Origin: Liolophura sinensis
Taxonomy: Eukaryota > Mollusca > Polyplacophora > Chitonida > Chitonidae
Assembly (NCBI RefSeq): GCF_032854445.1
Contig: NC_088299.1
Location: forward strand, 7,230,324-7,294,323
Reading direction: 5' to 3'
DNA length: 64,000 nucleotides
Notes under the pieces: generated by a model
What the model saw: the letters and a program-made list of their open reading frames with translations, nothing else
Database searches by the model: none
What the model was told of the DNA's origin: nothing
In this document: positions 1 through 64,000 of the stretch, piece after piece
Numbering within the stretch: position 1 is the first letter of the stretch
Layout: each line of letters starts with the position of its first letter
Program-made: the position numbers and the translations under genes

Positions 1-40
1 TAGCATAGCATAGCATAGCATAGCATAGCATAGCATAGCA
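1..40. repeat. TAGCA pentanucleotide microsatellite at window edge
   Basis: Eight perfect TAGCA units run from the first base, so the array probably continues to the left of the window. Confidence 0.95.
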
Positions 41-2412
41 TTCTGGAAAAGCACCTAAAGGCTCTTACATTACCGGAGCCCGACCTGATCAAATTTCTGC
101 TGAATGGGAAACCTTTTTGACAACTCAGGCCAAACCAGGATGACCATTGTTGTATTGATATACATGAGTACAACGTGAACTTTCAAGGTTTGCCCGTAAG
201 TCGTCATCATAAATGTAACAATGAATAGAGTGGTACACAACTTTAGCCTGTTATGTACAAAGGTTACAAATTTGAATACTGATTTCACTCAGTCGTCTAG
301 AACCATGGAGGTATATATAGATATCCATATATACCTCCATGCCTAAAACATATCTTGTGTCTTTCCAACATCATTGAAAACTGTTGACTGCTTCTCTTTT
401 CATGATTCCGTCCCAATTTCTTAATTTATATACTTGCTTGGTTCTTTGGTGGTTTGTGTTATACGTCGTTTTGGGAACTGACCTTGCGATTATTGACCTG
501 GAACGTATTTACTGGTAGTCCCGAAATATTTGCAAAGCTGTACAGAAAATCAAAGGATAACTGTGAATGTTTTACACTCCTTTTTGGGGTTCTTTCCGGC
601 ATCTGTGAGTAACTGTATGGCTTCTCGTCATAATATATGACACTTTGAATACATTCTGCAGGACGTTTTTGGTTGCAGCTCAACGTTTTTGGTTTCAGTT
701 TAACGTTTTTGGTTTCACTGAGCTGAACGTTTTTGGTTTTAACTGAAATATGTTGGTTTGTGTTGAACTTTTTTCTGGTTTCAGCTGAACGTGTTGAACC
801 TTATTGCACTAGAAAGACCATTATACGGTTGATAATTGGTATTCGATTAAATGGTACGACACATAGATTTACAGAAGTTATCACCTTGCTTCTGAGCGTG
901 GTGTGGAAGTGGCATTCTAAGGCAGAGGAGATAAAACGTCTTCATTTGTGGCTTCAAAACGATCAACTTATGAACTAGCACGATACATGTTTTGGATACT
1001 AACTTAATTCATTCGCCTGTATAGCGCTCTTTGCGAATTTCCGTCAGGAGTGGAAAATTCCTGACTTCATGACTCCTCCCTTATTTATTACTTCATATAT
1101 ACTTTCTTGGAGCTTATAAAGCATTCCTTCCGTCTTTCTGTCATCAGTGGAAATGGTTGATAGCGTTTCTTTGCCTGAATCCGCCCTTATTTGTATGAAT
1201 CCGCCCTTATGTCTTACTTCATATACTTTCTCGGAGCGTATAGAGCATTCATTCCGTCTTTCCATCATCAGTGGAAAAGGTTAACTGCTTTTGTTCTTAT
1301 TCTATACTTTATATACTTTCTTAGCTATTCGGTGGTTTGTGTTCAACTTTTTTTCTTGAAATAGATTTTGAGATTTTGAGGCAAAATATTTTTTTCGACG
1401 CCCAAATTAACACATATAATGGTAGCTTTGACATTACCGGTAGTTTTTTAACATCCAGTTTGTTGGGAATTTGACTTCGAATATTGCTATCAGCTTTTCG
1501 TTGGGAATTTATTCACTTTCCCTTTTTTACTGCCTTTAATATGAAAGGGTACAATAGACATCCATTTAATTGTCAACAGTTGATCTTTCGAAGAATGTAA
1601 CTTGCCGGGAATTCAAAACAGGCCAAATAACAATTTGCTGAAATACTGATGACGTTGTAACCTTGACCTTGCTTTATAATATAAGAAATATAATTACTCA
1701 TTGGCTTCATGCCATTGCGTTGACTAAATTTATTCTGTTAAACTGTAAACTTTATCCTTGCATGGTAAATATATTGCAGATCTTTTTGTAGATTGTGTAA
1801 AATCTACAACTCCCGGTGAATGGATATTTCATGAACTAAACCATTTATTCTACCTCCGTAGGTAGGAGAGCTGCGTGTTCGCTCGACGTATCCAAAGACG
1901 CATGCGCCATTCCTGTTAAGCACCGATTGGCTAACGTCATCCCTCATTCAAGCTCGTTTTATCATTGGTCAATTGGGGACAATTACATTGATTGGCATGG
2001 TACTGAACCTGGACAAGGAGAGTATGGGGGCGTTTCGGCCAGCGGAACACCTCTTATCTGGACCACTTCAGAGTAAATTCATACATACACATGTATACAT
2101 CTTCACACATTGTGGAATCCCATATGGTGTCCATTCGTAATCTTTACCCTTTCCAAAATTTCACAAGAGTTAATATGGCGACAAACTGTAAAATGTGTGT
2201 CAAGAAAGGATGATCTGGTTTGCTTAAATGTAGTTGACATTGCTTCTATTAAAAAAGCAAAAGCGTGTTTCCAGTCGAAAGATACTTATGTTCAGCATTT
2301 TCTAATTCACCTTTATTAGCCACAGAAACGTTGTTGGTGAACCCATGACGCCGGAAGGCACTCCGAAATGTGTATGGTTCAGATAAAAACGGTTCTATTT
2401 TTAATTGCAGCC
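41..2412. other. Upstream non-coding region with local degenerate repeats
   Basis: No convincing exon seen. About 660-790 holds several imperfect copies of an AACGTTTTTGGTTTC motif. About 1060-1290 holds two diverged copies of a roughly 125-bp unit containing CCGTCTTTC and CATCAGTGGAAA, with partial echoes near 390-450 and 1296-1345. About 1910-2000 has several ATTGG (inverted CCAAT) motifs close together, which could belong to a promoter for the + strand genes that follow, but no transcription start can be fixed. Confidence 0.5.
304..341. repeat. Perfect 15-bp inverted repeat (hairpin)
   Basis: Arms 304-318 and 327-341 are exact reverse complements (CATGGAGGTATATAT), separated by an 8-base loop. 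No gene is attached to it. Confidence 0.9.
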
Positions 2413-2656
2413 TTTATTTATTTATTTATTTGATTGGTGTTTTACCCTGTACTCGAGAATATTTCATTTATACGACGGCGGCCAGCATTATGGTGGGAGG
2501 AAACCGGGCAGAGCCTGGGGGAAACCCACGTCCATCCGCAGGTTGCTGGCAGACCGTCCCACTTACGACCGAAGAGGAAGCCAGCAAGAGCTGGACTTGA
2601 ACTCACAGCGACCGCATTGATGAGAGGCTCCTGGGTCATCACGCTGTGCTGCCGCC
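2413..2656 (-). mobile_element. tRNA-derived SINE, family A, near full length
   Basis: Reference copy for the reverse orientation. On the + strand it reads as (TTTA)n, TGATTGGTGTTTTAC, a central GCATTATGGTGGGAGGAAACC block, CGCAGGTTGCTGGCAGACC, then the complement of a tRNA-like head with box B (TTGAACTCACAGC). The head-to-tail order on the minus strand is box A, box B, conserved body, AT-rich (TAAA)n tail. This is typical of metazoan tRNA-SINEs mobilised by a LINE. Confidence 0.85.
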
Positions 2657-2988
2657 TTTATCACTGTCCTCCATCAATATTGAATTAAATCAGCCTAAAA
2701 GTGTAGAAGACCACAGTTGCAAATTTTTACGTGGTCATCTCTTTTCTTACCTTTTTGTACATGTAGTCATATAAGACATTTTTGTATTAATGATCAACTA
2801 TAAAGTGATAGTTAAAGAAAGCTGTGGTAGAATGAGTCCAATTGCAAATAAAGCAGACATTGTCTCTGTGGAACCACGACCAAATTAATAAATGCGGTGA
2901 TATTCTTTTCAAAAACTGGTTGTTACTTTTGTTACAGCAATGACGTAAATTTTCAATACCTCCCTTACGTAAGAATCGCATTTATCAG

Positions 2989-3145
2989 GCGATATTCAAA
3001 TTTTACATTATCCAGAAAGGGAGGACCAGTGCTAGTAGACAGTGGTTTTGGATATACCGATCTTAACCATTTCGGATCACATTTCTGGATGATGGACGTC
3101 GATATGGATTGTTCTGAGACGGATCAAGGCTGGTTCGAATTTAAG
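2989..3145 (+). CDS. Exon of an unnamed secreted-type module (first half)
   Basis: Opens after a TTTATCAG acceptor and runs in one frame for 52 codons, including [18 protein letters not shown] and ending GWFEFK. It joins in phase 0 to 3424, giving GWFEFKVFITPQRGWESD. The pattern (W..D.DMDC, GWFE.K, later NH.A.CGK.NVF) recalls, from memory only, a beta-rich module attached to some molluscan and bacterial alpha-amylases; the name is not secure. The donor is GC (AAG then GCAAGT), not GT. The upstream exons and signal peptide were not found. Confidence 0.6.
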
Positions 3146-3423
3146 GCAAGTTTCTGTTGATTGGCTAATTAGATACTAAAGCCTAAACTGAATTAATATT
3201 GAAGTAATAATATACTAAATCTTCAATGTAAATATATGTTATGTGTGATAACTCTGATAGCTTCACGTGAGGAAACAACGCAACAAGACGACCAACTCCC
3301 GTCATACCCGCCTACTGCTGATGCCTCCTGTCTGAGGCTTCACGTACATGTTCTTGTGACTAAACCTGAGGAAACTTTGACCACTTTCCACTATTAAGTT
3401 TCAATCTGATTGTTTTGTTCAAG

Positions 3424-3678
3424 GTGTTTATTACTCCGCAGCGAGGATGGGAATCTGACATTCTTCAAACTTCGACATGTGGTGGACAACCCTCAACAAA
3501 CCGACCATATTCTGGACAAAACCACATGGCGATGTGTGGAAAGTTTAACGTATTTTATTACGACAATGGTGGATGTATTATTGACAACGTCACGACAGCC
3601 TTATCGATATGGGAACACCCAAATGGTATGGACTGCATTACTGATTTGGCAATGTCTGAATATCCCACTGGTATTTAG
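3424..3678 (+). CDS. Exon of the same unnamed module (second half, C-terminal?)
   Basis: Follows a TTCAAG acceptor. The frame continues VFITPQRGWESDI, then CGGQPS, NHMAMCGKFNVFYY and GGCIIDN, with three cysteines suited to disulfides. It stays open to a TAG at 3676-3678, but the last ~30 codons fall in degenerate repeat DNA, so the true end may be a splice site (for example a weak donor near 3626) or this stop. If spliced at 3625 in phase 1 it could join the protease exon at 4874, making a module-protease fusion; otherwise it ends a separate gene. Confidence 0.55.
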   Translation: MFITPQRGWESDILQTSTCGGQPSTNRPYSGQNHMAMCGKFNVFYYDNGGCIIDNVTTALSIWEHPNGMDCITDLAMSEYPTGI

Positions 3679-4738
3679 CTTTCCATTACTGACAGCATCA
3701 CGACAGCGGGACAAAGGGCAAAAGGTCACCCACCGGACTACTTTCACTCCCGTCAAGCATCTCGGTACCGTGACGATGTTTGTTTAGCCATTGATCGAGG
3801 CGAGAAAGCAATCACCCAACCCACCAGTACGGCTCCGTTTCGAGATTCGATCATACTATGTAAAAGTGGCAAATTGCTGGATCTCGAGAGCAGCTGGGTT
3901 CAATTGGGGTGATCGAAAGGGTCGATGAATTACGGTAGTCATTTTGCGATTAGCTGAAATATATATATGGCCGGTCACAGTCGACAACGTTACAACAGGT
4001 CACTATCATAGATACTATATTATAGATACTCAAGTTATAATTGGCTACATAAAAGCAGCTATTACCAATGTCAGATTACCCATGCATTACCAATATCAGA
4101 TAACTCATCAGATATTTGGCAGGTTAAAAATTATTGAAAACATTACTAATGCATTGCCACTGCTTTGCCAAAGGAAGATTACCCAACGGGTAAGTGGTTT
4201 GTCAATATTTGCAGCATTAAAGAACGTCACCAATTTCAGATTACTCAACAGAATTTGACATGGCATTAGTTTGAATATTACGACAGCATTACCAATGTCA
4301 AAAGGCTCACACAGTGGTTATACTGTAAGTTGCTCGTCATAAAATATTTCCTTAACAATACTGGACATCTACGACAGAACCATTCAGGAAGACAGCATGC
4401 TAAGTAATGAACGCATGGATTACTATACTGAAAACCCACTTCCAAGGGATTCATATTTCATGAAATTACTAAAGCTACGGATAGTATTCTTACCCAGATA
4501 AAAAGCTTTTGTGTAAATTTGATGACAGATGGACTGTTGTGTTTTTGGTTAGCTTTTAATACAAATTACTAAGTTCAGCATTTAGAGACTTTAGCCTACA
4601 TATTTATTTGAACATTGTGATGAGCAACATTGAAATTATGTAATACTAAAACTAAAATTCTCCTTTGTTATATGCAAAGTGTAGCTTAAAGAACGAAATG
4701 TTCAGTCTAAACTATGACTTTACCAATGGCATTGTCTT
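3679..4738. repeat. Degenerate short tandem repeats, non-coding
   Basis: About 3580-4330 is built from scattered diverged copies of motifs such as CATTACCAATGTCAGATTAC and GACAACGTCACGACAGC, probably a decayed minisatellite. Nothing recognisable lies between 4330 and the SINE that follows. Confidence 0.55.
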
Positions 4739-4852
4739 GCCCGGTTTCCTCCCACCATAATGCTGGCCGTCATCGTATAAGCGAAATATTCTTGAGTCTT
4801 GAGGCGTACCAAATAAATAAATAAATAAATATATAAATAAATAAATAAATTG
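4739..4852 (+). mobile_element. 5'-truncated family A SINE
   Basis: Only the GTTTCCTCCCACCATAATGC body and a (TAAA)n tail remain. It ends about 20 bp before the protease exon acceptor, so the tail lies in the polypyrimidine/branch region. Confidence 0.85.
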
Positions 4853-4873
4853 TCTTTATTTTTCCACTCGGAG

Positions 4874-5279
4874 TGCCCCAGGCCTGTGGACACCGCCTAC
4901 ATTTGAAAGTCAAGAGTTCCTCTGCACAATTTGTTAATCCTCAGCCGTCAAAGGCGATCGAAGAGTCTGGGAAAATCAAAGACGTTTTTCAGGACAGCAG
5001 ACCCTTGAGCTCACTCCTTGAACAAATCGATCCCAAGAGATCAAGTACTGGGAATGGGGCCTTCAATGAGCACATCAAATCTTCTTCCAACAGCCGCTTT
5101 GATCATCACAAGTCTGCACTCGGTCACATGGAAGCGTCTCCCCGAATTCTGCATGGTCACCCAGCTACCAAAGGACGATGGCCCTGGATGGGGGAGATAC
5201 TGTATAAGGGTAATCACGGGTGCGGGGCAGTGCTCATTTCATCGACTTGGGCTATTACTGCTGGGCACTGTGTTAGGAC
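4874..5279 (+). CDS. Protease exon 1 seen: pro-region, activation site, catalytic His
   Basis: Acceptor CTCGGAG (phase 1) or CCCCAG (4882, phase 0); donor GTAAGT at 5280. It encodes a Ser/Lys-rich pro-segment starting PQACGHR, the cleavage site, RWPWMGEI, the CGAVLISS strand and AITAGHC. An exon further upstream is needed for the start codon. Confidence 0.9.
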
Positions 5280-8200
5280 GTAAGTTTGCTTTTTACCTAT
5301 ATATTTATATTTAGCCACCAGTCTACGAATGCCGTCATAACTTTATGGGTGGAGGAAAACAGGGTTTTTTCCTAAACCACCGACCTTTGGCAATTTACCG
5401 ATGAACGTTTCCACCTGTGACACAGAAACTTGCAATCCGCATTGCAAGGCGAAAGACAACTAGTCTTAAACGAACATAATACTCCACGAAGATTAAAAGC
5501 GCAGGAATGTAAAAATTACTGAGAGTAACAGATTAGGCCGCAACATCTGCATCAAACTTATGACGTTGTGATTTACAGGGCCGAGGGCCTTGAACGTTCC
5601 CATCAAACGCCTTCACGCCAAGTTTCTTAAGTTTTACAGTGAGTATTATTCTCTTGTAAGTAAAGAGAATCTCTGCCGCTCTGCTTCATGATTGTGTCTT
5701 ATTCCGCTTAACCCTGGGCTAGGGGGCTGTATATTCATCGTGTTGAATTAGATCGCCAAGTGGGATATATGAACTGTTGCAGTTAAAGCGCAAACTGAGA
5801 TACATATTTTGTTATCGACAACTGCTATTCTAGCATGGTACACAATTTGAATACTGATTTGGCCTGGTATACGAATGCCTGTTTCAACGCATAAATCCTG
5901 AGATTATGTCACGTTTAAAGTCATATATATACTGAAGAATTGTTCACTTGTACATGTCTATAGGCGGCCAGGTTTATGGATGGGGGAAACAGGCGTGTCT
6001 GAAACTGCCCTTCGCCATCTGTTTCTGACAAACCTCAAGATTTGCAGCCGCAACAGAAATAGCGAGAGTTTGATGCGAACACGCAACCTCAGTGGCCGGG
6101 AGCGTGATAGCTGCAGCGAACTTTAGTGCTTTATTACAACTGTCTGAGCAAGCGAGGAGCCCTCGTCTATACCTTCTAGTCGGGTGACAAAATGACCTCC
6201 ACCTAGATGTAGAGACATCTAGGCGCCGAAACAGACATTCGTATACCCGCCGTCAACCAAAAAGGACGTTTTCGGTCAGTTATCGCAAGACTACTTCCCA
6301 AAACAACGTTCAACACAGATCACCAAAGAACTATGAAATTTGTACTATAAAGAATGAAATTAGAACGGAATCATGTAAAAGAAGCATGCAGCGAACAGTT
6401 TTCAGTGATGCTGGAAAGGTGCATGTATCCAGGTCGTGTACCATGCTAGTATGTAAGTTGTCGATAATCCAAATATGTATATCAGTTTCGCTTTGATTCC
6501 AAGTGTTCATATATCCAAAGTTGCGATCTAATTCAGCATGACAGTTTTTCCAATGTAGTGCCACAGCGTTTGGAAGTTGGGGACTGCTGCTCAGGGTTGG
6601 GGAACTGGACAGACAGTCAATCAGTGGATCAGAAAGGGACTACTTTGTGAAACGGATAATTAAGGTATGGGTAACTTTAGGGTCTTGATGACGATTTCCT
6701 CATATTTATATTAAAGCCTTTAAGAGAATGGCAAACTCAGTTGCCAATGTAACACTGTACCAGTTATAATACTTTCACCACTGCTTAATTTGCTGTCTTT
6801 AAGCTTTACGTCCATTTGTATTGAAAGAAGAAGGCATATTTACTCTCCATGCACTAGTAATAATGCCAAGAAAGGGAAAACACTCTTCCCACAAGTAATA
6901 ATGTCATGAAAGAGAAAACACTCTTCCCACAAGTAATAATGACTTGATTCATGTATTTGATTGGTGTTTTACGCCGTAATCATGAACGTTTGACATATAC
7001 CAAGGCGCTCAGCATTACGGTGGAAGGAAATCGGGCATAGCCAGGGGTGGGGACCCTCGACCATCCACCGGTTGCTGCCAGTCCTTCCAACGGAAGGACC
7101 GGAGAGGAAACCACTAGTAGCTGGACGAACGCACAGCGACCGCATTTGTGAGAGGCTCTTGAGTCAAACCAACCGCTGATGACCAGGACATGTTGAAAGC
7201 AGAGGACAATCTTCCCGCCATGCGTTGATAGAGAAAGACAATTTCCTCACAAAGCAACGATCTTCTGGGTCATTGCACTGTTACGTTTTTTTCTTATTCT
7301 CTATTAGTTTTAAATGATTTGATGTCATCATCGTACACAGACAGTTGCGAAGACGTCACACATTTAGGCAGATCGAGCATGAAGTGGTTCCAGTGTGAAG
7401 CCTTGAGGAACCCAGAGGTTACATGTACCCACGAGGAAGAGCTTATTATTACTCTCGTATTATTGAAGGGACACCGGCACAGCAAATTTGATCTTTTTAA
7501 GAACGAGACTTTTGTCTCTCAAACGAGTGCTTCTGGTATTCTTATTTTACAGCCATCTACCCTTTTGAAAATGGCCTTACGATCATTGACCCGGAATGTC
7601 CATTTTAGTTGACCGCTGGTATATGATTTATTTATTTATTTGATTGGGGTTTTACGCCGTACTCAAGAATATTTCACTATTACGACGGCGGCCAATCTTA
7701 TGGTGGGAGGAAACCGGGTATCCGCAGGTTGCTGGCAGACCATCCCACCAACGGCTGAAGAGGAAGCCAGCATGAACTGGTCTTGAACTCACAGCGACCG
7801 CATTGGTGAGATGCTCCTTGGTCCTTACGCTGCGCTAGCGCGCAAACCAACTGAGCCGCGGAGGCCCAACGACTTGTATATGAATTTTTGAGGCATAGAT
7901 CTAAAACTGCAAAAGCCCGCAGTTTTAAGGGCTTTCTTTGGAACCTCAAATGGCATATACATGTATATATTCCATTTTGCACTGACTGATTATCCCCTTT
8001 TGTCTTTCAGCATCCACTATTCGATAAAGACGATGGAAGCGATGTGGAAAACGATAATGACATAGCGTTGCTGGAATTAGCTTACCCAATAGCAGATATC
8101 CCTGGGGTGACTCCCATTTGTCTGCCTGGTCCCGGGATGGTGGATCAGTTTGCGGGCGGCGACTGTTGGGGTACTGGTTGGGGCAAAACCGACGGTAATT

Positions 8201-11200
8201 AACTTTGTGGTGCACTGTATCTAATTGATAACTAGATGGGATAATGTGTCTATTTCTTTCAGAGAATCGCCCATATTCAGCTGTGTGTAAAATCAGTCAT
8301 ATTCACTACCAAAGTTGTCTTCAGCGAATGACACGTAACGCCCCAAGCTCTATACATTAATATGTTGAACGTCCATATTATTACAAAGAAAATGAAGATA
8401 GAATACTTTTTTCTAATTCATGATTTTGAAGTCCATAGACCTAGTTTCGTCATCAAGAGCTCATTACCTCGGCTGACGTCATAATTATTCAAAAGCATGT
8501 TGCATGCTGGACAATGAGCGTGAACAGTGATTTGTTTTACAATGGCTGTACCAACAAGCGGTTAGAACAAACTCCACCCAGTGACACAGCCTACACTACT
8601 GTCTCTGCGAATAGAATACAGGGGTTTAATTTCCTAACTCTTATCCTTAAATCTATACCGCCGTGAGATCATATACCACAAGAGATAAAATAAAATTCAT
8701 GTATTCATGTTATATCATACTAAAATGTTTAAACAATCTCAACAATGCTAGTGTCAGTAACAGGGTTTACAGTTAAGTCGATACCAGTTTTGGTAACTGG
8801 TGCCCAATAGCCCTGGTGCCGTTCTCCGTCAAAGCATGTTGAACTCTACCCAATATCCAGTATGCCACTGGTCTTTGAATAATTATGACGTCACCCGAGG
8901 CAATGGGCTCTTGTCATGGAAACCGAGCCTATGGACTTTTACATTATGCATTAAAAAAGGCGTTCTAATTACATTTTCTTTGCGATAATATAGACTTCCA
9001 ACATATACATAATACAGGTGTAGAACTTGTGTTGTTGCGTGTCACTGACTAAAGGCAATTTTGGTAGCGAGTTTGACTGATATTACAGAGAGCTGAATAT
9101 AGGCGACTCTGAAAGAAATAGACTGTAGTGGGGGGCTATATGAGCTATATGTAATCGTGGTAACTAAATAAAAGTCATCGCATGTCAGTGGCAACTGTAT
9201 GCGCTGTTTTTTGTTGGCTGTAACGGCATGATGTCGTAGATGAGTGGTAATTAAAGTACATGTATATGGGTCACTGTGTGTATTAATGGAAATTAAAGGA
9301 TCTATATGGTATATCAGTGTTAACTATTTTGGTTGTACGGTATAGAAGCGATCACTGATGGCTATATATATTGAGGTGCTGTATATTTAGTTGTAACTTT
9401 ACTTGTAATGTGTATCAGTGGTAACTGTATGGGATACTGTATTTCAGTGGTAACTAGATGTGCTGCTGTATATATAGGTTGTAACTATATGTGATGTTGT
9501 ATAAGAGTGCTAACTATATGGGATTTTGTATTTAAGAGGTAACGATACGGAAAAATTCTGTCAGTTGTAACTTTACGATGTGTACCGTACTGTACATCAA
9601 CGAACTGTACATCAGTGTCTGTCTGGGTCTTGTATAACAAAGATGACTGTATGGATAGACCAGCTAGAGGTAAAACTGAAAAGGGTACTGTATATTGTGG
9701 GTATTAACTACTCCAAAAGTACTGTTGGTCAGTCTGAGGTCCCGTGTATTCATAAGGTGCTCCCACCGTAATGCTGGCCGCCGTCGTATAAGTGAAATTT
9801 TCCTGAGTACGGCGTAAAACACCAATAAAATAAATAAATAAATATTCATACTGTACTGGAGGAGTCGGGCACATTGTAGTTCTATAGGCTATGTGTATCT
9901 ACACTGAAAAAAATTAATCTGTTAACTACAACAGAAAGTCGGGGCCTCCGTGGCTCAGTCGGTTAGCGCGCTAGTGCAGCGTAATGACCCAGTAGCCTCT
10001 CACCAATGCGGCCGCTGTGAGTTCAAGCCCACCTCATGCTGGCTTCCTCTCCGGGCATACGTGGGAAGGTCTGACAGCAACCTGCGGATGGTCGTGGGTT
10101 TCCACCCACCATAATGCTGACCGCCGTCGTATAAGTGAAATATTCTTGAGTATGGCGTAAAACACCAATCAAATATATAAATAAATCAACAGAAAGTCTG
10201 TTATCTGAGGGATGCTAGAATGTATTACAGAAGATTATTCTGTTAAATATAACACACATATTCTATTAATTCAACACAAAGATTCTATAGGATATTATGT
10301 TGAATGTTGAAAAAAAAAAAACAATTCTTTCTCAATACAAGTAGTTTACCTCCCTGTCACACCGATATATCACAGCTTTACTGCATTTCAAAAATGCATA
10401 AATTCTCAAAGAAAGTTTGCTTTATTGCGTGATCCAGAAGCTGTACCACTAAACTCGTGTTATCTCTCTTAATGAATTTATTAAGGAGTGCAGTCATTTA
10501 TGAAAAAGTTAGTCTTGTGCATGTGCAGAAAGTTCAGGTGCCAACTTTAGTACGTGGATTCTTAAAAACTCTAAACATCTCTTTGGACAACTTTTGAGTA
10601 AATTCAGTAATACATATGGATTTGAATATTAATAACGTTTTGCAGGAAATGATCCCAGTAAACTGCAGGAAGTGAAGATGACGGTTCACACGACAGCCGC
10701 GTGCTCACGTGATTACGGTGGGCGTGTGTCTGGACGACAGCTTTGTGCCGGAGGGGGAAACGTGTCGGCGTGTTCAGTAAGTATGAGGGTTTACCAGCTC
10801 TTTGGCGGCATGGACCCGCCGTCACAAGAAGACACAGCATATAGGCCAATGTACATAAACCTAAAGTTGTCCAAGTCGTCATATTACTGAAAAAAAAATT
10901 GTTAAGTACGACGTTAAACCCGAAGCATACGTAGATACATTCTGTAGGTAAGAAAATTTATTTATTTCATCGGTGTTTTACGCCGCACTGAAGAATAGTT
11001 CACTTATACTATGGCGGCCAGCAATAATTACGGTGAGAGGAAACCGCGGGAAACCATCCGCAAGTTGCTCACAGACCTTCCCATGTCAGCATGAGCTGGA
11101 CTTGAACTCACAGCGCCTGCAATGGCGAGAGGCCTCTGGGTCATTGTGGCGCGCTTACCCCCTAACCACTTCGGCCACGGAGGTACCTCAAGCATCAATA

Positions 11201-11850
11201 GGCCTAGGTTTTAACGGTTGGTACGGAATGAAATGCATGAAAATTCGATCACGTCCACAGAACGAATGTTGGAATATCAAGACGATTAAGGGTGAATCTA
11301 TAGACTTTGAAACCGACTTTTCGTTATTGAATAGATCAACTAATGTATAAATTTTCCTCTCGTTTATTTTTCTCATTTGACTGGATTATCTTAAACCACA
11401 CAAACTAAACCAACCACGCTCCAAGCCTGACACGCCGTCGCAATATGAAGTGAAAATTTTTCAGTATGGCGTCTGTCCATCTTCTCTAGCCAAGGTATGT
11501 TTGAGTAGAATTTCGGATCTCTATCGCTTGGCTATAAAACAAAGATGGCGCTTGTCAAGAATCAAAGAAATGAATCGAATCTTAAGTGAAACTTGTTGTG
11601 CAATTCGTATTTAAACCTGGTTAGTCAACAATAAACCCTAAATGCGACAATCCTCTAATCGCAGGGGGACTCGGGTAGTCCGTTGTCATGTGTCAAGGAC
11701 GGATGGTGGCACGTGGCCGGCGTTGTCTCCTGGGGAGATGATTACTGCAGAGGGCGGCCGTCAGTTTACACCCGGATTTCCGCGCACCTCGACTGGATCC
11801 GCAGAACTACCGGATTAGGAAAAGTATCCGCACCAGTTGTAGGGTACTAA
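4874..11850 (+). CDS. S1 (chymotrypsin-fold) serine protease, five exons
   Basis: Joined exons 4874-5279, 6559-6664, 8011-8194, 10646-10776 and 11665-11850 agree in phase throughout (2, 0, 1, 0) and end at TAA 11848-11850. The zymogen cleavage site is R before ILHG, preceded by a Ser-rich pro-region with an ACG cysteine that would bond to the cysteine in PICLP. Catalytic residues are His in ITAGHC, Asp in DNDIALLEL and Ser in GDSGSPL. Two residues before Cys191 (ACSGDSG) is Ser, so position 189 is Ser, not the trypsin Asp; G226 is replaced by Ser in RPSVYTR. The S1 pocket is therefore chymotrypsin/elastase-like, probably for small or medium hydrophobic P1. The protein is likely secreted, but the N-terminus and signal peptide are not resolved and may lie in exons upstream. 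The exact substrate cannot be told. Confidence 0.93.
5280..6558. other. Protease intron with old repeat debris
   Basis: Two diverged blocks, near 5310-5470 and 5870-6130, share TTTATGG.TGG.GGAAA and a later cysteine-free tRNA-like tail, suggesting a third, degenerate SINE-like family. No exon seen. Confidence 0.4.
6559..6664 (+). CDS. Protease exon 2
   Basis: Short exon not obvious as an ORF. The acceptor TTTTTCCAATGTAG and donor GTATGG give phases 2 in and 0 out. It reads LLLRVGELDR then DYFVKRIIK, the loop and strand expected between the catalytic His and Asp regions, and completes the sequence up to HPLFD. Confidence 0.87.
6875..6948. repeat. Two-copy 42-bp direct repeat
   Basis: Two copies of a unit with AAAACACTCTTCCCACAAG and TAATAATG, immediately before a SINE. 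Confidence 0.7.
6949..7170 (-). mobile_element. Family A SINE, diverged
   Basis: Recognised by TTGATTGGTGTTTTACGCCG, the CAGCATTACGGTGG block and CACAGCGACCGC near the head. Several indels relative to other copies suggest an older insertion. Confidence 0.8.
7627..7867 (-). mobile_element. Family A SINE, full length
   Basis: All parts are present, from (TTTA)n to the complement of the head GGGCCTCCGCGGCTCAGTTGG. It sits about 140 bp before the third protease exon. Confidence 0.9.
8011..8194 (+). CDS. Protease exon 3: catalytic Asp
   Basis: Acceptor TGTCTTTCAG, donor GTAATT. It encodes HPLFDKDD, DNDIALLEL with the catalytic Asp, VTPICLPGPG with the cysteine that pairs with the pro-region, and CWGTGWGKT. 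Ends in phase 1. Confidence 0.95.
8195..9754. repeat. Protease intron with degenerate ~43-bp tandem units
   Basis: About 9120-9620 contains many diverged units of the form GTGGTAACT-TATGNG-TGTAT, a decayed minisatellite. The first kilobase of the intron shows nothing recognisable. Confidence 0.55.
9755..9844 (+). mobile_element. 5'-truncated family A SINE
   Basis: Starts at CTCCCACCGTAATGCTGG and ends in (TAAA)n; head and box regions are absent. Confidence 0.85.
9941..10186 (+). mobile_element. Full-length family A SINE with 12-bp target-site duplication
   Basis: Forward reference copy. It begins GGGGCCTCCGTGG, has box A TGGCTCAGTCGGTTAGC and box B GAGTTCAAGCC, the ACCATAATGCTGACCGCC body and a (TAAA)n-like tail. 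CAACAGAAAGTC flanks it at 9929-9940 and 10187-10198, a perfect target-site duplication, so this is a comparatively young, LINE-type insertion. Confidence 0.95.
10646..10776 (+). CDS. Protease exon 4
   Basis: Acceptor GTTTTGCAG, donor GTAAGT. It encodes LQEVKMTVHTTAAC, then GRQLCAGGG and ends ACS, so the GDSG motif is completed by the next exon. The Ser at the 189 position is read here. Confidence 0.94.
10887..10930 (+). mobile_element. Tail fragment of family B SINE
   Basis: Contains ATTGTTAAGTACGACGTTAA, the conserved 3' end of family B (see 55831-56207). Confidence 0.7.
10957..11183 (-). mobile_element. Family A SINE, nearly full length
   Basis: From TTTATTTATTTCATCGGTG to the complement of the head, CTCCGTGGCCGAAGTGG. 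Confidence 0.85.
11665..11850 (+). CDS. Protease last exon: catalytic Ser and stop
   Basis: Acceptor TAATCGCAG, phase 0. It encodes GDSGSPLSCVKDG, then HVAGVVSWGDDYC, RPSVYTRI and HLDWIRR, followed by a 13-residue tail and TAA. The usual GDSGGP is GDSGSP here, and G226 of the pocket is Ser. Confidence 0.95.
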   Translation, partial: GDSGSPLSCVKDGWWHVAGVVSWGDDYCRGRPSVYTRISAHLDWIRRTTGLGKVSAPVVGY

Positions 11851-11916
11851 AGTTGGCAAAGAGATTATATTTTCCGATAAAGTCGATTGTGTGGATATTC
11901 TCTCGAAATATATCAC

Positions 11917-12332
11917 CAGTCATCAGTGTTCGGCAATGTTTGTATCCCAAAGAAAGAAGTTATCAGTCATCAGTGTTCCGCAATGTTTGTATCCCAAAGA
12001 AAGAAGTTATCAGTCATCAGTGTTCCGCAATGTTTGTATCCCAAAGAAAGAAGTTATCAGTCATCAGTGTTCCGCAATGTTTGTATCCCAAAGAAAGAAG
12101 TTATCAGTCATCAGTGTTCCGCAATGTTTGTATCCCAAAGAAAGAAGTTATCAGTCATCAGTGTTCGGCAATGTTTGTATCCCAAAGAAAGAAGTTATCA
12201 GTCATCAGTGTTCCGCAATGTTTGTATCCCAAAGAAAGAAGTTATCAGTCATCAGTGTTCGGCAATGTTTGTATCCCAAAGAAAGAAGTTATCAGTCATC
12301 AGTGTTCCGCAATGTTTGTATCCCAAAGAAAG
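11917..12332. repeat. 47-bp minisatellite, about nine copies
   Basis: The unit contains CATCAGTGTTCCGCAATG and TTTGTATCCCAAAGAAAG; copies differ mainly at TTCCGC/TTCGGC. Because 47 is not a multiple of three, all three forward frames stay open and give ORFs of 167-219 codons with a 47-residue superperiod. These are not evidence of a protein. It begins about 70 bp after the protease stop, so it may be in its 3' UTR. Confidence 0.95.
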
Positions 12333-12794
12333 ATGTCATATCATCAGTCACAGGCATGGAGCTAGGCCTATATACATTTTTAGCAGTCCTATAACATTGA
12401 TCCAAAATATATTTCCAAAAAAAAAAAAAAAAAATAACAATAATTGTGTGAAAAAGGATGAATTCATCCAAAAAAGGGGGTCTGGTTCTTGTGCAGTGCA
12501 ATTACAGGGTTACAATGTATTAGCCGCAAGAATGCGGGTCAACTGATCGAACGATGCACTGGCGCACCGATCCGTAACATTGACTAGTTGTAAATAAACG
12601 GTAGGTCCAACGGATCTGTGGCCATCAGCTGCAAAACATTACGTTTTGCCATTGTTAGATTTTTAGACCTAGATTCATGGTGTGAAGATAAATGTACAGT
12701 TACGTAGTGGCTGAATTGAAAATTCTTATGACACCGGCGAGAACAGAACTGTAATACTGAACCTAATTTCGGTAAATCGGAGCAGTGCAATGGT

Positions 12795-12829
12795 TTGTGT
12801 TCGGCCATGTTTGTATCCCAAACTAATAA
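12795..12829. repeat. Isolated partial unit of the 47-bp repeat
   Basis: TGTTCGGCCATGTTTGTATC matches the repeat unit about 460 bp beyond the array, with unrelated DNA between. Confidence 0.7.
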
Positions 12830-13539
12830 ATGTTCACATTTCCCAAAAAAAAAAAAAATTGAGTCTGCTCGAATTTAACGAGTCGGTCATGTTACCCTGT
12901 CCAAATTACTGGAAATACGAGCAATTTGTATCAAGCTGTTAAACAGTGCGAAGAGATACCCATAAGAGCAAAAAAAAAAAAATCTCATGCCTGCGTAAAA
13001 CCGACGGCCTGTATATAGGCCCACGGTCATTTCCTCGAAATGCTCCGACACATCGGACTAGATGGAATTCACAGGCTGCAGACCTCACGAGGTGCGACGA
13101 ACCGTGACGAAGATACCCTCTGAATAAAATACTCCACCATCTGTAAAACCCAATGCCAAAAAAGTCAATTTCAGTGGCAAATTTTTAGAGTCTTACTTTT
13201 AGTACAGGAACTTCTCCCCCTTGGATATCGTCCTACCTTCCATTCAGACAAACATGAAAACACCGTTACAACAACAACAGAACTCTCCGATTCAACAGAG
13301 AAATAGGCTTATAACGTCGTCATGGACGTCACTCTATACGTCAAATGCAGAAGTCGTCTCAAAAAGTTCAAAAACTTTCCTGCACTAGAAAGCATTATCA
13401 CACTCCCCAGTCTTCAATGGATCAAGTTCAGATACAATGCGGCAGCTCTCCAACTTAGATGACAATGGATACAGAGTAAAAGTTGTCACAAAGAGGTGAC
13501 TTCGCTGTTCAACCATCGAACATTGGCTGAAAATTTGTA

Positions 13540-13660
13540 TTTCACTTATACCGCGGCACACCTTCTCACGGCTGAAGAAGCCAGCATGATCTGGACTTGA
13601 ACTCACAGCGACTGCATTGGTGGGAGGCTCCTGGGTCATTGCACCGCGCTGGCGTGCCCA
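13540..13660 (-). mobile_element. Family A SINE fragment
   Basis: Head half retained (AACTCACAGCGACTGCATTG, GAGGCTCCTGGGTCATTGC); the central body is deleted. Confidence 0.8.
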
Positions 13661-13764
13661 ATAAACAGGAACAGCGAGAGAGAGAGCGAGATCTTTCCTG
13701 TGTAAGGCTGGGGAATAAGGCTGGGTCTGAATTCGTACCCGGCGAGTCTTATCGATTAAAAGGC

Positions 13765-13985
13765 AAATGCCACGGTCGGAAGCGAGTCCGCTTTCTAGAT
13801 TCAGATTTATAGGTGGAGAAAGCCGGAGTGATCAGAGTAGATTACTGGCCTTCGCCTCGCACATGGCAAATTTCTCTAAGGCTCCATCTAAAGCAGCTAT
13901 ATCTGGATTCGAACCACTCCATCCCACAGGTCAAGAGCCCGACAGTATCAGCGACCCAGTGCTTTAATCATCTGAGCCAGTGGGG
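13765..13985 (-). mobile_element. tRNA-like element, possible third SINE family
   Basis: On the minus strand there is a box A-like TGGCTCAGATGATTAAAGC followed at tRNA spacing by a box B-like GGTTCGAATCC, then a body unlike families A and B. Only one clear copy is in the window, so the family call is tentative. Confidence 0.5.
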
Positions 13986-14188
13986 GAAATACCTCTTCAT
14001 CTTCCATTATGGCACACTATTACGCTCATAAAGCTAGGTGTGGAAATTAAAATTCACAACTTTTAAATAATAATTAATTAAACTCGAAGGAGGCCTTTGG
14101 AACTAAATCAATGTCTCCAATGATCAAATTATATGTGATTGCATGAGCATAAGCTAGAACTCTTAGTTCAGAAGATATTGCATGTATA

Positions 14189-14250
14189 TTTATTTATTTG
14201 ATTGGTGTTTTACACTGTACTCAAGAATATTTTACTTATATGACCGCGGT
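14189..14250 (-). mobile_element. 62-bp tail-only family A SINE with target-site duplication
   Basis: Only the tail and TTGATTGGTGTTTTACACTG portion are present, yet ATTGCATGTATA flanks it exactly at 14177-14188 and 14251-14262. This is a 5'-truncated insertion, not a decayed full copy. Confidence 0.88.
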
Positions 14251-16514
14251 ATTGCATGTATAGTGATGTAATCTAACATAATGCCAAAACAACAACATAA
14301 AAGCTAAAAATAGACATACCCTAAAAATTGACCAGTTTTACAGGCCCGTGTAGTTAAAAATGAAAACAAATCAGCTTATTACAGTTATTCTGGAGATAAA
14401 ATGCAAACAAGGTTGTAGTCCGTTAAAGTGCTAAAATTTCCCACAACCAGAAAAACATGCAGACATACTCTCCTAATTGATCTGACAGCTTAACTCATTT
14501 TTTTTCTCCGTATATCGCACAGATTTCACTACAACGCTGTCGCAATGTGCATTACCACAGTGACGTATCGCTTCCCTATACGTCGCCATGGACGTTAATT
14601 TAGGTGCATGATGCGATTGCACAGAAACATTCAAAACCATCAATGGGGGTAATGTCTGATGTCATAGCTGCTCTGAGCCATTCATCAATACAATCTTTAG
14701 TCACGTGGCAAGAATACAGGAGGTGAGAACACAAACCGAAATTAATCCAGGCGAGATAAGCCTTGAATAAGATTTTAGCACTAATAATGAAAAATATGGA
14801 TTTTAGGTAAGAAATTTTTCTGGAGAAGAATGTGCCTAGCCTTCAAATATGATAGTTTCATTGTTCTGTAGTTTTTTAAACATTAGGCATTGGGAAAAAT
14901 AAGCATTTCCCCTCATTTAGCTCTGTGCTATTTATCACCTCCTGGCCCTTGCCAGGAACCCGGATACTCAAGTTATGAATATTTTTCATATATCATTCAT
15001 ACAACTATAACTGCTTAAATACAATATCCATACTTTTTGCCAGAAATAATTTGTTTCAAGGTCAAATCGGAGAATGCATTTATAGATCTATATGTATATA
15101 CATTTTGAATGATGAAATGTAGAAGCCTTATGTGATGTCACCGGTCCTTTACTAGGTTGAACAAATTGTAAAAAAATTTCCTGAGCATTTTTTAATGATC
15201 TTTCATCTGATATATACTTAGTTTAGTGTTTTCTTTGCCTTTAATAAAGCAGACGCACGCTGCACACATTTCACCTTCCTAGTTGAACCACTGGCGACAC
15301 TATATGATTACCTCCTTTGGGTGTCACAAAAGGAATATCGTACCTGCCAATGAATAAATTAATAACTAAACTGCTTTAACACAATCTTATTAATTGCCCT
15401 TGTTTACATGTTTTATAGTGCTATGTCTCTGGGTATAAATAAATTTGACTCACTGTTCTCATGTTGATCCCAAAGAAAACCAAGTTTCCGAATGCCCAAA
15501 TTTAGCACGAGATCACTGATCGTGAACAAGAATTCTCAACTCTCAGGGGTTGGAACATCATGTCACAAGAATGTTGCTGAAATAAAGCACCCTCTGTGCT
15601 CTATTGTGCACTTACATATTCGTATCAGCTGACACATGAACAGTGCACTCAGGCTATACACTAATGTGGGTTCATATACAGCCAAAGGAACTCCTTTTTG
15701 AAGCCACCAGACACGATGCCCCATACTGCAAGGAACTTTTTGAAGCCACCACACACGATGCCCCATACTGCAAACAGCATACTGGCACCATGCCTATCTG
15801 TCCTTCATCTATCTTTTTCCAGAATACCAAGTAAGATATGATAAAAGTCATGTCGTCTCAGGCATGGCTTGTTTCCACCCTTAACCAGGCTGCCCCGTTT
15901 AAGAGGCAGACACTCCGCATACCATTCAGCAATAACACATGTAGCAGGGCAGTATTACAGGTCAGTGATAAATTAGACAGTCTCCTGTTTTCAACCATTG
16001 GTACACCATTATCGGCAACCTGACACACCTTCACCATGCCAATGATTTCACTGCGGCAGATCCCTTAACTAATTTGAAAACTGCACACAGTTCAAACCAG
16101 TTGGTTTTAACTAGGTCTTCCAATGAAATCTCTAGGGGAGTAGTTGACTACTTATTGTCACCAATTAAGAAACAATGAGAGCCAGGGCATCTACATGTAA
16201 TGAATGCACTGATGTTGTCGAACTGACACAAACTGGGCATCTGTCAGCTGCAGTTCAACTGTATTTTGGAAGGCAGTTATTGATCAGTGACAGTTGGTGC
16301 AGTCTGGATGACATTTCTGGTTGTTCACTTTACATCGACACCCGCCACTCGTATCACCTTCACCCTGTAATCAGAATAAAAAAAAAATTATGTACTCTAC
16401 AAATAAAAAAAAAAAACAACAAATGAAACAAACCCCCACAAACCCCCACCCCCTATCCCCAGCAAAAATAATGCCTGGTACAGTAAGACAGGGCATGTAT
16501 CATCGTATCAAGGG

Positions 16515-16888
16515 ACTGACCCCGACAGCACAGTTGGTAGAGCGTCTGTGGCGGCAGCAGTAGATCCAGGATTAATCCTGGGTTGAGTCACACCTAAGTC
16601 CTTAAAAGAGGAAGTTGTGACTTCCTTGCTTGGCGTTCAAGGGGGATAGGGGATAGAGCAAAGACTGGTTGACCCATATCAGTGTAATGGCTCGGGTGGG
16701 TCTTACTTGCCTTTGGTAAACCGCCTCAGTGAAGCAGCAGTAGATAAAAGAGCAGTGGAAATCCATCCTGCAACAAGGAGGCACATTACATGCACTCTAA
16801 GGATTCCTTCCTTGTCCTATGACTGAAAAACTGTTAAGTATGACGTTAAAACCCAACAACTCACTCACTCACTCACTCACTCACTCAT
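16515..16888 (+). mobile_element. Family B SINE with (ACTC)n tail
   Basis: tRNA-like head CAGTTGGTAGAGCG, box B-like part, GAAGTTGTGACTTCCTTGCT, GGAGGCACATTACATGCAC, then ACTGTTAAGTATGACGTTAA and a pure ACTC repeat. Confidence 0.88.
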
Positions 16889-16899
16889 ATCAAGGAAGC

Positions 16900-17030
16900 A
16901 ACATGTGAATGGTGGTGGGTCCCTGAGTGCTTTGCCAGGTTTCCTCTCACCATATAATGCTGCCCTGTAACTGTAAAATTCTTAAGTGCCTTGTAAAACC
17001 CCAATCAAGAAAATAAATAAATAAATCATA
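16900..17030 (+). mobile_element. Diverged family A SINE fragment
   Basis: GTTTCCTCTCACCATATAATGC and AAACCCCAATCAAGAAAATA identify the 3' half; directly abuts the preceding family B copy. Confidence 0.65.
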
Positions 17031-17610
17031 TCCAGATTACTCCAAGTCCTGAACAAATTCTAAAACAGGCATAATGCATGTTTTGGCATTGGGAAAAGTT
17101 ATATCATCAGAACAAGTTATTTTATAGGGTATATAAAGAATAAAAATAAAATTGAAAAAATCATCTAATCGGAGGGAAATCTGAAAGTTTCTAACACTTT
17201 AAGATATTTATTTCAGGTATTTACATGATTGGCAAGCCTTGGAAATCATGGAAAACTTGGAAAACATGAAAATCATGAAAGCATCAAGATCAAACAAAAT
17301 ATAAATATGAACTTTTTTTCTCTGTTCGGCATTTCGACTTGCCTATAAAACAAAATAATATAATTGGAGCCACCTAACTTATTCATTGGTGTTTTACACT
17401 GTACTCCTGAATGTTTCCAGGCATCATCAATATTCCTAAATTTTTTTATAAAAATCCAGGCTTTTGTCCCTTAAAACAGAAAAATTCCCCTCTCATCTAC
17501 TTACAGTTCTGGTCTGACGTCATAAGACTACTCTAAAACACGCGTGATATACATTACATGAAATGCAAGGTAAATAAAGAAGTCGAAGAACTAAACAAGA
17601 AAGGACTTAC

Positions 17611-17754
17611 ATTTGGACCCCACCTGGGTCCCTTAGTCACCCAGCAGATCTCTGTTTTACAAATAGAGCAGCAGATCCAGTCACAGCCTTCTTTCTTCTG
17701 GACAATCACCTGACAGGTTGGACAGTGCATCGCCTCTCCTCCGACAAGCAAATT
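17611..17754 (-). CDS. RBCK1: HOIL-1-type exon 12: RING2
   Basis: Phase 0 on both sides; acceptor TTCTGTAG on the reverse strand is CTACAG, donor GTAAGT. Encodes [28 protein letters not shown] (catalytic-type Cys in GCDW) and [13 protein letters not shown]. Almost identical in pattern to human HOIL-1 RING2. Confidence 0.96.
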
Positions 17755-20700
17755 CTGTAGGAAGAGGGGAAAACATCGCATAATTTCTAAATCCTGTTCT
17801 GCTGGTTTTAGGAAGATGCCTTATAGTTTGTTTGGAAGGTGGCATAATATCTTAGTGGAAAAATGTAAAATTCATCACCCAAAAGTATCATTTCATGCAG
17901 TTTTTTGGGCTGGAATTTTAGGCCATTCAAATTTGTTTTACTGCATGTAATTAAAGACAAAGAAAATACCAAAATGAAGAATATATGAGATGAAAGACTA
18001 TTAAAAACACTGTCCTCGAAAGCAGATCAAATTTGTTATCATAATCATTTTTCTGACAAAGAATTAAAAGTCTTCTAAAACATTGGACTGTAGAGCGATC
18101 AGAGTCTACAGTTTAAAACTGTTGAGATTGAGTGGGTGCCTATATCATTAGATCTATATTTTTTGCTTGAAATGGTTTGTTGTAAGGTCCATTCAACGAA
18201 TACAGTCATATCACATGTATGTGCATATATATGTCTTGAATCCAAAAGTCAAGTTTCCATGTGATTTAAGTGAAAAAAATCTGGTACATGTATGCGACAT
18301 CGCTGGTTACATTAGAGGGATTGCACTGGACATCATCACTTTCACCGAAATTTGCCAGTCCGCCATATTGGAGTCCTGCTAAATCTAAAGTACTCCAATA
18401 TGGCTACTACAACTAGGTAATGCAACCTCTTGTCAGAGGTCATCGTAGACTCTGCATACACGCTTATTACGCTACATGATTCTGTCTAGGCTGAATATTT
18501 TACCTGTAAAACCAGGTGTGTCTGCTGAGCAGCTACGTCATTCTCTGCTCTGATCCGCAGGTCTGTTTGGTACTGTTTACAGTTCATGCCCTCGTGGATG
18601 GCCTTACACGTCAAGCAGTTCTGCTTTCCACACACCGGGCAGTCAAAGAAGTTGACCAGGTCTTCATAAATGCACCAACCAGTGCAGTCTGTTGTCTTAC
18701 AGTGGTAGCTGTTAACCGCCTGACTCTCTGCTGTCTGCAGCCCTCTCTGAAGGAATCTCTCAAACACTGTAGGCTCCACTAGCTATAGGCACAGTAAGCA
18801 AAGCAGTACTCATAAATGAATATACACTGGTGTATTCAGGTAACCATGCTTCAGACAGCTTATTGCCTTATGATTAATGCAGTGTAGTCTAGGACATATA
18901 AGTACACATTATATATAAAGGCACACATTAATTTATGTATCCTATATTATATATAGGGGCACACAAGCACAACACAATGCGCCAGCAGTTATCCAACAAT
19001 GCCGTCGCCGTGGTAACCATTTCCAGCTCATACTGGCTTCCTCTCCCGCTGTACATGGGAAGATCTGTCAGCAAGCTGCAGATGGTTGTGGATTTTCCCC
19101 GGGCTCTGGCCGGATTCCTCCCACCATAATGCTGGCCGCAGTCATATACAATGACACAAACAAAAGAAATATTCTTTCACGGCATTGAACATGAATCAAA
19201 TAAATAATGTTATATAAAGGCACATTGTATGTATCCACATGTGTAGTTCGAGAACAGGGAAGAACAGACTTGCCTATTCTTCCACAAGCTACGCTTCATC
19301 ATGCCTACTCCTCCTCTTTGTCTACTTTTCTTCGTGTCTATTCTTTCTAATGTCTACTCCTCATCATGACAATTTCTCATGTGACATCTCCTCATCATGC
19401 CTACTCCGCATCATGTCAACTTTCTCATGTCTACTCTTCCTCCTGTCTCTTAATCTTCTTCTCCTTCATGCTTACTCCTTAGGATTACTACTCCTGTCTT
19501 CATCTCTCCTTGTGAGTACTCCTCATCATGCCTAAACTTCCTCATGCCTACTCTTCCTAATGCCTACTCTTCCTGATGCCTACTCTTCCTCACCCATCAT
19601 GCCTACTCTTCCTCACACATGTCGCGTCTACTTCTCCCCATGCTTACTCTTCCTCACTCATGTAAAGCCTACAATTCCTCAGGCAAGTTATGCCTACTCT
19701 CCCTGACACATGTCATGTCTACTCTTCTTTGTACCTGCTCTTCATTATGCATGTCATGCCTACTCTTCCTCACACGTCATGTCTACTTCTCCTCATGTCT
19801 ACTCTTCCACATGCATGTCATATCTACTCTTTCTCAAATGTCACGTCTACTTTTCCTCCTGCCTACTCTTCTGTAGGCATGTCTTGCCTACTCCTCCTCA
19901 TGCCTACCCTCCCTCATGCCCACTTACAGCTCTGATTTCTCTCTGCTGTAGAAGGGCTGGACAGGAATAGTTGTCATCCTGGTATGGACATTTGAGAGCA
20001 GCTTCATCAGTAAACTGCACAGCAGCAGCCAAGCAAGACCTACAGTGTGAAAGCAAAGCAAGATTGTTTTACAATTTATTTATTAAATCAAATTAATTCT
20101 AATACCTCTACATGGGAAGGTCTTCCAGCAACCTGCGGATGGTCGTGGGTTTCCCACGGGCTCTGCCCGGTTTCCTCCCACCATAATGCTGGCCGCTGTC
20201 GTATAAGTGAAATATTCTTTAGTACAGAGTACAACACCCATCAAATAAATAAATAAATAAATAAATAATTATAACACACAAAGGTCAAAGTAATTCTTTT
20301 TTGTTTCGTTTGTGATAATGATGAACAACCTTCTTCACAATCAGGAAAAAGCTGCACCAGCAGAAGGGAGACTTGTGATATTAAAACTAACTTGCTATTG
20401 ACAATTCCACAAAGTGAAAAAGCTGCACCAGCAGAAGGGAGACTTGTGATATTAAAACTAACCTGCTATTGACAATTCCACAAAGTGAAAAAGCTGCACC
20501 AGCAGAAGGGAGATTTGTGATATTAAAACTAACTTGATACTGACAATTCCACAAAGTGAAAAAGCTGCACCAGCAGAAGGGAGATTTGTGATATTAAAAC
20601 TAACTTACTATTGACAATTCCACAAAGTGAAAAAGCTGCACCAGCAGAAGGGAGACTTGTGATATTAAAACTAACTTGATACTGACAATTCCACAAAGCG

Positions 20701-23700
20701 AAAAAGCTGCACCAGCAGAAGGGAGATTTGTGATATTAAAACTAACTTACTATTGACAATTCCACAAAGTGAAAAAGCTGCACCAGCAGAAGGGAGACTT
20801 GTGATATTAAAACTAACTTGATACTGACAATTCCACAAAGTGAAAAAGCTGCACCAGCAGAAGGGAGATTTGTGATATTAAAACTAACTTACTATTGACA
20901 ATTCCACAAAGTGAAAAAGCTGCACCAGCAGAAGGGAGACTTGTGATATTAAAACTAACTTGCTATTGACAATTCCACAAAGTGAAAAAGCTGCACCAAC
21001 AGAAGGGAGACTTGTGATATTAAAACTAACTTGCTATTGACAATTCCACAAAGTGAAAAAGCTGCACCAGCAGAAGGGAGACTTGTGATATTAAAACTAA
21101 CTTGCTATTGACAATTCCACAAAGTGAAAAAGCTGCACCAGCAGAAGGGAGACTTGTGATACTAAAACTAACTTGCTATTGACAATTCCACAAAGTGAAA
21201 AAGCTGCACCAACAGAAGGGAGACCTGTGATATTAAAACTAACTTGCTATTGACAATTCCACAAAGTGAAAAAACTGCACCAACAGAAGGGAGACTTGTG
21301 ATATTAAAACTAACTTGCTATTGACAATTCCACAAAGTGAAAAAACTGCACCAGCTAAAGGGAGACTTGTGATATTAAAACTAACTTGTTATTGACAATT
21401 CCACAAAGTGAGTTTTGAAAAAAATTAAATTAAATAAAACTAATCATATGAATTGAGAACACCCAACTTGTGTAATGTTAAAGAGCTAGTTCAGAAGTCA
21501 AGTTCTAAGAGAAACTAAACTGAACTTTGAAAATGTATGATGGAAACTTGAAAATATGGTATTGGTATGTCATTCAAAACTGGTTTACAACAATCAACAT
21601 GTCTAACGGAAGGCAATTTTGCTGGAATAACATCAAAAGTATTTTCCAGGTAAAGTGGAAGCCATGGAAAAACTTGGTTTATGCTCAATCCTTTAAAAGA
21701 AGTATGGATACACCATACACTGAAAAGTGGTTTTAATTTAGGAAAACAAGACAGATTATTTAGATCTTTATCATTTAACCCTTTGTTAAACTACATAAGT
21801 TCTGGAACTTAAAACATTCCCAAGAAATGATCAAAACAAAATAACTTAATGAAAAATGATATCTGTTTTTATTACATAATGCAACTACTACCTTCAAATA
21901 AAAAGAGAAACTTTTTGACAACACACTACCTGATACTTGGAAATAACCGGGAACTTATAAAGCTTCCTGTTTTTGACAAAACAGCCATGTAATCGCTTGT
22001 TCTTTCCTATACTATGTCACAAATTTTCATGTATCAGGACATTTGCTACTTAAACATTGTAGTACACAAGCAGTGTATCATTATAGTAAAAAAAACAGAG
22101 CGATTTTACCATTTCATTAAAAACTGGTCACTTTTAAGAATTAAGATTTTAAGAAATCAAACAATAGTGATTATCCCGCATCAGACAAAATACTCCGCTT
22201 TTCACTGGAAAACAACGGTTACATTGGGGAGGCGTACAGGTCTATTCTTGTATCCTACAGCTGCCAAATGTGCATGCTGACTAGGTTATCTCCCTTTTTT
22301 TCATTTTGAGAACAATAGTAACATGGCTGCAGGGATTCGACTATGCATCGCTCTTTTGTGTTGAATTGTCAGGTCTTTGCACGATAAATTTGTTACACTG
22401 TACAAGGATATGGAAATATATGGTTGTCACTAGCCCTGAAAAACAGGAAGGTCTTACACCATGTATTTCTGTATCCTGTGACCTAAAACTTCTCATGGGC
22501 AAAATGAAGTTGTACTCACCTACAAAATGAGTGGAGACATTCTCTGAGCACCACTCCATCACCTGCAGGGATGACATCAAAACAGATTGGACAATCAAAC
22601 TGTTCGGGGTTCGGAATGAAGTCTTGATCATCGGCTGCCAGGAGCTCCTGGTAATTCCTTATGCTGGACTCTTGCTGTATGAACTCTTGATTCCTCTGAG
22701 CCTACAATATGTCATTACACAGCAGTTTTTCAGATGTTTAGTCAGACTTTGGTGTAAAATCCTGATTTATTAACAGTAGACAGCATTATGGTGGGAGGAA
22801 ACCAGGCAGAGCCTGAGGGAAACCCACGACCACCTGCAAGTTGCTGACAGACCTTCCAGAAAGGATGCCATACATGCAGCATAAACTGGACTTGATCTCA
22901 TAACGACCACACTGGTGCACGGCTTGTGGGTCGTTGCAATGTGCCAAAGCGGTTGCTACAGCTTGTATGTTTACAACATAAACAATATAAAGATGCCAAA
23001 ACTGTTGGTGTCCACAAAACTATTTTCACTTATCTAGTTCTTAGAATTTTTGCCTTGTCATACAAAGCATTAAAAAAAAAATTAGAATAAAATATGGTGG
23101 ACTGTGACGTCCTTTTAGTCATAAGTACTCCCCAAACATTTTGAGAACACCGTCGTTGTTTTCTGTACAACAATATGCCATGAACCACTGCAGTGTGGTA
23201 GATTTACATTACGCAGTTTCCTTCTAATAAGTCTCAACAGATTTCTGGTGGCTCAAAATGATGTGAAGAGCCTTTGAAAATTTCAAAAATGCACCTTGGA
23301 AAATTATTATTTTTGCTGAATTTCCAGGTAAAAAAAACAACAACGTAAAACATCGTAATTTAATGCATTTCTGGACATAGTTCTCTGTTCCCTTTCGTTT
23401 GAACCAAACAATATTTTTTACTACACGTACATACATGTACTGAGTCCATCGGTTTCTGACGTTATAGGTATAACCTCAGCCAAGGGGCAACAGCTGTTAA
23501 AGTGAGAGGAAACCAGTATGAGATTGACTTGAACTCATTGCAATTGCATTGATGAGAAGACTCAAGAGCCATTGTGAATAGTATGAGGTATTTCACTTAC
23601 ACCAAAGCAGCCAGCTTTATGGTGGGAGGGCAGAGGTCATGATCATGCCAAGGTTGCTAGCAGATCTCAAAAAAAGTCAGCATGAGCTAGACTTGAACTC

Positions 23701-26700
23701 ACAGCGGTCCGCATTAGTGAGATGCTCTTAGGTCACTGTGCTGCACTAGCTGATACAACTAACCATCACGAAGGAATCAGTACCTCATGTGTAAGCTGTT
23801 GGGGCAAATATTAAGCTTCAGGTTCCTAAGTGGACGAAACTGGATATCAACATCTTTGTCCAATGGGGCTATCACAGAATCATGTTGAATCAATATACCT
23901 ACACGTTCCAGGAGTGCCATAACTCTTCAGTCTTAATACTACTGTCCTTTCCTATGTGGTGAATATCTCATGTTCATTCATGATGCTAGGTGGTACCAAT
24001 TTTATTTCATGTTTTAAGGGCGAGCAGACACAAAAAACTCCAAAATGGAATAAAACAGGAAGTCCACACTTTTATTTTGTCTAATCTTGATGTTCTTATT
24101 CTTTTCTTGTTTTTTCTAATTAGACAAATATGTCTCCAGCAGGACAAAATTGCTAAGTCCACATTTTCCACAAAATAGGTGATTTTTCTCATTTTTATTT
24201 TAGACCTTCTTTCGACATTGAAAAAAAAAAACCGATTTATTCTGCCCTGTAAAGCAACAAGTTAAATTGGTGTGGCCTTATGTACATCAAAAATGAGGTG
24301 TGTTTAAATTCAATGAAAGTGAAAGTGAAATTTAGAAGCTTATGTGGTTTTCCTCTTTAGATCAGGAACACTTTTTAACTCCAAAACGAGGGATAGATAA
24401 TCTTGCATACTGGAAAGATCAATATATGCTGAACTAGTTTCTTCACATTACATGTAGCTTGCCTAACATGTCCAACCAATGATTTTGCAGTTGTTACTGA
24501 CATAAGTAAGCTCAAACGCCAAACAGAAGAAAATGTCACTCACATGACAGCCATTGTGGTTTATGGTTGGGGGTAATCTAGGCTGAGTATCTTTGATGAC
24601 AAAGGTCGCATCCCTGTTACATTATTTGAAACGTTTATACCTTAGCAAGAGCGGAACAAGGTCACATTAATTTGTACAAACTGCAAAAGCTTTATTTAAA
24701 TTCTGTACTGAACAAACAACCAAAAAACAACTTTGAGGAATAAACACAAATATAAAACATTAACAAACATTTTACAGGTGTTTTGTCCACCTCTGCTAAA
24801 TTATCATGCTAGTCACTTTACAAAAAGTCAATACACATATACCTTGTATCACAACCAGGACACCTAAAAAAAACAACAACAACAACAACAATGTATTGTC
24901 TTGTGATGTTTCAATTCAAACTAACCCAACCTTGTCACAGGGTTCTCACCTGAGCAAGCAGATGTTTTTCAAGGACTTTCAAGGACCTCATAACCTAAAT
25001 ATTTTCTAACTCTTTCAAGGACAATTCAGTTTTGCCAGTTCAAGTACACACTTTCTTGTGGAGATTAACGGATACTACAGCTGGATATCTTACAGTGCTT
25101 GTACTGTGCGCTCACCCTGATCCACACCCTACTATGACCTTACGCCCATGGTGGCCCCATCATGGTTCGATCATGCCATGATATGGCAGGATGGTACACC
25201 CATGTTTCATATGCATTCATGAATCCATTCTGATCCAAATCTGACACACTTTTATGCTGTGTTTGTTACAATCCCAAGCATTTTTTTCTGCTTGACATCT
25301 GCTTGCAAAATGTGAGCCTACAGCACTACTGCTTGGTACGTTTCTGATAAAAGCATGCATATATAATAAAATATAGATTTTTATCTTGCATGCAAATACG
25401 AAATGGGAATATACAGGCAAATGATGCTGTGATGTCATCATGAGCCACTGTAGATAATTCTGCAGACATGTAAACTGTTACGTTGTTGGCTTTTTCATTT
25501 CAACAGGATATTTGCATATGATCCAGATGCAACTAAAATGGGCATGGGATATTTGGATTGGATCCAGCTGTATTGTATTTTGATGGTGCATTTATTGGTT
25601 CATTTACAACAAAATGCAATACGATATTTTAACATTGAAGAAGGGCATATTCCAACTTATACTCCTTATAAAGAGGTTCCAATGCCTTGAAAACCTTGCA
25701 AAAACAAAAAATTTAAAGCATTTTTCAAGAAACTTTTTTCAGGACACGTGTTCTCAAGCTTTTGGATGAAGTTGTGGACGGGACTTGTGGAAAGCATGTG
25801 GTAAGGAACATATATTTTTTAGAATGAGGACAAGGTAAACAGAACAAGACAAAATGCAAAGGATCCAGAAATCAGGTACTGTAAATTTAGTGCGAGTCTT
25901 GCCTTAATCCATGTTGACTACCCGTAAGTACTACTGATAGCACATTTTTGCAGAGATTGAGATTTTCACATATGGGGAAAGTACAAGTAATCTAAGCACA
26001 ATTAACTTATTTTCATTATAGCTGTAAATACTATATTTAGAAGCCAAAGTTGCGCAAAAAGTCAGCTCCGACCAAATTAAACCGACAAAAATGCACAGGT
26101 AAAACCCCCTAAAAAATGCTTTAGGAGTTAATTAGAACTGGTGACAACTATATTGTTCTCGTCTTCACTCTCTGAGTGCTCTGTTGGAATGGACTCTGGT
26201 ATTGGACTCCTCGGAGTGTTCGCTAATGATCCGAAAACGCTGGCAGAATAAGCGTTTGTGCGGTCGGGTCGATGTTGCACTGAGGCGTGTAGGGAGTCAT
26301 TCAGGCGTAATAATTCATCCAGTTGCTGAGCTGATAGCGAGGTGTTGTTATCTGCCCCTGAATCCTGTCTTCTCCTCTGACCACTTGCATTCGCCTGAAA
26401 GGATCAAAGGAGAAGACTGAACCAGGGACTGGCGGCAGAGGCCCAAAACATAGTGACAAAATATTTGGGGTGAGCCAGGGTAAAGTTATTTTAGGGTTTA
26501 ATACATAGTGAAAATTGTACGTTGTCATGGTAACTTGTCCGAATATACGCTCCAGGCACTCCACTGCCCTACAGTGTATCTGTACTCATGTTAACCCAGA
26601 TCTGAGGTAGTGCATTTGCTTCTGACATGTCAGAATCACATGGATATAATGGCTGAAAATTGGTGCAGTCTTGCATGAAGGGAGTGAAGGTGACTTACGT

Positions 26701-29700
26701 CTTGGGCTTGCAGATCAAGCTGGCGCTCTCTTTGAAGCCTGGCTTCCTCTTCTTCAGGAACATGGAAGTTTTTAGGAACTTCGTAATTTACAGGACGAGA
26801 CTCGGAACACATTGCGCAGCCTGGGCGGGTGGGCAAGTTGATAAAAGTGCACACTGGACATATCCAACCCTGTATCCAACAGAAAAGCACAGAAATGACC
26901 ATTTTTACTAAAAGAGGAGAAAAAGTATGATACCCATTTCCATGCAACATATTCATTCAATTTCAATTGTTTATTTATTTATTTTATTGGTGTTTTATAC
27001 CATACTCAAGAATATTTCACCTATACGACAGAGGCCAGCATTATGGTGGAAGGAAACTGGACAGAGTCTGAGGGACACCCAAGACCATCCACAGGTTGCT
27101 GGCAGACCATATTCAATTTTCACTGCTATTTTTAAAATGTTGTGACTTATGACACTTCTCTGCTTCAATGGCACTAATGAAATGTTACAGTTTGTGTGAT
27201 GTTCTTGTCTTCCACATAAATGTGACACAAAAAGTTCTTCGCATATGACAAAAGCTAAAAGGCAAAAAGAAAAAAGAGTTTACAAGAATGCTGTTATAAT
27301 TATAAAGAAACATTTTTACCTTATGAACATAATGTGTACAAAATTATCCACTGTACCAAAACCTTACAAGATGTTAAAAAAGAGCTCTGCAATTTACATA
27401 TTAACAGTATATTAGCTTACTTCTGTTTCTGTAGAAGACCCAAGAGCTGTGCTCCTGCCTTGCACAGCTGATGGCTGACCAAGCATAACTTCTACAGCCG
27501 TCTGCCTGGGTGCCATCTGTGCAGATTCTGCACTGACCACATCAGCGGGCCTGTTGGGTGGATCAGAGAAACCCACTGCTCCCTGAGGTATGCGCAGTGG
27601 GGGTGGGGGAGAAGTGGGCAGAGGCGGAGCCTTGGCACGTTGGCTAATACCTGTGCTGGGCTGCCGGGGCCTTGGTCGGGGTCTGGTGTGTTGTAAGGGT
27701 ACTGGACCCCCAGGGATAGAGCCTGCTCCTGCCCCTATGCCTCGCATAAAGTGATCCATGGACATGTAACCTGTAACAGAGAAGCTGGATGGAACATGGG
27801 ATGGGAAAAGTTGGGAGATAGGTATGACACCTTGTCTTTACAAACTCTCTGTGTCACTTTATATGACTACATATTCATATCCATAAATTACTGTATATGA
27901 TCTAAAATTGTTGCCCATTTTCCCCTGATTCCTGGTATCCTATTAAACTCAGAAAGAAGTCTTGAGGATTCTTTGGAAAATAAGAAGACATCCTACTGGA
28001 AAGATTTCATCATCTGGGAAGGTGCCTTCACCAAAAGTGACCTTTTACGACATTTATATTCCTCTAAAACTGTAGTTTTTTTAGGTCTTTTTCTGTACCA
28101 CCATTTCCAATAAAAGAAAACCAAATTTCAGTGATTTCTTTATTTTGGTTTGTGATGAATCAGAATATGTCAATGAACTTAAAACAATGTCATGTTTTTT
28201 GTATTGGTCACTGATTATTGCTGAAGTGAAAAGGTCTCAAATGGGCCATAACTGAGATGTGCAGAAAATATTGTCTTAAGTCAAGCACAACTTCTTAGTC
28301 CTAAAACACAAATCAGTAGCTTGCTACAGAGTTTGAAAGCTTTAATGATTTGGTTCTTGAAGAAAATGAATCCAAGGAAAATATATTGCTCTAATCAAAA
28401 TTGAACTTGTTATAATCATGCATGGATTAGATACAGTAATCAAAGGTCCTTATAGTGCTGGAGTGCATGAGTTAATTTATTTTCCTCCTTGCAAGTTGGT
28501 TGATTGCAGAATTTTGGTGTGCTATCAAAGACAGAATTTTTTTTTTGAAGATCAGCATTCCACTCCACCATTCCTTGTATGCATTTAAACCATAATTTAG
28601 CTTATCGACGTTGATTACAACTGTCTGTCGACCACATTGTGGCATCCTGACTGGATGCTTGCCACGTGTATGCTGTGTGCAGCATATCACCACAATAAAC
28701 GACAATCAGTTACATTTGGACTAGTCCACTAGTCTACAGCCTACAATCATGTATCACAGGGGTATTTGTGTAGGTTACTTGTAACAATGTATCACAGAGG
28801 CATTTGTGTAGCCTACTTGTAACCATGTATCTCAGAGATACTTATATAGCGTACTTGTAATCATGTATCTCAAAATGATTTATGTAGCTTACTAGTAACC
28901 ATGTATCTCAGAGGCATTTGTGTAGCCTACTTGTAATCATGTATCTCAAAATGATTTATGTAGCTTACTAGTAACCATGTATCTCAGAGGCATTTGTGTA
29001 GCCTACTTGTAATCATATAACTCTCATTCAAAGCATGCAGCCCACTTGTAATCGCACAGCTTATTTGACTACTTGCTTTTTCACCTTTTTCAAATGCCTC
29101 CGCAACCAAGATTTTGAAACATTCTGAGAGAACTATGGGGTATAGAGAAATAATTTGCACAGTTTTATGAAGCTTGCATCTTTAGTGACACAAACAAATC
29201 ATTTTAGCTTCATTTTCAGACTAATTGTGTGCATAAATTCCACGGGAAAAAGTGTTTTAGTGGTCGAAAAGGTTGAAGGTTTACCGTACTTGAAATCATG
29301 TAGCCTACTTGTAATTACACAACTCACATGCAAACCACTTAACCTACAAGTACTTGTAACCATGTTGTTTATTTGTAACCGCAGACTATCTGTAATCATG
29401 TAGCCTACTTGTAATTACACAACTCACATGCAAACCACTTAACCTACAAGTACTTGTAACCATGTTGTTTATTTGTAACCACAGACTATCTGTAATCACG
29501 TAGCCTACTTTTAATTACACAACTCACATGCAAACCACTTAACCTACAAGTACTTGTAACCATGTTGTTTATTTGTAACCACAGACTATCTGTAATCATG
29601 TAGCCTACTTGTAATTACACAACTCACATGCAAACCACTTAACCTACAAGTACTTGTAACCATGTTGTTTATTTGTAACCACAGACTATCTGTAATCACG

Positions 29701-32700
29701 TAGCCTACTTGTAATTACACAACTCACTTGCAAACCACTTAACCTACAAGTACTTGTAACCATGTTGTTTATTTGTAACCACAGACTATCTGTAAATCAC
29801 GTAGCTTACTTTTAATCGTATGATCCACATGTATATCATGTAGCCCTGTAATAACATAGCTCACTGGTGTTGATACGCCCTACTTTGTTTATTTGATTGG
29901 ATTGGTGTTTTACGCCATGCTCAAGAATATTTCACTAAAACGATGGCGGCAGGCATTATGGGGAGAGGAAACCAGGCAGAACCCAGGGTAAACCCACAAC
30001 CATCTGCATGTTGCCGGCAGACCTTCCTACTTACTGCCGGTGATGAAGCCAGCATGAGCTGGACTTGAACTCACAGCAACCAGGTGGGTGAGAGGCTCCT
30101 GGGTCATTGCACTGCCCTGGCAAGCTATTCTATTTTGTTGGTGTGTGTGATGTTCATGTACATAATCCAAACTTACCATTCTGATCATCCTCTGAATCTA
30201 GTGTTGGCACATCACCTACAGCAATAATCATTTATTTATTTCATTGGTGTTCAATGCCACAGGCAAGTTTTTTCGCACATATACGATGTCAGTCAGTTTT
30301 ATGGGAAGAGGACACCTTGAGAACCAGGGATGTAAATGACCACTGACATTTGACAAACTTTTCCAACATCTGATGGGCACATATGCATCTGATACTAGCG
30401 GAAGACAAAGTGGTGACCCACGACAAAAGAGAGCGGGCAATACCAAAAATTCCTAGATCTTCAGATCGCGATTGAACCCACACCTTGTGTGCCCACCCAG
30501 CCACACCAGTGTCTTAAAGTAATAATTCAACTTGGGCACAGTTGTTCAAAACTGGTTTACAAAATCAGATTTACACCAAGTCTTCATTTTGGTACTTATC
30601 TTTAAAAAATTTGTGTAACATTATATTAAGTATAAACTAAAACTGCTGCAGTTATACTTTGACTTTGGAGAACTGCACTGGCTGATGAGTTTAGCTAAAA
30701 ATTAAAATATAAAATATGACTTAATACCAGTATTAACTAATACACTTACAAACAACTGGGCCCAGAACTAATGATGGTGGCAAATTCTGCTGACCATCAT
30801 TAACTTGATATTCTGTCCCTATAGATAGTCTACTTAACACAGGTAAAGTACAAACATAAATGTATCTTTGCTCTACTGTTCACATGTGCTTCCACCATGC
30901 ATGCCACTGTTGTTTTCTTGTTATTATTTATTTCATTGGTGTTTTACACCATATTCAAGAATATTTCACTTACACAACAGCGGACAGCATTATGGTGAGA
31001 GAAAACCAGGAAAAGCCCCTGCAAAACTCATGAGTATCCGCAGGTTGCTGACATTTTCTATTCAAAACACTGTAATAATTTAAAAAAGCCATTAACTGAT
31101 GTTAACTGATGACAACACTGGCCAGTGTCACGGATGAAGGAAACTTGAGGAGCCCAGAGTCAACTACACACAAATTTGTGGGGCCATCAATAAAGATATG
31201 TTCTTCAGCAGTCACCAAACTGACCCTCCATAAGATGAAGTTTATATTGGGTTTCTGATGGATTTTATTCTCCTTTATTTTTCTCTTGAAGTTAATTGTT
31301 TAAAAAACCTTATCTTTTTCACTAGCTTTTATTTTTTACAATAAAAACTATAATGTAACTATTATACGTAGAGGGTGAACAGTAAAATAAACCTTCACCT
31401 GAAGCTGCCTGTGCCTGCATGAATGCTTCCTTGGTAAGGCCGACAGATCTCGAGGAGACCAAGTAGAGGAAGAGTGTACAGCCAGGGCTCTTCACTCCAC
31501 AGTTCTTCAGCACGTCTTCATCTCTCGGAATCCTCTGTCCGATAATCCACTTCTGTATAGCCTGAGGAAATCCATATTCTCTCTCTATCTGTACAAAAAT
31601 CACCACACATGTAAAGGCTTTAACATTATGAGTTACATGTATCCCCCATTATGAGTTACATATATCCTCCATTATCAGTTACATGTATCCCCCATTATGA
31701 GTTACATGTATCCCCCCTTTCTTGGGGCTCTCTGATGTTGACTCAATACCACCGAAGATGATGTAAGTTGATGACTTGTGAAGACATTTTGGCCTACAGA
31801 TCATCCCTCTGTCAGATGAGCCACTTTCGTGTGGCCTGAGTAAAACCACTGTCATTCATGTTGAGCGTTACCCCCCTTTTCTGACACTTTCTGATGGTGT
31901 TTTTCAACATGCATCAAAATTTGGGACCAGACATCATCATTCTTGTTCTGTATATAACATTACAGCATACAGTGAAAAATACATGTACTTCTTATTTTCT
32001 CTAATTATTCATAAACCTGTTACTCTACTTGGGAAAGTAAACACGCACTACATCTTACCAAGTTTTCTTGATTTAGTTCACATTAACACCATGTTAGGAG
32101 ATCTGACCTCACTGAGATTGCAGACAATTCGTATCCATTGATTCGAAACACTTACTCTTTTTTTGAGATTTGCTACGGTGTCTGATTGACGGACCATCAG
32201 ACTAATGGATCCTCCAGATGAGTCTCTATCTTCCACACAAACTTTGACGCTAAAACACAGAACAGAAAATCATTAATTTATGTCTCCAAACAGTGCACTG
32301 TAGCAGATCTGTCCAACAGAGCATGTCAGATAAAATTTACCCTATTCCAGTGAGAACAGTTTAAGTGAACTACTGTATACACCCAGTTTTCACCTATTTT
32401 TTTTATAAAAAAAATTATGATTTTTTGATGCTGACACTTGAGTTTTTCTGATAAGTGAGTGAGTGCTTCAGGTTTAACGTAATACTTAACAATTTTTCAG
32501 TCATGACGATGAAGGAATCCTGGGGGTGTATGTAATGTGCCTCCTTGTTGCAGGACAGATTTCCAAGGCTCATTTATCTAGTGCTGCTTCACTGAAACGA
32601 CTTACTCAAGGCAAGTAAGCCGCCCCGCCCAAGCTATTATACTGATACGTGTCAACCACTCGTTGCACTTCCCCCTAATGCTGAATGCCAAGCGAGGAAG

Positions 32701-35700
32701 CTACAACTTCCTCTTTTCAAGTCTTACATGTAGATGTGACCTGACCCAAGACTGACCTTGGATCTCCTGCCCCCGAAGCGGATGCTCTTACAACTGAGCC
32801 ATCGAAGCCAGTTTTTTATGATAAGAAATTACCCCAAAAGTTAGTGAATCACACAGGATCAAGCAAAATATGTCACTTAAAATGAAGTTAAACTTTAGGT
32901 GTAATACAGTCTTGTAAATATATAAAAGCCTTTATAGCTGACACATAAATATGAAATTAACCAACTCTTGGGATCTTCTGTACATTGTACATTATCCTAA
33001 ACTTAAATGTTAACATTAAAATTAATCCACACTGTTTAAATAGAATTTAATTCTACTGCACATGTGCATACCTTATGCAGTCTGGAAAACTAATTGGGTC
33101 TAGTGTGTGTTGTAAAAAGTTGGTTAATGCAGACATAGCAATGGCTACACCCTAATTAGTCTATCAACTACCTTAATTCCTCCACCTTTGCGCACGTGGA
33201 AAAAGCAGAATATGCTTGATTAAACACCTTGCTAACATGTGAAAAGGTTTTTAGAATTCCAAGAAAAAAGCCTTTTAAGGATTGATCTCCTGAAAATTTT
33301 AAACACACTTGGGGATGAGTGGTGTTTGTGCAAGATCCATAGATTTATTTCTTAATTTTAATTTATTTACTGGATTTCTCCAACCTTTTCCACCTCCTCT
33401 ACAATCAATGTTGGGAAACATTCTGAAAGGATGCCCAGGGTACATCTCCATCCTTTGGCAGCTTTCTGACAAACTTTCTCAGGTGTGACATGGATCTGCT
33501 CATCAAATTGCTGGGATATGAAGTGACCATTTTTACAGCTTTGTTTATACCTGAATTCCTTCTCTACATCTGCCGCTGGATGAACCACCTCAAAGTGAAC
33601 TTTGACCTTTTGCCTGGCTAATGTGGCGGCCCTGCATTTGGCTTCTTCCACATCTCCAGTTTCCAAGCTTTTGGCCAGTTCTGACAAATTGTTTAGAATA
33701 TCTGCCGGAGATAATGTCCCATTCTCCATTGCTGCTACAGGGGGAGGGTGCAAAGCTTTGGGCTCTTCTTTTACAACTGAAACAATAAAATGTATCCATG
33801 TGTAACCATTATTTATTTGACTGGTAAGTTTTCATTTAAAAATATCATTTTGGTGAGTTATCTGAGGGATGGGTAAAAACCTCGCTCTTTACCAGAAACC
33901 TGATGAATTTCCACAGTTAACACCTCTACCAAACCAGAGAGTAATGTCACAGTCACACAAAAGTCTAGATAGAGAAGCTTGTTAGATCAGCATCAAAATA
34001 AATTATGAATAAATGATTTAACGGTTGTACATTCAAATCCAGTGTAAGTCACACGAGTGCCAGAAATCTGTTTTTGACAAAATCACATGGCTCTGAGTCT
34101 TGTGAGATTTTCGCTGAGGTCAAAAATGACATATTATTGAACGAAAGTGACCACATTTGGTAAAACTGTATCTCAAATGACATAAATGAGGTACCCTGAT
34201 TCTTCAACCTTTTCAACTGCCTTTGCATCCAATATTTTTAAACATTCTGGCCGAACTATGGGGTGCAGAGAAATAATTTGCACGGTTTTTTGAAGCTTGC
34301 ATCATTAGTGACAAAAGCAAATCATTTAAGCGTCACTTTCGCAATAATTGTATGCTGAATTTCAACTGAAAAAAGTGCTTTATTGGTTGATAAGGTTGAA
34401 TATTTACGGTATAACTTTAAACTTTGTATGCTTTCTGAGTATGTACCACAGTAATGTTTCCAACAGTGACTCAAGCCAAGATCTCGCAGTACGAGAAATC
34501 AGTGGACGGTTTACATGAAGTCCTATTGCAATGATCAGTGTCTTTTGACCTTGTTCAGTATAGAGAAAATACAAGGGAAGGCTGAGAAGTTATCAGAACC
34601 AATAAAGTATCCAACAAGAAGTTTAAAAAACATACACTTTTATTTCTGTAATGTTGCACACCCGAGATATCACAGTTAAAAACTGGAGCTCAATACATGC
34701 AGTACTGTTTAAGACACCACCCCTTAACATTTATTTTAACATTGCTTTCGATCTTATTTAGCTCATGTCTTTAACATATCGTTCTTCATGTTCCCTAAAA
34801 CGATGCTCTGTTTAAGGCATTCATTTTTTGTCGAACGGGTTCAAGCATTTCATGGATCTTTGGCAAGTTACTGATGAACTTTTCCATATATGCTTGTACA
34901 CTCTTGCACGGTGTATTTTGGTTGGTGGCAAATAATTGGTTGGTAGCCTTCTTATAGCTGGTCCCTTCCTGTGGCCTTCTTATACCTGGCCCCTCCCTGC
35001 GGCCTTCTTATACCAGGCTCCTTTCTGTGGCCTTCTTATACCTGGTCCCTCGCTGTGGCTTTCTTATAGCTGGTCCCTTCCTGTGGCCTTCTTATACCTG
35101 GCCCCTCCCTGTGGCCTTCTTATACCTGGTCCCTCCCTGTGACCTTCTTATACCTGGTCCCTTCCTGTGGCCTTCTTATACCAGGCTCCTCTCTGTGGCC
35201 TTCTTATACCTGGTCCCTCCCTGTGGCCTTCTTATACCTGGTCCCTCCCTGTGACCTTCTTATACCTGGTCCCTTCCTGTGGCCTTCTTATACCAAGCCC
35301 CCCTCTGTGGCCTTCTTATACCTGGTCCCTCCCTGTGGCTTTCTTATAGCTGGTCCCTTCCTGTGGCCTTCTTATACCTGGCCCCTCTCTGTGGCCTTCT
35401 TATACCTGGTCCCTCCCTGTGACCTTCTTATACCTGGTCCCTTCCTGTGGCCTTCTTATACCAGGCTCCTCTCTGTGGCCTTCTTATACCTGGCCCCTTC
35501 CTGTGGCTTTCTTATACCAGGCCCCTCTCTGTGGCCTTATACCTGGCCCCTCCCTGTGGACTTCTTATACCAGGCCCCTCCCTGCCGCCTTCTTACACCT
35601 GGTTTTACTAAGAACACTGTACTCACAAACAGCAAACAAAAATAAGCCTAAAAACATACACATTTCTTTCATTGAATCCTACCTTCTTTGACGGGACTTC

Positions 35701-38700
35701 CAGCATACTGATACCCTGCAGGGTAAAAGACAGCCACTCGTGCCAATGCTCTCTGGTTGTGCAGAATATTCAACAGATCATTGAAAAAGCTATGGAAGGA
35801 TTCCTTTCTCTGTTTACTTGAATTTTGAAAATTGAGCACAATGGTTTTCTTCCTGCCACACTGCGTTAATTCAACCTCATGCCAAGTGTCAGAGCGGATG
35901 ACGTACTTCGCGTGGTTCAGTGGTATTTTCAGGAACAACTGACAAGTAGAAAAAAAGAAACAAATACAGAAATGCAATTAATATTTATATTTGTAAAGGA
36001 AAGAACTTCTGTACACCTGTCCTTTGATTTCTCCACAGGGAGTCATCATAATAACTTCTAAACATGCCAGGTGTATTACAGGCTGTACATCCAATGAAAT
36101 TTAGAGTCGAATATTAAAAAATTGACGCATTGCGTGCAAAAATAATTAAGCAATCACAGTGTCACAAACCCGCGCTGATCGTATATTTAACAAGTCCATT
36201 CCAAGAGATCTGGTATTAAACATGTCTGTACCAAGAGAACATAGAAAATCATTCAAGTAGATAAATGTGATATCCTCATCTCTCAGTTTCATTATATATC
36301 TTAATTTTACATGTTTATAACACAATGACATGACAGTCAGATTGTAAGTTTATCACACAAGTATATAAGGAGTTGCACCAAAAAACTTGACTTGAACAAG
36401 GAGTGAAAAGCTGAACATTTCGTAACAGGGTTGTTCTACATACATGAAATACTTTCAAACACTAGAAACAAAATTGCATCTTAAAATCACCTTTTATAAA
36501 ACTACAAGGTTTAGTTTAAATCTAGTATAGTCCACTTTGGTTTCCAATCATTTGCGATTACGATTAGTAGAGCTAGTACAGACTTTAATGAAATTGTCAG
36601 ACACATTGGGTCTCTGTGGCAAAGCGGGTTAGCACACAAACGGCTTAAAGACCCAGGAGTCTTACACCAATGTGGTCGCTATGAGTTTGAGTCCAGCTTA
36701 TGATGGTTTCCTTTCCAGCCATACGTGGGAAGGTTTGTCAGCAACCTGCAGATGGTCGTAGGTGTCCCCCGGGCTCTGCCCAGTTTCTTCCGGCCATAAT
36801 ACTGGACGTCTTTGTATACATTGTAAGTGAATTATTCTTAAGTATGACGTAAAACACCAATCAAATAAACACATATTGCACCCATTTATCAGTCTATGGT
36901 AGGCCTATGCGTTCATCTGCTCTACAGGCATCACAGGAAAAAACTATTCTGGAACAGGAAATCCAACAAAACGTTTGCAATAATTAAAACAATTTATGCT
37001 GCAGATAATATTTCTAGCCACTGAATAAGCACAAGTATCAAATATCAAAATGAGCTGCATACAACTCAAGTTTAATGGTCCGCTTTGGGAGCGGTAGATC
37101 CAGGATTAATCCTGGGTTGAATCACACTTAAGATCTTAAAAGAGGAAGTTGTAACTTCCCCGCTTGGCGTTCAGCAAGAAGAGGATAGTACATTGACTGT
37201 TTGACCCGTATCAGTATAATGGCTCGGTAAGGTGTCTCAGTGAAGCACTAGATAAGAGAGTGGTGGAAATCCGTCCTGCAACAAGGAGGCACATTACATA
37301 CACCTTAAGGATTCCTTCATCGTTATATGACTGAAAAATTGTTGAGTACGACGTTAAACCCCAAGCACTCACTCACTCAAGTTTAATGGGGACGCTGCAA
37401 ATAATGTTTCAAACTATCAGTCTACAAATTATTTCAACCTTGCTCTACCTTCATTTCATTTTGTTACTAGTTGAGCATTCAAAAGTAGGTCAGGGTATTG
37501 TTGGTAGTTCAAAGGCCATACACAGACTAGTTGGCATGTGTGGGTTGCTATGTTAATGATAGGTCTATTTTCTGAATATGTGCACACATGTTACCACTGA
37601 CAGCCCTGCTACATGTACAACAAGACACAAGCGACACAGCACTATAAATGTGTCGTCACTGACAGGCATTTTACAAGGAGGCACACATGTTAATTTGTAT
37701 TGGCCAACCAAATTTATAATTTTTATGCCAAACCATGTCCACTAAGCTAAGTTGTGCTAACAAATGGAGGATACAATATATATTAAAAGGTTTGGCACTT
37801 GACAACAGAAATACATGAGCATTCTGTCTACAACTGGATCTTTTTGAATGCTTGCCAATCATAAAGAATGGAATGAGATAAAAAGAATGTACTAAGTACT
37901 CTACTAAGCACCTGCACTATTTTTAGATATACATGACATGCTGAGCATCACATTTTTAAATTGGCCACATTTACCATGGAGGGAAACCCATGACCACCCG
38001 CCAACAGGTTGCCGGCATGCCTTCCCAGTGGAGAGGAAGCCAGCATGAGCTGGACTTAAGCTTATAGCTACCACATTAGTGAGAGGCTGATGAAACATTA
38101 TGCTGAGCTAGCATGCTAACCACTATACATTATGATACATGTACACTTACGAGTATTTGCATTAATAACTACGCTTGTCAAAGACAGCGTATCCATGTAG
38201 TGTGAAAACCATATACCTGTTCTCTTTATAGTTATCTATAACTAAATGTCAGTTGCAAAATGACAAAGTAATGACATAACTGAAGAGCAACACCCGGCTG
38301 TGACCACACAGAAGTGCCTATCATACATACATGACACAAGATTGTATACACATTCATAGAGATTGCATTACATTCACACATGCTGAACATTCATAATTAG
38401 TGTAAAATACCTTAAATTCTAATCGTCTTTGACCACCAAATTAACCCATCAATCACCGTGGACATCTACATGTAGGCACTTTCTTCTCACACCTAGAACC
38501 ACTGCTCTTGCAATCATGGCAGTTTGTCTAAAATATTGTCTAAATAAATAAGAAATAAACCCATGTAACGGGTCATTTTGAACTCTTATAACTGTATTTA
38601 CCTCGTCAGTGTCTTGACGCATCGCTACCAATCGATAGATGTTGTCTTTACAAAGCTGAATACAAACATCAAACTCGGAAGTGCACGGAATTAAGACAGG

Positions 38701-38934
38701 GTCTGTCTTGTGTGGAAAGTGAGGCAGATGCGGCTCTGGTTGTAAAATACAACACTTACAAGTCTGCGTCTGGGATTCACACGAGAGATCTAACATGGAG
38801 TCAGCTCTGTGAATTTTCAGCCCTGGAATCGGTTTTGAGGCTGACTTTTTGCGTTGTTGTCTCTGAGAATTCTCAAACTGTTCAACTCCTCCTTTGTTTG
38901 CAGACTTCTTGGAATCTTTCTTAAAGATGGACAT
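17611..38934 (-). CDS. RBCK1: HOIL-1/RBCK1-type RBR E3 ligase with SHARPIN-like N-terminus
   Basis: Twelve exons join with matching phases: 38934-38602, 35938-35683, 33776-33551, 32249-32156, 31588-31399, 30215-30177, 27770-27421, 26869-26699, 22701-22520, 20039-19928, 18782-18504, 17754-17611 (about 790 codons). In vertebrates HOIL-1, SHARPIN and HOIP form LUBAC, the cytosolic complex that builds Met1-linked ubiquitin chains in NF-kB and cell-death signalling. Seen in order: basic N-terminus and PH-like strands (SHARPIN-type), a helix like the LUBAC-tethering motif, a UBL with the GFP...W.IGQR core, a Pro-rich linker, [21 protein letters not shown], then RING1, IBR and RING2 with the catalytic-type GCDW cysteine and [12 protein letters not shown]. 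The start ATG at 38934 is the first in frame. The last exon, expected to carry a short Cys/His tail, was not found. Head to head with MAF1. Confidence 0.95.
18504..18782 (-). CDS. RBCK1: HOIL-1-type exon 11: IBR
   Basis: 93 codons, phase 0. [14 protein letters not shown] precedes [25 protein letters not shown] and [14 protein letters not shown], ending [12 protein letters not shown]. This is the in-between-RING zinc domain plus the following helix that contacts ubiquitin in the family. Confidence 0.96.
18978..19206 (+). mobile_element. Diverged family A SINE in ligase intron
   Basis: Contains CTGGCTTCCTCTCC, GATTCCTCCCACCATAATGC and a short TAAA tail; the head is degenerate. Confidence 0.75.
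19290..19925. repeat. Degenerate CT-rich minisatellite
   Basis: Dozens of imperfect units of CATGCCTACTCTTCCTCA, all pyrimidine-rich on the + strand, so the ligase transcript is purine-rich here. It ends at the splice donor side of exon 10, within a few bases of 19928. Confidence 0.85.
19928..20039 (-). CDS. RBCK1: HOIL-1-type exon 10: second half of RING1
   Basis: Phase 2 in, 0 out. Encodes [36 protein letters not shown], matching the HOIL-1 stretch between RING1 and IBR. Too short to stand out as an ORF. Confidence 0.93.
20106..20268 (+). mobile_element. 5'-truncated family A SINE
   Basis: Begins at CATGGGAAGGTCTTCCAGC and ends in a long (TAAA)n tail; close to exon 10. Confidence 0.88.
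20345..21414. repeat. 71-bp minisatellite, about 15 copies, with 142-bp higher-order part
   Basis: Unit GAAAAAGCTGCACCAGCAGA plus GTGATATTAAAACTAAC and TTGACAATTCCACAAAGT. Copies 3-8 alternate two variants (GATTTG/TTGATACTG versus GACTTG/TTACTATTG), so the middle of the array grew by 142-bp dimers. Located in the intron between the two RING1 exons. Confidence 0.95.
21415..22519. other. Ligase intron, nothing recognisable
   Basis: AT-rich sequence without a repeat family or exon that I can identify. Confidence 0.5.
22520..22701 (-). CDS. RBCK1: HOIL-1-type exon 9: linker and first half of RING1
   Basis: Phase 0 in, 2 out. A Gln/Glu-rich helix ([10 protein letters not shown]) leads to [18 protein letters not shown] and ECLHSFC, the first RING1 zinc ligands. 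The phase allows direct joining to the NZF exon at 26699. Confidence 0.95.
22773..22965 (-). mobile_element. Family A SINE without tail
   Basis: GCATTATGGTGGGAGGAAAC to the degenerate head; the (TTTA)n end is missing. Confidence 0.8.
23583..23770 (-). mobile_element. Family A SINE, old
   Basis: TATTTCACTTACACC, TTTATGGTGGGAGG and TTGAACTCACAGCGG are still readable. Confidence 0.7.
26128..26394 (-). CDS. RBCK1: Alternative terminal exon of the HOIL-1-type gene (no RBR)
   Basis: A strong acceptor (TTCTCCTTTGATCCTTTCAG on the minus strand) opens a frame in phase 0, exactly the phase left by the NZF exon. It runs 88 codons ([45 protein letters not shown]) to TAA at 26130-26128. No good phase-0 donor was found inside it. 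Used as a last exon it would give PH-like, tether, UBL and NZF but no RBR, the SHARPIN layout. It could instead be an internal exon with a weak donor. The exon itself is well supported, its use is inferred. Confidence 0.7.
   Translation of the reverse strand, partial: ANASGQRRRQDSGADNNTSLSAQQLDELLRLNDSLHASVQHRPDRTNAYSASVFGSLANTPRSPIPESIPTEHSESEDENNIVVTSSN
26699..26869 (-). CDS. RBCK1: HOIL-1-type exon 8: NZF zinc finger
   Basis: 57 codons, phase 0 both sides. [21 protein letters not shown], then [10 protein letters not shown] and an acidic/basic helix [12 protein letters not shown]. The Thr-Phe after the first CxxC is the usual ubiquitin Ile44-patch contact; in HOIL-1 this finger prefers Met1-linked chains. 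Confidence 0.96.
26970..27108 (-). mobile_element. Family A SINE, head-truncated
   Basis: (TTTA)n, TTATTGGTGTTTTATACC through AGGTTGCTGGCAGACC. About 100 bp from the NZF exon. Confidence 0.85.
27421..27770 (-). CDS. RBCK1: HOIL-1-type exon 7: proline-rich linker
   Basis: Phase 1 in, 0 out. Encodes [18 protein letters not shown], a PRPRPRQP run, [11 protein letters not shown] and [12 protein letters not shown]. Low complexity; plausible SH3/WW ligand region between UBL and NZF, as in human HOIL-1's Pro-rich linker. Confidence 0.9.
27771..28740. other. Ligase intron, no recognised content
   Basis: AT-rich with no clear repeat before the arrays that begin near 28741. Confidence 0.45.
28741..29020. 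repeat. 38-bp minisatellite, diverged
   Basis: About seven units of CATGTATCTCAGAGGCATTT followed by GTGTAGCCTACTTGTAAC; shares the CTACTTGTAA motif with the 100-bp array further on. Confidence 0.85.
29080..29288. mobile_element. MITE-like repeat, copy 1
   Basis: Matches 34199-34411 along its length (AACTATGGGGT, AGAGAAATAATTTGCAC, GAAGCTTGCATC). The ends are roughly inverted (CACCTTTTTCAAAT versus GAAAAGGTTGAAGG). It separates two minisatellites. Confidence 0.7.
29301..29800. repeat. 100-bp minisatellite, five copies
   Basis: TAGCCTACTTGTAATTACAC starts at 29301, 29401, 29501, 29601 and 29701, an exact 100-bp period with very few differences, indicating recent homogenisation. Confidence 0.97.
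29886..30122 (-). mobile_element. Family A SINE, full length
   Basis: TTTATTTGATTGG to CTGGGTCATTGCACTGCC. Lies 55 bp from the 39-bp exon 6. Confidence 0.87.
30177..30215 (-). CDS. RBCK1: HOIL-1-type exon 6: 39-bp microexon
   Basis: Phase 1 in and 1 out; encodes [12 protein letters not shown]. Acceptor GCTGTAG and donor GTAAGT are good, and skipping it would keep the frame (39 bp), so it may be alternatively used. Flanked on both sides by SINEs. Confidence 0.85.
30231..30511 (-). mobile_element. Diverged SINE with family A tail
   Basis: The tail (TTTATTTATTTCATTGGTGTT) resembles family A, but the body (AACTTTTCCAACATCTGATG) and head (TGTGGGTTCAATCGC box B) differ, so this may be a subfamily. 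Confidence 0.65.
30921..31051 (-). mobile_element. Family A SINE, head-truncated
   Basis: TTATTTATTTCATTGGTG to CGCAGGTTGCTGAC. Confidence 0.83.
31399..31588 (-). CDS. RBCK1: HOIL-1-type exon 5: second half of UBL
   Basis: Phase 0 in, 1 out. [20 protein letters not shown], then [13 protein letters not shown]. The YGFP...W.IGQR and LYLxS blocks are shared by HOIL-1 and SHARPIN UBLs, which bind the HOIP UBA. Confidence 0.95.
31622..31715. repeat. 23-bp tandem repeat, four copies
   Basis: Unit ATGAGTTACATGTATCCCCC with AT spacer, starting right at the exon 5 acceptor side. Confidence 0.85.
32156..32249 (-). CDS. RBCK1: HOIL-1-type exon 4: first half of UBL
   Basis: Phase 2 in, 0 out. [31 protein letters not shown]: two beta strands and the start of the UBL helix. 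Confidence 0.92.
32454..32811 (-). mobile_element. Family B SINE, near full length
   Basis: Reverse of the family B consensus: GTGAGTGAGTGCTTC tail, TTAACAATTTTTCAGTCATG, GTGCCTCCTTGTTGCAGGAC, to a tRNA-like head CAACTGAGCCATCGAAGCC. Confidence 0.88.
33551..33776 (-). CDS. RBCK1: HOIL-1-type exon 3: LUBAC-tethering-like helix
   Basis: Phase 1 in, 2 out. [20 protein letters not shown] then [20 protein letters not shown]. The pattern (L.ELA.SL..GD...A...A..LA...V) matches the tether region of SHARPIN and HOIL-1 that pairs the two proteins. The donor at GAATTCAG gives a good join to exon 4. If the intron is retained, translation runs 60 codons further to a stop near 33367. Confidence 0.9.
34199..34411. 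mobile_element. MITE-like repeat, copy 2
   Basis: Same orientation and length as 29080-29288. Ends TTCAACCTTTTCAACTGCC and TTGATAAGGTTGAA are approximately inverted. Confidence 0.7.
34945..35600. repeat. 28-bp minisatellite, about 23 copies
   Basis: Unit GGCCTTCTTATACCTGGTCC plus CTCCCTGT. A 28-bp period again leaves three frames open (up to 168 codons), which is not evidence for a gene. It ends about 80 bp from ligase exon 2. Confidence 0.96.
35683..35938 (-). CDS. RBCK1: HOIL-1-type exon 2: PH-like region
   Basis: Phase 0 in, 1 out. [38 protein letters not shown], then a helix [12 protein letters not shown] and [16 protein letters not shown]. Strands followed by a long helix suit the C-terminal half of a PH fold, which in vertebrates is found in SHARPIN, not HOIL-1. 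The fold call is inference from layout. Confidence 0.88.
36607..36873 (+). mobile_element. Family A SINE, full length
   Basis: GGGTCTCTGTGGCAAAGCGG head to AAACACCAATCAAATAAACA tail. Confidence 0.88.
37078..37379 (+). mobile_element. Family B SINE, head-truncated
   Basis: GGGAGCGGTAGATCCAGGAT to ACGTTAAACCCCAAGCACTC with an ACTC tail. Confidence 0.87.
37977..38123 (-). mobile_element. Family A SINE fragment
   Basis: AGAGGAAGCCAGCATGAGCT and GAGAGGCTGATGAAACAT; body partly lost. Confidence 0.7.
38602..38934 (-). CDS. RBCK1: HOIL-1-type exon 1: start codon and basic N-terminus
   Basis: 111 codons, phase 0 out. Begins [16 protein letters not shown], a Lys/Arg-rich tail, then [13 protein letters not shown] and the strand-like stretch [28 protein letters not shown]. 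Together with exon 2 it would make the PH-like domain. Donor GTAAAT. Confidence 0.85.
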
Positions 38935-39911
38935 ATTTTTCTTTGGCTTAAAATCCAGCTGCCCAAAATACTAAGACTGCTGAGTTGTCTGTGTTCTTCT
39001 GTATAAAACCATCACAGCAGACAATTCCCCGTAACCTGTTTGAAGACGAAGTTTATCGACGGCAACTGAGTTTCTCCATCGGTAATCCAACATTCAGGAA
39101 ACCGTAAACAATTGTAACAAATGACGCAATTCTTAAAAACCTATTTCACACTACCTTAGTGTTACATCAAAGCCGTATGAAGCACACAGTTGTAACACTC
39201 TACAACTCTGTCAGAGTCACTGTACACATTGACAGTAGTCTCACTACCCGTGTCTCAACATCAAGATAGTTGATAGCAGATCATTTTACATACATTTAAA
39301 TGTCGGCAAACATTCATGGCTCAGCCATAATATCCTCACACATCAAGGCAATCAACAACTTCACCTACAAATTTCTAGATAACACAATCACAGTACCACT
39401 CCAAAAACGCCTGCCTACAGTAACTGTCAAAGAATACACCAGAATATATGCAAACTTGTATACATGCAGTGGTGAGTGATATAATGTAAATCCTGATTTA
39501 TACACCAGCACGAATACACGCATACATGCACATGTATTCTTTTCACCCACGATTGAAACCTGATCTATCTGGAATTTCCTAGTCCAGTCATGGCAGTGCA
39601 GTAACATCGAGTCACTTCCAAAACTTCCTGTTACACCAGTCAAATCATACATTTTATGTCTATGCAAACATATCATGTAGGTCACAATTTGTAAAATACA
39701 GCACTTACAAAAAAAAAAAAAAGAAACAAAAAAGCTTAGCCTATTGACGACAACTTCAACCTTTCAGATCTGGGTCTACCCCTAATCCAGGGTTTTCGCT
39801 TAGAATTGGAGAAAGAGGTCAAAGCTTAAAAGTAGGCTGCTGAATTGAAAGTAACTATCTCACAATTTACTACCGATTTAAATAGTAAGAATATTCAAAG
39901 TAGGTGGCTAA

Positions 39912-40233
39912 GGGGACGGCGGTAGACAGCTGTCTGCAGCCTGCTACGGGGACGGCAGTAGACAGCTGTCTGCAGCCTGCTACGGGGACGGCAGTAGACA
40001 GCTGTCTGCAGCCTGCTACGGGGACAGCAGTAGACAGCTGTCTGCAGCCTGCTACGGGGACGGCAGTAGACAGCTGTCTGCAGCCTGCTATGGGGACGGC
40101 GGTAGACAGCTGTCTGCAGCCTGCTACGGGGACGGCAGTAGACAGCTGTCTGCAGCCTGCTATGGGGATGGCAGTAGACAGCTGTCTGCAGCCTGCTACG
40201 GGGACGGCAGTAGACAGCTGTCTCCAGCCTGCT
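39912..40233. repeat. 36-bp VNTR with a palindrome in every unit, nine copies
   Basis: Unit GGGGACGGCAGTAGACAGCT plus GTCTGCAGCCTGCTAC, starting at 39912 and every 36 bp. Each unit carries the perfect palindrome AGACAGCTGTCT, which contains the E-box CAGCTG. The 36-bp period leaves a forward ORF with a 12-residue repeat (TGTAVDSCLQPA), probably fortuitous. About 1 kb upstream of the ligase start. Confidence 0.96.
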
Positions 40234-41488
40234 ACTTGCCCTTTTTGAACACCCTGCTGATCCTCAACGATTCTAAAAATGTAGTGTCAGCCAATCAATG
40301 CACTTTAGAAGGACTAAAATAAAATGTACTACACATGTAATGGTGCATGTAACTACAAAATTAAACGCTTAAACAGTTAATTTTTTTTTCCCCGGAAAAA
40401 GCTTTGAATTAAATTATTTTTGATAATGCGCTGACAGTTTTTTTTTTCAAATTTTTTTTTCTTACTTTCAGCACCTTTAAAATCCTTAATTTAGTGCATA
40501 ATACAACACTCAGTGTATATTTTCATATCTGTATTTCTTCATCCAAATCCTAAGCCTCCAACACATTCAGGCTGAAAGATGTTTTGGATTACTTTATGCA
40601 CTCGTTTCCACTAAAAATGTTCAGTGAGTTTTAATTTTACAACTCCTATATTTTTAATTTTTCAAATAAAACTGACAAACACCCATGCATACAGTACTAA
40701 TACAAACCATACACATACAAACTATTAAAATGCAGATTCCATACTGAAACTACTTATGAGTTATATTATACAATAAACTGATGAACAAGTCACACAAACA
40801 TATCCTTTTTAGGGACTATATATTTTAATGATCTAGTATGTAAAAGAGGGCGTGTTTGCATATTAATGATATGCTAATGAAATAATTATTGTAGCCTCAA
40901 ACAAATCAACCTCGGTTAAATGCTATACATGTACTTCCCTGTCCAGTATGATGTGTTTAACAATGCACTGATCCAAGGTCACTTTCCTGTAACTCACATT
41001 TTCTGAGAAGTCACCTAATGTAGCCATAAATATATGTATTACTTTCACTAGCATGCGTTACTGTTTCAAAATAAAGCTTCACGGAAACACCTATTCACCT
41101 CTCACTCTCATCACACCGTTGTGAGAAAAGTCTGACAACTGTGAGGTAAGTGGTTTTATAGAGGTTTGTTCATTTGTTAGCCACGGATGGCCAATGACGT
41201 GAATAATGTAAGAATGCACGAGGTGCAGTGCGACAATGAATGATGATAACTGTGAGTCACCATAAACTAAAAACTATCACTGAAAAATTTCACAATAATC
41301 AAGCATATGAGTACAAAAAAGATACAAAAGTCTGAAGATTTTCTCTTTTTAAAACTTCTGACAGTACGTACAGATGTGTGCAATGGCAGCTTGGTGAAAA
41401 ATCTGTTGGACACATTTATGACTGTATTATAATGATGGAGTCACCTGTTGTAATGAAGCGTGTTGTTATTTTATAATGAGATTTTGAT

Positions 41489-41664
41489 TTTATTTGATTT
41501 GACTGGTGTTTTACGCCGTACTCAAGAATATTTCGCTTATACTACCCCTGGCCAGCATTATGGTGGGAGGAAACCGGGCAGAGTCAGGGGGGAACCCACG
41601 ACCATCCGCAGGTTGCTGGCAGACCTTCCCACTTAAGGTTGGAGAGGAAGCCAGCATGAGCTGG
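41489..41664 (-). mobile_element. Family A SINE, head-truncated
   Basis: TTGACTGGTGTTTTACGCCG to AGGAAGCCAGCATGAGCTGG. Confidence 0.86.
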
Positions 41665-43256
41665 AATAATGTGGGAGAGGTATATGTGAATATGTGTACA
41701 TGCCAAAAATTAAGTGACAGAAGCCATGCTAATTCATGTTATTGTAGGGGCCACTAACCTAAAAGCATTTATTTCAGCACACTTGGAAAGTTAAATTCTA
41801 AATAATTAGACTGTATTATTTAGTATGGGTTACAATAAATAATTCATAGTTTATTTTTGACTAGGTGAGAACTTCCCAAAACAAATAATTATTTGTTCAA
41901 AACACCATACTGTGTGTCTCTATGATTTTGGAACATCATGATGTTATATTATCCTACCTGTTTTTCTCAACCTATTTGCAGATGAAAGAGTAACTTTCAG
42001 TGCAATTTATGCACATTTTTAAGTTGGTTCTGGAGACAAAACAATATTGGATGGATTGGCAAATTTGAGAGCTTCCCAAAAAGTGTAATTTTATCAGTTT
42101 ACACACAATAATGCATTCAGACTATGCTTGAATAAGCACCTTGCAAACATGCGAAAACGTTGAAGAATTACAGTACCATTATCATCAGCCTGATCATTCA
42201 TTTGGCAGTCTGAGGCATCAAAAACACCAACACATTTTATGACAACTGGACAAAGGAGAAAACACTACAACACTTAAAGTGAGATAAGTGAAGCGCAGTT
42301 TATGAGCGATACACTGCACTGGGTGAATATTTACATATAACCACACAAAAAGAAAACACAGTAAACTATTTTTACAATGAAACCTGCCACAGCCTTACTA
42401 GTATGCCAAAGCGAAAGAAGCCTTTGCATAGCAATGTTTCAAACATTTAATTTCATATTACCATTAAAACATACTGCAGTCACACCTCATTACTTCCTGC
42501 TGAGCCCGAAACAGATTTACATCTCCATGAATTACAAAAGCTGACAATACTGGTGATTCACAGTGCTGTACATACATATGGTAATTATGTGACAATTTTA
42601 ACCTTAAAGTCAAAGCGATATTTCATTGGACAAACCTGACAAAACTACGTAATGGTTTTATGTCAATTTGTATCTTAAAGTGAACATAAAGTCTTCCAAT
42701 ATATATACATAGAAAAAATGATATAGGACACAGTTATCACAGAAAAATCTTAATAAAGTTTTGAAAGCCAAGTAAAGTTTTGAGAATAAACTACTGACGG
42801 GAATTTCCTCCGAGTAGCCATGTTGTAGAAGCCCTTATGAACTTGGCCAATCATAACTGGCTTTCATGTCAAAAAACCTATAAGCTCTCAATTGTCAGCG
42901 TAGTGTCCTCTAGTGGATAGACAGATATCGATGTAATAAATTGGATTTTGCAGTTAGTTTAAGTGTTAAACTGATGCATTTTGAATTAAATGTTCATGAG
43001 CTGGGAACTGAGAAGGTCTGCCCATGTCACAATGCGTACATGATGGACAGGATACTGCAGTAACTTGTCAGGGTGAGCTGGCATACAAACCACCTCGGGA
43101 GAGTCTTTGCTTGAAGAAAAATATTGTGACTTTGCATTATTTTTCCTTAGCAAAGTCAGATTTGTTCTGACCAAAATCTGAATGACCGGGTCTGTTATCA
43201 GACAGTCTTGCTATGTTCAGTAAAGTCCCTGAAGACAGTACAGCCAGCTTGGCCAA

Positions 43257-43343
43257 ATGCTTCCACCCAAGAAGGACGAGGACGAGCAGGGCAGCTACAA
43301 CACGACCCTTGTGTCCATGAACATTGCCCTGATCCAGCGGTAA
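43257..43343 (+). other. Short GC-rich ORF, possible orphan exon or gene fragment
   Basis: ATG at 43257 opens 28 codons (MLPPKKDEDEQ, SYNTTLVSMNIALIQR) and ends at TAA 43341-43343. The frame continues upstream a few codons to TGA. Codon third positions are mostly G or C, unlike the surrounding DNA, which is why it stands out. I do not recognise the peptide. It could be the last coding piece of a gene, a retrocopy fragment or chance. Confidence 0.3.
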
Positions 43344-43632
43344 ACTAAAACAAACATCGGCCCTTTGAACACTGAACAGAGCTGATACGCTTTGGTTACG
43401 TATCAGGCAATTTTGTATTTTCTCATTGTTTAATACTGATGGTATGAGAGAGCTCCAAGGTTTTATTACGTCACTCTAAATACACTCGTAGCTATTACAT
43501 GGCAAAATGACGATTGTTTGCCATTTACTTTGGTGATAAACGGCGTGGAATTTTTAAAATATTTTTAGAACACTTCTGGAATAGCACCTTTACTAACTAA
43601 TTTAGCTTTAGTGGTTGACTTTATGTTCAATT

Positions 43633-44556
43633 TAAGCTGGGCGTAGATCGACCTAGCGACTGGGATCAACTGGGTTTTTGGCGACTGAAAGCAACTAGGA
43701 GCAACTGGGATCATACGATCGGACGCTGGTTTTAGTTGATCTACGTGTACGTACAACTGCGAACAGCTGCTGAGTCAGCAGTTGCTCGGAGCTCGGTTCC
43801 AGTTTTCTGCCACTGATAGTATCCCATTGTACCCAGTTCCATCGATCTATGCATGTTTGCGTCCTGTTGGTCAAAGTTGCTCTCAGTGATGCATCACATG
43901 GTGCATCACATGCATGAGTTTCACTATGAGAATGACGACCACCACGTGGGCCGATTAGGCACAAAATCAGTTCATCAATATGTGAAGATTTAACAGCCTG
44001 TGCTTGTGCTTGCAAGGCAAAGACAAAGTAAATAATGTACATGGGGAGTGTAACTAGTGATCATAATTACAACGAATTATGAAATCTGTCCATCCATTCA
44101 CTGAATGGAGGTATAAAATTTAAAGTCAGAATAAAAGTACAAGAAAATTTTCCAAGAAACCTTAAATTTCAAAAGAAAAGACAACTTAAAGGTATATTAA
44201 ACATTATATCAATTACATCCATGCATCGTGTAAAAGAACCCCGCCATAATGAACAGATCACATGACAGTCACGTTGCTAAGTATCTTTTCACAGTTGCTG
44301 CAAGAAGTCGACCTACGCGCACCGAAACTGAATCTGATCAGACGATGACAACTGCTCATGATCGTAAAGTAGGGCATAGGTCGACTACAACTGGCGGCAA
44401 CTGTAAGCAGTTGCTTAGTCAGCAGTTGTCGGTGATCGTAAACTTGTGTAGATTGACTAAAGCCAGCGTCCGATCGTATGCTCCCAGTTGCTCGCAGTCA
44501 CCTAAAACCCAGTTGTGCCCAATCGCACATTTGATCTACACCTGGCTTGAGGTTTT
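43633..44556. mobile_element. Foldback (long inverted-repeat) element, about 0.9 kb
   Basis: Imperfect inverted arms of about 160 bp or more. CATACGATCGGACGCTGG at 43712-43729 is exactly complementary to 44463-44480, and the outer ends (GCTGGGCGTAGATC and GATCTACACCTGGC) and CAGCAGTTG stretches also pair. No transposase reading frame was recognised inside, so it is probably non-autonomous. Confidence 0.8.
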
Positions 44557-44608
44557 GTCAAACTTTTCGACATGAGCAATACGTGTAGGTTAACTACATC
44601 GAGTTGTA

Positions 44609-44752
44609 CCCTGGAAGCTGTTTCTCAAAGGGACGTAAAGTTACGCCTGTCACAAATACTAATGTGGCGTATGCCGCCAGTATGGAACATCATTGTGATT
44701 AGGCCGGCGTAACGTTATGACCCCGTTGAGTAACTTGAGACACAGCCCGCAG
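44609..44752. mobile_element. Small MITE-like inverted repeat
   Basis: GAAGCTGTTTCTCAAAGGGA with AAGTTACGCC at one end mirrors GGCGTAACGTTATG and TTGAGACACAGCC at the other. Confidence 0.6.
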
Positions 44753-45205
44753 TTCCTAACCATCCCAAGTCGACCGCCGTAAGTTATTTTATAACACCAG
44801 AAAGCATGCACAATTTTACACAACTTACTATGGCATGTGTAGTTGAAGTGTTGGTACCGATTGTTCGCTGCGAAATAAAAGAACATCACTGACTTTCAGT
44901 TTCAAATGTTACCATGGTTCGACAGATGTCCTGATGTCAGCGTGCCATGATCATGACGTGTTGGGGCTAGAAAAACGCTTTTGATTTTGAAACATTATAA
45001 ACAACGTCTTCGAATGATAAATATGAGGCCAAATTTCACTTTCTGACAACATGCTATCTTTGTGCTTTTTAGTATGTCAGGAAACGCTTGAGTCAACCTT
45101 GAGATTACCTTTAAAACATTACATTACTGTGGGAAAGTTTGGCACCCTTTCTGACATCATCGGCCAAAACATCCTCCTCCGAATTTCCGGGTCACAGCCG
45201 TGAGA

Positions 45206-45224
45206 TGCATGCCGGGAGATTCCC
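45206..45224 (+). promoter_or_regulatory. ZNF143/Staf-like motif near MAF1 promoter
   Basis: TGCATGCCGGGAGATTCCC resembles the TGCATGCTGGGA(G/A)TTGTAG element of ZNF143-type promoters, with mismatches at the 3' side. It lies about 630 bp upstream of the MAF1 start codon in the more CG-rich stretch. Function is inferred. Confidence 0.3.
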
Positions 45225-45838
45225 AAAACGAGGCTAGACAGCTGTGAAAATTATTTATCTGTGGGTTGCAAGTCAACAATTTGTGATTACCAGATAGTTA
45301 TTTACAACGACATCTGATCGGATTCGATTGAAACGATTCATTGAGGAAGGCTACAGGCTGAGCACCGGAATTTTGGGATATATTCGGTGACACACATAAG
45401 CAAATCCTTGCGGAAAAACTCTCTCACTCGTTTGACGTTTGTTGAAGCGGGGTGTTTTTTTTTGTATTTGTTCTATGGCGGTAGTGCTCGGGAGATCAAA
45501 CTTTGATTTATCAAGAACGATTGACACCCAAAACCAAATGCTTGTCCCGGATCAGATTCTTTGTGGAAAAATTAAGGCTTTACTCAGACATCCGAAGAGC
45601 ATTTTGAAGAACTGTGTGTATCTTCCTTGTTAAGCACTTTCTTAAAAAACACCATTGTTCAGCAAGTGCAACGCTAGTGTCAAGGTCGAGTTTTGACAGT
45701 TCTTGTCATCATCAACACTCAGGGATTTTTGTCATACTGTTGCTGTACAGAGGTTTTAACAGCTGACAGAGCTTGTCAGTCAGCAATATATACATTCAAC
45801 AGATATATAGTTCTACGTCCAGACTTCAAAGAAGCACA

Positions 45839-45921
45839 ATGAAGCTCCTTGAGAACTCAAAGTTTGAAGCTATCAATGCAGCTTTGACAATGGAAATGGA
45901 GAATTGTAGAATTGAGGGAAG
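45839..45921 (+). CDS. MAF1: MAF1 exon 1
   Basis: Start codon and 27 codons plus two bases; donor GTGAGT. Upstream TAC/TGA stops and the family's conserved MKLLEN start fix the ATG. Confidence 0.97.
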
Positions 45922-48900
45922 GTGAGTATATTCCAAGTGTTCAGACATGCAGATGCAGCCAAAATGATGTATTGTTTGAAATTGCTCAGACATTAGGCTA
46001 AGTTGCAAACTTTTGACCAAGGCTGATCCCAAAACAGTGTCAAAGTGCACTCCATTTAAAAATCTGATTATCTTTTTGACTGTCTATATCCAAGGCCGTT
46101 TAGGTGCAAGATTCGCTGGCAATGTTCAGAGCCACCCACTGCATGACGGGCCTTGACATGATTGACAAGTGCAGGTAACTCCATCAGTTTTCAGATCGAG
46201 TGATTTCGGACTAAATCACGCATATACAGCAGAACCAGCTTGCTCAAGATTGTCAATGTTGTCAAAAGTGAACTTGGTGTATTCGAGACTGGTTTTCACT
46301 GGAAAATCACCTTTGATTAACTGTGGAAAAATACTGTAGCAACACATTGTCAGTGGTTGTGACATAACTTTGATAAAGGAGTTTGTTTGCACAGCTAAAG
46401 CCATCACCTATGGAAGCAGTAGCTTGTCCACTAAAGTGGAATATAAAATTAACATTTCATTCTCACAGCATTGCTGTGACAGGTTTATACAGTTAACTCA
46501 CTTGACAGTACAAATGGTTCTTATTTTTGTTACTTTATTTTAAAGTGGCAAATAGAGTCAGTCATAACTGAAATATGATTTCTTTAAATTCTGCCTGATT
46601 GAAGCATTGTTTATGGTTGATATTTTTACTGGCACATTCTCATTCAGAGTATACCACCTAAATCATGTATATTATAATTGGATACTGCCAGTGTGTTACT
46701 GTATAGTGTCAGGCGTTTTGTAACTTTGTGCTTTTGTGTTTAGAATGGAGAGCTATTCCTGTAAGATGGCAGGAAATGACAAGAGATTGTTCAAACTGCT
46801 GAGTGCAGAAGGAGGGGTTGGCCCTAATGATCTGCAAGCGCTTTCTCCACCACAGAGCACCATGCTACCTCACAGCCCCAACAGGTAATGTGCACCAATT
46901 TAAGCCAAGTGCAGGACTGAGGATTTCATCGAAATGATGGTTCCATTTCTGTGTCGGTTTCTAGGTTAAAAATACATGAAACCAAAAGTCAGTTTCCCAT
47001 ATAAAAAGGCTTGGCTACTCACTCAGTACTGCTAAGGAAACACTGAAGTCGAAACAAAGTGAAAAAAAACTCAATTTCAATTAAAAGAAAAAGTCATTTT
47101 GCTTGTGAGGTTGGTGATAGGTATGTGGAAATATTACTTCTGTTAACTTCTGGAACATTATGATGATCTGATGTCTATCTAGGGTATCTAGACTGACTGC
47201 TGTTTCTTCAGTGGTGTATATGTCAAGATTGGAGCAGTATTAGCCAAGTTACATTCTGTCTTTTCCAGTTACCTGTTATCTCTGGCCTAAAAATGATTTT
47301 ACAAGATGGTGGTTGCCAAGTCATGATTGTTTTGCTCCTTTTAGTGCTTGTCTGATAGTGAAATAGCGGAAATAAATAGAAGTCAAGAATCAGTGCTTTG
47401 GCGTTGATACTTGTTGCCATTTTGTTAAAGACTTCAGACAGTCTTAACTTTCTGCATGGACGGTCTTTTTAAGCTTTGTCTAGTGACAGGTACATGTAGT
47501 TGTGGTGTCTTGGCAATGTCGACTGTGATTTGAACAGATAGTGTTACCAGTGAAGTGACTCATTGATGAGATATACACTGTGCCCTACTTTCATGTACTT
47601 TATTAAACGACTGCCTACTTGCCACAAAAAAGTCTTGCATGGACATGGAAATGCATTTTTTTGTGTCAGGCAACAAAAATTATTTACTGTATGTCTAGTT
47701 CTCTTAGAAACAATAAAATGTGACATTGTGCAAAAAGAAGGTATAGTAGGCCATGTCAGCATGTGTGCAAATGGATTATTGGTATTGTTTGTTTACCACC
47801 TAACACATTGTTTGTAGGTGAGATGTCGCAAGTAAGATCGTACGTTTCTAAAAAGGGTGGGTATTGTGTTTGTAGCATAGTGGAGGGTTGGGGTGGGGAG
47901 AGGGGGTGGAGTTTGAAGGCAAGACTTTTGTCAGCTTTGTCTACAGAATTAAGAATGAATTGTTCAACCATTTCTTGCCTTATGTTCCTTCCCATTGTGC
48001 AAAATCAAAGTTTATTATATTATCTAGCTTAGTAATGAGCCATTATGCAATGGTTTTTGTCATACATGTGTTGTATTCTGACAAACTGGTTAGATCATGC
48101 CTGGTGTGTACAATAAGACAAACTTTGTATTGCCCAGTGATGCTCATCTACAAGTATGATGTGAAGTGTTTTTAGATTATTTACACTTTTAACCCTTGTG
48201 ATGACCTTGCTAAGAAAACATTATAGATTTCTCTAAGGTCATATGGGTTGAACTTTTGGGTTTTTCATACACATACATGTATCATTATTAAATCATGCAT
48301 TGAAAACATATTCTCAGATATGAAATATACATGTATGTACATGTACATGTAGTCCTTTATATGATTATCCCCGAGTTTGAAAGAAATTTTGACTCCTCAC
48401 TCACAAAATGGTGGCTCCACATTGACTTAATACGAAGGCTTGATCAGATTCATCACAGGCATTGGATCTCATTACAATCTTTTTTTAAGAGATGTTTGGA
48501 TACCAGTAGTTTCAACAGCAACTGCCCCTTTTTCTTTTACACTGTATAAAGTCAAAATGAGTAATTCCTTTTTTATAGATATACTCGAAATTTTAATATT
48601 GGACATTGCATAGGTATCTGTAGAGTAAATTATAAAATAGACCACATTGTACCATAGCATGGGCATTGTCGGACTGTGAGGTGGAAGATAACCTGCAAGA
48701 TTGGGTTATTGTTCATACCTCTTACAAGAATAGTATTTATGGTGTTCAGCCTGTTGTGTACAATATCTTATTTATATTGTAATAATATGATTTTGTGTGT
48801 TTAAACAGGTCTTGTAAGACGTTCGTTCGTTTTTTTACATTGTTGCAAGTAGGAGTTCACATGTGCTACATTATATGTGTGGGAAATAACTTTTTAATAT

Positions 48901-49313
48901 ATCACTGAAGGAAATCCTGCTATTTCACTATTACATATAAATAATAAAATACGTAAACTTTGTGTTCTTCAGGCAATACAGTCGAAGTCAGAGTGACGGA
49001 GAAGGTCACCTTTGTGACACAATCTCTACCAAGACCCTGTTTTACCTTATCACTACTCTCAATGCCTCCTTCAACCCAGACTATGACTTCAGCAATGCCA
49101 AGAGTGATGAATTCAGTAAAGAACCAAGCCTTCAGGTAAGAACACTTCTTAGCTTCAAAATTTGAACAGTAAAATAGGGTGTCAAGTTTGAAATTTGGCT
49201 TTTGCTGCATGTAACAGACAGTTCCCTTGAAATCATTAAATTTCATAGTAATGGAAGCTGGATTGGCTTACTTTATCATGTTTCTTATCTGGTGATATGT
49301 ACTTACATGCACA

Positions 49314-49348
<35 letters not shown>

Positions 49349-52300
49349 CCACTTAAATGTTTGTTCATTGAGGGCTGTTTGAATACAGGGTTATGACGTT
49401 ACTCACATGTAAGCTGGAGGTAAATAATTTGAATACTACTAAAACATTTGCTGAGTGGCTGAGTTTGTGTTACAGTGGGGTGGTGAATGCTGTGGATTCC
49501 CAGCTGTTTGCTGCAGCGGGTGATCTCTACACATCGCTGAAACAGCAGCTGTGGACGGCCATCGATGAGGAAATCTGCCTGGGGAATGCGACATATACAG
49601 GTACATGGTTCTTGCATTTTAATGCTGGTAAAATTGTTGTTTTTAGCTTGCCTGTAAAAAAGTTCAGCGGGATCTGATTTCATACCCTGAGTGTGAACAG
49701 TGAAAGTTTTGCATAGATGTTAAGCAACAATGATGCATGGAGGATGTTCCACTGCAGTCTCTTGTGGCATTATTCAGGGTACAGTTATCTCAAAAGGCAC
49801 TGCATGTATTGAGCTCAGGTTTTGCATACTTGTAAAGCTCTATCACAAGAGAAGAATATTCCATTGCTGATACTCTGCATGCGTGTTATTTACTGTAACT
49901 TACAATGTATTAAGCTCAACATTTACATTTTGTGTGTCTAAGTCAGGAAAGATATTTGGCAGCCATGCTACCACATCTGTTGTATTGAAATCTTAGAGTA
50001 AAACATCACATCCAGAGTAAACTATCCCATCCCAGAATTGTGAGAGCTGGCTAGAATTGTAAGAATTTGAACCAAAGTAACTACATGTGAAAAAAAAAAG
50101 GAGAAATAACTTAATGGACATTTTACATTCCCAAAACTTTGATCTCGGTGTAAGACTAGGGCTTTTAAAGAGTATTTGTTTATTTATTTGATTGATGTTT
50201 TACGCCGTACTAAAAAATAATTCACTTATGCAACAGCGGCTATCGATGTAATGGGAGTAAACAGGGCCTTTTAATGTGTAGTAGTGTGATATAGAGCATA
50301 ATATTAACATGTCTGCAAATAGATCATGTTGATACAAAGAAGCAATAGTCATTCATTTCAGGATGTTTTATTGACTTTTTTTTTCTCTAGGTGTTACAGT
50401 CCTAAATATAGTTTCTCCCTAGAAATGAATGTATTTCATCTGAAGGATTTTTGAAGTGACACATTTGGCTTGATTCTCTCCACATTATAGGGCCACTTAA
50501 ATTATTTTTTTTGTCTTATCAGAAAAACCTAAGTGATGGCATCAATATTATCATTTTAAGGCCTTGGTGTGCTTCTGAAAGTGCAGTTTTACTGGCCCAG
50601 CTTTAGGTGGAATACTGTATCACCCCTTGTCCAAGTATTCTAGCTTTTCTATTTCATGATGTTGATGCAATCCATAAAATAACTTGAGACCAATTATTTA
50701 AGGCTGTCATGTTGGCAAATGCTTTCTGTTCTCAGCTATAACCCAGACCTTGCTTCTGATCCATATGGGGAAGAAGGATGCATATGGTCCTTCAACTACT
50801 TTTTCTACAACAGAAAAATGAAGAGACTCGTTTTCTTTACTTGCAAATCAACAAGGTAAATTTCAAATATAGAAATGCTGGTGCGTAGATAGCATTGTGT
50901 GAAACATACCCTCGAGAGGAGCCGGTGGAATAAATTAAACTAAGGAAATAAATATTGCTGTGTAAGAACTCTGTCTGTGTAAGTGCCTGGAGTACATCAT
51001 GAAAATATGAATGCTGAAATAAAAATAAAAAGGAAATAAAAACAAAAAAAAAAACATTGATGTTGGCTGAAATGTATTATAAAGTACTCTGTAAACCAAG
51101 CTAAAGTACAAAAACTTGTACAAATTACAATGAGCCTTTGCTCATTTCTTTTTATTCATTGTTAATAGAGATGATCAGATTTTCAGTTCAGTTTGCAACT
51201 GTTTACTTTTGTTATCTATATTGGCTCGGATGATTAAAGTGCTGGCTCAGTGCAATTGACTCTTGACCTGCGATATTGCATGCTCAAATCTAGATGAAGG
51301 GCGACGGTTTACTCTGGACCATTTGATTTTCTCCCCCACCAAATCATTGATAAATAATTGTTATGTGAAATATGTGTCATCTTATTTACAGTGGATCAGC
51401 TCCCTATGACTCTGGGATAGGACAAGACAATAGCATGGACGTTAGCGACTTCCTTTTTGAGCCGTAGGTATCTTAACAATAGCCTTTATTACACTAGAAC
51501 ACACAGCCAAATGAGTTTTTAAAAATTTTTTGTCTGTTCATGAATGCTTCATAGCCAATAACATAGCTTGATTTTTTCTTGCATCAGATAATTGATGGTC
51601 ATGGTCACAGGGGAAAAATAAGAAAAATTTGCTATGGTGCCATTTGGCCCCTAGACTGAAGTTGTCTAGGGGCCAAGTAACAAGATCAGGGGCCACAAAT
51701 TTTTTCTTCTTTCAGACAATATGCAATTGAATATGTCTGATCCTAGTATAGACAATGAGAGTGGCTATCAATCTCATTACACAGCAGATAATATAGATGG
51801 CAATAATTTGAACTTCGTCTTGCTTGCATAGTAGAATACTCTTTAAACATTCCTCACTCTTTCCACAGACGGTATTTATTTTGTTGAAGTTTGCACAAAA
51901 ATAATGGGGGCTTAATTACTACATGTATGTGCATTGTTGTTGTACTTTACACAGAGTGTGGAATTTAGTACATGGTACTTAACAAAAAAAATTCTGTCAA
52001 GCATATCTTTAGTGTAAGGTAAATGGTGCAGATAGTTCAATTATTCACTGAAAAGAGTGGAAATTTTGTGAAGCCTTTTGCCATAGTGAGACATATCAGT
52101 GTGTTGACAGGTGATCCGCAATCCACTGAGTTTTCAGCTTTCAAACTTGCAGTAAACAACAAATAACTTCTAAAAAAGCAATTCTGTCACTACTCTGCTA
52201 GTTTTTGTTTTAATGGTAATGAATATAAAGGATAATCAAATCAAGTTTCACTTCATTCACCGCCCAGCAAGATAAAAAAAAAGTTGACAGTCACACGCCA

Positions 52301-53122
52301 AAACGAAACTGTCTTTGCCACTCTTCTGTTTCGGAGGTTCTTTTGGTATTAGGTAAGCGGGATTTGTCGGTCATTCATCAGAGAAATGTGACAGAGATTA
52401 ATGTCTGATGTTTGATAGGAGCTCAAGACATGACTTACCGAACTTGACATCTACGGGTAATGCTAGGTTGCGCTGTTGTTGTAGCTTTAAATCCAAACTT
52501 TGGGCAAGTTTTACATCCTTGCTTGAATTTCATGAAAAATAAACAAACATTGTTGAGACTTTACTCGTCAGAATGGAGACCATGAGAACACCAGGTACAC
52601 ACCAAAATGTTTCATACGGTCGCAGTTGGCAAGGGGCGACAGCTTATTTCATCCTCTAGTCTATCCCACAGTGATGGGCTTGGTTTGTGTAAAAAGATTA
52701 TCATGTAGTTGTAGCTGTTATTTAATGATTATCATGAAGCGGTTATTATTATCTTGTTTTAACATTATCTGATTATTATCATTTTTGCTATCTTGGTAAT
52801 AATACTGTCATCAGGCTGTGTCCATTACCTGTTGGCTATGACAGTTGCCATCACAGTTATATTGTACTAAGAGTTCATGGCAACAGTTCCATTATTACAT
52901 GTATTATCCACATGAAGATCCTTTCATCTTGTCATTATTATTATTATCGTGTCATTATTGTTATCAGTATGAAGATTTTTTCATCTTGCCATTATTATCA
53001 TTATAATGATGATTTCACCAAATTGGCATTATTATTATTATGATTGTAGTGGTGTTTTTACCATCTTGTCATTATTCTTATCAGTATGGTGATGATGTTT
53101 CAGGGACAGCGATGACTACTGA
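45839..53122 (+). CDS. MAF1: MAF1, repressor of RNA polymerase III transcription
   Basis: Exons 45839-45921, 46744-46884, 48973-49135, 49476-49600, 50736-50855, 51392-51463 and 53104-53122. MAF1 binds Pol III and blocks tRNA/5S transcription when TOR signalling falls; it works in nucleus and cytosol. The start [16 protein letters not shown] is nearly that of human MAF1. Family boxes are all present: [16 protein letters not shown] (A), [20 protein letters not shown] and EFSKEPSL (B), [20 protein letters not shown] (C). Length (about 230 codons) is normal. Exon 4 reads the right protein only if one G is removed near 49477 and one added near 49581. The C-terminus is either FLFEP at TAG 51465 or, after splicing, FLFEPDSDDY at TGA 53120. 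Confidence 0.97.
46744..46884 (+). CDS. MAF1: MAF1 exon 2 (box A)
   Basis: Phase 2 in and out. [20 protein letters not shown] followed by [10 protein letters not shown], a Ser/Pro stretch where TOR and PKA sites lie in homologues. Donor GTAATG. Confidence 0.96.
46885..48972. other. MAF1 intron 2, no recognised element
   Basis: No SINE, tandem array or exon seen; a few TACATG repeats near 48325-48350 only. Confidence 0.5.
48973..49135 (+). CDS. MAF1: MAF1 exon 3 (box B)
   Basis: Phase 2 in, 0 out. [16 protein letters not shown] then [20 protein letters not shown], ending EFSKEPSLQ; donor GTAAGA. Confidence 0.97.
49313..49346. repeat. AT dinucleotide microsatellite
   Basis: About 16 AT units in MAF1 intron 3. 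Confidence 0.9.
49476..49600 (+). CDS. MAF1: MAF1 exon 4, with two apparent 1-base homopolymer errors
   Basis: The acceptor TGTTACAG and donor GTACAT fit, and the 125-bp length fits phases 0 in and 2 out, yet that frame hits a stop. The protein [14 protein letters not shown] to EEICL reads in the +1 frame. One G too many at 49477-49480 (expected W-V-V) and one G too few at 49581-49584 (expected G-E-C-D-I-Y-S) explain both ends. Confidence 0.9.
50177..50268 (-). mobile_element. Family A SINE tail fragment
   Basis: TTTATTTATTTGATTGATG and TTTTACGCCGTACT in MAF1 intron 4. Confidence 0.78.
50736..50855 (+). CDS. MAF1: MAF1 exon 5 (box C)
   Basis: Phase 2 in and out. [19 protein letters not shown] then [19 protein letters not shown]; acceptor TTCTCAG, donor GTAAAT. 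Confidence 0.97.
51392..51463 (+). CDS. MAF1: MAF1 exon 6
   Basis: Encodes [20 protein letters not shown] then LFEP. The end is ambiguous: reading on gives TAG at 51465-51467; splicing at the donor GTAGGT (51464) keeps the frame into 53104. Confidence 0.88.
51464..53103. other. MAF1 last intron or 3' UTR
   Basis: Contains an 11-bp-stem hairpin (51646-51674) and a degenerate CATTATTATTATC-rich stretch about 52900-53095 leading to the last acceptor. Confidence 0.5.
53104..53122 (+). CDS. MAF1: MAF1 putative last exon
   Basis: After GATGTTTCAG, the sequence completes Pro and adds DSDDY before TGA. An acidic C-terminus suits the family, but the exon is only 19 coding bases, so it is less certain than the others. 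Confidence 0.6.
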
Positions 53123-54289
53123 GTCAGAGGTCTGGAGACCTGCCAACCGTCCTTACCGCGCAGCTTTGTGAGACCAGGGGGACATGGCAGCTATTAACCC
53201 CATGTTTACACCGTTATTATAAACCATCTCTATTGTTTCATACGAAATGCCACCTACGCCATCTTCTTTTTTTACGTGTATTTTTTGGTTCATCAATTCA
53301 TCATTTTGGTGTGTCATTTTATTCATTACTCCATATTGGGAATGTTATATGGTTGGATGTAACCATCCTAATTCTATAGTGATTGTCACAGCAATCGGAA
53401 CTTCAACCAATTCTTTTTTTTTTTTTAAGTCTCAATTTTGGGGGGAAAAAATTCCTCTTTATTTTCTTGTGCACTGATTTTGTCTTATATTTTATCATGT
53501 GGCTATAATTAGTTTTCTGTTTTATGGATGGAAAAATTATTAACATTAAATGTGTTAAACAGATGTACGTTGAATATTGGGAAAGTGTGATAGTGCAGAG
53601 GCTGCTTTTAACTTGTATTATAGGTGTATTCAAACTTTTAGTCTATATAAGGTTTTAGTCTATATTACATGTATGTTTGCATTAACCCCACCGCATGACA
53701 AGCACTTTGTGACTTTTGAAGTTGTGCAGTGTGCGGTATGATCTGATAATTGGAAAGTATTTTAGCACGAAGCCTGTTTTGAACAAAGTTAATTACATTG
53801 TGAAATATGTCTTGCATTTCCACTTGATTTGCTGGTAAACTTGTGAGTATTCTGTTTTACTTATTATTATTTTGTGCATTTCAACATATCTGTGGTTTTG
53901 TGGATGAAACATGGGCCTCCTGTTAGAATGGCCTTAAAGAGAGAGTACCCTGTAAGCTTCTCACAGGACATGGCGATGTGTATGTTTTTTCTGTTTACCC
54001 GGGTATTTCGTGGTTAGCGGTTCATGCTGCACTCTGCCAGCCATGTGTTATTCTGAACTCTGTGTTGGTCCATTGCTGCTCACCTGCATGAAGCACATCA
54101 GACTAGCACTAGACAGTGCGAGTTGTACGGCAACATTGCCTCTCGGCTTATATGGCTACATGATCCCAGATAGGATTGGATTGATAAAGCGTGTGTTATT
54201 AACATGAGGAGTCCTGTGGTGAAATGTCAATGTGTGCATATGTAAATCTGTCACGCCATGATTTAGTGAAGAAAGGCAGACTTTGCTTA
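53123..54289. other. MAF1 3' untranslated or downstream sequence
   Basis: No exon or repeat family recognised; the polyadenylation site could not be fixed. Confidence 0.45.
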
Positions 54290-55015
54290 TAAACTGCTTG
54301 TACATGTAAATGTACCCTGTGAGCCTATTCATGAATACACGTGTACATGTACCCTGTGAACTTATTCATGAACACGTGTACATATACACTGTAAACTTAT
54401 TCATGTACACACATGTACATGTATCCTGTGAATTTATTCACGAGCACACATGTACATACACCCTATGAACTTATTTATGAATACACGTGTACATGTACCC
54501 TGTGAACTTATTCATGAACACGTGTACATATACACTGTAAACTTATTCATGTACACACATGTACATGTATCCTGTGAATTTATTCACGAGCACACATGTA
54601 CATACACCCTATGAACTTATTTATGAATACACGTGTACATGTACCCTGTGAATTTATTCATGTACACACGTGTACACATGCCGTGTGAACTTATTCTTGT
54701 ACACACATGTACATGTACCCTGTGAACTTATTCATGTACACACGTGTACATATGCCGCGTGAACTTATTCTTGTACACACATGTACATGTACCCTGTGAA
54801 CTTATTCATGTACACACGTGTACATATGCCGTGTGAACTTATTCTTGTACACACATGTACATGTACCCTGTGAACTTCTTCATGTACACATATGTACGTG
54901 TACCCTGTGGACTTATTCATGTGTACACATGTACATGCACCCTGTGGACTTATCCATGTACGCAGATGTACATGCACCCTGTGGACTTATCCATGTACAC
55001 ACATGTACATGTAGT
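54290..55015. repeat. Minisatellite of ~37-bp units rich in ACACGTGTACATGT
   Basis: Units of ACATGTACCCTGTGAACTTA plus TTCATGTACACACGTGT. Longer blocks are duplicated (the stretch near 54350-54480 recurs at about 54495-54625). Palindromic ACACGTGT and TGTACA occur throughout. Confidence 0.93.
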
Positions 55016-55830
55016 GTGTTTGTACGCTGTGAGAGTTTGAATGAATGAATATCGCTGAATGCCATTTTGGTGAATGTTAGAGGCCATTACAGTTGAAGGA
55101 GTGGAGGATACAGAAATGTGTGCCATGTGCTGTGGGTTCAAATCACACCGGTGCCCTTTTTTTGCAGAAGTCGTGGTTTGTAGTAATACTCTGGAACATA
55201 TACTTGTAAATGCGTGCTTATAGCAGCATGGTTGAATTTGAAACTTCCCATGTGACGGATATGAGGTCTAAGGATGTGTGCCAAACAAAAACAGGAAACA
55301 CTGAACAGGAAAAATGTGAATATTACCTAAAACTTTTTGAACGAATTACTCATCAAGAGACTCAAAATGAACGGTGAATTACTGGTTGAACAAATGTGAA
55401 GTGATATTTTATGAAAAAGTGACTGAATGAAAGCATACTCCTCATGGTTCATTTTCAGCTTTAGAAGCTCATTTGTGTGACGTGTCTTTTACTGTTATTT
55501 CTTCCTTCTTTTTTTTTTTTTTTGGTGGTTTTTGTTGTTAATTATTGGGTCATTAACATGATTAATATGTTGTCTTGTGTACAAAGATAAACACTGTACA
55601 TAGTTCCTTTTATACTTCATACCACCTGTACATAGTCTCATCTCTGTATATATTAAACTTTTACCTTTCACTACAGGTAATTTGGTTGAATTAGTCTTTG
55701 GATTTATGGGAAACACCTGTGTAACTGCCTGTTTTCATATTCATGGTTATCCTCAGTTACATTATAAGTATTGTACCCCAGAGCTGTCACAGTAACCCCT
55801 TCCCAGCAAAGCTCCAAAGTAGTGTGTAAC

Positions 55831-56207
55831 CAGCCCCAATAGCACAGCTGGTAGAACGTCGGCTTCGGGAGCGGTAGATCCAGGTTCAATCCTGAGTGGA
55901 GTCACACCTAAGACCTTTAAAGAGGAAGTTGTAACTTGTTCGCTTGGCGTTCAGCATGAAGGGGAGGGTGAAACGACTGGTTGACCCGTATCAGTATAAT
56001 GGCTCGGGCGGGGTGGCTTACTTGCCTTCGGTAAGTCATCTCAGTGAAGCAGCACTAGATAAAAGAGCGGTGGAAATCCGTCCTGCAGCAAGGAGGCACA
56101 TTACATGCACTCTAAGGATTGCTTCGTCGTCACATGACTGAAAAATTGTTAAGTACGGCGTTAAACCCCAAGCACTCATAAGCCAAAAAAAAAAAAAAAA
56201 AAAAAAA
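55831..56207 (+). mobile_element. Family B SINE, full length, with poly(A)
   Basis: Reference copy: tRNA-like head ATAGCACAGCTGGTAGAACG, box B-like GGTTCAATCC, middle GAAGTTGTAACTTG, GTATCAGTATAATGGCTCGG, GGAGGCACATTACATGCAC, tail GTTAAGTACGGCGTTAAACC and a 23-base A run. The long pure A run suggests a fairly recent insertion. Confidence 0.93.
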
Positions 56208-56285
56208 GTTACGACATACAAGATGGAGGTTCATCTCCAGCTATCTTCTTCAGGGCTTGGTAACAGTAAGCAGAATTTGGAATCT

Positions 56286-56410
56286 TTTCACCAATGTGAT
56301 TGCTGTGAGTTCAAGTCCAGCTCACGTAAGCTTCCTGTCTGATCATATGTGGAAGGTTTGCGGATAGTGATGGGTTTCTCCCAGGGCTCTGTTTCCTCAC
56401 ACCATAATTC
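56286..56410 (+). mobile_element. Degraded family A SINE
   Basis: CACCAATGTGATTGCTGTGA, TTCAAGTCCAGCTCACG and CACACCATAAT remain; no tail. Confidence 0.65.
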
Positions 56411-59038
56411 GTCAATGCTAATGAAATCACAGGTCAGCAGTTCAGATCTGTTCACAGATTCGCAGCAATGTCACAGCTGCTTGGGACAAATCATCAGTGC
56501 ACTCCTTGGTCCTGTGACTGGAGTAATCAACGTGAAAACAAAGTGAATTTAACCCAAGCAAGAATAGGGTCTTTTGAATAAGACTTTTACCATAAAAAAA
56601 GGAAAATGTAACGTCCTTTCTGGAAACATGCCCAGATTGTATCTAGCCTTCAGATACAGTTTCTGTGCCCTGTAATTCTTACAACCTATAATTTCTTTGT
56701 GAGTTATCACCTCCAGCTTGCAAGTAACCTGGATGCTCAAAACTATGAATTTCTTCAATCCTTAAAACTAACTGCCATCATTGTAGTGAAAAAGTCTTCA
56801 GTATGGTTTTAAATATAATGTTGAAATAAAAACTAAACTCAATATTCTGTCAGTGAATTTAACTGAAATTCCTCAGCTGAGGAATAATTTTAGTAAGTAG
56901 AAAATAAGTCAAAACTGTCGGTTATGTATGACACAGAAAGCTTTAATACAAAAACATAAATTTGCATAATGTACATGCCTTTGTAATTCGATACAGATAT
57001 ACAGGTGGTGGATTATCAGGTATAACAAAAAGCCAGGCAAGCACTTACATGTACCGGTATTAATCAAGTATACTAGTATACTGTACATGTGTACAATAGC
57101 AGCATGTTTGAATTCTCATTGGAAGCAAAAATCAACACCAAAAAATTACGTAGTACAAACAGTGTTCATTCGAGCTAGTTCTACAATTTTACAATTTCAG
57201 TGTTTAACACCTCATCAAAGTGACAATACAAATACAGATGTGCCTAAGCTTGTAAACACAGTACCGGTACCACTATATAGATCACTTCATTTCATGGTGA
57301 ATTTTTGGGGGGCATACAGATTTGTTGGACTTCTGCGAGTGTTGCACACTCAAAGATATTTGTACCATACATAGTCAAAATTTATACAAGTGTATGTAGG
57401 TTAATCATGGAAGATGATGACAACAACAACAACAATACAGCGTTGGGTGTGTTGGTACCTACGTTGTATTTAGGTGACGCCAGTCATTAGCAAGCATTCT
57501 GACTAAGGCACCGTGTCATTTAGGTCTGACATCATCAAACTGGTAAGATGTAGATTGAGAGAAATGTATTAACTAGCGTCGTTCCCCATCCTCCTCAAAA
57601 TATGACTGTCACGCGCGTTGTAATACCCTATTAAACTTCAAAAGGACTATTTGGAATAACGTATTTCACCTGAAGTTTGGCATATACAAATGCAGAAGCA
57701 TACACAGGCCTTAAAATGAAGGTCAAGGTCAAACTTAAGGCAAAGCTCTTCAATTATACCATGAGGTGGATACATTGATCAGAATCAAGGAAAATGTGTC
57801 ACTTTAAAACTGCTAAACTAGAGGTGAAATACAGTAGGGCCTACATGTGGTTAGCCTCCAGCTACATTTCTTGCACTGTTTACGTATAGGCACATATTAA
57901 CTGTTTGTACCAGGAAGACGGATCAAAGCATGTACCAGTATCTCGCTTTCGTTTTCATTCTGGTCTCTCTCGGCCGAACTGACAACCATAGAAGCCAGAG
58001 TTAAATAGTCAGCCCTGGAATGAAAAACATTATGTGGCACCTATACAGCGCTTAATAATGATAATCACATTCAGTATGCGTCACCAATTTGGGTTAACCA
58101 CATTACATACCTCTGATACAAGTGAGCAGTGTCATACGATACATGGTAGTTACACCGATGCACTGTAACCACGAAATAACACATTAATATGTAACTGTGC
58201 CTGTTGATGTACAGGCCTGCATCTGTACATACAAAGCAGTCATTCAAGGCTGCTTTCTTCGGCAAATATACATCCATCACGGACAATTAACATATTACAA
58301 GCCAAACAAAGTGTTTTTTTTTTTTATTATTTCTTTTTCAAATTTCAGACCTCTAAAGTTAAGTTCAGTAAAACTCCTCCTCAAAATAATGATTTTTTTT
58401 TTTTTTGCCACATATCTAGCATCTACATCTACAATTCAAATGTATGGATCAGCTTGGTAAGAAGCGCACTGATTTTTCTGGTACATCCATAATTATTTCT
58501 GACCCCCCCCCCAAAGAAAACCTGACATTATTCAACAGTTTTTAGTTGTTTTAGGAATAATTGCCTATTCTAATAATATAATCTAATGTTTACTACAACA
58601 CTTAACATTCATATCTTTTTTTACTCCATGGTACTTTCTGTTCAGTGACTTCTAGTGATGCAACCAATGAGGGAACAGTAACTGCTTCACTGACCAATCA
58701 TTTCATCGCTTTCAAACGGATTGCTTTTCTGAAAAATGGCAAATCCTCTCTTAGATCTGCACCTTTAAAAAGCGGAGGCCTGTTTGTGATTGACTGAAAT
58801 TGCCAGTAGCTACGGGTAAGAATCCTGGTTACATATGACCTGACTTTATTCTGTGTAAACATGCATAATGCTTGCCTGGGGTTATTAAAATAACAGTTCA
58901 CACTGCACTAGAACAGAAATTATTAATATATGGTTAATAATAATAAATGAACAATGTACAAAACTATTTAACCCACAATATAATTACATAGAGCCTTCAT
59001 ATGTTAGAATATCTACATAACAGCAACTTTAAGTCTTT

Positions 59039-59080
<42 letters not shown>

Positions 59081-59115
59081 TATACATGTATATATATATG
59101 TGTGTGTGTGTGCAA
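59039..59115. repeat. (AC)n-(AT)n compound microsatellite
   Basis: An AC run, AT runs and a TG run make an imperfect palindrome of simple repeats. Confidence 0.92.
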
Positions 59116-59624
59116 AGATGCCTATATATATATATTTATTTATAAATACAAATAAATGAAAACATACACTAACTCTGAAAGAAACCTTATATACCAGTAC
59201 CACAAAAAAGTGTAAGTCAGCAGCTAAATGTTCTGATTAAGATTTGTATTGGATCAGTTTTTTTCTTGATCACAACCTTGACATGACCCACTTATGACCA
59301 AGTCTTCACTTGACCCAAGATGTTTTAATAACATAATGAAGAGTGATATTCTTCCCTACCACATCCCACTGGTGGAACATGACATCTGCATTGTTTATTT
59401 GATATGGAGATGCTCTATCATTGACTAGGGTTTGCTCTAGTACTGGCCGATCACATGCTAACGAGATAGGGTTTATTTGAAGCAATCACCTGGTGGCATT
59501 GTAATTCTGTAACATAAGTACTTGTACATCAAAATGTGATGATTAACAAAAGATGAAGTTATATGTATAGATATATAAGAAAATCTTCTCAAGTTTTCAG
59601 GCCACCATCGGTTTTCAGATCAGC

Positions 59625-60055
59625 ATCAGTTTTTGAGAGCCCAATACAAAGAAGAGCATGATTTTACAGTTGTGAACCCAATATAACACAGAGCCTGATT
59701 TTACAGTGGAGGGCCCAATATAACAGAGAGCCTAATATTACAGTTGAGAGCCCAATATAACAGAGAAACTGGTATCAAAAATGAGAGCCTGATATTATAA
59801 CTGAGTTCCCAATATAATAAAAAGACATTACAGTTGAAAGTCAAATATAACAGAGAGCCTTATATTACACTTGAGAGCCCAATATAACAGATAGCCTGAT
59901 ATTACACTTGAGAGCCCAATATAACAGATAGCCTGATATTACAATTGAGAGCCCAATATAACATATAGCCTGATATTACATGTACAGCTGAGAGCCCAAT
60001 AAAACAGAAAGTCTGATATGACAGCCGACAGTTTAACATAACAGCTGGGAGCATG
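59625..60055. repeat. Degenerate ~37-bp minisatellite
   Basis: Units of GAGAGCCCAATATAACAGA followed by GCCTGATATTACAGTT, about eleven, increasingly diverged at both ends. Confidence 0.87.
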
Positions 60056-60709
60056 GTGTAACCTTGGTTTAATACAAGAGCTGGCCTTGTACAAAATTGT
60101 TCAAAGGGGTTGAAAAATTAAAATTTAAAAAAAAATAAAAATAAAAAAGCTGACAAACCATGATCCCCTTTTTACAGGTCACCAAAATATACGGTTACAT
60201 TACAGCACTTCACATTTATATCACTGACGTTTGCCATTCTACACCATCTCACAAAACTCTTTGTTTAGGCAATATCACACACACAGACAGTACTTAACTG
60301 GTGACTATCCATGGTCATAAGCCTCCAACCTTCCTGCGCCCTCCTGCTCCCTCATACCCCACAGGATGTAAACTAACAGGGACTAGGATACACAGAATAT
60401 GCCTCAACAAAGATGCGAGGTGTCTCTTGCATATACCATAGTTAATATCAACTAGTTATGATTTTTCATACATGTATTTCTTTTAACTACTTTATATTAA
60501 TGTAAAGTGTTTAATGATTGCTAATTAATTTTTTATTTCTTGTCCAGTTTGTATCTATTTTTGCATAAAGAATAGCTGTCTGACTTTTTACTTTGAACTG
60601 TCTTGTTTTTTCAAAAAAAAAAATTTTTTATGGAATTATTAACAGTCCAGAATTTATTTCATGTCACATTTGTCATGCGGAGATATGTGAGAAGTAACTT
60701 GGATGCCTG

Positions 60710-60952
60710 GCCCCAGGGTCAAGAAGCTATCTTTAAAATTAAGTCGGACCTGAGATTAAGATAGGTCAGATTTAGTCTTGACAAGTAGTACTATTTCCGA
60801 ACTTAGATTTCAAGTTAATATGCTAATTTTCAATTTTGCCATGAAAGTCCATGAAGATATTTCAGGTAACTTGCAATTTCAGCGCAGTGTGCTATTTTGA
60901 AGTTAAGATTAAGCCTGACTTAAGTCTAAGACAGCTTTGTGATCCTGGGACC
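60710..60952. mobile_element. MITE-like element with inverted ends
   Basis: CCCCAGGGTCAAGAAGCTAT with TTAAGTC at the left mirrors GACTTAA, AGCTTTGTGATCCTGGG at the right. No coding sequence. Confidence 0.72.
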
Positions 60953-61082
60953 CGCTTCTCAAAGCGTACATAGTGCTACATCCTCATAACTACCATGGCA
61001 ACGTAATAACTACAGTACTGGTTGCCATGGAAGTTAAATGCACGGACGTTACGTGAGCTTTGTGAAATCCGCCCCTGGGTCC
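60950..61082. mobile_element. Second small inverted-repeat element, abutting the first
   Basis: CCGCTTCTCAAAGCGTAC pairs imperfectly with GTTACGTGAGCTTTGTGAAA; the centre holds GTTGCCATGG/CCATGGCAAC complementary pieces. Confidence 0.6.
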
Positions 61083-62518
61083 TGTTTCTAGACCATGTGA
61101 CTTTTAGTTTATCATTAGATAGTCACATGATGCATTAGAGCCAACCAGCCTGTCGATTTATACCAGTCTTCTGTGTATATTAGTCCCTCTATCAAAACAA
61201 AAACTAGTCATACAGTGCAAAGCACTACAGTCCCAAAGTGCTACACTTTACACGGTACAAAGCACTACAGTTATAAAGTACAATGCACTACAGTCACAAA
61301 GTACAAAGCGCTATTCGATGATCCATCATGCCATAACCAAATAAACTTTAGAATACTGTTAAGAAAACCCATTCATTCAGATATTTTGTAAATATTAAAT
61401 TTTGCAATTGCAATACTAGGTTTAACCAACCTTAACCAAGACCAACGAATTGCAGCACTAGGGCTAACCAACTTTAACTGCGACCAAGGAACTGCAGTAC
61501 AATGGTTAACCCTTTACCCCAAGAGCTTCATCACACAATATTACATACCTGTACTTGACAAAAAAAAAACACCATTAGGAGGTTTGAATGCTCACAAGTC
61601 ATACACTAACACACACTCAGAGCCTGCGACAAAAAGTCCTTAACAACAATAGAACACAATCCAAAACTTATCAACAACATCCTAGACCATCTCATTTGAA
61701 TAATTTCATCCAAAGTTTGGCAGTTACAATAACATTTTTAATTAAATTACAATAACAATTACAGTCTGGTATGTTTGAATACTTCTGAACGACAACACAT
61801 ACCTGTTCAGCATACCTGTTTAACTGTAAATTCCTCTCTCCATTTCTTTGATAAACAAAATCAGAACAACATCATAAATTCTCAACATTGCTCATAATTC
61901 CATTTTTCCCTTTTATAACTCATACATAATGATGTTTTTTTTTTCTTCCCAGAAAAAGTTCTTTTACTGTAAGGTTTGTACACTGAAAATCTAGATAAAA
62001 GCAAAAAAAAAATAAAAAATAATTCCCACACACTACCATTAATACTGTATGTCTTTTTTAGTTTGTTTGAAAATCAATGCAAAATGACTCATCCGTGAAA
62101 AAAAATCTACAGTACTTAACTAAATTTCAATAATCATATTTCTGTTGTTCCTCTTGATACCGATTGTGACTGGTATAATGCTTGAATACCATTTTGTGAC
62201 ATTACCCCTGCAACGAAAGCTTGCAAATTTGCAAGCACATTTTTACCTGGTATTCTACCACATTAAGGTTTCCTGTCTTGTCTAACGAATGCTTCCCCAA
62301 CTCTTTCAACTCTGGCCTGTCTCAAAACACTATGACATTCCCGCCTCAACAATGACTGACATTTCTGATTGACAGTTGCCATGGTAACGACATCCCCAGC
62401 AGTTCAATCTGAGTGCCTGAGGTTCCTTGACCCTGTCATGGCAAATGGGGGGTTGCTAAGGGTGACGAATATGTTGCTGAGGGAAGCATAGGCTTAGCCA
62501 ATGAAAACTGAGTATGAA
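61083..62518. other. CYLD downstream/3' UTR side with short repeats
   Basis: About 61210-61315 has four AAAGCACTACAGT-type units; about 61420-61510 a two-copy TTAACCAA..GACCAA..GCAGTAC repeat. Part of this must be the CYLD 3' UTR on the minus strand; no polyadenylation signal was assigned. Confidence 0.5.
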
Positions 62519-62709
62519 TCATTTAAACCTCATGATGTCTGGACTCTGATAGATACACATGTAGGCATCACAAACCAGGCGGCGGATTGGTTCGGGTAGG
62601 TCCTTGTCATCATGGAGACTGTCAATGTCTTTCTTCCCGCCTTGCGAGAGCCATTTGGGTAAGTCTCTAACTTCAACAACTTCAGGAATATTGTAGCCAA
62701 TTTCTCCAC
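62519..62709 (-). CDS. CYLD: CYLD terminal exon
   Basis: 63 codons and stop; acceptor [44 protein letters not shown], then the diagnostic C-terminus. Confidence 0.95.
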
Positions 62710-64000
62710 CTGGTTAAAACATAATTTAGTGCAAAATAAAGTCCCAGCCTCAGGTAATAATAATGAAATTTAACAAAACAATTTAATATAATTTAATTTA
62801 TAACTAAATAAAATCAATAATGAAAATGATTTGATGACATGAGGTTCCAAATTTAAGGGAACACAGCTCAGGTAAAATTTTATCCTTGCTCTGTTAAGTG
62901 TATACCAGTAGTTTCTATACTTTCATAACATTCACCCGACACTTTTATAACACACACACACAAAATTTTCACGAGAAATTTGTTTTTAGTCATCATATAC
63001 TTTAAGGCTAACAAAATTGCCAAGTGCCTGTACCTTACTGAACTGAAGTCAAATATTCTGAAATTGTGATATTTTAATCATTTTCACAAATATCTGTAAA
63101 AATATTTTTTGCGTGCTTTGCTTCTTCTTCTCCATGTAAAATCTTAAAATTTGACATGGTCATTTCACTTGCAAGACAAGTTTTATAAAAAAAATTCCCT
63201 AAAAGTAATTTGATACTTTTGCAAGGCTACCAAAGAGCTTGTGTGTAGGAGACACATGAATGCGAAACTTCATCTCAATATACAAAGTACTGAAATCATG
63301 AATTTGGTAATCTATGGTAATTAATATGCACAAAGAGCATCTGCAATGGAACATCATATCAGCTGTTCATTCCTGCCTAAGCTGTGGAGTCAGTTGTTCA
63401 TTCCTGTCTAAGCTAGTAAGTTGTTCATTCCTGTCTAAGCTATGGAGTCAGTTGTTAATTCCTGTCTAAGCTGTAGTCAGTTGGTCATTCCTGCCTAAGA
63501 TGTAGAGTCAGTTGTTCATTCCTGACTATGCTATGGAGTCAGTTGTTCATTCCTGCCTAAGCTGTGGAGTCAGTTGTTCATTCCTGATTATGCTATGGAG
63601 TCAGTTGTTCATTTATGCCTAAGCTGGAGTCAGTTGTTCATTCCTGCTTAAGCTGTAGAGTCAGTTGTTCATTCCTGCCTAAGCTGTGGAGTCAGTTGTT
63701 CATTCCTGCCATTAAAATGAGGTTCTGTGAGCTAATTTTAACAGAACAATGATCAATTCATTTATTTGATTAGTTTTTAACACAGTTCTCAAGAATTATA
63801 TGGCGACAGCCAGCATGACAGTGGGAGAAAACAGAGCATAGCCCAGGGAAAAATATGGACAGTTCAGATTGGGCCCGAGTCACCGCTGCGAGGGAAAATT
63901 ACCATGTATTAACATGTTTACCTTTACGATCTGCCATGGAGTCGAAAAAAACCCAGCGATTTCCGGCTTTTACGAAGGATACATAATGACTAGTTTCGAT
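62519..64000 (-). CDS. CYLD: CYLD deubiquitinase, last two exons (5' part outside window)
   Basis: Exons 64000-63922 and 62709-62519 join in phase 1. CYLD removes K63- and Met1-linked ubiquitin chains and restrains NF-kB and cell-death signalling. Seen: [18 protein letters not shown] with the catalytic His of the USP domain, DSMADRKGG with the third triad Asp, then [10 protein letters not shown] and the C-terminal [17 protein letters not shown] before TGA at 62521-62519. The CDAYMC.YQSP ending is diagnostic. The CAP-Gly repeats and catalytic Cys box lie beyond position 64000. Confidence 0.95.
63350..63715. repeat. ~35-bp minisatellite in CYLD last intron
   Basis: About ten units of GTCAGTTGTTCATTCCTGCC plus TAAGCTGTGGA, with small length changes. 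Confidence 0.94.
63759..63850 (-). mobile_element. Family A SINE fragment
   Basis: TTTATTTGATTAG tail and CAGCATGACAGTGGGAG body; 70 bp from the CYLD exon donor. Confidence 0.72.
63922..64000 (-). CDS. CYLD: CYLD penultimate exon (cut by window edge)
   Basis: Donor GTAAAC after CGTAAAG. Carries the catalytic His (SHYVSF) and Asp (FFDSMADR). Its 5' end is outside. Confidence 0.95.

Follow-up and report, generated by a model that had tools for sequence, protein, structure and literature searches.

The HOIL-1 (RBCK1)-type locus of the chiton Liolophura sinensis raises the question whether one gene can combine the PH domain, which in vertebrates is otherwise found in SHARPIN only, with the catalytic RBR of HOIL-1, and what such a gene would mean for the origin of the two LUBAC accessory subunits. 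HOIL-1 and SHARPIN pair via matching motifs. The locus was analyzed in a window of 64,000 nucleotides (contig NC_088299.1, forward-strand positions 7,230,324 to 7,294,323), and all positions below refer to this window.

Exon Structure of the Gene

The gene consists of 12 exons on the minus strand, from 38934 down to 16284, which encode 805 residues; a recount of the 805 codons showed no stop. All 11 introns are of the GT-AG type and the phases match at each of the 11 junctions. The encoded order is PH, LUBAC-tethering motif (LTM), UBL, Pro-rich linker, NZF and RING1-IBR-RING2. Based on phases, splice sites and homology, exons 1 to 12 are predicted to form one mRNA. An earlier note on this DNA had joined a PH-like region, a tether, a UBL, a Pro-rich linker, an NZF and an RBR by phase, which is confirmed by the GT-AG exon chain and by matches in Pfam and PDB. 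Its 3′ limit at 17611 was one exon short, as the last exon (16284-16364) had been missed, and the gene therefore ends at 16284.

Exon 1 (38602-38934) starts with the ATG at 38934, preceded by an in-frame stop, and has a donor in phase 0. It codes for residues 1-111, a basic N-terminus and the first half of the PH-like domain, whose second half lies in exon 2 (35683-35938; residues 112-196). Exon 3 (33551-33776) encodes the LTM, with a Pfam match at residues 229-256, and also carries an internal ATG at 33729 (Met213). The UBL is divided between exon 4 (32156-32249) and exon 5 (31399-31588). Exon 6 (27421-27770) codes for the Pro/Arg-rich linker, for which no Pfam match was found. Exon 7 (26699-26869) contains the NZF and a charged segment behind it and ends with a donor in phase 0. 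RING1 is encoded by exon 8 (22520-22701) and exon 9 (19928-20039), the IBR by exon 10 (18504-18782) and RING2 by exon 11 (17611-17754). Exon 12 adds a Cys-rich tail of 26 residues that ends with His805, followed by a TGA at 16286-16284. The possibility that an open frame at 35007-34795, which adjoins a 28-base repeat, is an additional helix exon was dropped because exons 2 and 3 join in phase without it.

The HOIL-1-Type Body

The part of the protein behind the PH-like domain is of the HOIL-1 type. The order UBL-NZF-RING1-IBR-RING2 of HOIL-1 is present, and the LTM lies N-terminal to the UBL as in HOIL-1, as seen in the alignment with PDB chain 5y3t_A (E 8.5e-18 for LTM-UBL). This region matches HOIL-1 with 71.6 bits, compared to 47.7 bits for SHARPIN. 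Residues 522-805 match human HOIL-1 (PDB chain 8eaz) with an E-value of 3.9e-104, the region from NZF to IBR matches HOIL-1 in PDB with 5.1e-75, and the NZF matches 3b08 with 8.5e-15. In the Pfam scan, UBL and RING exceed their cut-offs, whereas LTM (22.7 bits, cut-off 27.5), NZF (20.1, cut-off 27) and IBR (20.0, cut-off 24.3) stay below them.

The catalytic set is conserved. Cys755 and Trp757 at +2, both encoded by exon 11, correspond to C460 and W462 of HOIL-1, and the C-terminal His805 corresponds to H510; the catalytic Cys, the Trp at +2 and the C-terminal His have been described for HOIL-1 (PMC9853177). Cysteines 768, 788, 790, 797, 801 and 804 align with cysteines of human HOIL-1, and these six are presumably zinc ligands of a HOIL-1-type two-zinc C-terminal cluster. 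The LTM dimer residues L15, V19 and A31 of mouse HOIL-1 correspond to L230, L234 and A246, as counted in the alignment.

The N-Terminal PH-Like Domain

For residues 1-196 (exons 1 and 2), the top Pfam match is Sharpin_PH, but it is weak (E 0.088, 13.1 bits, cut-off 27). Sharpin_PH is also the best model for a 109-residue piece (E 0.03). Its gathering score is not reached (13.1 to 14.6 bits against 27), other models score closely, and it is not listed in the Pfam scan of all 805 amino acids. With exon 2 alone, the unrelated model DUF7656 (E 0.069) ranks just above Sharpin_PH (0.08). A phmmer search of the N-terminus against PDB did not list the SHARPIN PH chain 4EMO at E 10; its only matches were two to I-kappa-B-beta at chance level (E 0.53). 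In a MAFFT alignment of the two PH sequences, the first (N-terminal) strands are poorly aligned.

Direct comparison with SHARPIN supports the assignment. BLASTP against 4EMO aligned residues 92-156 with an E-value of 9e-6 (single comparison), spanning the junction of exons 1 and 2 (111/112), with residues 92-111 as the exon 1 part. The Smith-Waterman score against the SHARPIN PH was 53, which was reached by none of 20,000 SHARPIN shuffles; when residues 1-196 were shuffled instead, 4 of 20,000 shuffles equalled it. Among the 439 frames of at least 50 amino acids in the window, the exon 2 frame ranks first against the SHARPIN PH, with a score of 51 (next 37). Of the 53 score units, only 2 come from exon 1, so that this exon is assigned to the PH domain mainly by its position and phase. 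Taken from these pairwise comparisons, homology to the PH domain of SHARPIN appears weak but supported.

That the extension is instead an unrelated or disordered segment, with a chance likeness to the SHARPIN PH, seems unlikely. The missed Pfam cut-off, the lead of DUF7656 for exon 2 alone, the phmmer search without 4EMO and the badly placed first strands would fit such a segment, but the BLASTP E-value, the SHARPIN shuffles and the first rank among the window frames speak against it, as does the location before the LTM, the same place as that of the PH domain in SHARPIN. Exons 1 and 2 could also be part of a distinct gene upstream, with the HOIL-1 transcript beginning in or before exon 3, for example at the ATG at 33729, which would give the vertebrate HOIL-1 layout. 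Met213 is flanked by G at both -3 and +4 and lies 17 residues before L230, comparable to the 14 residues from Met1 to L15 in mouse HOIL-1. However, exon 2 ends in phase 1 and exon 3 begins in phase 1 with GT-AG sites between them, a gene of exons 1 and 2 would be without an end, and PH followed by LTM is the order of SHARPIN, which makes a separate gene very improbable. The starts at 33729 and 38934 may both be used, in which case the shorter product is an isoform rather than a rival reading of the single gene.

Copy Number and HOIP

A genome search with the 805 amino acids gave 16 matches, 12 of which are the gene's own exons. Two are RBR frames of another kind on C10 (28-29% identity); the one that was read has an RBR with a different tail and without the HOIL-1 end. 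The remaining two matches (E 0.44 and 0.61) do not rise above chance. Matches to the PH segment were confined to its own two exons, and the LTM model gave three hits with exon 3 as the best (E 0.0049). No separate HOIL-1 or SHARPIN locus was found in these genome searches, whose sensitivity is limited: a search with the NZF model gave 14 hits, none of which was the NZF of this gene, and a divergent SHARPIN could thus escape. The Sharpin_PH model gave a single hit in the genome, on C9 (16.4 bits, E 2.85), and did not list exons 1 and 2. The C9 hit resembles the end of a PH domain; as it has no LTM, UBL or NZF match within 7.5 kb (none better than E 1.5), it was not counted as another SHARPIN. 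A plasmid search with exon 1 found nothing, as expected, and ARAGORN detected no tRNA on the mitochondrial stretch.

HOIP is present in the genome with both halves of the double UBA. Of the HOIL-1 site on UBA2, Q607 and L611 are kept and F614 is replaced by Tyr, as counted in the chain. The SHARPIN site on UBA1 of HOIP is given as R474, L483 and V486, positions that fall N-terminal to the HOIP exon covered by the analysis.

Candidate Isoforms

A candidate alternative terminal exon was identified on the minus strand at 26128-26394. It has the acceptor CCTTTCAG, its phase fits exon 7, and it continues in frame after exon 7 with 88 codons and a TAA. One AATAAA occurs in the stretch 24800-26127, at 25596. 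The predicted product of 628 amino acids would comprise PH, LTM, UBL and NZF without the RBR, which is the layout of SHARPIN. The frame ranks third in length among 1362 AG-led intronic frames. The codon score is exon-like, with 1 of 64 control frames scoring as high, while its own two wrong frames score higher. No Pfam match was found for it.

This exon bears on a further explanation, in which one gene provides two subunits. The long form would be accompanied by an RBR-less form doing the work of SHARPIN, LUBAC would be a trimer in which HOIP joins the long and the short form, and vertebrates would later have split both forms onto two genes. It is a stronger claim than that of an undivided accessory gene, with which it is compatible. 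The in-frame exon with its acceptor, TAA and AATAAA argues for it, and HOIP keeps both UBA halves, yet just one LTM-UBL gene was found. In mammals a splice variant, RBCK2, exists, which is said, by the title of a 2008 report by Tatematsu, to inhibit RBCK1. The HOIL1 gene of Aplysia has an annotated RBR-less isoform that was proposed as a SHARPIN analogue (PMC9334734). Against it stand the unremarkable length of the frame, the higher codon scores of the wrong frames and the lack of a Pfam match, and we consider the chances of this explanation to be even.

More tentative, and somewhat less likely than not, is a scheme in which one gene makes both LUBAC accessory subunits as isoforms, i.e., the full-length form, the RBR-less form via the 26394 exon and perhaps a PH-less form from 33729. 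A single gene would then supply proteins with the same LTM to both sockets of HOIP, and the members of the vertebrate pair would be duplicates that each fixed one isoform.

Comparison With Known Accessory Subunits

The gene shares with mammalian HOIL-1 (HOIL-1L, RBCK1) the order LTM-UBL-NZF-RBR, the catalytic Cys, the Trp at +2, the Cys-rich C-terminus and the C-terminal His. It differs in that the LTM is preceded by more than 200 additional residues, which include a PH-like domain; mouse HOIL-1 has its LTM at residues 5-45 and thus no space for a PH domain ahead of it. With mammalian SHARPIN it shares PH, LTM, UBL and NZF in the same order, and a PH domain similar to 4EMO. In mouse SHARPIN, the LTM is given as residues 170-206. 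SHARPIN is described with PH, UBL and a C-terminal NZF (PMC9084887) and ends after the NZF, whereas the full-length reading in Liolophura continues into a complete RBR; only the candidate 26394 exon would give a SHARPIN-like end.

LUBEL of Drosophila is a non-vertebrate linear-ubiquitin ligase of the HOIP kind, but it works without HOIL-1 or SHARPIN, both of which are absent from flies (PMC5090701), while the Liolophura genome contains HOIP and an accessory gene.

We take IPR031912 to be the PH entry of SHARPIN. In PMC9334734, this entry is part of the strict SHARPIN criterion in a table, which does not specify a strict or relaxed match for LOC101863809 of Aplysia californica, the one gene given there for both HOIL1 and SHARPIN. 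Of the four isoforms of Aplysia HOIL1, one is without the RBR, and the paper suggests that it may be functionally analogous to SHARPIN (PMC9334734). The idea of a single gene is thus partly in print since 2022, although the passages of that paper on Aplysia HOIL1 do not state in words a PH domain beside the RBR in the full-length form. Among the literature matches listed, no title or abstract opening reports an RBR-bearing HOIL-1 with a PH domain; most subscription journals lay outside the scope of this search.

A Probable Undivided LUBAC Accessory Subunit

The locus is best explained as a single HOIL-1 (RBCK1) gene with a retained N-terminal PH domain, coding for a LUBAC accessory subunit of ancestral layout, and we regard this as probable. 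The exon chain, the domain order, the catalytic and contact residues, the PH similarity and the one locus found are direct observations. Assembly of the complex, its enzymology and the ancestry we infer. The UBL would dock onto the double UBA of HOIP, and the LTM would pair with that of another copy of the protein, the vertebrate counterpart being the pair of HOIL-1 with SHARPIN. The NZF would bind linear ubiquitin, and the RBR would attach ester-linked ubiquitin to substrates via Cys755, with His805 as the base. The PH domain could serve as an additional contact or dimer surface.

Regarding ancestry, PH-LTM-UBL-NZF-RBR is the most economical ancestor, as the gene has its PH domain in common with SHARPIN and its RBR in common with HOIL-1. 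In the simplest reading, the gene ancestral to both HOIL-1 and SHARPIN would have had this layout, and the vertebrate pair would have arisen by duplication, one copy losing the PH domain and the other the RBR. The earlier note had already proposed the ancestral full-length layout, and this is partly supported, with PH before LTM and RBR in one gene, no second locus found in genome searches of limited sensitivity, and the most economical ancestor. The note was incomplete, as it overlooked the last exon and a possible isoform without the RBR. This isoform suggests that the two subunits may have separated as isoforms, and not just through complementary domain loss.

A gene of this joined layout may show what the undivided partner of LUBAC looked like before there were two look-alike partners. 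It implies that the PH domain was probably lost in vertebrate HOIL-1 and the catalytic RBR in SHARPIN. Since the PH-like domain lies under the Pfam cut-off, the finding also suggests that PH domains of the SHARPIN kind may have gone unnoticed in invertebrate HOIL-1 genes. In Liolophura, both jobs may be performed by one protein or by two isoforms of it.

Gene Structure and 3′ End

The gene lies on the minus strand and comprises 12 exons and 11 introns, all 11 with GT-AG borders, which together encode 805 residues. The phases at the eleven exon junctions are 0, 1, 2, 0, 1, 0, 0, 2, 0, 0 and 0, and the ATG at 38934 is preceded by an in-frame stop. The gene is well-formed. The earlier note had read the domains correctly, from the PH-like region (exons 1 and 2) through LTM (exon 3), UBL, proline-rich linker and NZF (exon 7) to RING1-IBR-RING2, but its gene end at 17611 is the end of the RING2 exon, and one exon further on follows at 16364-16284. 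This exon matters because His510 and a six-cysteine cluster reside at the C-terminus of HOIL-1. His510 is described as the last residue and catalytic base, and a two-zinc, six-cysteine cluster as sitting in the C-terminal loop (PMC9853177). The protein keeps these catalytic and tail residues as Cys755, Trp757, His805 and six cysteines from 768 to 804. The first polyadenylation-type signal after exon 12 is ATTAAA at 15245, about 1 kb downstream.

Further downstream, on the opposite (plus) strand, a trypsin-like serine protease exon was found at 4849-5283 (Pfam Trypsin, E 4.3e-11). The introns carry two tandem arrays, one between exons 2 and 3 (34946-35603, 23.6 copies of a 28-base unit) and one between exons 8 and 9 (20345-21411, 15 copies of a 71-base unit). 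A repeat element some 150 bases long is dispersed over both strands, e.g., at 20083-20268; its self-BLAST gave 20 rows, including the query itself and two abutting rows (7718, 7747), and nine of the 20 fall within the span of the gene.

HOIL-1-Type Body and LTM

Against human HOIL-1 chains of the PDB, residues 522-805 reached E 3.9e-104 and residues 481-719 E 5.1e-75. The LTM-UBL part scored 71.6 bits to HOIL-1 versus 47.7 bits to SHARPIN, and the middle of the gene is therefore closer to HOIL-1 by similarity. In the mouse HOIL-1 LTM, changing L15 or V19 abolishes formation of a stable LUBAC core, and A31 is a contact residue (PMC6044281). Their counterparts, counted in the LTM-UBL alignment, are L230, L234 and A246. 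Directly ahead of the LTM lies an internal ATG (33729, Met213), which has a G both at -3 and at +4; a start at this position would yield the vertebrate HOIL-1 layout.

PH-Like Domain

Sharpin_PH ranked first of 24,736 Pfam models when residues 1-196 were scanned (E 0.088, 13.1 bits) and again with a 109-residue piece as the query (E 0.03, 14.6 bits), both scores lying below the model's cut-off of 27 bits. Since this model had been named ahead of the search, the single-model chance applies; dividing each E by 24,736 gives about 4e-6 and 1e-6, respectively. For exon 2 alone, DUF7656 (E 0.069) was placed ahead of Sharpin_PH (0.08), and a Pfam scan of the whole 805 residues did not list Sharpin_PH at E 1. 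In a direct pairwise BLASTP comparison, residues 92-156 matched the solved SHARPIN PH chain 4EMO with E 9e-6; phmmer of the N-terminus against the PDB did not find 4EMO at E 10.

The Smith-Waterman score of residues 1-196 against SHARPIN PH was 53, which was reached by none of 20,000 SHARPIN shuffles and in 4 of 20,000 trials when residues 1-196 were shuffled instead. Residues 76-185 also scored 53, a value attained in neither kind of shuffle (SHARPIN or own segment), and residues 112-196 scored 51, attained by two SHARPIN shuffles and no own-segment shuffle. Among 439 stop-to-stop frames of at least 50 aa in the window, the exon 2 frame scored 51 against SHARPIN PH and the next-best 37. The core common to both is L-x-x-P-L-x-x-x-x-Y-x-I-R-x-x-T-x-H-E. 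The alignment spans the exon 1/exon 2 junction (111/112), which favours the joining of these exons, with a small share of the score coming from exon 1 itself. The distance from the end of the aligned block (residue 156) to the start of the LTM match (229) is comparable to that in SHARPIN, where the corresponding points are residue 111 of the human chain and residue 170 of the mouse protein.

One Locus in the Genome Searches

The window corresponds to G000:C5:7230324-7294323 of a 609 Mb genome. A search of this genome with the 805 residues gave 16 matches, 12 of which fall on exons of the gene itself; two others do not rise above chance, and the last two are RBR frames on contig C10 (28-29% identity, E 1.8e-7 and 1.0e-6). 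These C10 matches (G000:C10:22365965-22366558 and 22378619-22379212; frames of 1757 and 1579 aa) are separated by about 12 kb, one on each strand. In the part of the first frame that was read, the tail differs and has no HOIL-1 end, and the RBR is of another kind. The PH piece matched nothing in the genome beyond its own two exons. With the LTM model this gene was the best place (E 0.0049), followed by two weaker ones (E 0.92 and 3.3).

The Sharpin_PH model, which did not list the gene, named one place, G000:C9:26019715-26019849 on the minus strand (16.4 bits, E 2.85), whose frame resembles the C-terminal end of a PH domain. Within 7.5 kb around it, tblastn of the 805 residues gave nothing better than E 1.5; a tblastn row of E 1.9e-12 belongs by its coordinates to the C10 stretch, not to C9. 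A divergent SHARPIN could escape such a search, since the 14 matches of the NZF model omit even this gene.

On the mitochondrial contig, a model-identified COX1 match contains eight internal TGA codons and is open under table 5. Further frames on the COX1 strand, read with table 5, are presumably atp6, cox2, nad2 and nad3, and we take the gene order to be the one that chitons, vetigastropods, cephalopods and phoronids share. On this basis the animal is placed among the lophotrochozoans, probably as a mollusc. Contig C99 carries at least seven COX1 matches spaced by about 15.5 kb, as if copies of the mitochondrial genome had been assembled there head to tail; contig C632 carries one more.

Candidate Short Form

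The intron 3′ of the NZF exon contains a candidate alternative terminal exon at 26394-26128 (minus strand) with the acceptor CCTTTCAG, 88 codons, a phase fitting exon 7 and a TAA at 26128. A single AATAAA (25596) lies downstream within 24800-26127. Joined to exon 7, it would encode a 628-residue PH-LTM-UBL-NZF protein without RBR. Its frame is the third longest of 1362 AG-led intronic frames; its codon score, matched by one of 64 control frames, is not frame-specific, and the twelve model exons range from -0.038 to 0.168. A SHARPIN-like form from the same gene is only suggested by these sequence features.

A mammalian splice variant inhibiting RBCK1, RBCK2, is named in a paper title. RBCK2 reportedly lacks the RBR. 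The candidate gains independent support from the HOIL1 gene of Aplysia, because one of its four isoforms, put forward as SHARPIN's functional analogue, has no RBR, and that study did not find a separate SHARPIN gene (PMC9334734).

Proposed Ancestry and HOIP Binding

The PH domain is shared with SHARPIN, the RBR with HOIL-1, and LTM-UBL-NZF with both, so that an ancestor with all domains is the least costly history. The ancestral full-length layout proposed in the earlier note is plausible and partly supported. On a second path, splice forms would have come first and duplicates would each have kept one, which is consistent with the candidate exon at 26394. We take IPR031912 to be the PH entry of SHARPIN. 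The Aplysia table lists the HOIL1 gene under SHARPIN by a strict criterion including IPR031912 or a relaxed one without it, which of the two being unstated in the available text; that text does not put PH and RBR in one protein into words (PMC9334734). Among the literature matches listed, as far as their text was available, no statement of PH and RBR in one HOIL-1 protein occurred.

HOIP is present, with UBA_HOIP matches in two exons (E 5.8e-26 and 1.6e-6) that also match PDB chains of the HOIP double UBA (E 9.5e-8 and 1.2e-6). The HOIL-1-binding residues are Q607, L611 and F614 (PMC6044281); their counterparts, counted in the chain, are Q, L and Y, and the HOIP exon read starts downstream of the SHARPIN-binding residues of UBA1. 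If there is one gene only, we infer that both accessory seats of HOIP would be filled by its products, either by two full-length copies or by the long and the short form, of which the long form would supply an ester-forming RBR and the short form none.
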